Below, one piece after another: positions 1-64,000 of a DNA stretch of 64,000 nt. The stretch is from Cliona cf. orientalis (Eukaryota > Porifera > Demospongiae > Clionaida > Clionaidae). A program made the translations under genes and the position numbers. The stretch covers positions 4,340,001 through 4,404,000 of the forward strand of contig OZ005707.1 in the NCBI GenBank assembly GCA_963930775.1, read 5' to 3'. The notes under the pieces are model-generated. The model had not been told where the DNA came from, made no database searches, and saw only the letters and a program-made list of their open reading frames with translations. The first letter of the stretch is position 1. Each line of letters opens with the position of its first letter.

Positions 1-312
1 AATCTTGGTCCACAATCCAGTCCATGAGTCCGTTTACCATCTGAGTTAGCCATGATATGTAATAGTTGTAGTTATCTGGTCACATGTTTTATGTCTATAT
101 TATAGCTGATATCAGTATTAATTTATTGTGACTATAATAATATTATTACCAAGTACAATAATTGTGTATAACTGACTGTACAACCAACCTAGTCAAATCA
201 TAGCATAAGCCAGATGGCCGGCATGCTCTGGAATGTACAATCATGAAAACTGACTGTTCTTTTGTCACCATTCTAAAGACTATAGAATGATAGCTAACTG
301 ACAAGTGAGAAA
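1..312. other. Intergenic, upstream of the Ig receptor gene
   Basis: AT-rich sequence with no supported coding frame, repeat or RNA gene. It presumably holds the promoter of the gene starting at 313, but no clear core element was recognised. Confidence 0.5.
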
Positions 313-1714
313 ATGACAAGGTTTCTTTGGATACCGGTGGTCATCATCTTAAGTGTGAGCTACTGCAAAGGTAATGTCTGCTATACAGAACATGTTAATA
401 GTAGTAGCCATGTTTAATAATACAGGCAGCATGCATGCACATACCATCAATGCTAGCTTAGTAGCAAACCACTCAGAATCATAATCTTGATTATAAACTG
501 GTGCACTGTAAGGTTATTAATATTATATTATAGCTTAAGCAGGTCAAATTTTTAGGCAATTTTATAGGCGCTTGTGCTTTGATGATTGTGTTGAAAAGGC
601 TAGCTCATAAAGATATTAAAATTTAGTTGTATATCCTATCTATACGCATAATATATATAGTTGCATTAGTTTTCACTAATGTGTTTCAGTAATGATGTTG
701 TCTGATTAATGACATTGTCTTGATAGTTCATGTGCCTGATGTTAAATCTCTCTAGGTTGTGATTACTGGTTTGTGGAACAGCCTCCCAGTACTCTCCACT
801 GCAACCCATATTATCAACGACTGTCTATTGTCTGTAGAGTAGAAGGACCTCCACAAAAGTTCAATATTATGTGGTTAAAGGGCAGCACTGCAACGAGTAG
901 AGATAAGGACGCAAATCACTCACTGAAGCACGCAATTGTACACCAAACCAACAGCAACTATAGCTCATTTTATGGTGATGTAGGGTTTATTAGAGTTTCA
1001 TCTCGGTTGTCCATCTCACCGGTGAGTGAGGAAGACATTGGACAATACTGGTGTAAAGTTCTATCATCAAATGGGACGGTCCTTGCAGCAAGGAGTAACA
1101 TTCTGACGCTAGAAAGAGAAGAGGTGTACAACTCTTTTGCTCGCTGTCGAGGCTCTAACTCTATCAGACGAAGGGATTGTGCGACACTAGATGAACCTAC
1201 ACCGATACCTACCCAATCTACAGAAACCGAATTCCAGGCAGCCACTACCACAGACCTCAAACAGCTCTTTGTAACTGATGCTACAGCTACCACTATCTTG
1301 AGCGCTGATACTGAAGGTCCAGTTACAGCTGAAGAAGAGAGTAATATTCCAGCAATCATTGTATACTCGGTACCCACAACAATACTAGCATTGTGCATTC
1401 TGGCCACTATTTTGATATTCATCACGATATTGCTGCGTCTTAAGCACCAACAGTGCACAGCTGCTGACGATGATACACCCAAAGAAGGTTCAAATTCACC
1501 ACATTATGAAGTTATTGATGTTGATGATATTGTGGCTATGACAACAGCTGTCAAACAGACACAATCATCACCATCCATATTGTCGATAACCAATGAATCG
1601 TATGATGACATCATTCCACCTCCAATAGTGGCAAAGCGCAGGCAAGCACTACCTGGGTTTGCAATAACAAACAACGTGGCCTATTATCTGGACCCCAGGA
1701 AGACTGTTCCTTAA
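313..1714 (+). CDS. Single-pass Ig-domain cell-surface receptor
   Basis: Two exons, 313-370 and 756-1714, joined in phase 1 by a GT-AG intron, give about 338 aa. Exon 1 (MTRFLWIPVVIILSVSYCKG at the join) is a signal peptide. Residues about 21-135 form one V-type Ig domain: Cys near residue 46 (SIVC), a Trp after the first strand (IMWLKG) and the D.G.YWC motif near residue 119. There are several N-glycosylation sequons. A Ser/Thr/Pro-rich stalk follows, then one membrane helix (about 218-246), then a cytosolic tail of about 90 aa with tyrosines in YEVI, YDDI and AYYL contexts and a PPP motif beside YDDI. The tyrosines suggest SH2-dependent signalling, but the context is not a consensus ITIM and the spacing is too wide for an ITAM. 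The ligand is unknown and no named orthologue was recognised. Confidence 0.82.
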
Positions 1715-2381
1715 TGAAGACACTAAGGCCAATGCTATTGGTAGTATACTTCTTGAAGTTACTCTATTTGACAATCAATGTAATTCAATAATAGCAGCTA
1801 CATGATATTGTGCAGATTCTTGTAAGTACTACATGTATGGTTGTGATCAAAATACTATGCTATGAGCCTGAATTCATTCCATGGCATGCAGCAGCCTACA
1901 CGAACACATAATGTGTCATGCTTATTAGAGTGGCTACCTTCTTTAGAGCATTGAAAGCAGATATGAAATAGTTTATGGCTTGCAGTAACAATGATTGTGT
2001 ATGAATGCACCCAATTGTCTGGCACGCATGAAGGATACTTTCCTACATGACTTGATGGTGATATTCCCATAAAAAAGGCATATCCTAAGCGTGGGCATGG
2101 GATGTTATAAACTAGATGATGCAATACACAGTCTTGTCATGTCCAATTGAACATTGCATAGTTCTCGGCTATATTGTTGCATGAGGTGCATGCACTTCAT
2201 ATGTAGTACTTGTGGCAGTATCTGAAGGCATGAGGCCAATGGTGGGCAGAGCCTTATAATTATAGTGATGGTGGTGGCTTCAATAATTATGGTAACTGTT
2301 ATTTACTACTGTTGCGAACTTTTTGAAGTACTGATATCATCTTCCCAATACAATATTGAAAATAACACTATACTTGTGAGG
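1715..2381. other. Intergenic between the Ig receptor and DRC5 3' ends
   Basis: The two genes converge here. Short open frames on both strands lack coding character. No repeat was recognised and no poly(A) signal could be assigned with confidence. Confidence 0.5.
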
Positions 2382-5300
2382 TTATGCGTTTTGTACATTT
2401 TTTCGATCTAGATTAGCTTTAACAATTTGGTTTATACAGTACTCACTCTCCTGGCTAATGTCTGTCAGGCGGAGGTCAAAGTTTACCACGGTATGATTGT
2501 CCTCCATTCCTTCTTGGAGCAATCTCCCTCCAGTCTGAGAGGGAGAGAAAGTCATGGAGGGAGAGAGAGAGAGGGAGGGAAAGAGAGGGAGAGGGAGGGT
2601 GGGTAGAGAGGGAGAGAGGGTGGGCAGGGAGGGAGAGAAGGAGGGAAATATTAAAGGTGAACATGTGCAGAATCAAGGGTAAGTAATCACAAGCCGAAGC
2701 TAAAATATCACATTATAACCAACTTTTACCTCCTCCAATTTGTTGCAGGTGATACTGATAGATGAAAGTGTCTTATTAGCCATCAATACCTATACATGTA
2801 CAAAACAAAACATAAGCTAGAGCCCTAGTGCTCTGTGAGTTCATTAATTTGACCAAGTTTATTTCAGGGGGGACCCAGGGTGTGCTTTTGCCCCCCTTCC
2901 CTATTGTAATATGGGGTTGCCCCCTTGGATTTGTATTCAAAATTTGTTACTATGTTTGCCCCCTCTTGAGCAAAATCCTGAAATAAACCATGTTGACGAC
3001 CTATAAGGTCAAAAATGTGCCGTTGAAGCAGTAACTAGCACAACAATAATTATTATTAGTGGTACCAAATTTTTAGTACATTAAAGTTTACGAGTATACT
3101 ATAATAATAAACTGTTCGAGGATTGACCTAAAAATGCAAAACTGTACATGTAAACACTACCCATAATATGTAAGTATTGCTGAACATGGGAATGTTACAT
3201 GTTGATTCTATACCACACCAGCAGAGCAGACAAATCATAAACTAATAGGCCTAGACTAAATCTACAGAAAAGTACGTGTGAATATCATACCTTAGAAACT
3301 GGTTGTTAAGCGCTGCTCGCTGTTAAGCGCATACTTTTTATTAAGCGCATAGTTTTGTGTGAGCCTTACCACTCTTTATTAGGCGCATATGCCCAGCAGG
3401 CCACCTAAACGAAGAGCGATCGGTTACATGAGCCCAGAAAGAAGGATAGAAGTATACTGGAGAAGAAAACGTCGAGAATTACGTTCTCTGGTCGCTTCTT
3501 GGCCATCGTTGTAGGCCTTAATTTCTACCCTCGAAATGTTCTTTACGCACGCCCCACCTACCGTGTTTTAGCACTTTTAATTAAGCGCATACTTTTTGTT
3601 AAGCGCATATTTTCTTGCTGCCTCGTGTTATAAGCGCATGCGCTTAACAACCAGTTTCCACGGTAGTTTCCAAGTGTCCCGGAACTTGCCCCTATGTCCC
3701 GGTTGTGTCCTAGTTTACCTAATTTTGCAGCATTGTCCAGGAATCCAGCTCGATTGGACAAATGGATGTGTGGCACAAGCATAAACTCAGTATATTATCA
3801 AATTTCACTCGATGTTTAGTGGGTGTGGCAGTACATAATTGCTGGAAAGTGGGTGTGGTCGCCCAAAAGTAGGCATGGTCTGTAAAATTTCACACACGCT
3901 TTGTGCACATTAATTCTATTTTCTATTTTGTCCCAGTCGCTCCTATAAACTTGGTAACTATGAAATATACTACCTTAGGGCTACGATAGTTTGTGGGTAC
4001 TAATTTTAATGGATTTTGGAAATAGTACGTTTAGCAGGTACGTACTCATTTTAGCGATTTTTCAAAATTAACATTCTATTTATTCGAAAATTTAACATTT
4101 GTGGGTACAATTTTAGCGAAAATTAGGTAAATCGCTAATTTTGCTAAATTTAGTACCTGCAAACAAAGTATCCTTAAGGTAGTCGCCCTAATAGTATTAT
4201 TGTTATGCATGATAATACCTCTGACAGTACTGGTGCTGATGATTCACCGATGTTATTACTGCCCACATTCAGCATGGCCAATGTGGTGTTCTTATAGAAA
4301 GCTTTAAAGATGGGCTGGACTCCCTCATCAGAGAGACTGTTCATTCTCAAATTGAGCTCCTTCAGTGTTGTGTTGTTCTGGAGGGCATGGCCAATGGACA
4401 CACCCCCCATGGCTTCGATGAGGTTGTTGCTGAGGTTGAGCACGGTCAGCTTGGGACAGCGGCCATTGATCAGCTTCCCAATCGCTCGACCTGTCCCATC
4501 TCCAAGCTTATTGTGCGACAAATCTGTGGACAAAAATACCTTCATCCAATATGTTCTACAAAGAATGATTAATCCACCCTTATAGTACAGAGTATGATGT
4601 TATGCCTCCAAGAATCATGATGTTACCACAAGGATACGTACGAGAATCTCTCATGCAAATTATGCAAGTTGAGAATTATGTATTGCATAACTTTACAATG
4701 CTTGAAATGCTAACCAAGAACTATCTCAAGAGGCTGATTTTTTAATTTACATGCACACTAATATTATAGTGTGTAGCAATGATATTTTACATGTGCATAT
4801 CGATTAATTGTGGGATCCCTGCTGAGTATATTATTACATTGTTACATTTTACACCTTACCTAGAGTATGAAGTGAGGGGTGGTCCAGCAGATGTGCCACT
4901 AGGAGACGGCCCCTCTCATCAGTCGCTTTACTCTGAGTGAGTCGCAGCACCTTGAGAGTGGGGGTGGCCTTCAGCGCCTTGGCTAATAACTGACAGTCGA
5001 CCATTGTGAACTCAAATAAAGACCAGGCAAAGTTCATACCACAGTTTTGGACACTGAAAGAAAAAGAATGATAGAGTGGAATAGTAAGACTATAATACTT
5101 ACCCAAAAGTTAGGTGGAGTTCGTCTAGCCTGTGTAGGTTCTTGAGGATCATCCCAGTGTCCAGGTGGTCATTGCAAGGCTTCAGGGGAGTATCCTCACT
5201 CATCCTGGATCAGTTGAAATACATAACCCAACAGTATACAGCAGGCTTTTTTGCTAGTAAACTTAACAGGGCTAGTCTAGAATAAACTTCTCAGAGTAGT

Positions 5301-8300
5301 CTCTGAGAGCTACCTTGTTGATATCTCCTTACTACTGCAGCTACTCACCCATCTCCTTCATCATCGTCAGCCAGCAGTTGATCGTGAGGAGGTGGAAGCA
5401 GCTGTCTCACTATCAGACGTCTCACAAACCGACTGGAGAGCTTCAGCAATTCCTCTAGCTGTAAAGTAGAGCACAATATTTCATTAACATGTACGAGTAC
5501 CAAATCCTGCCCATATTTGATGGTCTGCACCAACGACTTTGACACAAGGGAAAATACTTGGTATTTTACATACTGCGTACAAGTGATGTTAAGGCTCTCA
5601 TTGCAGGTTTATCGGGCTCCCAAATCTTTTAGTATGCAGTAGGGAAAAGCTGGGATAAATCCTGACAGGCCTTATCTACCCCTGATCCTGGGTATTAGGC
5701 TATGTAGGGCAAGCGCTCATAGACTCCTGGGTTCTATGAATACCACACACACACATACATGTACAGTAATTACATGGGGTGCACTTGATCCTGCATCTCG
5801 TACACCCCAATCAGTGTCATATAACTGATTTTATTTGTCCACAAACTCCTTTCATCACCAGACCCTATGGTCATCTACACTCACCCACTAGCCAACAGTT
5901 GGCTTATAATTGCTACAAACAACATACACACACGTGCCCATGCATGAACCTTCATAGACCAACTGCAGACAGCTGCTTTGGCCTAATTGGACCTGGTAAG
6001 ATACCAAGGGGCTTAAATACACTTGGAATTCTAAAGCACTTGTGGCTTTCATAAAAGCTCTCAAAATTTGTTAATTCAGTGCAAATTAGTCTTCGTTAGG
6101 CTCAATGAATCAGTACAGTATAATAATAATACGTGCACACATACCTGCATAATGTCAGACTGATCTGGTACAAAGGTCTCGACAGCTTCTTGTGCATTTC
6201 TTTCGAAGAACATTCTCTTCCAGTTGTGGTCATAGTCTGAGACATCACAGAGCTGCCAGCGACCTCTGCAGCACCTCTCCCAGTACTGCTCATCAGATAT
6301 CAGAGGTGCAGTTACTTTGAGTGGGATGTCTGTGGACAGCTTAGTCAGCACTTTGAGCTGGTGCTTGGGCAGCAGTTCACTGAGAAGAGGTTGCTCTGTA
6401 CGTGCATAATATAAATACGTACATAGCTACATGTGTATTTACATCCTAAGTGGGAAAAAAAAATAAAATCGTAATGTAATATAATGTAATATAATATAAT
6501 ATAAGTAAACTCAGCCCCAGAACATGCTACGAAGATAATTCAAAGACCAGCAGATAGAGCATAAAAAACAAAAATTTACACGTTCCAGAATTTTCAATTT
6601 CACTTTCATTGTCGAGTTATAAGCGAAAATGTCCTTGTCAAAACACAAAAGCCACAACTGTACTACTGTCCAGATGGTCTAATGGTTAAGCTCTGAGTCT
6701 GCCAGGCAGTGTGAAATGCGCGCCCCGGTTCGAATCCCGCCACTGGCCAGAGCCGATTTTTTTTTTCCAACTCTTTTTAACAGCCAATGATGCTGGGAAA
6801 GGTTGTCTTTCATGTATATTGGATAATTCCGAGCGAAGCGAGGTCTCTACTCGGGCTCGAGAGTCGTTTCGTATGGCTTCTGGGTGTATCTTTCGCGTGC
6901 GTCAAAATTTTCTTTCTTACTCTCTTCAGCGACTCAGGCCACGTCGCCATGTGTTGCTGAGTCATAAGCTGTGGCCTCCCTCAAGATGGTAATGCAAGGC
7001 CTACAAACTCTACGGTTCTGCTGGACTGTGCTTACCGGGAAAATCAATGTTCGCGCGGTCAAAAACGATCGCACCTTCTTGGCCCAAAGTTGTTCGTCCT
7101 GTCGCTGATGGCAAAGATGTTGCTACCCGTGGCCTGTCAATTGGCCTACTCTTGGCTTTATTCTTCCAAGACTGACGACAAAATGGAGCTCCTTTTGTTG
7201 CTAATGCTGCAGCATAGGCGAAAGAAACCACTCCCTTGTCACGTGATCTACATGTGCAACACAAATTTAATTTACTGGGAAGGGGAAACCCTAAAATATT
7301 CAATACAGGATATTGGCATAGTGGCTCGCTGAGCGAGGACTGCTGCACAAAGTGTAACTCTAGTAAAAGATTAAATACTAGTATGTATACTGATGCATCA
7401 TCATCAATACACTGTTTAGGTCATATTGGCCAATGACAATAATATTTACCATAGCTAAATACTTGAGTGAAGCAAAGTTAGGTAAAGATCGTCATTGGCT
7501 GCTTCATGCTCTAGATGTTAATGCTCGCTATTAAAGCACCACATGATTTGGTAGCAAGTGCTGTATCTTGCGGTATTATCAATCTTTGTGGTGCAAGCTG
7601 ACTGACTGATTGTTGTCCTTTTGGTGGTGGCTGGTTGTTAATTTAAAAGTGTTTCAAGTTGTGATCTACTATCATTCGGTCAGTGAGTTGTTGAATACTA
7701 TGCCTCGTGGTAAAAAAAGTACAATAATTGTTCTCTACACTGAATTACGTATGTTTTTAATAAACAGTGTACATCTTGTGGATTTATGTTTGGTAAAAAA
7801 GATGGTCAGCCAAGTAATACTAAGGCCTCTGATGGCTATTCTGTGGGCACCAGTGGTGGTAGGCCCAGTGGTACCAAAGCCTCTGATGGATATTCTGTCA
7901 GTATTAGTGGTGGTAGGCCCAGTGGTACCAAAGCATCTGATGGCTATTCTGTTGGAGGTAGGCCCAGTGGTACCAAAGCCTCTGATGGATATTCTGTCAG
8001 CACTAGTGGTGGGTAGGCCCAGTGGTACCAAAGCATCTGATGGTTATTAATATAATAATCATAACATCTAAACTTGTTAAATTCAGTTTGTTCCTCCTAA
8101 TGCAGATGTTTTTCTAGCTAAACGAACACACTTTTTTCCACTTAGGATGCGGTCAGTCTTCTTGTAACAAGAGTAAAATTAATAATAAGGAGGGGAAGAG
8201 AGTATCGAACGCGCTATATACTCCGTACAAGATGTTTTTGGAAAGTTATGTGCCAGGAATTCAAAAATTGACCAATCAGAGCGCTCGATTCAAATGGTAT

Positions 8301-9632
8301 GTTGTGGGCGTGGCCTCAAGTGCAAGCTAATGCGAGCACGATTTCGACCAAAAGCACAAGCAGATCACAATATAAAACGAGCGTTTATGAAGAATCTAGC
8401 ATAAAACTCATGAAAAACGCCTCTATTCTTCTCAGTTCTAAGAAAAATCAAGTACTTAGCCCCTTAGACTAGTCACGTGTGCACAGCTACAAGTCACGTT
8501 CCTTGCTGAAAACATATTACATGGGATATATAGCGCGTTCGACACTCTCTTCCCCTCCTTATTATTAACCCGCGCGCATGCGCAAGGGGTAAAGCAATCG
8601 GTTTGTCTGTCTGTCGTTGTCGTCGTCGGCACGAAAATCGCCAGATCTCGAGTTCTAGGTGTCTGTGCGTGCTATAAGCACAACCAATCGGTAGATATCA
8701 GTGAAAAACTGGTTTGTACGCGCTTCGAATTGCTCAAAGGGCTTACTAGTGCTATAAATCGTGCATTTTCTGTTCATCATGCCTGTGGTTTGTCGACCAC
8801 ACCCACTCTTTTAGTATGCTGATGCAACTGCGCATGCTCAAGCTCAGTGTTGAAAAGGGTCATCAAGTCATAAAACAGCTATGCCGCAGAGTATTGCAGA
8901 GCGCGCGGGGTATGTGCTCTACAGAGCTCTAGTTTACTCTTGGTATTGAATAATCATAATTATTCTGCTTCCATTAAGGATGAGAAACGCAAGCCAATCA
9001 CTTTCTGGAGATCATTAACTCAAACAATGAAGTAGTAACTGCATTAGCAATCTTATGCAATCCAAGGGAAGAGGATAGGTACATTACAACTAGGGACCTA
9101 CATAATGGGAGCATAATATTATTTTAACCTGTCCATCGCATAATCAATCATACCAAATAAACAATATGACCATCTGAAAAACTAATATCCTGCTCTAAAT
9201 GGAATCAGCAGTAGGCCACATTGCATACTGATGCACACAGTCATGATGCAGTGCAGTGCAAGGACATGGGACCTGGCCTAGGAATGAGGCTACACACTGA
9301 GCGAGGACTACCCCCCTAAAGTATTAATCTTCCTTTCTATTCTCAACAAATAGTCCTATACATACTCGAAAGAAATCATAAATCCCCTCAGTTTAATACC
9401 ATGAAAATTAGTGGCGATGCGTGCGATGCATGTTTCCACTAGTGGAGGCACAGTCTCCAGGTTCCATTCTGGGTCTTCAGCAATGATCCTCCGCATCTTA
9501 CGAGGATCAGCAGCCGGATTCGGCCGACTCTGAGGAGAATGGAACTAACTAGCTCTAAGCAATATAAATTTAGAAGAAAGAACTCACTTTTGAAGAAGTT
9601 GCAGAGGTCATCGCTATCCTTGTGGTGGGCAT
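2382..9632 (-). CDS. DRC5: Dynein regulatory complex subunit 5 (TCTE1-like), nine exons
   Basis: Nexin-dynein regulatory complex subunit of motile cilia with a leucine-rich-repeat C-terminus. Exons in transcript order: 9632-9588, 9529-9400, 6395-6145, 5458-5349, 5204-5103, 5053-4860, 4523-4219, 2789-2730, 2534-2382. All junctions are GT-AG and in frame, giving about 449 aa (human TCTE1 is about 500). Diagnostic segments recalled from TCTE1: KMRRIIAEDPEW near the N-terminus; YWERCC then WKRMFFER in exon 3; NCGMNFAWSLFEFT in exon 6; LRR units of LDLSHNKLGDG and LNLSNNLIEAMG type in exon 7; and ESEY in the last exon. The start is the ATG at 9632, 20 bp from an X-box-like site. Introns hold MITEs (3290-4179), a GA-rich tract, a tRNA-like unit and Helentron-like and MITE copies (8183-8932). 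The gene is divergent from OGFr. Confidence 0.9.
2540..2652. repeat. GA-rich purine microsatellite in the last DRC5 intron
   Basis: An almost uninterrupted run of GAGAGG/GGGAG-type purines on the plus strand. It starts a few bases from the 3' splice site of the last DRC5 exon, so on the coding strand it is that intron's polypyrimidine tract, much expanded. Confidence 0.85.
2865..2990. repeat. Small inverted-repeat element, TTTATTTCAGG ends
   Basis: Begins GTTTATTTCAGG and ends CCTGAAATAAACC, a 12-13 bp inverted repeat around about 110 bp rich in CCCCC/GGGGG. It lies in the DRC5 intron between exons 7 and 8. The family is unknown. Confidence 0.5.
3290..3662. repeat. MITE with GAAACTGGTTGTTAAGCGC inverted ends
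   Basis: The left end reads CCTTAGAAACTGGTTGTTAA and the right end is its inverse, closing on CAGTTTCCACGG. TA flanks both tips. The interior repeats TTAAGCGCATA-like words at least six times. A related but poorer stretch lies near 13130-13460. Tc1/mariner-pogo-like by TA target and CCGTR tip. Confidence 0.65.
3664..3960. repeat. MITE, TAGTTGCCAAGTGTCCCGG family (copy 1)
   Basis: Diverged copy: the left end is TAGTTTCCAAGTGTCCCGG and the right end is ACTTGGTAACTA. The interior shares the GTGGGTGTGGC and 'AAACTCAGTATA' blocks with the copies at 14931, 32875 and 38904. It abuts the preceding MITE directly. Confidence 0.7.
3973..4179. repeat. MITE, CCTTAGGGC ends, TA flanks
   Basis: TA-CCTTAGGGCTAC at the left and a CCTTAAGG-TA inverse at the right, followed by imperfect complementary arms (TTTGTGGGTAC / GTACCTGCAAACAAAG). 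It lies 39 bp from the 5' splice site of DRC5 exon 7. Confidence 0.6.
6669..6766 (+). ncRNA. tRNA-like Pol III unit (degenerate tRNA or SINE head)
   Basis: A box-A-like TGGTCTAATGGTTA (6674-6687) is followed about 40 bp later by a box-B match GGTTCGAATCCCG (6727-6739), then by a run of ten T (6757-6766) that could stop Pol III. The ends can pair (CCAG...CTGG) only with a bulge, the T stem has mismatches and no clean anticodon loop folds. I read it as a tRNA-derived unit, not a working tRNA. It lies in DRC5 intron 2. Confidence 0.55.
7786..8042 (+). repeat. Tandem GRPSGTKASDGYSV repeat (AT-hook-like)
   Basis: Five units of 42-54 bp encode GRPSGTKASDGYSV with variable SISG/STSG/VG linkers. The frame opens at 7786 (MFGKKDGQPSNTKASDGYSV) and runs to about 8016. 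A one-base shift after the last full unit carries the final unit into another frame. GRP with flanking Gly/Lys is the core of an AT-hook DNA-binding motif. I recall similar arrays in predicted proteins of mobile elements in sponges and cnidarians, but could not check. It is probably a fragment of a dispersed element inside DRC5 intron 2, not a host gene. Confidence 0.55.
8183..8564. repeat. MITE A, copy 1 (GGAGGGGAAGAGAGT ends)
   Basis: Inverted ends: TAATAAGGAGGGGAAGAGAG at the left, its complement at the right, with about 38 bp arms containing a TCGAACGCGCTATATA block. TTAA lies on both sides. A second copy at 36987, whose flanks lack TTAA, leaves TA as the safer duplication. The copies share the interior blocks ACCAATCAGAGCGCTCGATT and GTGGGCGTGGCCTC. 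It sits directly against the Helentron-like copy starting at 8566. Confidence 0.85.
8566..8932 (+). mobile_element. Helentron-like non-autonomous element, copy 1
   Basis: Starts with a TTAACCCGCGCGCATGCGCA block. Ends GCGCGCGGGGTATGTGCTCT followed by ACAGAGCTCTAG and T residues. The 5' terminal TACCCCGCGCGC is the inverse of a 3' subterminal GCGCGCGGGGTA, and the 3' tip is a small hairpin (GCTCTACAGAGC) then TCTAG. That asymmetric layout matches what is known of Helitron2/Helentron ends. No coding capacity. Related copies start at 13921 and 54403, with a partial copy at 11758. Confidence 0.6.
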
Positions 9633-9789
9633 CGATTAGAAATACACAACGGTTTCTATAGCAACTATCCCAAACTCCACCCCTAAGCACATTGAGCTGA
9701 GGTAGGCAGCAGAAAATAGTGGTAATGATCGTCAACCATAAAACTTATTGTGCATGATCAGCACTATAGAGCCAACAAGCTGGGGGAAA
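9633..9789. promoter_or_regulatory. Divergent promoter of DRC5 and OGFr
   Basis: The 157 bp between the two start codons is the only space available for both 5' ends. It holds an RFX-type X-box on the DRC5 side. No TATA box was seen. A head-to-head arrangement suggests shared control, although only one partner is a ciliary gene. Confidence 0.55.
9652..9665 (-). promoter_or_regulatory. RFX X-box-like site
   Basis: The plus strand reads GTTTCTATAGCAAC, minus strand GTTGCTATAGAAAC. It fits the X-box consensus RYYNYY-N2-RRNRAC at every defined position. It starts 20 bp upstream of the DRC5 start codon. RFX factors drive ciliary genes across animals, and DRC5 is ciliary, so the match is functionally sensible. 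Confidence 0.6.
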
Positions 9790-12700
9790 ATGGCTGAAAG
9801 TGAGGTGACAGACACTAGTCTAGAAACACAAGACTCTCGAATATCTCTAGCAGGCGCAGATGGAAATCGAAATGTATCTGAAGAGATTAATATTGCAAAG
9901 AACCATCCCGGTGACGAAAAGAATACTGACTTACCTGAGTCCATGCCTGAATCTAGTTTGAATTCACAAGAAAAAACTTACAGGAATGCTAAAGAAGATC
10001 CGAATGCGGAAGGACTATCGGCTGGAGAGGAAACCAATAATCAACCAAGGGGAATTAAGATGGATGCTTTGGGGCAGATGAGCATAGGTGAAAATGACAA
10101 CAGAGGCTCACAGAAGCAAAGTGTAGCAGATGGTGATTGCCATGGCAAACCAGACAAGTCTATTCCAATGGATATGGACAACGGAGGAGTTGGTTGTCCT
10201 TTGGGTCAAACTACTACAGAAGAAAGAGAAAATGGTTCTATTGAGGAGAATGCTTCCCCAAATACTGAAGCTGGAAATAATGGGTCTCGAGAACTATCTG
10301 CTGACACTGTCATCCAGGACACCCATGATGAACCAATGGAAGTGGATGTCCCAGATGCTGAAGGTGAAAATGGTGAACCTCAAATACCATCAAGCACATC
10401 TGACCAAGCCGACACCCAGGGCCCCCAGAAGGATTCAGAAGCACAGAGTGGAAGTGATTTTGAAATGGAAGTAGATGATGTAACTGGTCAAGTATCAGCA
10501 GTGGCACAGAGTGGGGCCAAACATGCAACTAAAGGAAACAGTGAAGCAAGTATTAGCTCAGTTGGTGAGCTAAAGCACTCAGCTGAAGTAGAAGGTGATA
10601 CCTCAGCATCAGATAGTGATCAGAACAATACCACTGAAGGAATAGATAATGTCCCAGCTGAGGTGGTGGATATTAGTAATGTCCAAACTGATAACTCAGT
10701 AGAGACAATTGGTGAGTCAAAGCCCGTTGTTGAAGGAGTGAATGATGGATTTGGTAGCTCTGCAGGTGTTGTTGGTGAGCCGAAGCTCACAGCTGAAGAA
10801 AATAATGAAGGAACTGGTAGCGCAGCAAATGCTATTGGTGAGCCAACGCTCACAGCTAAAGGAATGAGTGACAGAGCTAGTGCAGCAAATACAATTGATG
10901 AGCTAAAGCTCACAGCTGAAGGAAAGAATGAAGGAACTGGTACTGCAATAGATGCTATCGGTGAGCCAAAGCTCACAGCTGAAGGAAAGAATGAAGAAAC
11001 TGGTAGTGCAGTAGATGCTATTGCTGAGACAAAGCTCACAGCCAAAGAAAAGAATGAAGGAACTGATACTGCAGCAGATGCTATTGGTGAGCTGAAGCTC
11101 ATAGCTGAAGGAAAGAATGAAGGAACTGGTAGTGCAGCAGATGCTATTGGTGACCCGAAGCTCACAGCTGAAGGAAAGAATGAAGGAACTGGTAGTGCAG
11201 CAGATGCTATTGGTGAGCCGAAGCTCACAGCTGAAGGAAAGAATGAAGGAACTGGTAGTGCAGCAGATGCTATTGGTGAGCCGAAGCTCACAGCTGAAGG
11301 AAAGAATGAAGGAACTGGTAGTGCAGCAGATGCTATTGGTGACCCCAAGCTCACAGCCAGAGGAAAGAATGAAGGAACTGATACTGCAGCAAATGCTATT
11401 GGTAAGCCAAAGCAAACAACTGGAGGAAAGGATGATGATGATGACAGTAGTGATGATAATTGGTATGGTTGTCCCTGGGGTAGATCATGGGCATCAAGAG
11501 ATACTCAGACGTATCGAAGTGGCTACAAGGTAAGCCGAATCTCGTTTATTACCTTTAATGAATGATTTATGTTAATATCCAGGGTAAAAGGGACAACCCA
11601 GATCTTGACAAAAATTTCAAATTCTATACCAACAAAATACGTTCACAGCCAGATGGTAAGTTCAGTGCATTAGTGCATGTTCTTGTAGTTACTCCAGTAC
11701 TCCACTCTGCCCTCATGACTAGCCTGGCCTCCTTGCTATAGCAACAACTCTAATTTATTACCCCACGTGCATGCGCAAAGGGTAATGTAATCGATCATAT
11801 CATCATTGTTGTTATCATCGTTGTCGTCATCATCATTAGCACAAAAATTGCCATATCTCAAGATGTAGGCATCTAAGGGACTTGTAAGCATAAGGAATCA
11901 ACTGGCTTCAGTGTGCATCAAATCAAGGAACACAGTCCTAGAGTATCACAAATAGTGCCTTTTGTTGCCCACCGTAGCCACGCCTATCAGTACTATCCGG
12001 ATCCGCTCACGGAGCTGAAACCTGAAGCCCTATCATAATGTAAGATAGCTACCGTATGGCGGGTAATTTTCGTGGGGTGCTAATTTTTGTGGTTGACTTG
12101 GCAGTCACGAAATCCCCCCCCCCTCCCATGAAAATTTAATGCTTACAGTGATATGCGAGTCAATGATGATGGGCGTGGCTACAAACATCATACGTGGCTG
12201 ACGTGGCAACATTTCCCAGTATTAGCAAGCAATGTGCAGTAGCCATTGGCATCCAGCTGATAGCATCTTCGACACTAATATTCTTCTATCTCATGATCAT
12301 GCTATTTGTCCAAGTCTCTGTTAGTAACAAAGAAGATCGTGAGCGCATGTATCTATTACATCATCACTTGTGCAGCAGTGCCACGCCCCTGGATTGGTTG
12401 CCATACTGTCATGAAAATTTAAAATTAATTTGAGGGCCTTTTCAGACTTTCCACGAAAATTAGTCCCCACGAAAATTATCCGCCATACGGTATACTAATC
12501 ATGGTAGTATCAGTTAATATCTTCCTAGCACTTTTTATCACCGGGACACCTGGTACATACTGTACCCTCGTGAAAGAGGGCCCATGGGTGGCGATTGGGG
12601 GATGGGCTGATATTCGAGGTATCAGTGTCGTGTTTAGATGCAAAAGAGCAACAAGGTAAGTTACCCATTCATAATTTGAATAGTAGAAGCGGCTACTATT

Positions 12701-15700
12701 GATTTCAGCCTTATTCAAGCACGGTTACCAATCCAGAGCAAGGGTGGCCACGATACTTCACCATGTATCATTGACCGCAGCCGTATTAAGTGGGCGTGGC
12801 TATGATCGCTAGTTGTGTACGATCGTTCATTTGTGTTGAAATGTGGCATAAAGCTAGCTAAGCTTAGTATCATGGCTGTTTAGCAGGTTACTTATTGATC
12901 TTACATAGACTATTCGAAGTTCAGCCCTCATAAACCAGCCATTTGAGCTGCGTTTTCCAGGGCAGCTACACATGGGCGCATTTTCGAGTAAATACTAGAC
13001 CTTAGTGGGAAATTGAGCCCAAAGTGGGAGGTGTCCTCTTACGAGGGTACGGTAATGTACAATCATGGAAATTGTACAGGGTTGGAAAATTCTAATGTTC
13101 TCGTATGCATGTATAGCCTCTGGTTATTTTATTAAGCGCATGCTCTCTTCTCGCTATTAGCTATTGTTTAAGTGCATGGTATTCTATGAACCCTGACCTT
13201 GACCTCAACAACTGGCTGGAAAGTGAAACGTGCGAAAGAATAGGCGATGGCTGCAAGCATCCAGCAGACACTAATGACAAGATGGACTATTCTAAACGTG
13301 CTGAAAAGAACAAAGAGAGAGTTTAAGCGCTAGTGGCAGCTGTAAACGCTAACACACTCGATCGATCGAGCTGGCTAGCTAGCTAGCTAGTGCGCCTCGC
13401 ATCATGTGCCCAAATGTTTGTGGGCATGGTTATGTGCCATATATTTATTAAGTGCATACTACCGTTCCAGTTACTGTTATAACCAGAGTATAATATGGTA
13501 ATGTTAGTGGGTACAGAATTGTGTATTTTGGGGGCTATTCTGCAGAATATCAGTACTCGAAAAGATAGTTGCTTTAAGAATGCTATTTACTGGTTGACTA
13601 GACAGAGTTAGACTTTAATACTCATTTTAGTAATGGGCAGTATTGGAAATAGTAGCTGACGCCAGAAAATATTACGGTATCACGGTATCCACAGTATAGT
13701 AATGTAATCAATTATGATGGTAAATACAGTACTATGGTACTTGTAGGGTTTAATGATTGATAGTCAGTACCTCGGTATCACGGTATGGACAGTATATTTG
13801 CCATTACTAACTTATTTCTTTGGGAATGGAGGTACATATATATATATATATTATGCATAATTATGAAGTGCAAGGAAATGTGAGTAAAGGTTGAATATTG
13901 GCTGTACAAAAGCCGATAATTACCCTGCGAGCATGCGCAAGGGGGTAAAGTAATTGGTCGTGTCATCGTTGTTGTCGTTGTCGTTGTCATTGTCATTAGC
14001 ACAAAAATTGCCATATCTCGAGATGTACATGTAGGCATCTAAGCGACTTGTAAGTACAACGAATCAATCGAATTTGGTGAAAAACTGACTTCAGTGTGCG
14101 TCAAATCGAGGGATATGGTCCATGAGTAGTGCCTTTTTGTTGGCCATCGTAGCCACGCCCATCGACAGTGCCCACAATGCATGATGCATGCCCATTGTGC
14201 TTTCTGTTCATGCGCACAACTAAGTGGCCAAGCGTATGACTGGTAGCCTCGTTCCCAGGCTCTCCCCCTCCTCTTTATTTTGTACGCGCGATTTTATTTA
14301 CGCGAAATTATTGTGCAGAGAGAAGGGAGGGGGCCGGGGAGAGCCAGAGCCTGGGAGGCTTTGATCACGTGCGGACACTGATGACGCGTTCAGTGTCCAT
14401 TGTGTCCACGTATGAGAGTCCAAAAGAACGAGAAAGAAGCCCGGATCAGTGTGCTAGTAGGCTTTTTGGAGTGCTCTACAGATGGCTCGATCGATGGACA
14501 AGACTGCCAGCCAACTTTTTGACACCTTGCGCTCTTGAATCTCTGAGAACGATCATCTTGGATCATGGCAGCCAACTCACTGGCACTGTATGAGATTCAA
14601 GAGCGTGAGGCATCAAAAAGTTGGCTGGCAGTCTTATCCATCGATCGAGCCATCTATAGTGCACTCCAAAAAGCCTACTAGCACGCTGATCCGGGCTTCT
14701 TTCTCGTTCTTTTGGACTCTCATACGTGGGCGCCGGGGCACAATGGACACTGAACACGTCATCAGTGTCCGCACGTGATCAAAGCCTCCCAGGCTCTCCC
14801 CCTCCAGCTCCCTTCTCTCGCACAATAATTTCGCGTAAATAAAATCACGCGCATAAAATAAAGAGGAGGGGGAGAGCCTGGGAACGAGGCTATATGACTG
14901 GTAAAGATCGTTGATGTTCTATTCTAAATCATAGTTGCAAAGTTTAAAAGAGGAGAGACCGGGACAGAGTAGAAAATAGAATGAATGCGCGTGAAGCACG
15001 CGCGAAATTTTAAGGACCATGCCCACTTTTAGGTGACCACACCCACTTTCGGGCGATTATGTACTGCCACGCCCACTAAACATCGAGATATACGGACTGA
15101 AATTCGATAATATACTGAGTTTATGCTTGTGCCACACCTCCATTTGTGCAATCAAGCTGGATTCCGGGACAATGCTGTAAACCGGGACACAACCGGGACA
15201 TAGGGCCAAATTCCGGGACTGTCCCGGCCAAACCGTGACACTTGGCAACTATGCTAAATAATTCTTGTGACATCTATAGTGACTGAAATCTGAAGCCCTA
15301 TGGAACCAATCATAATGTAAGATAACTATGTACTATACTATTTATTACAACAAAATATAGGTAAAAGTGCATGTCTTCCTGGGTCTGGGTGCAGAGAGCA
15401 CTTTTTAAGTGTCACTGGGACCCCCAGCAACTAAGCAGCATTTCCACTATTTCTCTCATGCACCAAAAGTAAATCTATAAATTGCGCAGGTCTAGGTCTG
15501 GTGCAGAGAGAAATTAGTACTTTTTTGGCTGACACCACCAGGACCCCTACAACTAAGTAGCATTTCCTCTATTTTTTCTTAAATTCGCAAAATTCTATCC
15601 ATGTACATAAAAATAGAACTACAAATTACGCAATGGGAGCGCAGGATATGTGCTCTACAGAGCTCTAGTTATGTAATAATTGAGTCTTTATGTGACATTA

Positions 15701-17797
15701 TGTGTACAAAATTGGCATACAGTCACCATTTGGTGTACAGCACAGTATTTATAGTGAAGGCTATATAGTACTATGCCTCTGCACAAAGCCAGAACCTCTA
15801 TGGCAAGTCTCCCGTTGGCACTGGAACTGAGCGTTTCGTCAGTGTGAAATGCATATGGAACAGGAATGTTTTATTGACCAATACTGTGTTACATGTATCT
15901 AGTACTCCTTACTACCGAATACAGAATCAATCTATGTTTATTGCCAATACTGGTGCGGCTGTATGCCAAACAAAATACCAGCCACATATGCAATAAAATG
16001 ACGTCATTGCAGACATGTATACATTGCATGCCCATAGTTGCTATGTACCATTGATCCCATGTGTAAGCCCTGCTAGCATGGCATGTTTGAGGTATAGTAA
16101 TTAATGTACGTGTACCAAATAGAAGCCACACCACCGCCCTCGAATATATAGTAGCCGCACACATGTGCAAACACAATGAAGTGGGTGTGACCATGATCGC
16201 AAGTAAGAACAATTGTTAGTTCGGGGCAAAAAGCATGACGAAAGACGTCCTTGGCTTGGTATTTTCGATCATGTATCGACTATTCGAAGAGCAATCCTGA
16301 AAAACTAGTCCACCATGTAGAATGACACCCAGAAGGTATCGGGACCACCCTGTGATAAGATTAATAAAAGTTGCCTTCAATTAGTAGCCGCACTCCAACA
16401 GGGCCGAAGTTAATACAGTGGTCCCTCCTTTGAGAGACCCCTCTAGTGAAAGACCACCTCTTATTAAGAACCAAAAAGTGCATGCACAAAACCACTCTAC
16501 ATACAAACAGCCCTCTGGTCAAAGACCACCTCTAGAACCCAACCAAAGACCACCAATTATGTGGAAATTAAAGACCATCACTGATCTCAACTAGAGCTCT
16601 GTAGATCAAATACCCCACGTGCACATTGCACAATCTGTAGATCTACCTTGGAATGGAATTTTGCCACAGTAATGCGCGACTGGAAAGAGAAAAGTTCTCA
16701 TATTAGAAGAGGAGTGATTCATCGGGCTAAAAATATCCCTGTGACTGGAGGTTGAAAAGTAGTTTCTTTCTTATGAATACGGGTACCAAGCAACTATTTT
16801 TCATATAAATTATGTATGGCACAATGCAACCCACTCTTGCAAAGCTCCACCTATTGCTCCACCCTCCTCTGGTGGAAGACCACCTCGTTTGGGAGACCAT
16901 TTTTATTTGGATTCAAGTGCGGTCTCTCAAAAGAGGGACCACTGTAGTAACTGCAGCTACTATTCGAATGAATACAATACTTATATGCTAATCATTTGCT
17001 ATTATTCTAGGTGAATTAATCGAAGATATTCATAAAAAATGGAAAGGAGACTATACACGGCTGGAGAGGCATCATGGCTACATTCAGTGGCTGTTTCCCA
17101 TCCGTGAACGTGGACTCAATTGGCAAGCTCAAGAGCTACAATCCCACGAGATTGAGGTAAATGAATAATAATTATTATTACTATGTAAACTGCACGTAGC
17201 ATTTTTCTCCTGTATGTTGTACATACATGTACAGAGTATTCTTGCTGATCCTGTGGCTCGCAAACGTATCCTTACCTCTTACGAGCTAATGTTAGACTTT
17301 TATGGAATGAAACTTAAGGATCTCAAGACTGGTAGGTTTACAACATTCTCATATTGGCATTGCAATATCCCTCCAGTGAAGCACTACATATCGTACCTCA
17401 TATAATGTATGTAACCTTATAGGCTTACTAATGTAGCCACAAATAATTAAATAGCTACTGGGGATGCAATTATTATGTTGTAGGTGAATTGGAGAGAGCT
17501 GGCAACTGGAAGGATCAATTTTATCATCTCAATCACTCCATGCACAACTATCTCCGCATCACTCGCATCCTCAAATGCCTTGGCGAGTTTGGCTATGAGC
17601 ACCTCAAAGCTCCCTTTGTGCGATTTGTTCTCCATGAGGCCATCGTTGAACAAACTCTTGATAATACCATCGACAGCTGCCTCAACTACTGGCTGGAGGT
17701 GATCAAAGATGACAAGGAACGTAAACAAATCAAGAAATATGCCAAGGAGCTGCAGAGTACACATGGTAAGCCGAAGAAGATAAAGAAATATATATAG
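9790..17797 (+). CDS. OGFR: Opioid growth factor receptor-like protein, five exons
   Basis: Exons 9790-11529, 11583-11655, 17011-17156, 17235-17331 and 17484-17797 join in frame to about 789 aa. Exon 1 encodes an acidic, low-complexity region with about eleven 21-residue repeats (consensus GEPKLTAEGKNEGTGSAADA + I), then a DDDDDSSDD stretch and a WYGCPWGRSW segment. Exons 2-5 encode the conserved OGFr domain: NFKFYTNKIRSQPDG, YIQWLFPIRERGLNW, YELMLDFYGMKLKD, LRITRILKCLGEFG.EHL. It ends in a Lys-rich tail (KPKKIKKYI). In vertebrate OGFr the repeats follow the domain; here they precede it. The start at 9790 (AAAATGG context) was preferred over an in-frame ATG at 9748. Intron 2 is 5.4 kb and packed with MITEs. 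A nuclear or nuclear-envelope role is known for vertebrate OGFr and only inferred here. Confidence 0.88.
10711..11402 (+). repeat. 63-bp coding tandem repeats in OGFr exon 1
   Basis: About eleven units of 63 bp. The last five are nearly identical, the first few diverged, which suggests ongoing expansion by slippage or unequal exchange. The array has no stops in several other frames, which creates long spurious open frames on both strands. Confidence 0.9.
11758..12490 (+). mobile_element. Helentron-like partial copy interrupted by a CCGTATGG MITE
   Basis: TTACCCCACGTGCATGCGCA at 11758 matches the 5' end of the elements at 8566 and 13921, with the shared block AAAATTGCCATATCTC. The copy is broken by the MITE at 12052-12490. 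No 3' hairpin end was found for it. Confidence 0.5.
12052..12490. repeat. CCGTATGGCGGGTAATTTTCG MITE, copy 1
   Basis: TA-CCGTATGGCGGGTAATTTT at the left and the inverse (AAAATTATCCGCCATACGG-TA) at the right. The interior matches the copy at 44271-44985, including GACTTGGCAGTCACGAAAT. The 79-aa open frame inside is not preserved between the copies, so it is not treated as a gene. Confidence 0.85.
12560..13052. repeat. MITE with C(C/T)GTACCCTCGT ends, TA flanks
   Basis: Left CTGTACCCTCGTGAAAGAGG and right CCTCTTACGAGGGTACGG are inverse, with TA on each side. The interior has a GTGGGCGTGGCTATGATCGC block that recurs, diverged, near 16183. Confidence 0.65.
14244..14892. mobile_element. MULE-like 649-bp foldback with 9-bp target duplication
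   Basis: A near-perfect palindrome: arms of about 295 bp around a spacer of about 55 bp. Tips are TAGCCTCGTTCCCAGGCTCT and its inverse. The 9-bp duplication tatgactgg sits at 14235-14243 and 14893-14901. The long arms and 9-bp duplication are typical of Mutator-like elements. There is no transposase. Paired open frames on the two strands are mirror images of one another and are not genes. Confidence 0.88.
14931..15253. repeat. MITE, TAGTTGCCAAG family (copy 2, inverted)
   Basis: Left ATAGTTGCAAAGT, right ACTTGGCAACTAT. It contains the ACATAGGGCCAAA and GTCCCGGCC blocks seen in the other three copies. Inserted in the Helentron-like copy. Confidence 0.75.
16416..16944. repeat. Tigger/pogo-type MITE (CAGTGGTCCCTC ends)
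   Basis: Left TA-CAGTGGTCCCTCCTTTGAGA and right TCTCAAAAGAGGGACCACTG-TA are inverse. CAGTGG-type tips with a TA duplication are characteristic of Tigger/pogo elements. Both arms carry AAAGACCACCTC-type subrepeats. It contains an inverted fragment of the Helentron-like 3' end near 16590-16640. Confidence 0.8.
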
Positions 17798-18014
17798 AGG
17801 TACATATAATAATATTGTGATTGAGAGTTAACTTTGTAGCTACATGTGTAGCTCCCATGTTTAAATATAGGAGCATATTATGGTAAATTATAATTTTTGT
17901 CTGATTTTGTGGTTGCATTGGTATATATATTTTTGCCATTGTGTTAATTTCATCTTGTTCTCATTAATTAAAGAATAGCAATAATACTACTGGTATTGTT
18001 GATTGTAATTTCAG

Positions 18015-21000
18015 TTAATTTGGAGGACTGGGGTTAAACCAGGCGGCCATTTCAAACTTGATGTAAGTTGAACAGCTGCATGCATGTACAATAATCATGA
18101 TAATTCCGTGATATGGCATAAACTGGCATTTCCACTTACACTGCTGGCCTCCAGTTTTCTCCCGAAGACTTCTCCCAAGCTGAATACTGTGATGTGTGTG
18201 TGTGTGTGTGTGTGTGCACATAATATACTTTTTGCCATAGTAGAACAACGGTATCGGGAAATACCATGAGTTCATTGCTGTATATTGTTACGAGCAATGA
18301 ACTCGTGAACTGTGCAAAAGGCAATGAATGAGTGGTATTTCTGAGGTATCATTGTTCTACTATGGCAGATTGTAGTTGGTTTTGGCAATGGCAGCTGCCA
18401 TTTCAAGCACTGAAGACTATGGCGTTTAGCTACATCCAGTAAGTGCAGCAGCACCTTGGATCATTTGTCTAACTCAGGCAACAAAAATTAAGCTGAAGTA
18501 CTAATAGCAGCAACTCACCTTGGCCTCTATGCAAGTGAACAGCGCTTAACATTCAACTTTTCAACACTGCATATGAGATATTGGTATTGACTGAGGGTTT
18601 AAGATTTTACTTGCGTGAGCACTAAATCCACCACAGTGTCATGATAGTTGGATGATAAACTGCCATAAGCCTGTATTGCAAATAAGCAAATGAGTGATGA
18701 AGGGAAGAGAAAAAAATTTCAGGACAAAGCCAGGATTTGCTTGATCCTCTTTCCCTTCCTTCACTTCTCATGCTTATTTATAACATGATAGTTGGATATC
18801 GGTTTTGCATATTTTGTGAACAATGAATATGAAATTAATAAGTTATCTGTTTCCCTTCAATACTATAAGCTTAATCACCAGTATCTGTTGTTGGGGATGA
18901 AATGTGACACTGAGAACGTTAGTGCCGTCACTGTTGTCCATGCAGGTGTACGGGTGGCTTTGACCTTTGTCCCCCACTATTGCAGTGATGTTCAGAGCCT
19001 CCATGGTTCCTACAGGGTATAACCAATGCATGTTTTCATCATGCCATCTGCTAGCTCTCGGCCTGATCTAACAATATTAATGTACCAATTTTGGTGCCAG
19101 CATTTTGATAGTCCATGAGTGAGTCATGGATGTACATGTAGCGGCGAACGGAATCGGCTGTAGGCGACTGGCTCCAGAGATAGTGCTGTCTGATCACAGG
19201 GTCATACCCATGATTTGTCCTCCAAACAGCTTCCTTCATTGGAAATCCAATATGCACTGGCTGTACATCAGTTCCCACACCACTTGGTGTATATGTGGCA
19301 TTACTCTCTCTATGTAGTACATCATACATGTATGTTAGAATATTGATCAATCAAGAGTAGTAGTACCATATAGTGGGAAATTTCGAGGGAGAAAACTCAC
19401 GAATTTCATGATTTTAAAGCCATCTGTGAAAGTTTTCTTTGCAAAATTTAGGCATGCCATATCTGCCTATATGATTAGTTTAGCATTCCCCGAAAGTTTT
19501 CTCCATGAAATACTTCTGCCTACTGATCTGTGAAAGTTATCTTCCTCGAAAGTTTCCCCGCTATACAGTACGTGTATACATCACCAACTCTATCCTTTCT
19601 CTCTTTTGGAGTCATCCACAATGTGGTTGCACTCCCACTATCAAGTCCATGCAAATATCCATTATTCTCTGTACGTATTACACACTATCGAGAGCTTATT
19701 GACTCCTAATGGGTGTATAGACCCTATCAAAAATTCACCTGGGATCATTATCAGCAAAGTAAGCTGTGTATCCATACATTGTCTCCAGGGCAAGAGCTAC
19801 ATCAGTAAGTCTTCCACCAGCGTACGCTTGGGCATCTCCTCCAGATGCAATCATATGATTGAATCCAACAGTATTGGTTGTAGACTCCCAGCGTGTACGA
19901 GCTGTCTGTAAATTGTCTGCAAACTCCATGATGTAGCGGAGACGGAGAGTCCATGGAAATCCTGTGAAACTGATCACATTTTCCTCCAAGTTCGCCTCAT
20001 GGACAGTGATTCCCTTTGCACTCATCCCAGCTAACGTGCCGTAGAGTCCCACAAACCCCAGGGTAACGGATGGATTACTGCCGTCGTCTGGGACAACCAC
20101 CATTATTAGTTTGTTCTTGTTAATGCCAGTGTCCTTGTTCCAGTCTAGGTTCCTGGCTGAGAACAGTTCTGCTCCCTCTGTACGGCTGCCCCAAGCAGCA
20201 AACATAGAACACTGCATACCTCTAGGTTTTTCCGTATTCTTCAAATCCTCAAAATCAGTCTCTAGAGAAGAGTTGTTACCAAATTCTCTCAACAAGATGT
20301 AGAGAAAGTCTTGTAGATCTCCTGGAGCATTGGCGAGAACAATGGCCCTGTTGGTGTACTGCCCACAGTTACTGCAACCCTGAGCAGCAGCTCCATCAGC
20401 CAAACCTTTCAGCTCACTCTTGTAGATTGAAGGAAGATTTTTTGACTATAGAAGTATTGTAGTTGATGAGTAATACTACTAAGCATAAATACTTATGATT
20501 AACTCACTAAGTAGTCATTCCACTGCCAATCAAGAGCAGCTTCTAAGATATCAATTAACACCTGTGGACAATGGGAATACATTTATGTGGCACTGAATCA
20601 ACTTCTTCCATATGAGTGAAACCAGGAGTACTCCTGGTGAAACACTGTACTCACTTTATCATACCACTTGTCTCCCATCAGTGTATACAGTTTATACAGC
20701 AGTGAATGATATGCTTCTTGTATCTCTTTGCTCAATAGATACCCATAAGCATAACCAACATCTGTGGACAAACATGATCGATGTCAGCCCCGCCCACTCA
20801 CACTGTTCCACACATACAGATGTTTGGGCAGGAGGAGAAAAAGCCTAGCATAGATAGTAGAATGATAACCCCTTCTACTATCTATGGGCCTAGGTACGTA
20901 CGAGCCTATAATAATATTATTAAAATAGGCCTACAAGGTTTGTCGACAAACAGATATTATTCTCACCATATCTCGATCCCACGAGATGGATCAGTAAGGG

Positions 21001-21159
21001 ATTTGTTTCGTAGCCTGCGTCTGTCTCCACGCGGTAGAGGCTTGATTTCCCCCAGCTTGCAAGTTTTGTGTAGTTCTGGACCTCCGCTACTCTCACCTGG
21101 AGCGCCAGGCTGCCTTCCGCGGCAAGGAGAAGTAGCCCCAGCAGACTGAGAGTGGACAT
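18015..21159 (-). CDS. Secreted Ntn hydrolase, C45/acyl-transferase (AAT)-like
   Basis: Eight exons in transcript order: 21159-20967, 20761-20655, 20561-20508, 20445-19739, 19309-19086, 19009-18879, 18186-18140, 18075-18015. All joins are GT-AG and in frame; about 507 aa. The N-terminus (STLSLLGLLLLAAEGSLA) is a signal peptide. Exon 4 carries the family hallmark CSMFAAWGSRTEGAELFSAR then NLDW, with Cys about residue 197 as the likely nucleophile exposed by self-cleavage. GLYGTLAGMSAKGI and GFPWTLRLR blocks follow. The last exons give YTC.DN..GTNVLSV, ENWRPAV and STYIKFEM.AW, as I recall for the family's C-terminus. Relatives hydrolyse or transfer acyl groups on amides (isopenicillin N acyltransferase, choloylglycine hydrolase superfamily); the substrate here is unknown. 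The gene is convergent with OGFr and divergent from gene A. Confidence 0.85.
18194..18216. repeat. (GT)n microsatellite at a 3' splice site
   Basis: About 11-12 GT units. On the coding strand it forms the end of an intron, (CA)n then TCACAG, directly before the exon that starts at 18186. Confidence 0.9.
19366..19568. repeat. MITE, CCGTATAGCGGGAAA family (intronic copy)
   Basis: Left TA-CCATATAGTGGGAAATTTCG and right CCCCGCTATACAG-TA, with internal GAAAGTTTTCT/AGAAAACT arms. It lies in the intron between exons 4 and 5 of the Ntn-hydrolase gene. Relatives are at 35346 and 47015. Confidence 0.7.
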
Positions 21160-21334
21160 AATTGTACGCTTTGCATGTACTTTCTGCGAGGTCAGATGAT
21201 CAGCTCAAGCTCACCTTTGCATCACAAGAAGCCCCACCCACAGGGCTTGCGCTGATGAGTGCTTGACATTGTGCTGACACAGCAAAACAGATTTGTGAGC
21301 AAAGGCTGCTAACAGATATTTAATAATACAAGGA
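21160..21334. promoter_or_regulatory. Divergent promoter: Ntn hydrolase / gene A
   Basis: Only 175 bp separate the two start codons, so both 5' UTRs and core promoters lie here. No specific element was recognised. Confidence 0.5.
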
Positions 21335-23938
21335 ATGGCGCCCAAGTTGAAAGTCATTACGTGTTCCCTGCTGGTTCTCTTTGTCGTTTTGTTGCTACTT
21401 GATCTTGCCACTTTTGGAGTCCTGATTGGAGTGGGTAAGAGATTTAATAGAGTTTATCTATGACCAGTGAAGACCTTTTCAAGTCATAAATAATTAAAAA
21501 ATTATATATTAATGTTATTGTAGCCAATCAGAAGCACTCAAAATTATGTATGACTTGGTGTGAATACCAGTTAACGTTAGGGGTATTGTCTTCTGTTTCT
21601 ATATATCCCTTCAGCTGTACGTGGTATTGATGAGGCCAACAATGATAACTCATGCAGTGCGGAGGCCAATAGCTCTGTAGAGTGTGTGCTAATAATAGAT
21701 CTGCTGACTCCTGAAGGGATGGACGTGGTGACGGGAACGAGGTCGAGGGGGGAGATCAAGGGCGCCAATGATGTCTACCTCTACTGGATGGCTGGTGCCA
21801 CAGGCTGTGGAGTGGTGTGGGCCATTGTCAACACTCTGGCACTCATCGTTCTCAGTGAACTCATTCGTGCTCTCTACAAGGTTGAGGAGAAGAGGCACAG
21901 GCCTACAAGAGTTGCTCAAGGGTAAGATACCATAATATTATTATTAGTAGTATAGCAGGAAATTTGTCAGAGTTTCATGGAGAATTTTTGAAATTTGAAA
22001 CTTAAAACATGTGCCTATGACACTGAGCATTCTGATCGCCATTTGGTTTCATAAACATGCTAGTTAACTTGTGAGATGAGCCTTGTGTCTTGGCTCATGT
22101 CTACCTTTGTTTAATTTGAATCTCAGTGCTGAAGGAGAAGACAGCAAAGAAGAAATTGAGTTGAATCCTCGCACATCATCAGTTTCCTCTACCCAAGAAA
22201 GGGAACAATCCAGCTCTGACCAAGTCGACTTTGCCAGGGGACCTGACAACATTGAGGTATACAGATACTGCTTATTTCCATGTAAATTAACCATGAATTA
22301 ATCAAGGATGTACACTGTATATGTGTGCATGCTTGGGTGTGGTTGAGACCTTTCAAGTCATAAAGTCGTGCACATGGGTATGGTTGCTTTTGGTCACTTC
22401 TGGTGGTCAATGTATTAAATTTGTGGCTTCCATATACATGTAGCTACATGTAGGTAGCTGAGCACCAGTACTGGGGTAGGGTTGAAACTAGTTTCGCTAT
22501 CACCCAGATCTAACTGGGATATGTGCAATACATCCAGTGCTACGGGAAGTTAGGTCTGGGTGATAGTGAGACTGAAACAACACCTCTGGTCTCATAAAAT
22601 GTAGTCTGGTAAGAAAGAAACAGAAGATGGTTCTATCCTGCATGCTACATGTTTGAGTCTCTCATGACTATTGTGTATCTACGTGTTTAATAGCTTACAG
22701 AAGACACTATTGGCAGTTACCAGGAACATGAGTGGTTGAAGAAACGCCTGAGGCACTTCAATCTCTTCTCTGTCATTGGCCTATTTCTCAGCTCCCTCTC
22801 CTATGCCTGTGCATTGCTATGCTGTAAGCTGTAATAATATTTTATTTGTTTACATTAACACCTGCACCATGTTACTATTTATGGATAGTCTGTTGTGACT
22901 ATTTTTAACACTGAAATATATTTATTACTGTACACAGTGCTGTGGGGTATTGCTATCTCCTTTGACCACACCCGACGTGCTACCAAAAGTGTCACTGCCT
23001 TCATCACCGTGGAGATTCTGACAGCCGTCCTGCTGCCTGTGTTCCTGTTCGTGGGTACCATTCTACTGGCCATAGTATTGGACTTCATCACTGTTGGTCA
23101 CCTAGACCTACGCATCATCATTCCGCGGTTTGTCCGAGATGTCCGGCTTGAGTCAGGTGAAAAGAAGGACTACTGGGTGGTTGATGATACTATCTACTAT
23201 CCCCTCAAGAAGAAGGAAGATCGAATGGAGCACAGGTTCTGCTGCTACTCCATTGATACTGCTCCAGCAACATGGTTTCTGACTATCATTGTATGCACTG
23301 GTTTTCACCTTGCTATCTCCATCTTTGTCGACATGACCCTTGACCGTCAAATTACCGTTGACTCCTGTAATAATGGACTCATTGATCGTACCTTTGACTG
23401 CTTCAATGCCAGCACCCTACGTTTCGTTGATTGTGTGGACAACACTCAAACCAGCCTTCTACACTGCTTCAAGTTTTTCCGTTTTGGAGTCGAGACGGAC
23501 TTTGTCAGTGCAATCTCTGCTTCGTACTTCATCTTTCTACTGACCATGGCTATCTTTTCGCACATCTACTTTGTTGTCCGGAATCTTCTTCGTATCAAGC
23601 CGTCGCGTTTCTGGGGTATAGGATTCGTTCTGGCTGGCATCATCTGCTACATCAGTTCAATTGTTGTGACAGTGTTTTGGATTGTGGGTTATGCAGCTGA
23701 CAGCATTGCTGAACTCCAGCAGATCAATATCATCCATATTGCCCAGTTCTTCATGGTATCCAACTTCTTCACCACAGTGGGGATGTTCCTGCTCGTTGGC
23801 AAGTGGTACGAGAGGGTGCTGACAAAGGTGCACGCTGAACCAATCAAGATCCCCCTAATCAGCTATAATGATACTGAGAGAAAGTACATTCACGAAGTTG
23901 CAGCCCAGGACACCTGGCCAGGCCATACTGACGATTGA
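21335..23938 (+). CDS. Eight-TM membrane protein family, paralogue A
   Basis: Exons 21335-21434, 21615-21921, 22127-22256, 22694-22823 and 22938-23938 (intron phases 1, 2, 0, 1) give about 555 aa. TM1 lies in exon 1. It is followed by a predicted extracellular loop with two Cys (NSC...VEC) and N-glycosylation sequons. TM2 is in YLYWMAGATGCGVVWAIVN. Then come a charged cytosolic linker (exon 3), the HEWLKKRLRHF motif and TM3 (exons 4-5), and TM4-TM8 in exon 5. Between TM4 and TM5 is YWVVDDTIYYPLKKKEDR. Between TM5 and TM6 is a four-Cys loop (DSC, FDCF, VDC, LHC) with sequons. LRIKPSRFWGIGF precedes TM7. I do not recognise the family; transport, adhesion or receptor roles are all open. It is the most diverged of A-C in the linker. 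Confidence 0.85.
22485..22585. repeat. Hairpin MITE in gene A intron 3
   Basis: GTTTCGCTATCACCCAGATC and its near-inverse GTCTGGGTGATAGTGAGAC enclose about 50 bp. GAAAC occurs on both sides, a possible short duplication. It resembles the foldback at 52875 in form, not in sequence. Confidence 0.55.
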
Positions 23939-24302
23939 TGAACTCATTAATGCAATCATTCGTGTTCATATTATTATGGTTGAGCTTCAAACCTTGGTGT
24001 CAACCTCAGTGTTGAGGCTAATGGTCAAGTGCTTTATTCCTTGCTTTATAATGTATACAATGTAGTAATTATTATTTTGTATTGTAGATCTATACAATTT
24101 GTGGTTTCTGGGTAGCAACAATAATATTAAATTACATGGTGATATCTTGTGCATTTATAAGTCTTATGTCCTTACCATTAATAGGCAAATACCTTAGCAT
24201 CAAAATAATGCATATTTATACATGGGTATAGGATGCTGGGTGTGTCAAGTCACGCCCACAAAGTAATTAGCCCAGCTTGTCAGCGCAGCAAGATCAAGCA
24301 AG

Positions 24303-27300
24303 ATGGCTAAGTGCAGCTGTTCTGTGACCTGTTTCGCGATTCTCTTTGCTATATTCCTGGCGCTTGATGTAATTTTCCTCGGAGCAACTATCGGACTAGG
24401 TAAGCCATGTGCCCTATGGGAACGGTACAGTTTTGCTCGATCGAAGCATAGAATATATAATCCGAAGCCTTCGGGCAAACAGGGTGTGGTCGTCGTGTGT
24501 AAAGGTCATTGTCCTCATCATTGTTTCCTTGCGCAATTGCAGCGTGGTACGGCATAGAGGAGGCTGATAACGAGAACAACTGTCGTCTCTCCAACTCGAC
24601 CGAGGACTGTATTCCAGCAATAAGTCTCATTTCTCCCAATCAGTCGCTAGAAGAGGTGCCTGGGCGAATCCCGAACTTTAACTATGACCTCTACCTTTTC
24701 TGGATGGGCGGTGCCACTACCTGTGGACTGGTGTGGGCCGTCATCAATGTACTGACTCTTGCCTTCCTCAATGAAGTCATCCGAACACATCTTGTTTTGC
24801 TGGATAAGGTGGAGAAAGAATTGGCTGATGGGTGAGTTATTTAATACTTCTGTATTAAGATGGTATGATGTTGCACCACAGCCTTAATTATACATTAATG
24901 TTGGTATTATCAGGGATTCCCCCAGAACAGAATCCACACCAGGTGCTTAATGATATTCATAGGCTTTTAATTAAGTTGTGGCTTTAAACTCCACCCATTT
25001 CTTTGATGTTTATCCAATTAGCCCAAAGTCAAACTGGGTGGCCCACCCTGATTCAGGTATGCTGGGGGAAACACAGTATTATCTTTTCACCCAACTATCA
25101 ATGCTGTAGCAGGTATATTATAGACCCGATACATGCAGCTCAAGGCCACCAGGTGGGTGCTAGGCCCACCCTAAGCCAGCCTCCAAAACCACAGTGACAG
25201 CTACTACAGTGCAGCCTAGGCTAGTAAAACATTAAGTGCTTGAACTACACTAATGAATTCTGCATTAATTGAATGGAAAAGTGTCTGGATAGTCAAGTGA
25301 ATGGCAGGACATACTGGCTATTTGTCCGGAAAATATCTGATGTCCGACCGTTATCATAAGGTCTGCATGATCGATCTCCCATAGCTAAATTGTTCACTTT
25401 TGCTCTTAATACCATGTGCAAAATGCATACGATGTTGAATGTGTGGAATTGGCTGTTCTTGCTACCTTATAATATACCAATAGTTAGAGGTTGGGTGTAT
25501 CCATGTGCAATTGTGCTAGTCACAACTGTGATAAGTGGCTGTAATAATTTGGCCTGCCTGGGAGAGTGGGAGCTCTCTAACTGAAGATTGTAGTTTTGCT
25601 ATTGGTGTATTGAAAATTATCACCTAGGCATTAATTAATTATTTATGTAGTACTTAATGAAGTACATAAAATCAAAAGTTGGTCTAATTTCAACATCTCC
25701 AACATGATAGTAACGCAAGTGCTATGCTGGCATACCCACACTGTTGCCAGCATGCATGTGCTGCCAGGTGTACCTGGTCAAACAATGTGCTGATGTCAGC
25801 TACATGTAAAAGATACTGAGCCTCGAAGCCAAGAAAGTCATAATTAAGACATCTCACTAATGTGATTGCTCATATCAGGCATGGATTGTGTTGCCTATAC
25901 TAGCTGTGGATTTCAACTCCTGAAAGTTTGCAGACACCTTGCTATTATATAAAGCGGAAATGTACTTAGCCCCACTGCCTGTACAAACTCATGCACCCTT
26001 ATACCGTAATTTGCCTTTTTTTCGATGTTAAAAAATTTTCGTTTCCTCGAGAATGACGAAAATAATTTACTTGAATATTTTCTAACAACGAAAGTTTTTC
26101 GCAATGAATAATTAGAACAGTTGAATTTATTACGGTATATACACGTGGGTACGCGCACGCGCACCTAGTACCTACCTGGGCCATTTAATACACGCAGCTG
26201 TCGCGAACAGTCTCCAGCTATTCGTTGATCATGTCGATTCGGCAGTACTTCAAGCCAACTAACCAACTTCCCGATCCTAAAGGGCCACTATCAAACGGTA
26301 TTTCTTCCTCAGCAATAGCATTGGCCAACCGGGAAGTGCTAGAAGCAGCTGCGATCGCAAAGAAATCGAAGAAGCGTGGTTCCTACACAAAGTGAGTACC
26401 AATGAATTATTAATTTTTTTTATTAGCATGCCTAAACACCCCATACTGTTCCTGATATAAAGGAAACTGGAAAGCTTGTAGCTACATATAAATTATCTGT
26501 AATTTCTCGGGTTGAAAAGTGTTACAGAGGCGTGGCCAACTCTATCGGCGCATGATGCTATAATTTTTATGTTCCCTTTTTGCCCCAGGTACACTTCTCA
26601 AATGAGGGCAGAGATTGGCAGATATGCTAGTATTAACGGTGTACCTGCTGCTAGCGCCACCTTTTCGAATAAACTAGGTGTGAGAGTGAGCAAATCGACA
26701 GTCAATGTGATGAAAAAGGCTTACTTGGAGAAAAAGAGACGGACTGGTTCAGGGGCGGTGACTACTCTATCTCCTAAAAAGCGTGGTCGACCTATCCTTC
26801 TTGGGGCTCACATAGATAAGCAAGTACAGCTCTATTTGAAGAAGATTAGGGAGCATGGAGGGGTGATTACGGCATCTGTCGTGGTGGCTGCTGCCCGTGG
26901 AATTCTGATGGCACAGGATAAATCACTGCTGGCAGAATTTGGAGGTCATATCACTTTATCGAGGCATTGGGCATACCATCTTTTGAATCGCATGAACTTT
27001 GTCAGGAGAAAAGCTACGACATCCAAGAGCAAGTATAAACCAGCAGACTTCGCTGCAGTCAAGGAGCAATTCCTGAATGACGTGGTATCCATAGTGACGA
27101 TGGAAGAGATCCCTCCTGAACTCATCCTCAATTGGGACCAAACAGGCATTCATCTGGTACCAGTATCTCCATGGACAATGGAGCAAGCAGGTTCTAAACG
27201 AGTTGAGATCAATGGAATCAGCAGCAAGCAGCAGATCACTGCTGTTTTTTGTGGTTCCCTTACTGGTGATTTTTTGCCTGTACAGCTGATTTACCAAGGA

Positions 27301-30300
27301 AAGACATCACGCTGCCATCCTACTTTTGATTTTCCAGACAACTGGCACATTACCCATTCTCCTCGACATTGGTCAACTGAGGAGACAATGATCCAATACA
27401 TTGACGAGATCATCCTGCCGTATGTTAAGAGACAAAGGGACGCTTTTGACGATACTACTGCGGCGTTGGTCATCATGGATAACTTCAAGGGCCAGATAAC
27501 TGACTCCGTCAACAGCTTACTCGAGTCCAACAACATCCAAGTTGCTTTGCTACCTGCCAATGCCACTGACTTACTCCAGCCGATGGATATTGCCGTGAAT
27601 AAACCAGCCAAAGACTTCTTGAAACGCAGATTCGAACAATGGTATTCAGATGAGGTCACCAAGCAGCTAGAAGGAGTCGAAGATATAGAGTCCGTAGAGG
27701 TGCAGCCAGTTGACATGTGTTCTGCTGCAATGAAGGTGTTGACGGCAAAGTGGCTGGTAGAAATGGGGGAGTACCTTTCAGAGAATCCACAAATTGTGGT
27801 CAATGGATTTAGGCATGCTGGCATCTCAGCTGCTCTGGACCTGGACGACAGCTATGAATCGGATCAGGAAGAGGTGCAAGAAGCAGATGTTCTCTCAGAC
27901 GAAGAGTGTGACGCAGACGATGAGACTGCGATCATCTCGAGTGATGGTGACTCGCATTAAAGATGTACTTTCCTTCTACATGCATGCAAACCTCAGGATT
28001 AACTACGATCTAATAATTATATTATTGCTATTAAAATTTAATATCTACAGTCTACTGTACATCTTCTCACATTCTCAATGATATAATATTATAATAGGAT
28101 CAACCATGGAAATTATTAATGGTGACATAAGTACTAACATTGTACATGTACACATTTAGCTACAGTTTCAGACATCTTTTTAGCTTGTCCATCTCCTTAG
28201 CCTTGCCTTTAAATAACAGCTTGCACGGAATCTCTAACCCTCCTTGTGGTAAGTCAGCAGAATATCTTCTACCTCCACTCACAATACACGAAATTGTACC
28301 CCCTCTTCTTAAAAACAGCGAGCAAATTTTAGAAATTTTTCTCGGCAGATGCCCAATAATGACTCCACCCTTTACAAGGCCACTCCAAATTAATTCATTG
28401 TTTCTCATCCCCCCCTGAGCCAAAAACTGATGCGGGCGGGCGGCTGGAAATGGTCGTTTATTCACAAGTTTGATGGGAAATGGTCGTCAAAACCATAAGT
28501 TCAGCAGTCCAAAAAATCGAGGCGGTATACTTTTGTATTGTGCTGGTGCTGATGGGAATACATGCGGGCGGAAATCAAAGGGGGATGAGAAACAACTAAT
28601 TGATTTGGAGTGGCCCAACAGCCACTGCATATCTGTCGGATGTATTGGTTGGCTCTCTCTCACAGGCCAGTTCTTCCCCCACCGCCGCTACCCATATAGC
28701 CTGGTAAACGTGGTAGCCTCTCACACAGCAAGGCACCTCTCTCTCGCCACCGTCCATCTTCGCTACCGTGTATGCACGCCACACCCCTAGCCACACCCGA
28801 GCGCTATCGCGCGCGAGAGTAGCTCGCGCCTGCGCACTAGTGAAATTCTTTCGTTGTTAAAAAATTTTCGTCTAAATAAAAGTTGACGAAAATTTTGTTA
28901 CACAAAAATTTCTAACGTGAAATATTTGCGAACGAAAATAACGCAAATTACGGTAGCTGACACATTAGCAACAAATTTGTTGAGTCACTTGTTAAATATA
29001 CAGCAAGGAGAATTAGACACTAGATAGAGCACTGTAAGTGCACTAAAAGTTCTAGCCTCTTTGTTAGTAGCTTTCATGTACTTGACTGTGGGGTTATGGG
29101 TCACATTGCATCGTCGAATTTTGCGATAAGCCACATCCACCCTGTATCAGAACAATGACACCTCAATAATCTGTCACTAAATTGGATCCCAAGGGTGTCC
29201 AGATTACATGTATGTAGCTACATGTAGTGTTTCGTGTACACTTTGTAGCAAAGATGAGTCCCGCTGAGAGTGTTGCCATGATGTATACATGTACATGTAC
29301 ATATGGAAGCCGAGAGGTGCAATTACTGCACATCGGCCATTTCCGCATGCAGAGACATCTTCTACACGTGCGGAGAGCCAGCTCCGCATGCAGACACACC
29401 TTATTCGCGTACAGAGAGGTAGCCCCACATGTGGAGGCAGTTTGTTGGCATGCAGACACCTAGCTCCACATGTGGAGGTACTTTCTCGGCGTGCGGAGAC
29501 CTCTTTTTCAAATCATTACAGTCTAGTTGTTTCATTAATTACCCCATCAGCATTAGTAGTAGCGTCGAGCTTAGTGTGCTAAACTTCTTGAGAAGCCTCT
29601 TTAGCAGGCACTGTGGCTTTTGTGAGGCTGTGACTGAGGAAAGGCCCGGTATCAAGGGTGTGGCTAGCAAGACTAGATCCAGCGATGGTCAAAACAGAGA
29701 GCCAGAGTTCGATATTTAGTAAGTTATAGCACTTAGTAGCTACTGTCCATATTCTCTGGCTACTGGCTCTGAGCTAGCTAGTGAAACCAGGCTTCTTGGG
29801 GCGGGGCCCAACTCTACAAGGTGACCACACCCAGCTTTATTGACCACGTCCATCATTTTCGTCCATTATAATATTATTGGGTTGCATGAATCGTCACACT
29901 CTTCACCACTAACCATGACTAATGTTCAGGCAAGCAGCTGCTGATGAGCTAGCTAGCGATTTTGAAGCTTTAGCCGTACTTAATCTAATACCACGTATAT
30001 AATATATTATGGAAAAAAAATAATTTCAATTTTGAAAATCGTGCGCTTTTCTGGTAAAGGTCATCAATCGCTCCATATATACACATTATGAGAATTCGTA
30101 AAATGCTAATTTCTTACGTTAGATTGGATCATACGTTATATTCGATTAACTACAGTAATTATCTTTGCTTTAGCATAGCGTTTTTATCTAGTAAAATGCT
30201 AGTAATATTTATAAACTTTAAAGTAGGCATATTAGCACTACTATGCCACTGAGTCTGGTGCTCGAACACCCTGAGTGCACCCCCCCCCCCCCCACGCCAC

Positions 30301-32413
30301 TGCTAGCTAGATAGCTATTAGATGAAATTCCTCGACGCAGTCCTGTTACTTTTGCTGGCACTGGTGACTGGTCTACCTGTATGTAGACAATGCCTATGCA
30401 GCGCATGCATGCAGAGCTGTCCAGGCTCTCCGCACACCGAGAAGGTACCTCCGCATGCGGAGCTGGGTATCCGCACACCAACAAACTGCCTCTGCATGTG
30501 GAGCTGGCTCTCCACACGTGTAGAAGATGCCTCTGCATGCGCAAATTAAATGGGCGTCATGCGGTAGCTAAATTGCACTTCTTGGTTTCCATATGTACAA
30601 GAGCATTTCCATTTCCTTTGCAGCAGGTATGGGGATCGCAGTTTGAGAGACCGTAGTATTTGATTGCGTATGTATTGTCACAGGTGTGCTACATACACAA
30701 TGTGATATTGTTTATGCATACATGTAGTACAGAGAGCACATTAATAGCTTGGTGTAGGTATTACAGTACTGGTAACTGGTACAATAGCAACTTCGGCAAG
30801 CTGGGGGGGGGGGGGGGGGGGGATAATGTATACTATGTACAAGTGAAGTTGTGTTGTGTATATAATTATATTATCTCTATGTACAGAGCTCATGAACTCA
30901 AGAATGTTGAACACAAAGTGTCAGGTGGAGGACAATCTGCTTCAGCTAAGCCACAGACAGATACTGCCAGCAAAGGCTCTACTCAGAAAACCCAGTCTAA
31001 ACCGGAGACGGACAAGTTTGAAGATCCAGACAAGAATATAGATGTATGTTATCTTATAAGGAGCTGCTTATGGAATAGTTTTCCCTTTTAGCATAAACAT
31101 AAAGCATAGACCATGAGATAGTAAATTTTACTTAGCCTCGTACCCCAGCATTGAAAACTCTTTTATTTTGCTGATGCAGGGCTTCACAGATCAAATTGGT
31201 GCTGTCCGTGACCACGAGTGGTTACACAAGCCACTGAGGCACTTTGGACCACTGTCGACTGTGTCACTGTTCCTCAGCTCTGTCTGCTTTGCATGTGCTC
31301 TCCTATGCTGTAAGTTAACATCACAGTGAGTGACCAAGTGCCATTGTTTATTGCTGTCATTTTGCAGTGGTGTGGGGAATTGCCATTTCCTTCAATCACG
31401 CTCGTCAAGATGCAAAGAGTGTTATCACTTTCATCGTCGTTGAGATCCTGGTTGCTGTAGGTGTGCCAGTCTTCTTGTGTGCCTCGGTTGCCTTCTTTGC
31501 TGTGGTGCTGGAGTACATCACCATCGGCCACCTCGACATGCGCACACTCATCCCTCGCTTGATTGGCATGGTGAAGTTTGAATCTGGTGTGAAATTTGAC
31601 TACTGGGTTATTGACGATATCTTCTACTATCCCTTGAAAAGGAAAGATGGCCGCAGTGATAAAGGTTGCTGGTTCTCGGTCGATAAATCTCCTGCAACAT
31701 GGTTCCTTGCCATCATCATTGGCACGGCCTTCAACCTCGTCATTTCTTACTTTGCTGATTTGACATTGGACGCCCAGATCACCGTCACCTCGTGTGATGA
31801 CCCACTGATTGATCGTACTTACGACTGCTTCAGTGCTGGGGACCTTGAGTTCATCAATTGTGTGGACAACAGGAATGCCACTCTACTGCACTGCTTCAAA
31901 TTCTACCGCTTTGGAGTTGAGACTAACATCATCACTGCTATCACTACCTCCTATGCCTTTTATTTGGTTACCATAGCGGTATTCAAGCAAATCTTCTCTG
32001 TGGTCAGGAACCTTGTGCACATCAAGCCAAGTCGATTCTGGGGTGTGGGATTTGTAGCCATTGGTCTTATCCTTTATGGTGTTTCAGTTATAGTGCTTGT
32101 CTTCTGGATTCGAGGCTATGCTGCTAGTGCCATATCTGAGCTTCGACGGATCAACATTATCCACATCTTTCAGTTCTTTATGGTGTCCACATTTGTCACC
32201 ATGGTGGGTGGGCTGTTGCTCAGCAAATGGTATGAGAAGCTTCACACCAAAGTCCATGCCAAGGTTATCGAAACACCGCTTGTTCACTACACCGATACCC
32301 AGAGGAAGCACTTGCATGCAATGGAGGCCTCTGAAACTTGGCCTCCAAATCGAGACTCTCATCCACCTCATACCCCTCAGCATTCTGATACCCAAACCAC
32401 TGTGATCACCTAA
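24303..32413 (+). CDS. Eight-TM membrane protein family, paralogue B (6-kb intron)
   Basis: Exons 24303-24399, 24543-24831, 30887-31043, 31180-31309 and 31368-32413 (phases 1, 2, 0, 1) give about 572 aa. The layout is as in A. Exon 1 is a membrane anchor (CFAILFAIFLALDVIFLGA). Loop 1 has two Cys (NNC, EDC) and an NST sequon. TM2 is in LYLFWMGGATTCGLVWAVIN. The linker is Gln/Ser/Lys-rich. Exon 5 has YWVIDDIFYYPLKRK, the four-Cys loop (TSC, YDCF, INC, LHC) and HIKPSRFWGVGF. B is closest to C (CWFSVDKSPATWFLAIIIGT is identical). Intron 2 (6.05 kb) carries an autonomous pogo-like transposon, a 1.3-kb inverted-repeat element and a G20 tract 64 bp before exon 3. The exon 2/3 join was inferred from phase, position and the shared HEL motif with C. 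Confidence 0.8.
26004..28953 (+). mobile_element. Autonomous pogo/Tigger-like DNA transposon
   Basis: Left TA-CCGTAATTTGCC and right GCAAATTACGG-TA are inverse, with matching subterminal TTTTCG and GTTAAAAAATTTTCG blocks. The 2.95-kb element encodes one intact two-exon transposase (26231-27960). It lies in intron 2 of paralogue B in the same orientation. Its ends share the CCGTA tip with many short MITEs in the window. Confidence 0.85.
26231..27960 (+). CDS. pogo-family transposase (DDE superfamily), two exons
   Basis: Exons 26231-26391 and 26589-27960 join to about 510 aa with no internal stop. The N-terminus has KKSKKRGSYTK at the join followed by a helix-turn-helix region (MRAEIGRYASINGV) and a CENP-B-like second DNA-binding segment (GRPILLGAHIDKQVQLYLKK). 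The catalytic core shows three acidic residues in family contexts: D237 in ILNWDQTG, D351 in VIMDNFKG, D387 in LLQPMD. The last two are separated by 35 residues, as in pogo-like DDxD enzymes. It ends in an acidic tail. The element lies inside a host intron, so it must be tolerated by splicing. An intact frame suggests recent activity. Confidence 0.9.
29295..30600. mobile_element. 1.3-kb inverted-repeat element with CATGYGGAG iterons
   Basis: Ends TGTACATATGGAAGCC and GGTTTCCATATGTACA are inverse. Arms of about 220 bp carry CCGCATGCGGAG / CCACATGTGGAG-like palindromic words repeated about every 25-35 bp. The interior has no gene. A stretch near 29970-30080 recurs inverted at about 41690-41770. 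It lies in paralogue B intron 2. Superfamily unknown. Confidence 0.7.
30803..30822 (+). repeat. Poly(G) tract, 20 G
   Basis: Uninterrupted G run 64 bp upstream of exon 3 of paralogue B. It is G-quadruplex-prone in the transcript. Confidence 0.85.
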
Positions 32414-32874
32414 AACTATTGGATTTTAATATTAAATTTTGTACAATGCATTTCTATTATAATGCCCCAGACTAGGGCCTAGGCCATCTGACTTTATACA
32501 CCCTGAATGTTGTACTGCTGTTTATATTGTATTATTATTATAGACTTAATTGTAACCATAATAATATTGTACAAGTGAGTGAGATCACTTCACTCGCTCA
32601 ATATTATATTGTGCATGTGTGGTCGACGACCTTTACCTACACACTTATGCGCATGCGCAGAGAACAAGCTAGCGCACGTGCACATCCTGCCCAATCATGT
32701 GACTTTATCACAGCTAGCTGAAGAAATTCGTTACTTGTCTTGCAGCTTCGCTCGCAGAATAGAATCGCCTCCTTCTGGAAAGTACCTATGAACAACATCG
32801 ATTCCAGATTGTCACCTTTTCGCATTCTCCAGGCCGCCATATCATAGATAATATAGACTACGTAACCTATATTA
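32414..32874. other. Intergenic downstream of paralogue B
   Basis: No coding frame. It holds GTCGACGACCTTTACCTA (from about 32621), a copy of a short motif also seen at about 7473, 14900, 30055, 41692, 46952 and 62495. Confidence 0.5.
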
Positions 32875-33262
32875 CATAGTTGCCAAGTGTCCCGGTTTGG
32901 CCGGGACAGTCCCGTTTTTTTGCCCACTGTCCCGGTAGTGTCCCGGTTTGAGTGTTTAGCCCAGTTTGTCCCGGTTTTGCTAAAATGAACTGACAATACT
33001 AACAAAAACGCACAGAAATATGACAAGTGTCACTATATCTCATGTATTTTTGTGCTCAGAAGACCAAAATGTTCGAAACACTCTCGCCACAGTACTGTCT
33101 TACCTGGAATCACGCACCAACTGCACAATTCGATTTTAGGCCACGCCCAAAATTTTCGGTTTATTAGAAAGTATCTACTTCCGTTGTGGGTGGAGATTAG
33201 GGCGGGGCTCATTGAAATTTGTTCTTGTCCCGGTTTAGGCTGTCCAGAACTTGGCAACTATG
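32875..33262. repeat. MITE, TAGTTGCCAAG family (copy 3)
   Basis: CATAGTTGCCAAGTGTCCCG at the left, ACTTGGCAACTATG at the right. It contains several CCCGGTTT repeats. The interior is partly different from the other copies. Confidence 0.8.
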
Positions 33263-33396
33263 ATATTATCTATGGCCATATTATGTAACTGAGTGTACTG
33301 ATCACTCTTAATTTTGCCCTGCCGGGACCATAGCTTTTTAGCTCGGGTCAAATCGCTTCCGGTAAACTCCCGCTCGTACGCACGCACAGACAACTG

Positions 33397-33442
33397 TAGC
33401 CTCTTCCCCAGGCTCCCCCAAGAGAGCCTGGGGACGAGGCTA
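33397..33442. mobile_element. 46-bp minimal MULE-like foldback
   Basis: TAGCCTCTTCCCCAGGCT, a few bases, then AGCCTGGGGACGAGGCTA. It is flanked by agacaactg (33388-33396) and agacaacta (33443-33451), a 9-bp duplication with one change. Tips match the 649-bp element at 14244. It is nothing but two terminal repeats. Confidence 0.8.
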
Positions 33443-34369
33443 AGACAACTATAATCTTAGTAGATATCGATACAGCTCTATATCGGGAAATTTCGGAGAA
33501 AATTTTCGCGAATCGGTGAAATATAAGATTTCGCGGAGAAAACTTGCAGAAATCTTGCAAAGAAACGGGTTAATTCGCGCATGCTGAATCAATGCAAATT
33601 ACGTGCACACAAAAAGTGGGCGTGTTGCCTCATAACACTGTACTAGCCTCGTACCCAGGCTCGAAAAGGGAAGCCCGTCCACCTCTCACACCAAAAACAT
33701 TATAACATTAGATTTTAATATCTCTTTGGCCATAGTTCACACACGCAAACATTTTAGCTACCAGCTACACCAGTTCGCTACACTCGCAAAATTCTTTTGA
33801 ACGCGTGCGCGTGGCAGCATGCATAATTGCATACCAAGGTCATGTGACTCTAGCGTAAATGTGCGCCATGTCCAACCTCCTCTGGTATAGCTCGAGTACC
33901 AATATCGGGAGAACGGGTCGATCTTGCAGCTTGGAGCGATGTTGCAATAATATTCTGCCAGAAACAAACCTTTTCGTTATCAGGTGTCCAGAAGCAGAAC
34001 CATAATATATTGAAAGATTGATCCTGAGGACTGCATGCGTCATTCGAGAGCGGTACCTGCAAAAGCGGGTATACAGCTGCTTATCATAGTAGCGATTCCA
34101 GACGTCCGATTTTTCGGCTCGATATCGCTAAGGGGGTGGCGGCGATAGCAATTCAAACGATTAAGGTGTCGATAGCTTCCTCTCGACGAGGCCTATTCAG
34201 CGCTGGGTGTTTCCTGTTGAAAGAAGAATTCTTGTTCGAGTTACGCACTGAAACAGATTTTTGCATGCAAATTTCCATAGAGCTAAAAATCAAAATCGCA
34301 AAGCGTGTGGTTAACCGATTTGCTTGATTCAAGGTTCAGAAGAAAGGCCATTCACTCAGCTAACTCTTG

Positions 34370-35178
34370 GTTTGTGTTTCCTGTTCGTAGTTAAATCCAT
34401 TACCAAGTTATGGCTGCTTTTATTGCCAGAGGTCGATCGTCTGGAATCACTAATCATAGATATGAAAGTAACACGCCTCCAAATTAACCTTGACCGCAAA
34501 TACGCTCATAAGCAAACACATTTTAAGCTCGGACACATTTTAAGCTCGGACCTGTCCGATGATTGGGACATCATCGCTAAAAGGAAAGACCTATGTAAGA
34601 AAACTAATTGCATGCTGAGTATTTTTTCGAGTTGTGACTATCTCACTAAAGAAAGATTGTTACAGAGCTTTTGTTTATCACTGTATGGCTGTGCTCTATG
34701 GAAAACTTCCTCTCAGCAACTTAGGTCTCTGGAAACCACTTTTAATAACATACTCAGGAAAATTTGGTTGCTTCCTCGCCGCTGCCATACCTCTCTCCTG
34801 CATCTTGTGGCCGGTTTACAGAGCCTGTTCAATGTGGTCATTGAACGCTCTCAAAGAGTCGTGTCACAGGCTTTAAAGTCTTCTTCATTGTTATTGGTTG
34901 ATGTGTTTGGAGAAAGCCAGTCCCTTGCATATACAAGCTTTGGGTATAATACTATGTACGGCTACAGGCACTGGAAAAGATACAAGGAAGCTGACTGTCT
35001 GTGTGCAAATTTCATACGTGATGCTAGACTGTGCCCAAGTGAGAACCGCTACCTTGAGCAAGAGATACTGTATATGTGTTCTGTGTAATAACTCTATTAA
35101 TCTATATTCAATATGTTCTGCTGTTTGCACCTTAAGTGGTGTGTTTCACAATATAATAATAATAATAATAATAAAAAA
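34370..35178 (+). mobile_element. 5'-truncated LINE, reverse-transcriptase C-terminal part
   Basis: The open frame to 35088 encodes the post-RT tail of a LINE ORF2 (KLGHILSSDLSDDWDI, LLQSFCLSLYGCALW, LRSLETTFNNILRKIW, TSFGYNTMYGYRHWK). It is followed by a short 3' UTR and a (ATA)n/A tail at about 35152-35178. The catalytic YADD region is absent, so the copy is dead on arrival. A 17-bp direct repeat (ACACATTTTAAGCTCGG) lies at about 34516-34552. The left limit is uncertain. Confidence 0.8.
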
Positions 35179-35345
35179 ACGCATGCAGCTTCAAACGAAC
35201 TACAGAGTATTGCGAAAACGCAACATCGCTCCAACTTTGGTGGTCGCGCAAGATCGACGATCGTAGCTATTTTCCGTTCTCCCGATATTGGCACTCCAAG
35301 ATTACAAGCAATGCGATAGATTGATCGATCTCACCGACCGATATA

Positions 35346-36051
35346 CCGTATAGCGGGAAACTTTCGATAGAGAAAACGCACGAATTTCGCGATTTTTCGA
35401 AATTCTGGGCATTATTATTATTATTTTTTTTTTTTTCACACACCACTCGAGGTGCAAACGGTGTAAAATACAGTATGTAATAATTAATTAGATAAATTGT
35501 TAGTGAATTAGATAAGTATAGCACATACCGTATGGCCGGAAATTTTCGAGGGAGCCAATTTTCGCGGTTTTCGCGGTTGACTGGCGATCCACGAAAATTA
35601 AATCCGCGAAATAAAAAGCCTAAACGCACGCGCGCACGCGCGATAACAGGGGGCGTGGCCATCGTGGTGCATGCCGCTGCTCAGCTGGATTGATCTAACA
35701 GCTAACTCTCATGCAATTTCTCGATCTCCAGCTCTGCTAAGTACAAGTATAAGATCGATCGATCGATCGCTTGCTGTTTTTTCGGCCGGTCCTGAGCTGC
35801 GGCGCGCGTGCAGTAAGAGGTGGAGCAACCCTGGAACGTCCATCCGCGAAAATTAGATCGCGAAATCTTTGAAGATGGGCCTTCCGCGAAAATTGGATCC
35901 CTCGAAAATTTCCGGCCATACGGTATAATTTATGTCCTCCATAAGACGATGTTATGCGACCAGTTTCAACATTCCGCGATTTACTCCGCGAAATGCACCT
36001 TTCCTACCGATCCGCGAAAGTTTCCTCCCTCGAAAATTTCCCGCTATACGG
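35346..36051. repeat. CCGTATAGCGGGAAA MITE (outer of a nested pair)
   Basis: TA-CCGTATAGCGGGAAACTTTCG (as CCGTATAGCGGGAAACTTTC) at the left and the inverse CCCGCTATACGG-TA at the right. It is interrupted by the related but distinct element at 35528-35923. Confidence 0.85.
35528..35923. repeat. CCGTATGGCCGGAAATTTTCG MITE (inner)
   Basis: TA-CCGTATGGCCGGAAATTTTC at the left, AAATTTCCGGCCATACGG-TA at the right. It is inserted in the element above. The interior has a GATCGATCGATCG run and a GTGGTGCATGC block. Confidence 0.85.
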
Positions 36052-36176
36052 TACCGTAGGATTGGAGTATTTTTAGTGCGATTTTGCGAATTTTATCGAA
36101 ATCACAATAAACATGCGCAATAGGGCGGCCGGCCGAGCGTACACGTGGTCATAATTGCGATCGATTCGCTAGTATA

Positions 36177-36534
36177 GTTGCGTTTACGGACCTCCGAGAT
36201 TTCACCAGTTTTTCCGCGGAAGTTCTCCCAGTGGGATATCAATGTTGGAACATCAGAAGGTTGCTCTCCGCGAGCTCTATCCAATGGCGCTTGTATCGCG
36301 ATCGTAGGCAAAACCGTTACGAAGCCACGCCCACCTAAACTTTCTCCATAGAAACTTAATACAAGCAAAAATGAAGCTAGCGGCGATTCCGCGCAACCGA
36401 TTTGCAAGGTTAAGGCTTCGTAGATAGCTTTTTCATTGAGCTTTTTATGCAATTTGTTTCATGAGAGTACTCCTAGCCAGAGCCGAGATATTCACGATCT
36501 ACTGCAGGCCCTTGGAGGTCCGTAATCGCTATTT
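36177..36534. repeat. Short inverted-repeat element, TTACGGACCTCC ends
   Basis: TTTACGGACCTCCGAG near 36186 and TTGGAGGTCCGTAATC near 36513 are inverse. The interior is unique here. Boundaries are approximate. Confidence 0.4.
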
Positions 36535-36769
36535 GAAGCCAGAGAGAAGTACGCTGCTCTACGAAGGGGTGATAGCTCTTCCTCTACTAGATCGTGCCCA
36601 GACCCCACCCTCGCGCTCGATGGTGGAGGGACACCCTCACCCTATGCTCTTCACTAATGCTTATGCACTTATTGTTATGCCCCACCTCTACCCCAAGTCG
36701 GGACCAGATAGGGGATTTTGTAAGGGGCTTGATAGCAAGATTTGTCCCGAGGGTTGAGGGTTTGTACTA

Positions 36770-36986
36770 TCGTATAACCGGAAATTTTGGTGGGGAATTA
36801 AATTTGGGGATTTTGGCGGTATATAATATTACAACCGCCAAATTAAAATCCGCCAAAATTTCCTACTCGCATATAATCCGTATGGCGATTCTGTACCGAA
36901 CCGCCAAATTTAAATCCGCCAATATTCTTGCAATAGCGATTTGGGGCTCAACCGCCAAATTTAATTCCCGCCAATATTTCCGGCTA
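36770..36986. repeat. MITE with TCGTATAACCGGAAATTTTGG ends
   Basis: TA-TCGTATAACCGGAAATTTTG at the left and CAATATTTCCGGCTATA at the right. Internal GCCAAATTTAAATCCGCC words repeat in alternating orientation. A lone related end lies at 39375-39420. MITE A copy 2 begins at its right tip. Confidence 0.7.
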
Positions 36987-37327
36987 TAATAAGGAGGGGA
37001 AGAGAGTATCGAACGCGCTATATACTCCGTACAAGATGTTTTCGGAAAGTCACGCGCCAGGAATTCAAAAATTGACCAATCAGAGCGCTCGATTCAAATG
37101 GTAAGTTGTGGGCGTGGCCTCGAGTGCAAGCTAACGCGAGCGCGATTTCGACCGAAAGCACGAGCAGATCATAATATTAAACGAGCGTTTATGAAGAATT
37201 TAGCATAAAACTCATGAAAAACGCCTATTCTTCTCAGTTCTAAGAAAAATCAAGTGTTTAGCACCTTGGGCTAGTCACGTGCGCACGGCTGCAAGTCACG
37301 TTACTTGCCTAAAACTTTACACGGGAT

Positions 37328-37960
37328 CAGGAGCGCATGATAAAATTAAATAATGAAGAGGAGGAGGAGGGGAAGGGAAGGAGCGCGAAGCGCCCACGCG
37401 AAAGATTAAAAATTCAAAATTTTCCCACGGTAGTCGCGTTACTAAGTTTAGAACAATGGCGCAACGCGCATGGCGCTAACCGGCCAGATGCTAGACGAGT
37501 CAGCAATTTTTACAATGGACACGAGAAGCTAGTCATGTCTGAGAGACTCTGTGGAGCTCGTCTGCAAATCGAAAGAAGTGGCAGTATGCCCCGATCATTC
37601 TGATTTAACACCCCCTCTCCAAACACGCGATCGGACTCGACGAGTACGTACTTTCTGTCTATCAATTATACGTACTTACTTTCACTTGGCATGGATCAAC
37701 TCGTTTGGTACCTGTACTGTACTAATAGCTCGCGATCGCGAAGCCAGTCTTGTCCACAGCGACTACCTTCTCGTCCATTGTCCAACGCTGACTCGTCTGG
37801 CATCTGGCCGGTTAGCGCCATGCGCGTTGCGCCATTATTCTAAACTTAGTAATGCGACTACCGTGGGAAAATTTTGAATTTTTATTCTTTCGCGTGGGCG
37901 CTTCGCGCTCCTTCCCTTCCCCTCCTCCTCTTCATTATTAAATTTTATCATGCGCTCCTG
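37328..37960. mobile_element. hAT-like MITE with 165-bp arms (CAGGAGCGC tips)
   Basis: CAGGAGCGCATGATAAAATT at the left and its inverse at the right, with about 165 bp of near-perfect arms. CAG...CTG tips and an imperfect 7-8 bp flank (acgggat / acggggt) suggest hAT. Inserted in MITE A copy 2. Confidence 0.8.
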
Positions 37961-37968
37961 ACGGGGTA

Positions 37969-38761
37969 TCGGGCGTACCCAGGATTTAATACAGGGGGTT
38001 TCTAAGCGAAGCGCGCGCGAAAAATTTAGCGAACACGCCCACTTTGGGGCCACACCCTCTAATTAACGATCGCCGTTTAGCATGTTTTAGCAAGGGGGCT
38101 TGTCCAAAGTTCTTGTGGAAAAATTAACGTCATTATGACGTTAGGGGGGAGGGGATCTTGGTCCATGACGTTTACAACTGCATTGTCAGCAGACTTGAGC
38201 TTTAGCTATGATTATGCATTCTTGTGGTTGAAGAAGTCTAGACATGCCTCCAGCAGTGTCAAAATTTGCATTTTAGTTACAGCTGTGTCAAGCACTACAT
38301 AACTAAAACTGTGCACGAAGGAAGAAACTATCAAAGAAGCACAGGTATAGAATGAATCCATGAAGACATAGCTAGCACTGTAGAATACAAGTGAATACCG
38401 AATGTGTAGGCTAAATGGAGCAGAATCAGTTTCAGTGTGAATCTATACTGAAATGCTGTGACGTTAAGGGGGGGGGAGGGGATAAAAAGTTAACGTCATA
38501 ATGGCGTTAATTTTTCCACAAGAACTTTGGACAAGTCCCCTAACAGTTGGCCAGATTCTCAAAGATTTTAGCAAAGAAACACAAGGAAAGACACCAGAGG
38601 AGAGTTCTAAGCTAAGGTTTAAGAGATTTTAGTGCCTGCAGATGGAATCTGGAAACCAAGGGGGCTTCCTATAGCAGCTAAGTCACGGTACTAAGATAAT
38701 ACTGAATCTGACTGCCAAGGGGGTTTCCGGGCAACGAGGAAACAACTAAGGTACGCCCCTG
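37969..38761. mobile_element. hAT-like element with GGGGCGTACC tips
   Basis: CGGGCGTACCCAGGATTT at the left and AAGGTACGCCCCTG at the right. No coding frame. It lies directly beside the previous element inside MITE A and is itself interrupted by the MITE at 38094-38541. Exact tips are uncertain. Confidence 0.6.
38094..38541. repeat. MITE with GGGGACTTGTCCAAAGTTC ends
   Basis: Arms of about 50 bp: GGGGGCTTGTCCAAAGTTCT with TTAACGTCATTATGACGTTA inside at the left, and the inverse at the right. It is the innermost element of the nest. Confidence 0.85.
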
Positions 38762-38903
38762 GGTATATAGTGCATTCGACACTCTCTTCTCCTTATTATT
38801 TACTCTTGGGTATGTCTTTTGGTACTGTGTCTGTAACTTCTACGCAGATGTGCATCATTTTACAAAGATCCCTACTGATCCCCTATCTACAGTACTCCTG
38901 ATC

Positions 38904-39218
38904 CATAGTTGCCAAGTGTCCCGGTTTGGCCGGGACATTCCCGGTTTTTGGCTCTATGTCCCAGTTTACCTGATTTTGCAGCATTGTCACGGAATCCAGC
39001 TCTATTGCACAAATGGAAGTGTGGCACAAGCATAAACATAAACTCAGTATACTATCGAATTTCAGCCCGTATATCACGATGTTTAGTGGGTGTGGCAATA
39101 CATTATCGCCCGAAAGTGGGTGTGGTCGTCCGAAAGTGGGCGTGGTCAATAAAATTTCGCGCGCGTTAATTATATATTGTACATTGTCCCGGTCTCTCTC
39201 ATAAACTTGGCAACTATG
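38904..39218. repeat. MITE, TAGTTGCCAAG family (copy 4)
   Basis: CATAGTTGCCAAGTGTCCCG and ACTTGGCAACTATG ends. The interior matches copies 1 and 2 (GTGGGTGTGGTCGTC, AAACTCAGTATACT). Confidence 0.85.
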
Positions 39219-39229
39219 CTGATCATGAA

Positions 39230-40074
39230 GCCCTTTCAACAAGCTTTTTCTTTAATAGTCGCCATCTTCAGCTTACGAACTCTGTTAACTAATTACTATA
39301 CTATTTTTGTACTTTAATATATCCTGCTGCATCTGTTGTGGTGTGTCTTATCAAATAAATAATAATAATAGACCACCAAACTGCCAAATTTAATTCCCCG
39401 CCAAAATTTCCGGCTATACAGTAGTGTATGGCAGCCTTGATTATCTAGGTCATCCTACCAGAACGCTGTTCAATGCAACACTCCTAATAGGCTGCCTATT
39501 CCTGTATGATGGGTGTGACTATATAGTATGCGCACAGGCAGATCACCTATGGCCACACCCACAATCGTCAGCTGGAAGCTTTGAAGCAAGCAATTACGTA
39601 CAAAATGATCGCAATAGTTTGCCTGATGAACACCCACACTAGAGACCATTGTTCGTGGCTACCGGAATAAACTGTTCATACGCTTCACGCTTCGAATTCT
39701 TTTCAGGGAGCCTCCAATGGCTGAATTGAATGATCGCACGATAATTTGGCCACGCCCCTTTTAGTGAAACCACACCCACTTAATTGCCGTGAAGCAAAGC
39801 AGCAATCAGAAAACGTGGAGAAATCAGTGGAACTCTAGTTTATCAGTCAGATTTTATATGTCAGATCGAGGGTTTTTTTGGTTAGAAGGGGGTGGTACGT
39901 AGGCCTGTATGCCTGTATGTTGTCTTGGCTGGAGGGGGGGGGGTGCTTGAGCACCCCGAGCACCCCTGCTTTTTAGGCTTGTCAGCTTCGCCTACAACTT
40001 GTTTCACCTCTTTGTTGGCGGCAGCAATACTGGAAGAGTAGATAGACGACCTTCAGGCTTTGGTAGCGTGGAGC
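39230..40074. other. Unassigned repeat-rich stretch
   Basis: About 39236-39370 looks like a LINE 3' end, ending in ATAAATAATAATAATA. 39375-39420 is a lone MITE end. About 39931-39965 is a G10 tract with a GGTGCTTGAGCACC palindrome that recurs, inverted and diverged, near 30257-30293. No gene is seen. Confidence 0.4.
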
Positions 40075-40260
40075 TAGTCTCGTGACCCAGCCCCCTAAAA
40101 CGCACCACAAGCTACAGTTAAACGATTACCTACGCGAAAGACGCGCGCTAGTTGGGGGGTTGGGCTTTGGTGCGCGTGCACCGCGAAATATAGTTTCATA
40201 CGCAAAGTTTACGTGAACGTTAATTACATTCCAACGCGTCTACGTAGGGTCACGAGACTA
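40075..40260. mobile_element. MULE-like foldback, 186 bp
   Basis: Tips TAGTCTCGTGACCC and GGGTCACGAGACTA, flanked by a perfect 9-bp duplication gcgtggagc (40066-40074, 40261-40269). Confidence 0.85.
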
Positions 40261-41232
40261 GCGTGGAGCTCGGCTGAAAATACTTCAACAGGAACATCGC
40301 GATCGATGGCTGACACCTAGCTTAGCTAGCCGCGTAGTTACGTGGGTAAGTGTAAAACCTAGTATATACCTGGACTGGATATGACACGTGATGTATGTCA
40401 CACCCGTTTAGGTATGCCACGCCCCAAATTTCGCCGTTCGCTGGTGGTCGAAAATCCGCAAAATTTGCGAAAGTTTCCCGCTATACGGTGTCATAGTCCC
40501 CCTGGACACTGTACCCTAGGGTAGTATGTCCCCGGGGACGGTTAAATATATGTTTGCTTAAAAGTAACAAAAATACCTCGAGTTACTCTAGGGAAGGATT
40601 TAAGCAACCATTACCTCGAGTTACTCTAGGGATGGAATTAAGCAAAACACACCTAGAGTTACTCTAGGGGAGGTTTTAAGCAACCAGCTCTTTGCTTAAA
40701 ACGCTGGTAATAATACACACGTATCTATATTATATCTCAGGGCCGTTTAACGCAAAGTGATACAACGATCGAAAATCGTACAAACGACGCAGTCGTAACA
40801 AACCACGCCCCTTCATTAAACGACGCTAGTCTCAATTGCGCACCTACTTCTCGGCATGCGCATGCGCACTAGATGGCTAGAACCGCTGGTAAATTTGGAG
40901 GGAAAGAGCTAATGAAGCTGCAGGCAGTTGTTGTTGGCCCACTTCTATACCAGTGCTTTTCAGCACTACTAATAATCTAAGTCACACTCATTGGATGGTA
41001 TGAACATTAACAATCGCAAGGAGATCAAGATGGTGCATCCCTGAAACATTGTTGTAGCTAAGTTGCCTTGATCCACATCCCCCTAGTGGCTAGTTTAAAC
41101 GGTTATTACATACTATGTCATATTAGCTTTGTGCTATCTGTACATCCTTTGCTATCAAGAAGCAAGAAATATATTAATTATACAGAGCATGAATCATACA
41201 GCAATCAAGCTATTATCAGACTACCATATACA

Positions 41233-41512
41233 TTCTAATTGCAGCGCCACCCTAATTTAAGCGTCACTTGGAGGTACGTTAATTAACAACAATTATATCA
41301 CTCTAAATATAGCGCCAGCTAGAACAAGTACACGCTCACCTCAAAATCGCCAGGCATGATCCTAGACAGATAGCATACAATAAAGTTAACTATAGAATTT
41401 CATTCTAATTAGTAAGCGCCACAGACACGTAGCTAGTATAATTTTTGCATTCTAATTTAAGCGCCAAACCGTGTCCTAAATTATATTTTTGGCGCCGTAA
41501 TAAGAATCTATA
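41233..41512. repeat. MITE-like stretch with TCTAATTTAAGCGCC words
   Basis: ATTCTAATTGCAGCGCCACC at the left and GGCGCCGTAATAAGAAT at the right, with repeated AATTTAAGCG.CA between. Similar to 44554-44828. Confidence 0.5.
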
Positions 41513-41527
41513 TGGTAGCTAAGTGAT

Positions 41528-42853
41528 TACTACAGTTGACTTATCAACCCATGCATAGTAGCAGCTATAATTCATAGTAATTATTATAGTGAAGCGACAA
41601 CGTATAAATCCCATCTACTCCTTTGTCCCATGTACTTGATGACAATACTCTCTTTAGTACTCTTGTTGAAACAATTTTTACATAATATGAGCGATTGACG
41701 ACCTTTACCAGAAAACGCTTTTTTCAAAATTGAGATCATTTTTTTTCCATGCGTTGTTTTAGATTAAGTACGGTATTCAACATTAATTTTCTCCAATGCA
41801 GTAGCTATATATAAAGGCCACCATATTAACACCAGACCACCAATGAGAGCGGGTTAGTGAAATTGTTTTAATATTCAGCTCTACAGTAGCTAGCTAGTAC
41901 AAGATTGTTGCATAGTAAGCTTATACCTTATCCGTTTTATTTCAAGATTGGGTTGACCTTCATCTTTGTACCCCTATAAGACTTAATTGTAGCTAACCTG
42001 GATAAAGTTTTCAAGTTAAGCTTGAGCAAATGCAATAATATGCAAACATGACAATTACAGCAGTTGACAATGTACTCAATATTGCCCCGACAAGAGCACT
42101 AAAGAGTGAGTACCATCATCAAGTACATGGTACAAACAAAGTGCTGATTCAGGATTTTTTGAAGCAGGGTGCTGGGGCAAAATTTAATGACGACAGTTAG
42201 GCCAAGTGATCTTTTCCCTTGTTGTCGATAATCTATAGCTAAGCAAGCAGTTTGTCTCACTCTGACTCAGTATCAAGCCTCTGATCTTGCTAGAAATAAT
42301 ATTATAATACTCGTGCATCCTTGAAGTGTCAAGTTTAGTCTGAAATAATATAATTATTATGGTACACGTCAAAGGCATAATCATGTTAAATTTTGTACAA
42401 TGTCATATATAATGACATTCTTCCAAAATGAATTGTAATAATAATGTCCTATCCAGGAGCATGACAATCGAGTCCAATTAACATCGCGGTAACATGCATG
42501 TTTGTCATTTTGAATACTAAGTCTATTATTATTATAGCTACACAGTTGTGATTAGAAATCATAATTATGGTAATACATAGCTACTAGCTAATCCCATGAA
42601 TCATGGTGAGATTCTGGAATTCAGGCATGCAAGTGCTGGATTCTGATTATTATTTTATAGACGTCACCATTATGAATGTCTGGGAGCCTGGCTAGCCACC
42701 CATTTCATCCCCCACCTTCCCACTCAGCCCCTCCTATAAGGAGTTACTTTACTAGAGGTGGGGTTTAGCTATAGCTAAATTATATGTTGTCGCTTCACTA
42801 CATTCCATAATTGTATATAGCTGCCACCATTGGTTGATCAGTCAACTGTAGTA
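41528..42853. mobile_element. 1.3-kb inverted-repeat element inside the 2.9-kb element
   Basis: TACTACAGTTGACTTATCAA to GAAGCGACAACGTATA (41528-41606) is inverted at 42782-42853. Arms of about 75 bp are imperfect. No coding frame of note lies between them. Confidence 0.6.
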
Positions 42854-43951
42854 TGTCAGGTAATAGCTAGTTTGATTTCTGTATGATTCATGCTGGGCAC
42901 TGGGGAGAAAACCGTGTGGATCAAGCTAGAACCAAGCAAAATATCAGCTCAAATTGGAGTTCATTGGAATTCTCTCCACAAACTGACCGCAAGCCCGCCG
43001 AAAAATTCATCGACCACGCCCCTTATTATGCGTGAGAGAGAAAACAGAGATATCTGAAGAACAAAGCAAAATATCAGCTCAAATTGGATTTCATTGGAAT
43101 TCTCGCAAAAAAAGACTGTAGTCTAGTGCGCATGCGCATGCTCAGGTGCACTAGCGTCGTTTAATGAAGGGGCGTGGTTTGTTACGACTGCGGCGTTTGT
43201 GCGATTTTTGATTGTTGTATCACTTTGCGTTAAACGGCCCTGAGATATAATAATGTGTGTATTATTACCAGCGTTTTAAGCAAAGAGCTGGTTGCTTAAA
43301 ACCTCCCCTAGAGTAACTCTAGGTGTGTTTTGCTTAATTCCATCCCTAGAGTAACTCGAGGTAATGGTTGCTTAAATCCTTCCCTAGAGTAACTCGAGGT
43401 ATTTTATCCAATTTTAAGCAAAAAATGCCACGACCCCCGGGGACGTACTTCAGGTGTCTCCGTAGGACATTTGACACTAGAGTCACGTGTCCTTTCTAGG
43501 GCAAAGGGCCTGGGCACGAAATGTGTCTCCATAGTCTGGTGTGGTCATACATGTACTAGCGTAAAATAAGAAATATTACCTTTAGGGAAGATTTTATGCC
43601 ATCAATGCCTTCAGGCATAAAGGGAAGATTTTACACCATCATCCCCGTTCTGTACATAACAGAAACATTTTAGCTTGCAAAGAATTTCAGCGCATATTCC
43701 CTTGTGTGCAATCAATGTAATATGTGCATATACAGGGAAGATTTTACGCCAACTTAATTTCCGAGACATTATTACTAGGGTCCTACCCCTTCCCCTGATG
43801 TGGGATATAATATGTAACATAATAGTACAGTGATTACAGTTCCAATACATTACTCCCATAGGCAAGAGTACGGATTACAGCTGTAATTGTACTCTTGCTC
43901 TATAATTGGTACTCCTGCTATAGCCTGGGGCAAAATTTATGCTATTATCAA

Positions 43952-44119
43952 TTAATCACACACTTCAATCCTCGTACGATTAGGGCAGCAACAGTACTCT
44001 TACATGTACACGTACGGCCAAATAGCACTCGCTATCGCTCGTGCTATTACTGACCATACTCGTACAAGTAAAGAGTACTGATTACTGCCCTAATTGTACT
44101 CTGAAGTGTGTGATTAATT
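43952..44119. repeat. 168-bp MITE with perfect 17-bp ends
   Basis: ATTAATCACACACTTCA at the left and its exact inverse at the right. The next inner block (AGAGTACAATTAGGGCAG type) is also roughly inverted. Confidence 0.75.
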
Positions 44120-44270
44120 ATACTAATGGGAAGATTTTACGCCAATTACATGGCTGGCATAAAATCTTCCATTATGACTGTACACAGTCAAGAGGAGCAG
44201 ATATTACGCTGTCATAGTTTCTTCAATTTATCTTTATTAGTAGGGTCCTATCTCCTCCCCTGATGTGGGA

Positions 44271-44985
44271 TATTGTATGGCGGGTAATTTTCGTGGGGTG
44301 CTAGCTAATTGTCGTTATTTTCGTGATTGACTTGGCAGTCACGAAATTTTCCCACCCACGAAAATTAATGCCTAGGGTGATATGGTACTATGCGAGTCCA
44401 TGATGATGGGCGTGGCCACAAACATCGTGGCAGCACGGCCAACACTTTCCAGTATAGCAAGCAACAGTAGCCACTGTTATCCAGCTGATAGATGTTCGAT
44501 ACTAATATTCTTCTATCTCATGTTATTTGTCCAAGTCTCTGTAGATATGGCTTACCGTACTTACTGTAATTTAGGTGGCACTGTAATATAAGCGCCGTCT
44601 GGCCATTTATGGTATTTTTCCCTTCTAAATATAGCGCCAAGCGTCGACGGAATTATTTTTAGGTGGCGCTTAGGAATTACAATTCGGTACTATGTACCAC
44701 ACGCCACTGTTATTTCTAAGTGCCACTCTAATATAAGCGCCATTCGCCATCGAAGCGAGTTTTTAATGCTTGAATGTAAGCGCCGAGCGAGGTCGGAATT
44801 ATTTTTTCTGGCGCTTAAATTACAGTAGTAACAAAGAAGATCGCGAGCGCGTGTATCGATTACATCATCGTTTGTGCAGCAGTGCCACGGCCCTGGACTG
44901 GTTGCTGTCACGAAATTTAAAACCACGAAAATTAATTTTGAGGGGCTTTTCGAACTTTCTACGAAAATTACCCGCCATAAAACCT
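44271..44985. repeat. CCGTATGGCGGGTAATTTTCG MITE, copy 2 (interrupted)
   Basis: The left end is TTGTATGGCGGGTAATTTTC and the right end AAAATTACCCGCCATA. Collinear with copy 1 at 12052 except for the insertion at 44554-44828. Confidence 0.85.
44554..44828. repeat. MITE with ACTGTAATTTAAGCGCC ends
   Basis: Defined by comparison with the uninterrupted copy at 12052: the extra sequence starts near TACCGTACTTACTGTAATTT and ends GGCGCTTAAATTACAGTA. The interior repeats TAATATAAGCGCC words. Confidence 0.75.
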
Positions 44986-45737
44986 TTACCTTGATCCTCA
45001 ATGTCCCAGGCCTACCATGTCCGAGGAAGGATCAGGGGTGTTGATTTGGCGCTATGGGATCGCAATTGGTGCCATAACACATCCTTGATACAGCTGTAGC
45101 CTATTGTAAGAACCTAGCTACAGCTGTGTCAAGGATGAAATTTGCAGTGCCAAAACTTGCTTCCTATAGTCAATAGCTAAATGATTCTTCAGTTGTAGGT
45201 ATAGCTCTCTTCTTTTAGCATAAATTTTGCTAAAGAAAGGCAGTACGTAGCTACGTTCATTGGCCTAAATTTATACTAGATAGAGAGCATTCAAAGTTTT
45301 AGTAGTTATGTGCTTGCCCTCTCATATCACCACCCAAACATTAAATTTTTGGGCAGAAGCAGCTATTACTTTAAAATTTTTCTAAGCTGAAGGGAAATCA
45401 AATGCAAACATCACCAAAAGAGAATGGCACAATGTTTTGATATCCAAAAATATGTCCAACCCCTGGACGATCCTCCCCTAATTTTACAGTGGGATACAGT
45501 AGATACATAATATTGTACATAACCGAATAGCTATGCTGTACTGGAACAATAGGTTAGCTAATTCTATTTTGTTCGTCATCAAATGAACGTTTGTGTAAAT
45601 GTGAGCTTTTGTGTGCGGTGCCAAGCTGTATTTCGCCACCAAATGTTGTCTTCAACCTAAAAAAATTTCAACACCCATGAAGGATATTACCTTTGACTTC
45701 CACCATAGAGACTATGGACCACTGACCTTGGAAAGGT

Positions 45738-45763
45738 GGGGGGGGGGGGGGGGGGGGGGGGGG
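45738..45763 (+). repeat. Poly(G) tract, 26 G
   Basis: The longest single-base run in the window. A variable-length, quadruplex-prone tract inside the 2.9-kb element. Confidence 0.85.
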
Positions 45764-47014
45764 TCATGCACGTTTACTAAGCAGCATAATATAGAATTCG
45801 ATACTTCTGGCGGGATTTCAGTACTTCGGTAGCTATTTCGATCAGAGATGAAACTATTCAATGTGCTTCTGTTATGCTAACCTGCTGTTTATGCAGACTC
45901 ATCCTGTCCTTCTTCACCAACCACGCTTCATGGGAGGCACATCTTTGCTAGCATTCAAAATTAATTTTAACTTTATACCTCATACTCACACTGCCAATCA
46001 AATACATAGCCATAGACGGTCATTTCAAAAAACATATCACTGCAAATGTTATTGCTGGCATTGTTGATCAAATAATATGATGCTATTTAATACACTGCAG
46101 TGCTTAAAAGGGCAAAGGTCATGCTGCAAATATCTGTGATAGCTATATACTTAAGTTTTTACTCCTTTCAAACTTCTTAAGACAGTGTAGTAGTATCTGC
46201 TCCTTATGACTGTGTACAGTCATAATGGGAAGATTTTATGCCAGCCCTGTAATTGGCATAAATTAAATCTTCCCATTATATATCCCACATCAGGGGAGGG
46301 GGTAGGACCCTACTAATAAAGATAAATTGAATTTGCCTTAAGAAACTATGACAGCATAATAATATCTGCTCCTCTTGACTGTGTACAGTCATAATGGGAA
46401 GATTTTATGCCAGGTACAGAATGGGGATGATGGCGTAGTCTTCCCTTTATGCCTAAAGGTGGCATAGATGCCATAAAATCTTCCCTTTAGGTATAAAGGC
46501 AGTATTTGTGAATATACGCCAAAATGTACATAACCGTCTGGCGTAGCTGACCCTTGGTTAATGTCCACATACAGTATCAGTAAACTTCAGCCTTCATCAG
46601 GGCATAAATGGGCTCTTCCATTTAATAGGCATACATCCCCATTGAGGAGCTAGTGATAATTAATCTTGTGGGGTATTTTCTACCAAACAGCAGATTCCGG
46701 AGGGCATTTCAGATAAATTTAATTGATCCTAGGGGGTTCAACTGTCCAAATTAATTATTCTTAGGGGGCAAATTAAATGATTTCCTGGGGGGTCATTTCA
46801 CAATTTGCTCCTCAATAGAGTATAAAATGGAAAAGCCCAATGACTATAAGTCAAAGTAGCAGGAATCACAAAAAGTTTACTGTCAACATGATAAAAACTA
46901 GAGCTCTATAGAGCACATACCCCGCGCGCGCTGATGCAGATGCGAGCAGCCTGTTGACGATCTTTACCTACATATTGTGCCAGGTTGTGCGCATGAGCAG
47001 AGAGCACATAGCTA

Positions 47015-47206
47015 CCGTATAGCGGGAAATTTTGGAGGGAGAAAACTTTCGCGGATCGGTAGGAAGGAGCATTTCGCGGAGAAAACTTTTGCGGAACGTT
47101 AAAACTGGTCGCATAATGGGTGTGGCATGCCTAGAATTTCGTGGAGAAAAATTTCGCGGATGGCTGAAAAATCGCGAAATTCGTGAAAGTTTTCTCCGCT
47201 ATACGG
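47015..47206. repeat. CCGTATAGCGGGAAA MITE, short copy
   Basis: TA-CCGTATAGCGGGAAATTTTG and TTTTCTCCGCTATACGG-TA, 192 bp. Same family as 35346 and 19366. Confidence 0.85.
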
Positions 47207-47948
47207 TATGTTATAGTGGGCAATGTCCATAGGCGTGGTCAACAAAACGCAGTATTTGCAACGCTCATGGGCCTTGTGAAACGATTCGAAGCATACTGAA
47301 GCCACTTTTTCGGATACCGGTACCGGTGTCACAGGCTAGAATGACTCACAGGCTAGAGTGACTCCCCAGTCATTCTAACCTAAGGATGAAATGACTCCCT
47401 CCAGGAGGAAATGACTCCCCCAGATAATTGGTATTTTGCATTTGTCTTCGCATCCCTGCAGCTGAGCAGCTTCTCAGTCTGGACATGATACAAAAAAAAG
47501 CCCCTAAATAAGTTGCCATTGGCCTTTGCCCCTAAAGCCTGAGCCCTTCACTTTTGCTGAGCATCCCTCCCTGGAAATTTTTTTTAAGTTTGATGTGCAA
47601 AGGTCAATAATCCGAGCATGAACCTTGATTTTCAAGACCTGTCAAACAACACCTAGCCAGGATTTCATCCAGAAAAAAATTTGGGGGAGAAGTGGGTGTG
47701 GCAATTTCACGCATCGTGTCCCACCTCCTCCCTCATTAACCGTTAATACCCCTTGCGCATGCGCGCGGGGTAATAAATCGGTGAATTGATGAAATTGCAT
47801 GACCCGGGCATCCAGGCCAGGGGACTCCTAACACTGGAGAGGACGTTCTACACTGTAGGGCTGCATGTCCGGGGGGAGGCACGTGGTTCAAGTGCAGAGT
47901 GTCTGGGGGACACTGTACACGGGGGGACAGGCAGCACATGCCTCGGCC

Positions 47949-48080
47949 TTTGTATCATTGGTAAAATTTAATGGGATTTTCATGCCGGAAGTATGACCAC
48001 ACCCACCAATTTGTATCATTGGTAAAATTTAATGGGATTTTACTCTTTTCATGCCGGAAGTATGACCACACCCACCAATT
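47949..48080. repeat. Tandem duplication of a 60-70 bp unit
   Basis: ATTGGTAAAATTTAATGGGA ... GACCACACCCACCAATT occurs twice in a row. The second copy has a short extra ACTCTTTT. A young local duplication. Confidence 0.85.
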
Positions 48081-48116
48081 AGCGTGTGCGATCGTGTCTA
48101 TCATCAGCAACAGGGC

Positions 48117-48133
48117 GGGGGGGGGGGGGGGGG
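48117..48133 (+). repeat. Poly(G) tract, 17 G
   Basis: Uninterrupted G run in the spacer upstream of paralogue C. Confidence 0.8.
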
Positions 48134-48869
48134 TTGGGGCTGATTAGTTGGGCTTTGGAAGAGTTAGCGATTAAGCTGCATAAACCCCCAGGCTCCCCAT
48201 TTCAATTTTCGAATCAAACAATGTTGCCAACATTGGCTGTTGATGTTTGAAAACTTGAATCGGAAAAAAATGCTCATTGACTATATATATATCTAGCGCA
48301 GTGGATAGTCACGGGCAATAATTTGTGGGGGGGATTGGATGTTGCTGCCAGATAATATTAAATTTTAAATTAGTAGCGCAAGATTCAGGAGTTCATTGTT
48401 TTAATAATCACAGATGCCCATGAATGATACTGTCATGTATTCAGAATGACACAAACATATTACTGACGTTAAGTTGGACTCAACTGTCGTGTATAGCTAC
48501 CTGGACAGGATACCGTACTAATTGTCTCTTTGCACCATAGATAATTAAGAATGAAGCTGTTGCTGAAGCGGGGTGAAAAGAATTCACGCGGGGCATTAAT
48601 TACTCTAATATGCGCATGCGCGTGTTGAGGCAGCGCGCGAGTCGAGAAGTGCATGCAGAGATACCTATTCGGCGTTTCTCCGGTCTTATAAATTAACGAT
48701 CCTTTATTTAATTTATGACACCATTGGCCTTAGCTGGGTCGACCCTTTCCCTGACCTTACTTTTCACTTGTATAGAGGACGAGTATCCTTTATCACCCAA
48801 GCAGACGCTGCGCCCTCGTTTGTGGCTATTAAATTTTGTGCAAGCAAGCGGGGTGCAGCTATAATAATT
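48134..48869. other. Spacer upstream of paralogue C
   Basis: No gene, and no repeat with recognisable ends. A GCGCATGCGCGTG site at about 48612 and the last few hundred bases probably include the promoter of paralogue C, which is not defined. Confidence 0.4.
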
Positions 48870-50912
48870 ATGAAGATGGCCAGGCTGAGTCGTGGCGTAG
48901 TCTCTCTGGCAATACTATTTGCCATATTCCTAGCACTGGAAGTGATTGCCTTTGGAATCACCATTGGATTGGGTAACCCACTCATTTATTTAATTTTAAT
49001 AGCGCATATTGGGACGTGCACTGGTACTTGCACAGTGCTTGACAATGTGGGCAGCTAAGCTATTTGACCTTCTGTAGCTATGATATTTAAAATGTATTTA
49101 GATGTATTTCTAGTTTAGCCATGACACACGAGTGTCCATACCCGTGCATGCTCACTGTCACAATTGTTATGCCACTTTTCAGCATGGCATGGCATAGAGC
49201 AAGCTGATGGCTATACAGAAGCTGAATCTACCCCATCTGCTACTGGAGTTTCTGCACAAATCTCTCCTTGGAATCAATCTATGATCAGTGATCACAAGTA
49301 CCTTTACTGGATGACTGGTGCCACTGCTGCAGGACTGGTGTGGGCATGCATTAATGTTGTGACTCTTATTCTCCTCAGTGAACTCATCCGGACACATCTT
49401 GCTCTGCTGGCAAAATTAGAAAAGATAATAATTGAAGAGTGAGCCCATATAAAATTTATCATCAGTTTATTACGACTTACATGTAGGCCTAATAATGTTA
49501 TTATTATGAATACTACAGGGTTCATGAATTGGAGTTAATATCTAGAGATGCTACTCCTGAACCTCCAGTACAACCTTTGTCACAGCCTCCACCTGCTCCT
49601 GAGCCAGAGCTGGAAGAGTTTCAAGGACCTGGCAATATAGAGGTACCGGTATTATATAAACAGTTGATGAGAGCATAGTGTCACTATCAGTAGCTACTTA
49701 TATGTACTTCCATTATATTGTAGGGGTTTACAGATCAAATCGGTGGCTTTCATGATCAGGAATGGTTAAATAAACCATTGAGACATTTTGGACCATTTTC
49801 AGCTCTATTATTATTCATCAGCTCCACTTCATTTGCATGTGCCTTCCTATGCTGTAAGTGAAATAACCTGTCAAGCAATTCTTTAAGATGTATTCCTTCT
49901 GATCCTTGTTACAGTGATATGGGGAATCGCAATATCCTTTAATCATGTTCGTCGCATTGAGAAGAGTGTTGCAACTTTCATCATTGTTGACATCTTGGTT
50001 GCTGTAGCTCTTCCAATCTTCTTGTGCACCTCCATTGCCTCTACTGCTGTAGTACTAGAGTATATCACTATTGGTCATCTTGATCTGCGTACCACTATTC
50101 CTCGCCTGGTTGGAATTTTGAAGTTTGAACGTGGCAAAAAATTTGACTATTGGGTCGTTGATGATCTCCTCTATTATCCCCTGAAGAAGAAAGAAGATCG
50201 CGGCAACAAAGGTTGCTGGTTCTCAGTTGATAAATCTCCTGCAACCTGGTTCCTTGCCATTATCATTGGCACTGCCTTCAACCTCGTCGTTTCTTACTTT
50301 GTTGACTTGACATTGGACACTCAGATCTCAGTTGCCTCATGTGACGACCCACTGATAGATCGCACTTATGATTGCTTCAATGCTAGTACCCTAAATTTTG
50401 TTGACTGTGTGGACAATAGTGAGACTACTCTTCTTCACTGCTTTAAGTTTCATCGCTTTGGTGTTGATACCAACATCATCACAGCAATCAGCACTTCCTA
50501 TGCTTTCTACCTGGTCACCATTGCAACATTTAAGCACACCCTTTCTGTGGTCAGGAATCTCATACACATCAAGCCAAGTCGATATTGGGGTGCTGGACTT
50601 CTAGGGATTGGCTTGATCTTCTATACTGGTTCAATTTTCGTCCTTATATTTTGGATTCGAGGCTATGCTGCTGATGCGATATCTGAGCTTAAGCGCCTCA
50701 ATATTATCCAGATCTGGCAGTTCTTTAATGTATCCACATTTGTCACTATGGTGGGTGGACTGTTGCTCAGCAAGTGGTATGAGAAGCTGCCTACCAAGGC
50801 TCATGCTAGGTCGGTGGAGATGCCACTTGTGCACTATGATGATACTCAGAGGAGGCATCTGCATAATCTGGGGAGTTCGGACACATGGCCACCTAAGCCT
50901 GTTACCGAGTGA
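48870..50912 (+). CDS. Eight-TM membrane protein family, paralogue C
   Basis: Exons 48870-48972, 49183-49438, 49519-49642, 49724-49853 and 49915-50912 (phases 1, 2, 0, 1) give about 536 aa. Exon 1 is an anchor (VSLAILFAIFLALEVIAFG). TM2 is in KYLYWMTGATAAGLVWACIN. The cytosolic linker is Pro/Glu-rich (PPVQPLSQPPPAPEPELEE). Exon 5 has YWVVDDLLYYPLKKKEDR, the four-Cys loop (ASC, YDCF, VDC, LHC) and HIKPSRYWGAG. Unlike A, B and D, loop 1 has lost both cysteines and the NST/NSS sequon, although an NQS sequon remains. C is closest to B, which suggests a B/C duplication later than the split from A and D. The B-C spacing of 16 kb is all transposon-derived. Function unknown. Confidence 0.87.
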
Positions 50913-51329
50913 CAGTGTCTAGCTAGAAACTAACAATCTAGCTATAACGTCATTATTATGTCGTTTAATTAGCTGTATTGCTGTAGTAAACTGCTGTATG
51001 AGAAGAGAATGTTTGCAGCTGTCTGATACATTCAGTTCATGTCCGCTCTGAATCACAGCTGGCTTGCTATTGACATCCTTCATGCAGGCCATAATTATTG
51101 TTACCTGGATTAATGGCTGATCATGCACGAAAATCACTATTGAGGGGAATCGAATCCTCCATATCTTGTAGCTACCCCCACATGCTCCTCGCTACCCCAA
51201 ACACTATCCAACGATATCACGCATGCGCACTTGTCCTCCGTATAGTTCAGATTTTGCGCATGCTCACAATGGCTCACCCGCTCTTCTAAAGGTCCGCCTC
51301 ATGCTTCGAGTGTACAAGAGTGTAGCAAA

Positions 51330-54110
51330 ATGCATAGAGTCATTAGACATCATGAAATTGCCGAGACCCTCAGCGTTGTTTTTTGGTTTCTTCTGGCATT
51401 GGATATTCTTTTCCTTGGAGGAGTCTTTGGATTAGGCGAGTATCTTTAATTTATCATTATTGCATGCATGCTGTAATATATCGGTTCAGTCCACCTATAC
51501 GCTGTGTCTACAGTGCCGGTACCGGCACCGCAATTTAAGCGTTATAGTGCCGGTAAGTCCATATAAAATACTGTACTCTTACGTAGCCCTAGTCCCCGCC
51601 CCCTCCTGCATATGGCAATATAAATTTGTACATAAATTTGCCGGCACTCTAGACACTGCGCCACCTATAGCTAGTTGCAATGGATGGGACAGCCACTTTG
51701 TTATCAGATCTGAAAAGGTACCAGCTGTTGGGGTATTTGTATGCCATAGGGCCTAAAGCAATAAATCATTGCTATGATTATCGAAGTTTGATTATCATTA
51801 ATTTTTACCCCGAGATCTGACGGTTTCTAGTCTTGGCAACAAAATATACAATCAATAATTATTGTATAATATATAGCTATTAAATTAATATTAGACTGTG
51901 AGAGCTGATCAGCTCTATGTACAATAACATTACCTGGATGTTAAACAAGTATTGTAACAGTAATGAAACCATATCCATGGAAGTGTGGAGCAGTTTTAAT
52001 TTAGAGAAAATGTTTGCATATCAACTATCCGATCATAAGGTTAATGTCGGCATAATTTTACTAATGCTGCAGCTATTGTTGGCATTGAAGAAGCATCCAG
52101 GAATAATAGTTGTTCACTGCTTGATAATTCAACCCAAGATGACTGTATTCCATCAAATATCTTCATCAAAGGGGAAGAAAGAGGCATACTAAGAAGCGCT
52201 AGCATCATTTATACCTATTGGTTGGCCGGAGCAACTGGGTGTGGCTTCCTGTGGGCCCTCATCACTACCATCACTGTAGCCTGTTTCAGTGAGATTGTAC
52301 GATGGAATAATAAGGAAAAGAAGGATCGACACATAAAGGCTATCAAAGAGAGAACAGCAAGGTAAATATAATTATTATTATTTCTAATACTTACGGACAC
52401 ATTAATAATAATATTATTGTTATCTCAGGAATAATGACACTGGAGCTGCAGTTGAGATGCAACCAGCTAATAATGAAGGAACAAGCTTAAGCAACATCAG
52501 AATGCGCATTGCTCAAGGCATACCAGTGATACGTAAAGCAAAAGCCCATGAAGTTAAGGTACTAAAATTAATGGTAGTTCAGCATTATTTGAGCACATTA
52601 GGTTTGTTGTTTAGGTGCTGGAGGAAACAGTTGGGGCTTACCAGGAGTATGAGTTACTGAAACATCACTTGAGGCCATTTTCAATTCTACCTGTAGTATT
52701 CATGTTCTTGAGCTCACTCTTTGTCATCCTTGCAGTCCTTTGCTGTAAGTTACATAAAACATAAGAGGTGCATAGGATGACTAGCAACCATCCTTCATTA
52801 CACTCTTAGTTAATATGCACTAGATGCCTGCCCATTGCCACCCACTGGGTATACTTATGCTATGTTAGCCACCCTAGTCTCGAAACCAGACTGCTCCCAC
52901 CGCAGCGTTTAGTAAACACTGCAATGGGAGTAATCCTGAAAGAACTAAATGCTGCGGTGGGAGCAGTCTGGTTTTGAGACTATAGCCACCCCCAGCTACG
53001 TTTCTTGTGTTAATCTCCTGGTCTCCTGAAAGTAGCTACCGGTATTCTTATAAGTCTAACAATATTATTACGTGTATCATGATGACTTTCTACCCACATG
53101 CAGTGCTATGGGGAATAGCATTATCATTTGCTTATGGCCAGCAGCATCAGCGAAACATTGTATTCTTTGTGTTAGTGGAGGTGCTCACTACAATTCTCTT
53201 GCCTACACTTTTGTGTGCTGGAGTAGGTCTCTTTGCTATAGTCATTGATTACATCACAATTGGGCGTATAGACCTGCGACAGTTCATCCCACAAATTGTG
53301 TCCATAGTCACGTTTGAGTCTGGTGACAAATACGATTACTGGGTCATCAATGAGGTCTTTTACTTTCCACTCAAAAAGAAATGTGATCGTATAAACCGTG
53401 GCTTCTTCTACTCTATTGATACCTCTCCAGCTACTTGGTTTCTTACTGCTATTGTCTGTAGTGCACTCTATCTTGTGCTTTCCTTTTTTGTGGACGTGAC
53501 TCTGGATGAGGAGAGAAGTGTTATATCTTGCACTAGTGACCTCATTGATGAAACGTTTGACTGCTTTAGTGCCATAACGTTTGATTTTGTTGACTGTGTT
53601 AACAATACTGCAAGTGAACCACTACATTGCTTCAAATTTCTCCAGTTTGGTGTTGAGTCCAACGTCTTGGTGGGCATCACGTCCTCCTATGCTTTCTATC
53701 TGCTCAGCATAACCATCTTCAGGCATTTATTTTTTGTAGTTCACGACTTGCTGCAGATCAAGCCTACCCGAGTCTGGGGTGTGGGCTTCTTGATAGTTGG
53801 GGTGACCCTTTATGCCGGTTCCATTGCCACAACCATCCTGTGGATCAAGGGCGTTACTGCTGGAAATATCAATCTCAGTTTGATCCATATCATACAGATA
53901 TTCATGTTGTCCTCTTTTATCACATTCATGGGGCTGCTTCTGATCACAGCTGTCTGGTTTGAAAAGATCAAGACCAGGGTTCACTCTCAAGCATCAAAGA
54001 TTCCTCTTGTCCATTACACTGATGCCGATAAGAGCAAGATTGTTAAGATTAGTGACATGGATGAGGAGAAGTGGAAACGTGCTGAAGTTGGAGTAGTGGA
54101 TCTACACTAG
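51330..54110 (+). CDS. Eight-TM membrane protein family, paralogue D
   Basis: Exons 51330-51435, 52073-52361, 52429-52558, 52615-52744 and 53104-54110 (phases 1, 2, 0, 1) give about 553 aa. The first intron appears to use a GC donor (G|GCGAGT). Exon 1 is HHEIAETLSVVFWFLLALDI + LFLGG. Loop 1 keeps two Cys (NNSC, DDC) and an NST sequon. TM2 is in YTYWLAGATGCGFLWALIT. Exon 4 has YQEYELLKHHLRPF. Exon 5 has YWVINEVFYFPLKKK, the four-Cys loop (ISC, FDCF, VDC, LHC) and QIKPTRVWGVGF. It differs from the others in several otherwise invariant sites (DD to NE, PSR to PTR) and is the most diverged copy in the core. Introns carry a CCGGCACTG-ended inverted repeat (about 51506-51658) and the foldback at 52875. 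Function unknown. Confidence 0.83.
51506..51658. repeat. Inverted-repeat element in paralogue D intron 1
   Basis: GTGTCTACAGTGCCGG at the left and CCGGCACTCTAGACAC at the right. About 150 bp with no coding content. Confidence 0.55.
52875..52982. mobile_element. MULE-like foldback, 108 bp, with 9-bp duplication
   Basis: Arms TAGTCTCGAAACCAGACTGC... and the inverse ending GAGACTA. The duplication tagccaccc lies at 52866-52874 and 52983-52991. It is in intron 4 of paralogue D. Confidence 0.88.
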
Positions 54111-54694
54111 CTGCGCCAAGATGTGAATGAGTCAAAATTTGATATAAAACTTTGTTGGGTTTCGATTGTATCATTCATATCAGATGCAGTTATTATTGAA
54201 TGATTCCTATAATTTTCACTATTGTACTACTGTGAACCAGCCTTTAGAATGCCTTACATATACTAAGAACCATAATAACCTAAATTAATAGATAACCTAA
54301 TTGGGTTAAGTTATAATTATTAACAGTGATTACTAGCCAGTGGCAGCCATCATAGACTATAGAGGGGGGAGATTGGATCTATGCAGCCATCAATAGCATA
54401 ATTACCCCGCGCGCATGCGCAAGGGGTAAAGCAATTGGTTTGTCCATAGATGGGAATATATAATCTATGGTTTGTCCGTCTGTCATCGTTGTTGTCGGCA
54501 CGAAAATTGCCAGATCCCGAGTTCTACGTGTCTGTGCGTGCTATAAGCACAACCAATTGGTAGATATTCGTGAAAAACTGGTTCAAGTTGTACGCGCTTC
54601 GAATTTCTCAAAAAGGCTTACAAGTGCTACAAATCACGCATTTTCTGTTCAGCATGCCTGTAGTTTATTGACCACACCCACTCTTTTAGCATAA

Positions 54695-55305
54695 TATGTT
54701 TGTTTGCTTGCTCCCCTTGTATTGCTGTAACCAAAACTTGAATTTGTCATGAATTTACAAACTTCACCTAAAAAGACCAAACTCCAACAAACTACTATAG
54801 AAACTCATTTGAATTTCAAGGTGCCCTTATGTTTTAATAACACCCTTCCTGACGAAATAAGATCACTTGAAACAAAGGCCACTTTCAGAAAAGCACTGAT
54901 CAGGCACTCCCAAACTCTTTATAATTATTATGTACTAGCTAACTACCGTATCCGATCTAATTAACGCGCCTCTCTAATAGATGCACCACCTCGGCCTGAA
55001 GTGCAATTTTCACGCTCTATTTAAATGCGCCCACCCACACGTCCCTATACTTTTATGTAGCTACAAATTTTGCGTGCCACCTGGTCGCAAAGGATAATTT
55101 TCATGCTCTAATGGCGCGCCACCCAGCACTCGTAATTATTTTTTCATGGCGCGTTAATTAGATCGGATACGGTAAGTTAATATTACTGTTGATTTTGTGT
55201 TGTGTAATTAGCTGTAGCTATACAGGACCTGCATGAAAACCTACTTTGTGTAGATGCAGCATACCTGTCAAAAATAAAATTTACTACTACTTACTACTAC
55301 TACTA
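54695..55305 (+). mobile_element. LINE 3' fragment
   Basis: Encodes the last residues of a LINE ORF2 (VPLCFNNTLPDEIRSLETKA then TFRKALIRH) and ends in a TACTACTAC-type tail. It sits in the Helentron-like copy and is itself split by the MITE at 54946-55172. Confidence 0.65.
54946..55172. repeat. CCGTATCCGATCTAATTAACG MITE, 227 bp
   Basis: TA-CCGTATCCGATCTAATTAAC and its inverse, with TA at the right. Arms of 26 bp are near perfect. The interior repeats GCGCGCCAC-type words. Confidence 0.9.
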
Positions 55306-55489
55306 ATATCGACTGCGCATGCTAGCGCAGTGTTGGAAAGAGTCATCACGTCATGAAACAGCTACATTTATGCCTCAGAATGTTGTAATACAGTAACTAC
55401 CGTACACTACAGTGGCTACAGAGCGCGCAGGGTATGTGCTCTACGGAGCTCTAGTTATACACTGCAATCTCAGAGGGCCTTGAATTAGA

Positions 55490-57512
55490 AACTGATTATG
55501 AAGGATGAAGTAGGGATGGCAGTGACAAAAGTACACAAATAAGATTTGTAGGGATAATCACATCCACCACACATCCCTACACTTGCTTTTCTCGATTGTT
55601 GGTGTTGATTTGCTAGCATTCATGTTGTCCCTTAATATATTACCATACTCACTCTAATTATTCCAACATTCTAATAGCCCGAATGGCAAGTTTAAGTAAT
55701 TTATTTCCTTCCTAATTTCTCGAACATCTTGAATTTCAAGTTTTCTCACCCACTCTAATCAACCGAACGGCCATGCCATATGGCATGGCAGGAGCTCGAG
55801 ACCACTCCTTTAGGTTCGTCGAAGAGTGACTGTATGGGAGTGTGGCTACCACATCTTGGACAGCATCTAAAGAGCGAAAAGGTGATACGGACTTGCACAG
55901 ACAGCGATCATTTTGTGATGGCTCAGACAGCGACACTGGAGCTCTAGAGCTGATGACGATAAACCTATAATTGGATATCGACTGCTATTTGTTCTATTTA
56001 CACCCAAACAAGCCATTGGCCGAATTAATTTATTTAACACTGAACGACGAAATTAATAATTATTTTTGGCCATTCGGATAATTAGAGTGAGTACGGTAGG
56101 CGTGTCAGAATAAAAAAAAGTGTCTATATAAAAAACCTGCATACATCTAAATATTATGAGATCATAATTACTCACTACAATATGCTATGAACATCAAATT
56201 TACGCCACAGGCTTCCGCAAAGATAGCACTACACTGCAGTACCTGAAGTGTACGTGTTGGGTTGTGACCACTTCTGGCAATGCAGGGCTTCAGGGAAACT
56301 CCATAAATACCACACACTCAACTAGAAGGGTACACAAATATTACTAATGGATATAACTTCAATTTGCTCCATGTTGCTCACTTCTCCAGGCCAGCCGGAA
56401 GGTTTTATGGTTCCAGGGGCAATTTAAGGTGCTGACTTCAAAATTTTTAGTAATTTCAGAAGCGTTGGTTGAAAATAGCTCAATAAGCATTTTATTTTTT
56501 GAGTAAAACAACATTATATTATGTATGTATGAGAAAATGCGCTGAAATTATGAAAAATGGACGTTTTGGCTCTCAAACTACCCCTATAGCTAGCTAGACT
56601 ACTTCTATCAAAAAATATGCCCCATAGAACGTACATCCACTGTATTTCTTATAAAGAATTCGGGGCTCGTCTTACACTCCAGATTCCACTACAGATAATG
56701 TTATTATTACAGTACATAATATTATGTCATGCATAATAATATTATGTGCATGTGCACTCTTGTGAACATGTATGTGTACCACTATGAGAGCTTATACAAT
56801 GTCATGTGTTTGAGTAGACGTCAAAACTACTAGTAATTTCAAAAGCTATGCATGAAGTCAGCTTCTGGAATTCTGAGGCAGCGGAGTATTAGCTACAATA
56901 GCAGGCAAACAGATGTTCACACCAAATTGTTACTTTGAACTTTTTAGGGTCCACACATATTAGCTAATGCGAGCTGTGTATCCAATGCTATTGCATAAAC
57001 TTTTATAGAGAAAAAAATTATTTTTGTTAAATTCATCAGTAGAATAAGCAAAGAGCATTTACATGCTATACGATTTGGAGTCAATCAGTAGTGTAATTTT
57101 TGTGTTATAGGCCTGCAAAGCAATCAACATGCATATGTTACGTACCATGTTCCTGTACACACATGCCTGGCAGAAAAATTATAATGTTTAAACCAGCCAT
57201 ATATCTCTGCAACTGCTCAATGGCTTTTAATTTACAAAACAAGGAAATTGTATTTTGAAGTCTCCTCTATTATGTGCGGCAAAGAAAGTGTAGAGAACAT
57301 TCTAAATTTTGATGACTTACATGGCTCGTGAGGGGGATAGCTAGCTTTAATTGATTATCGCATTACTGCCCATGGTTAGTTTATTCTTGCACCCCATAGA
57401 GCCACTCAAAAGCAAACGTAGGGTTGTATAGTGGATACCGGTATGCATGATTATCCCTACAAATCTTGTTTTAACATTGCCTTACCTACTTCATCTGTCA
57501 ATTTTGAGTGGT
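55490..57512. mobile_element. Possible 2-kb element with imperfect inverted ends
   Basis: GATGAAGTAGGGATGGCAG ... AGATTTGTAGGGATAATCA (55500-55556) is roughly inverted at about 57450-57508. No gene between. It contains the MITE at 55643. Boundaries and unity are uncertain. Confidence 0.35.
55643..56096. repeat. [22 protein letters not shown]
   Basis: TA-CCATACTCACTCTAATTATT and AATTAGAGTGAGTACGG-TA. The AACCGAACGGCC / GGCCATTCGG words inside are also inverted. Confidence 0.8.
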
Positions 57513-58130
57513 CAAGGAAGTCTTGACTTAGCCCTGACATGTTTTTATACAGCTGGTTCAGGCATACCTGATTGTTCCATGGATGTGTGGGAGCTTGTTG
57601 ATGGATATAGGTAATCTGGTATAGATCATGAATATCAAACTTGCAATCTTAAGATAAGTTGCTCTGAGTTAGTAACGTTTTTGTAATGTATTCCACATGC
57701 ATAATTATTATGGCATATAATAATATCCAGGCCATCCCTAATTATTTGATTAGTATACTTATTGGTACTGCCTTAATGTAGTATTTCTAAGCTCTCAGTA
57801 GAGATGCCACTGTACAGCTCATAGATACTTTTAGCTGCTTATGTAACCATGCAAATTGGTTATATTATATTAAAATTCTAAGCTGCCTTATAGTATAGTT
57901 CTTGAAAAGATGGCTTGTATCAAATTTAGAGTATTAGTCATAAGTACCTTGAGTTGATATTCCTTTTGCTCCTACTAGGAGCAGAATCGTCAATAGTGCT
58001 AAATGACCCATCACTCTCTGTAGTTGCTGTCGAATTAGGTCATAATAATATTAGTATCTTCTTACCTAAATTGGTATTGTGTACTTTACCTACGTACCTG
58101 GTGAGCCGTTGACGTCATTTTGTTATTGCG
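56100..58130. other. Intergenic upstream of KPNB1
   Basis: AT-rich, with no convincing coding frame on either strand. Apart from the possible element ending near 57512, no structure was seen. Confidence 0.5.
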
Positions 58131-58139
58131 CCACCCCTG

Positions 58140-58151
58140 TGCGCATGCGCA
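58140..58151. promoter_or_regulatory. NRF1-type palindrome upstream of KPNB1
   Basis: TGCGCATGCGCA is an exact match to the NRF1 consensus core, about 350 bp upstream of the KPNB1 start codon. GCGCATGCGC also occurs inside repeats here, so this could be repeat-derived; no repeat ends were seen around it. Confidence 0.4.
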
Positions 58152-58497
58152 ATCGCACTCACGTTTCTCAGCTCAAGTTGGCGCCCATGATGCCACCCTC
58201 ACCCCGCTCTTGACTGTTTGTGAAACTCAGGTTAGGAGGTTCGCAGAGACGTCAGAGACGTACTGGGAGGAAGTATTTTGACTCAGAGAACACACGTGTA
58301 AGGTTAGTTAAGAAAAATCCTTTAGTTTTTGGCCAGTTTTGACCAATATTTGCCTTGAGGGGTGTAGTATCCCCCATCCATGTGTTGTGGCACTAGGCCG
58401 GGTTGAAGATGAAGTCTTACGCTCATCTATAAATATTAACGCCTTTGAGTGGCGTCTAAACACATTATCCATATCATTGTTGATAAATAGAGGCGAC

Positions 58498-61400
58498 ATG
58501 GAACTTACCCAGGTGCTTGAGGCAACTCTCTCTCCAGATAGCCAGACCATTCGTCTGGCAGAAGAACAGCTTCAAAAGGCAGCCCAGACAAACTTGGTAC
58601 GGCACACACACACACGCACACACATAGACTCTCTCACACATACCACTCATATGTACAGTGGAACCCCTCTATTCTGAATATTATCCTTGGGATAAAATTG
58701 TTCTGATTAAAGGAGTGGGACTGTGCATGGTATCCTGATTAAGCGAGATGTCCTCATTTCAGGGGTGTCCTTATAGAAGGGTTCTACTGTATATACATGT
58801 ACGTACTAGTTCACATACATGTACGTTGTGTTACATATGTATGTGTAGGCTGAATTCTTGACGGCCCTATCAGGTGAATTAGCTGATATAGGAAAGACAC
58901 AGACTGCCAGAGTAGCGGCTGGGCTGCAGCTGAAGAACTACCTGACCAGTAAGAACCCTGCCGTCCGCCTCCAGTACCAGCAAGCTTGGTTCTCCTTTGA
59001 AGCAAGTGTCAGACAGGTCATCAAGACAAATGTAAGCTGGCATGCTGGGATTGGATTTGCCTGAGCAGGCAGTGGGATGATTGCTCCTTAGGGTTGGCAT
59101 TGGTAGTATATAGAGGATAATCTATTGAATTATTATGTACATGTAGAACTGATGATAATGTGTGAGCACACTTGCTGCTGCTAAATTCTAAAAAGTTATA
59201 GTTTTGTTGACCTTCTTGACCTTTTACTGAATAGCAGCCCATCTTATTTATTGCACATAACCCATTGATGGGACCACTGGAGTACACAGAGAGATTTGGG
59301 GGGGGGGGGGGGGGGGGGGGTGGGGAGAGGAGAAAGAGGGAGAAAGAAGTGAGCATCTACAATACATGTACACACTCATACCCAGGTAATCCGGACACTT
59401 GGTACAGAGACTGAGCACTATCGCTCAGCTGCTCAGTGTGTGGCGTACATAGCTGCCACGGAGATCCCTCAAAACCTGTGGCCTGAGGTGATCCCTACGC
59501 TGGTGGCCAATGTGACCAACATGCAGGCCACTGAGGCCCTCAAAGAGTCCTCCCTGGAGGCACTAGGATACATCTGTGAGGAGCTGGTGAGTGGATGCCG
59601 TTTGTTGGGAAACATTGTATATTATACGTTTTGGTTAAACCTTCAACTAATAGTTTGATATTTTGAGGATTGGTACATGTATGTCCATTAGTGCTTGTCA
59701 TGAGCCACATGAAGGATGTCACTTAGTCGTATGCCCCACCCACTATTACAGCAAGTAATTGTTGAAGATATTGGAAGTGTTATGCTGGTTTGCGATTGAT
59801 GTGTTTTTAGTTGTGTGTCAATTGACTTTAATCGGTGGAAAATTGTGCATCTACGTGTGTCATGTAGCATCATACTCTTCTGGCAGCGGGTGATTTGTTG
59901 GTTGCTAGGCAGTGGCCAGCAAACATTATACAAGACTAGATTGTGGCTAATGTCCTCTTGATTGATACTACTTTCAGCTAACACAAGATACTTGCTACAT
60001 GCATGTACATTTATATACTTATATATCCTTACTGGATTTTCAGAAGTTTGTTGTAACAGTAATTTACTGTACATGGTGGCCGTAATGTTTGTGATAGCAA
60101 TATTATACATGTAGTTTGTTTTTGCTGTATGTAATTTACCCTTGCTATAGCATGTTTGTACTTATAAATAAATATAATTTTCATGGCGCATGCTGACGGT
60201 GTCCCAATATAATATTGTATATGGTTTATTTGTTTGATTGTCGATGCCACAGGACCCGAGATTTTTGGCATCTCAATCTAATGAAATACTGACAGCCATC
60301 GTTCAGGGTATGAGAAAAGAGGAGCAAAGCAACAGAGTGAAACTAGCAGCCACCAAGGCTTTACTCAACTCTCTCGAGTTTACCAAGGCTAATTTTGAGA
60401 AAGAAGTACTTCCTTTTTGCTGTCTAGCTCAGTCTCTCTCTCTCTCTGTCTCTCTCTCCTTCCCTCCCTCCTCTCTCTGTGTGTCTCTTCCTCTCCCTCC
60501 CACCCCCCCCCCCTTCTGACCAAGATTTCTCTTTTGCTTAGGCCGAGCGTCACTTCATCATGCAAGTTGTGTGTGAAGCCACCCAGTGCAACAATGTTCC
60601 TGTACAAGTAGCAGCTCTTCAGAACCTGGTCAAGATAATGAGTCTCTACTATCAGTATATGGAGTCCTACATGGGACCGGCACTCTTTGCAGTGAGTCAT
60701 GCTAATTTTATTTCACAGTATGGACACAGGCTAGCCTTGTCCCCAGGCCAGCTCTTCCCTTTTTTTTTAAATATTGTATAGTGCTCCAGCCAAAAATGGC
60801 CACAAAATGGAAATACTATTCTAATATACGTAGATCCATCTCTCTATCATGAAACTAAAATGGCCATGCTACACACATGTATACATTTGATGGCAAGCGT
60901 TTGAATCATAACTTGTGATTCTTGGGTGACGAGATTGCTCAAAATCTCGGCGACCGAATAGTATCATACTCTACTACTACCGTTGGTCTACTCTCTCTGT
61001 ATGATGCGTACGCATGTCATCAGAAAAACTGGGTAGTGCCTGGGAATGTGGCTAGACACAAGCAGGTGTACTGCTACACATTTTATTTAAGTCATATCAT
61101 GCTCTTGCACGAATTATTAAGAGCCATATTGGAGATGGGAAGCTTGAAAGCTACACGTAGCAAGTTCAGGTCAATTTGCCTGTGGATGCCATTGTTAGTA
61201 TGTAGTTTTGACACTTACGATTTGTGGGTGTGTGTAAGATAGTGGTGCTACGAGATACATTGATCATAAAAAGAGTGGGCGTGGTGATGTCACAGGAATG
61301 TGGATTAATACAAGTAGCATCTGCACTGCTTGGTTGAAGGTGCTCCTGCTACAGATGAGTACACAGTCTGACCTTCTGCACCCAGGCATAAAATTTGAGA

Positions 61401-63928
61401 CGGCTTTTCCTACTTATTTGTTGAACACTGCAAATCTATAAATCCCTTGTTTGTGTACATGTATACCAATCTTGGAAGTTGGTCTACTTCAGATGCTGAA
61501 ACTGATGAAACCCACTCCATTTGTATGAAAATAAACATGAAAAGTCACAATCAAAGGAGATGTGGTCACTCTCTTTCTCGTTTTGTTTTCCCCCGTCTGC
61601 ACATCACAGATCACCCTGGCTGCCATGAAGTCTGAAGTGAATGAAATAGCTCTTCAGGGGATTGAGTTTTGGTCGACGGTCTGTGACGAGGAGACGGACC
61701 TGGCCATTGAGGCGGCAGAGGCAGAGGAACAGGGAAGACCCCCAGAGCAGGTCTCAAGATTTTATGTCAAGGGGGCACTCAACTTTCTCATTGATGTACT
61801 GCTGCAGACACTGACCAAGCAGGTGGGCGTGGTTGTGCTATGCAGTTTGTGATCCGTCATACGTTGATTTGTGTAGTGTGTACTAATAAGGTACAAATGT
61901 GTTTGTGCTGAAGAATGGTAGGTGGGGAGGAGGAGGAGCAATAGAGAAGGGAAAAGGAGGTGGGAGAGGGAGGGGGAAAGAGAGAGGGGAGTGGGGTAGG
62001 GAGGGGAGAGTATGCAATCAATGAGATTGTAACTATAACTAGGGTGATATAAACCATCGAGGGGGCGAGCCTTCGCTCACAGCATAGTAAGGTTGTACCC
62101 TCTATTAAAGTACATGTACATGCACATGTACAAGTAGCTGTAGCTATCATCATTAACTGAGCACAATCTATTATTGCTATAATGATCAGGAAAGGAGGAA
62201 AAATATATAGTTTAATATTAAACAATTGTGTACCACACTCCCAGTATGTCGGGAGCTTTGGCCCTATGAGGCTACAGAATAATTGCCCGGGCAACTAGAG
62301 CTAGCTTGGACCTGTGTTCGTAGCCGATTACAGAAATTAGATCATACCTAGACTACATGGCCTTATTGCTGTAGAAACTTTCTTGTATACTGATGCCTTA
62401 CATTTGCTTGTTTTCTAGCCGTCCACTCAAGCTGGATGTGAGCGCTCGAGCTGCATCTTTTGGTGAGCTACATTTAGAGTTAGCACAGCCAACGTTGACG
62501 ATCTTTACCGCAATGATTATACGCATATGCTATGAATGAACTAGCGAACACGTGGATGACGTATCGCTACGTACACTGTACATACAAACATACATGAGTA
62601 CAGCGATTTTCTCGTAGTACTGATTAGTGTGGGGGTTGCCCCAATAATATTATTATTGTTCATTTTAGGATGAATTTGATGACGAGGATGACTGGAATCC
62701 TTGCAAGGCTGCTGGGGTGTGCCTCTCACTGATGGCTGGGTGCTGTGAGAATGCCATAGTAGAACCAGTTATCAAGTTTGTCATGGAAAATTTAGCACAT
62801 GCAGAATGGAACCATAGAGATGCTGCAATAATGTCATTAGGTAATATGCACATGTACAATGTCATGTAGTAGATATTCTATTTGCCTTGTATTGCAGGTT
62901 CTATATTGGAAGGACCTGATCCTAGCATTCTCAAGGAGCCCATCCTCAAGGTTGGCTGGTCATAGGTGATAACTATGACTGTCAGTATTTTCTCTCTCTC
63001 TCCCTCTCATTTTCTCCCTCCCCTCTCCATTGTCAGGTTATTGGTAGCCTTATAGCTCTGATGGATGATGCTAACATTCAAGTGAAGGACTCAGCCGCGT
63101 GGACTTTAGGTCGCGTGTGTGAGCATGTACCAGAAGTTGTTCTCCATGAGCAGTATCTCTTGCCACTGCTCAAGGCCCTGGTTGGTGGTCTGAAGGGGGA
63201 ACCACGCGTGGCTACCAACGTCTGTTGGGTATGTCTCTTTTGTGGTTTTACAAAAATATAATATTACATGTATGTACACATACACATAAATTTTAATTTG
63301 AGGTTCCCTACTTGCTTGCATGCCCACTCCATTCCCTCTCTGCCACAGGCTTTAGCTTCTCTGGCTGAGGCTGCCCACGAGGCAACAGGAAGTGATGATG
63401 ACCCCCAAACATATGTTCTCTCTCCACACTTTGGTGATGTCATCAAAAGTTTAGTTGAAACTGCTGACAGGTTAGCTTTGTGGTCTATCATAATTGTGTG
63501 TATAGTAGGAAGTCACTTATCCAAACTATATGGACCAAGGTGTATTCAGATAACTGGTAAAGGACCTTAATTGATGGCTTGGCTGTGCTTCCTGATATCT
63601 GTGAAGTCCTCTGCGAACGTTTGTCAGTGTCTGCTAGCAGGAGAAATCAACTTTTTTTGAGTACTTAGTTAATGCGTTAGGGGCATGGCAATAGCATTGC
63701 ATGGGTGTGGCAGTGATAGTTCATGGGTGTGGTAGCTCAATCTGACATTTGGTTAGTCGATGTGTTCAGTTGAGTGAAGTTTGGATTCTACCATAATATT
63801 TAAATGAGCCCTCTGGTTACTAGTTTGTACATGTACTTGTGCTACCTTGTAGGGATGATGCTAACTTGAACAACTTGCGAAGCTCTGCCTATGAAGCTAT
63901 AATGGACTTAATCAAGTACAGTGCCAAG
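58498..63928 (+). CDS. KPNB1: Importin subunit beta-1 (karyopherin beta-1), 5' part
   Basis: Nuclear import receptor that binds importin alpha, Ran-GTP and nucleoporins. Eleven exons in the window: 58498-58596, 58849-59031, 59386-59586, 60253-60405, 60542-60691, 61610-61822, 62669-62840, 62898-62950, 63037-63228, 63349-63470, 63853-63928. All are in frame, 538 codons (human is 876 aa); the gene continues past the right edge. Strong identity to known importin beta HEAT repeats: [49 protein letters not shown]-like [38 protein letters not shown] and the acidic [18 protein letters not shown] loop. The start [14 protein letters not shown] matches the human N-terminus. Introns hold a Tigger-like MITE, a G23 tract 65 bp before exon 3 and CT-rich tracts before exons 5 and 9. 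Confidence 0.97.
58656..58789. repeat. Tigger/pogo-type MITE in KPNB1 intron 1
   Basis: TA-CAGTGGAACCCCTCTATTCT and AGAAGGGTTCTACTG-TA, 134 bp. Confidence 0.8.
59298..59320 (+). repeat. Poly(G) tract, 23 G
   Basis: In KPNB1 intron 2, 65 bp before the exon that starts at 59386. Confidence 0.85.
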
Positions 63929-64000
63929 GTAAGTTATCAGATTTTCTTAGGAATGTTTGGGGTGGAGTGGGGGGGGGGGGGGTGGTGGGTGAGTGGGAGG

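Follow-up and report, generated by a model that had tools for sequence, protein, structure and literature searches.

A four-gene tandem array encoding a predicted eight-pass membrane protein family in the sponge Cliona cf. orientalis

Four neighbouring plus-strand genes (g1-g4), each rebuilt from motifs and splice signals as five exons, form a tandem array in the 64,000-nucleotide stretch of Cliona cf. orientalis DNA analysed here (the window, taken from contig C19, one of the 149 contigs of a 216.8-Mb genome). Judged by sequence, their predicted eight-pass products belong to no described family covered by the searches, and the family appears sponge-restricted as far as named organisms go (Geodia, Ephydatia). 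The anatomy of the family is secure; its function is a guess.

Gene models and copy number of the array

The genes and their parts are located as follows.

21335-23938, plus strand: g1, 555 aa; exon lengths 100/307/130/130/1001
21335..21434, plus strand: g1 exon 1, start, predicted cytosolic N-terminus and TM1; GT donor, phase 1
21615..21921, plus strand: g1 exon 2, predicted extracellular loop 1 and TM2 with GATGCGVVWA; phase 2
22127..22256, plus strand: g1 exon 3, variable, predicted cytosolic linker; phase 0
22694..22823, plus strand: g1 exon 4, linker end and first part of TM3; phase 1
22938..23938, plus strand: g1 exon 5, remainder of TM3, TM4-TM8, four-Cys loop, tail and stop
24303-32413, plus strand: g2, 572 aa; exon lengths 97/289/157/130/1046
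24303..24399, plus strand: g2 exon 1
24543..24831, plus strand: g2 exon 2
24832..30886, plus strand: g2 intron 2, 6,055 bp, its length increased by repeats together with a pogo-like transposon
30887..31043, plus strand: g2 exon 3
31180..31309, plus strand: g2 exon 4, also matched by the Geodia protein P0052
31368..32413, plus strand: g2 exon 5
48876-50912, plus strand: g3, 534 aa; exon lengths 97/256/124/130/998
48876..48972, plus strand: g3 exon 1
49183..49438, plus strand: g3 exon 2, predicted extracellular loop 1 without Cys
49519..49642, plus strand: g3 exon 3
49724..49853, plus strand: g3 exon 4
49915..50912, plus strand: g3 exon 5, whose reading frame served as query for the two structure models and heads the search profiles A2 and A3
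51330-54110, plus strand: g4, 553 aa; exon lengths 106/289/130/130/1007
51330..51435, plus strand: g4 exon 1, donor GC (GC-AG intron)
52073..52361, plus strand: g4 exon 2
52429..52558, plus strand: g4 exon 3
52615..52744, plus strand: g4 exon 4
53104..54110, plus strand: g4 exon 5, most diverged copy

Exon 5 of each gene is an open reading frame (ORF) of the first-pass annotation, and the upstream exons were located via motifs and splice signals. The annotation had described four same-strand genes of identical five-exon architecture with intron phases 1-2-0-1. All four could be rebuilt as such: the predicted spliced models share these phases, each ends in a single terminal stop, and the motifs listed by the annotation recur in 4/4 spliced proteins. 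Introns are of the GT-AG type in 15/16 cases across g1-g4, the exception being g4 intron 1 (GC-AG).

Most database relatives cover exon 5 alone, which would suit models that are wrong, the genes being either exon 5 ORFs alone or pseudogenes. Against this stand the exon phases and splice sites common to the four copies, the purifying selection described below and two annotated sponge proteins. The Ephydatia muelleri protein P0053 has a similar TM1, loop 1, TM2 and TM3 before its exon 5 part, and the Geodia barretti protein P0052 spans the exon 4 to exon 5 sequence: its residues 39-78 match 31186-31305 in g2 exon 4 (E 0.79, weak alone but collinear), and residues 79-326 then match 31364-32098 in g2 exon 5. 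The P0053 model thus backs the N-terminal half and the P0052 model the junction of exons 4 and 5, and wrong gene models are considered scarcely credible.

The four proteins share 38.8-66.4% identity, far above chance (g1-g2 51.6%, g1-g3 52.3%, g1-g4 42.9%, g2-g3 66.4%, g2-g4 40.7%, g3-g4 38.8%), and in 6/6 pairs divergence is highest at the third codon position. By a simple counting method, g2-g3 has dN 0.24, dS 1.08 and dN/dS of about 0.22, while dS is 3.0-4.8 or undefined for the other five pairs; g2-g3, the single measurable pair, is under purifying selection. No further family fragments were detected in the window by tblastn at E 0.01. Searches of the sponge's own genome with g3 exon 5, P0038, P0034 and P0052 led back to the same four exon 5 loci, the sole extra match being g2 exon 4, found by P0052. 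The array thus holds all members found in the 216.8-Mb genome, formally at least four, since these searches score the best candidates alone. PMC7385117 describes many tandem clusters of identical intron-exon structure in the E. muelleri genome, and the array itself is consequently ordinary. Tandem duplication within multi-pass membrane families confined to one lineage is likewise a familiar pattern.

The second intron of g2 contains a transposase ORF (26503-27960; Pfam DDE_1, E 2.4e-14) of pogo-like type. It lies in a DNA transposon at 26002-28955 with imperfect inverted termini (26002-26043 and 28914-28955, 42 nt, 76% complementary). Another inverted-repeat structure of this intron (29336-30546; arms reaching 118 nt with 70-80% complementarity, separated by about 930-1040 nt) is possibly a foldback element. 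The 16-kb gap separating g2 from g3 holds two tandem arrays of 38-bp period (40573-40686 and 43289-43401), about 2.6 kb apart, whose units are near reverse-complementary. Elsewhere in the window, the ORF at 746-1714 encodes an immunoglobulin domain (Ig_3, E 1.7e-7) and, on visual inspection, a TM as well as a tail containing tyrosine; a leucine-rich-repeat fragment lies on the minus strand at 4174-4599 (LRR_6, E 7.6e-14); and the ORF at 9742-11565 encodes 607 aa, acidic by eye and without a Pfam domain, including about 11 tandem 63-bp (21-aa) repeats at 10731-11435 (85% matches).

Membrane topology and conserved core

Hydropathy analysis gives eight segments in g1, g2 and g4; in g3, where TM6 and TM8 were missed, the eight passes are supported by alignment with the other three proteins and by structure models. 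N-glycosylation sequons, counted in 36 related sequences with hand-set loop limits, number 45 in the TM5-TM6 loop, where 35/36 sequences carry them (14.8 after shuffling; largely one inherited site), and 1 in the TM4-TM5 loop (6.1 after shuffling). Under the same limits, the TM6-7 loop (0 versus 1.3) and the TM7-8 loop (1 versus 0.7) are uninformative, and the C-tail (8 versus 4.8) is of no help to an N-in/C-in arrangement. Lysine and arginine make up 16-19% of the TM4-5 and TM6-7 loops, compared with 6-7% of the TM5-6 and TM7-8 loops. The first-pass annotation had flagged the short TM3-TM4 loop as basic and at odds with N-in/C-in. The loop is indeed basic (23% K+R), which argues against an outside position, but its counterpart in P0029 and P0058 is larger and bears two Cys and several sequons, making an outside position the better reading. 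Sequons, charges and the enlarged TM3-TM4 loop of these two relatives together point to eight TMs with cytosolic N- and C-termini and four outer loops, and so strengthen the topology that the annotation had proposed. A variable linker, likewise predicted to be cytosolic, would connect TM2 to TM3.

The TM5-TM6 loop has exactly four Cys in 53/53 aligned rows, including g1-g4, with a middle spacing of 11 in 53/53 and an 11-11-11 pattern in 30/53; the four Cys probably form two disulfides. Further positions of the C-terminal half are invariant in 53/53 rows (T20, W21, F38, F64, F88, F91, W134 and G135), polar residues are conserved within TM4 and TM8, and two conserved motifs are predicted to be cytosolic, YW...YYPL.K ahead of TM5 and PLVHY.DT.R in the tail. 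Extracellular loop 1 and exon 3 both vary in length among g1-g4, and loop 1 of g3 (exon 2, 49183-49438) has no Cys, unlike that of g1, g2 and g4. A C-terminal motif of PDZ type was noticed by eye on a few relatives (P0034, P0035, P0041) and not on g1-g4.

Relatives and searches against known families

Profile searches of a database of 5.8 billion sequences, each scoring about 8,000 candidates that share most words, returned 29, 48 and 52 proteins. Even with E up to 1 allowed, the weakest match reached 2.8e-38; a candidate has to share short exact words with the query, and relatives at a very great distance could therefore escape. The relatives P0001-P0058 comprise 57 further sequences and P0016, which is the window's own g4, and none has a listed Pfam domain. 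An organism or locus name is attached to 2/58, P0052 (GBAR_LOCUS3801, Geodia barretti) and P0053 (Em0012g957a), both from sponges. The prefix Em stands for Ephydatia muelleri, in agreement with locus names in PMC7385117. Both are hypothetical proteins of the same family with the same four Cys, and share 32-45% identity with g1-g4 in the C-terminal part common to all. The P0052 model stops approximately where TM8 begins. P0053 has a similar N-terminal half and, compared with the exon 5 ORF P0047, seems to lack the last part of TM3 and the first part of TM4, which is probably a splice-model error. No relative was confirmed among 82 pattern matches in a prokaryote collection of 84,980 species or among 282 in viral contigs, and a plasmid collection gave no match. 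Among open-licence papers, no literature on the family was found by locus name or phrase, and broader listings of this literature showed no title on it.

In a 53-row tree, in which 13/50 inner branches are unresolved, g1-g4 fall in four separate places, each beside database relatives. The neighbours of g1 are P0006 (98.0%), P0008 (89.1%) and six others (63-82%); those of g2 are P0004 (84.9%), P0001 (88.8%) and P0005 (83.3%); those of g3 are P0002 (91.3%) and P0011, P0017, P0007, P0009 and P0010 (80-86%); and g4 stands beside P0028 (67.1%). With the database clustered at 90% identity, the closest of these neighbours (P0006 and P0002) may represent this species or a sister species. Several relatives come from contigs of equal size (P0005/P0009/P0010/P0033, 665,416 bp; P0039/P0042/P0046, 713,160 bp; P0004/P0011/P0044, 7,391 bp; P0029/P0038, 389,918 bp; P0014/P0027, 104,127 bp), which suggests clustering elsewhere too. 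Because g2-like and g3-like rows seem to share two of these contigs (P0005 with P0009/P0010; P0004 with P0011), the duplications appear to predate the split from these relatives.

The first-pass annotation had recognised no named family, and this view was upheld: Pfam, NCBIfam, PDB sequences and Foldseek gave weak partial matches at most. No whole-length match to a known transporter or receptor family, which would have removed the novelty, occurred in the profile searches or in the fold searches, the latter covering the exon 5 and TM5-TM8 models. In Pfam scans of the window proteins and relatives, no match with a shown score reached its cut-off; for most of the 36 members scanned E-values alone are given, and the best (1.1e-4) has 22.8 of the 32.1 bits required. 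The best matches were E 0.011 in NCBIfam and E 0.39 among PDB sequences. Foldseek gave nothing at E 0.001 for the exon 5 model, the TM5-TM8 model or the viral structure library, the last without any match. Candidates such as DUF4064, DUF1647, Ctr and CDC50 were rejected as partial and, where a score is shown, sub-threshold. The DUF4064 model (PF13273) matches about 50 residues near TM6-TM7 in the Geodia-type branch (5/36 members, E up to 10). Its best match, P0051 (E 1.1e-4, 22.8 bits), covers positions 46-101 of 102, half of a short model; all five scored proteins (P0049, P0050, P0051, P0054, P0055) lie below the curated 32.1 bits, and the domain is not listed for the window's proteins.

By profile, no repeat between the halves of the protein was detectable. 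Comparison to the C-half reached E 0.23 for the whole N-half, E 0.25 for TM1-2 and E 0.12 for TM3-4, and 20 column shuffles of the C-half, a control for the whole N-half comparison alone, gave E 0.0058-0.78. Alignment of TM1-2 with TM3-4 gave E 0.062.

The claudin-like C-terminal half and candidate functions

The first model of exon 5 (pLDDT 66.3) was too uncertain in TM3-TM4 for use, and its Foldseek list held no useful match. The TM5-TM8 model has the order H18-42, E43-49, E62-65, E83-88, H97-128, H133-161, H173-194, which corresponds to the element order of claudins and TARPs in a predicted N-in/C-in four-helix arrangement. As in the claudin/PMP22/EMP/MP20/TARP group (Pfam PMP22_Claudin and kin), the first outer loop of this half is large and contains Cys, with one predicted strand after the first helix and one before the second. 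Claudin/TARP is also the most recurrent multi-pass membrane family over the whole C-half (17/50 rows; VKOR 3), at fold scores not clearly above those of unrelated helical proteins and without a significant fold match. The claudin first outer loop carries the signature W...GLW..C...C. In the eight-pass family the cysteines are present, but the loop has no W and no GLW/GNW in 53/53 rows, and its four Cys (11-11-11 in 30/53) set it apart from the claudin superfamily. Claudins are, moreover, stand-alone four-pass proteins, whereas g1-g4 have 534-572 aa and eight predicted TMs. Of the 26 Pfam families matched in 36 members, the 25 shown do not include PMP22_Claudin, and the other Pfam scans do not show it either, a negative limited by HMMER filters that drop most weak matches; no PDB claudin was found by profile, and the Pfam claudin model had no match in the sponge's own genome, but none in 14 control genomes either. 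Tetraspanins are comparable in having four passes and a Cys-bearing outer loop, as each half would; their large outer loop follows the third TM, whereas here it follows the first TM of the half, and the tetraspanin CCG motif was not seen by eye in g1-g4. The superfamily topology used here follows that described for MP20, together with its adhesive junction, in PMC11947226.

A claudin-like contact, barrier or auxiliary membrane protein is tentatively proposed, a weak commitment made because of the 17/50 C-half rows and the lack of a convincing transporter or receptor match. An orphan transporter or channel, in which all eight TMs build a single pore or carrier and substrates vary between paralogues, is about equally possible and just as tentative. 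The polar residues inside TM4 and TM8 would fit it, but the matches that point to it are weak (Ctr copper transporter, E 0.016, in 1/4 window proteins; ECF transporter, E 0.081, in P0036; a fluoride efflux model, E 0.023, in 2/36), LRRC8 rows scored no better than unrelated rows, and no halves repeat emerged. A cell-surface receptor, whose Cys-rich outer loops would bind ligand while the cytosolic linker and tail signal, is rather unlikely. Glycosylation sites and invariant cysteines in the outer loops, conserved cytosolic motifs, local duplication with divergence and about nine GPCR rows in the Foldseek list (E 1.9 or worse) would agree with it; the number of passes is eight rather than seven, the Pfam families shown (25 of 26) include no 7TM receptor family, and the four-Cys loop spacing is strongly conserved instead of variable.

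The first-pass annotation had also hinted at allorecognition. The tandem arrangement and the length variation of extracellular loop 1 and exon 3 would favour an allorecognition or immune array under diversifying selection, but exon 3 is predicted to lie inside while the extracellular Cys scaffold is invariant. Relatives from other contigs group with each paralogue in a separate clade, genes of the g2-like and g3-like types apparently occur together on two other contigs, and the four copies are the only ones found in the genome. Because of the purifying selection in the one measurable pair (g2-g3, dN/dS about 0.22), the separate paralogue clades and the invariant outer scaffold, the hint is disfavoured and allorecognition is regarded as very unlikely.

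In the tentatively favoured claudin-like reading, the TM5-TM8 half would be a four-helix unit that makes contacts, laterally or between cells, through its first outer loop, which bears strands and is braced by disulfides. Anchoring to cytosolic partners would fall to TM1-TM4 together with the conserved cytosolic motifs (YW...YYPL.K, PLVHY.DT.R). The paralogues g1-g4, each with its own expression, would serve as components of an epithelial contact, a barrier or a membrane complex of the sponge. A more specific idea, a sponge-specific sealing or adhesion family whose claudin-like C-half evolved apart from classical claudins and helps to make epithelia tight, is improbable on present evidence. 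According to the literature, freshwater sponge epithelia seal, while claudins and occludins appear absent from Amphimedon, with loss or an independent mechanism left possible (PMC2993944), and claudin was not found in the glass sponge Oopsacas (PMC10280926). A figure legend of PMC9729800 restricts claudin among basal metazoans to Cnidaria, while the main text of the same paper mentions placozoan claudins as well, along with claudin-like genes of ctenophores; a claudin of E. muelleri is named in PMC7385117.

The molecular basis of tight sponge epithelia is disputed, and a sealing family would contribute to it if the idea were true; with the E. muelleri member, the barrier idea could be put to the test in a laboratory sponge. 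Should it fail, the family would still merit a profile entry, which would end its piecemeal annotation as hypothetical proteins. Conserved, multi-copy and undescribed, it offers a good handle on the distinctiveness of the sponge cell surface.
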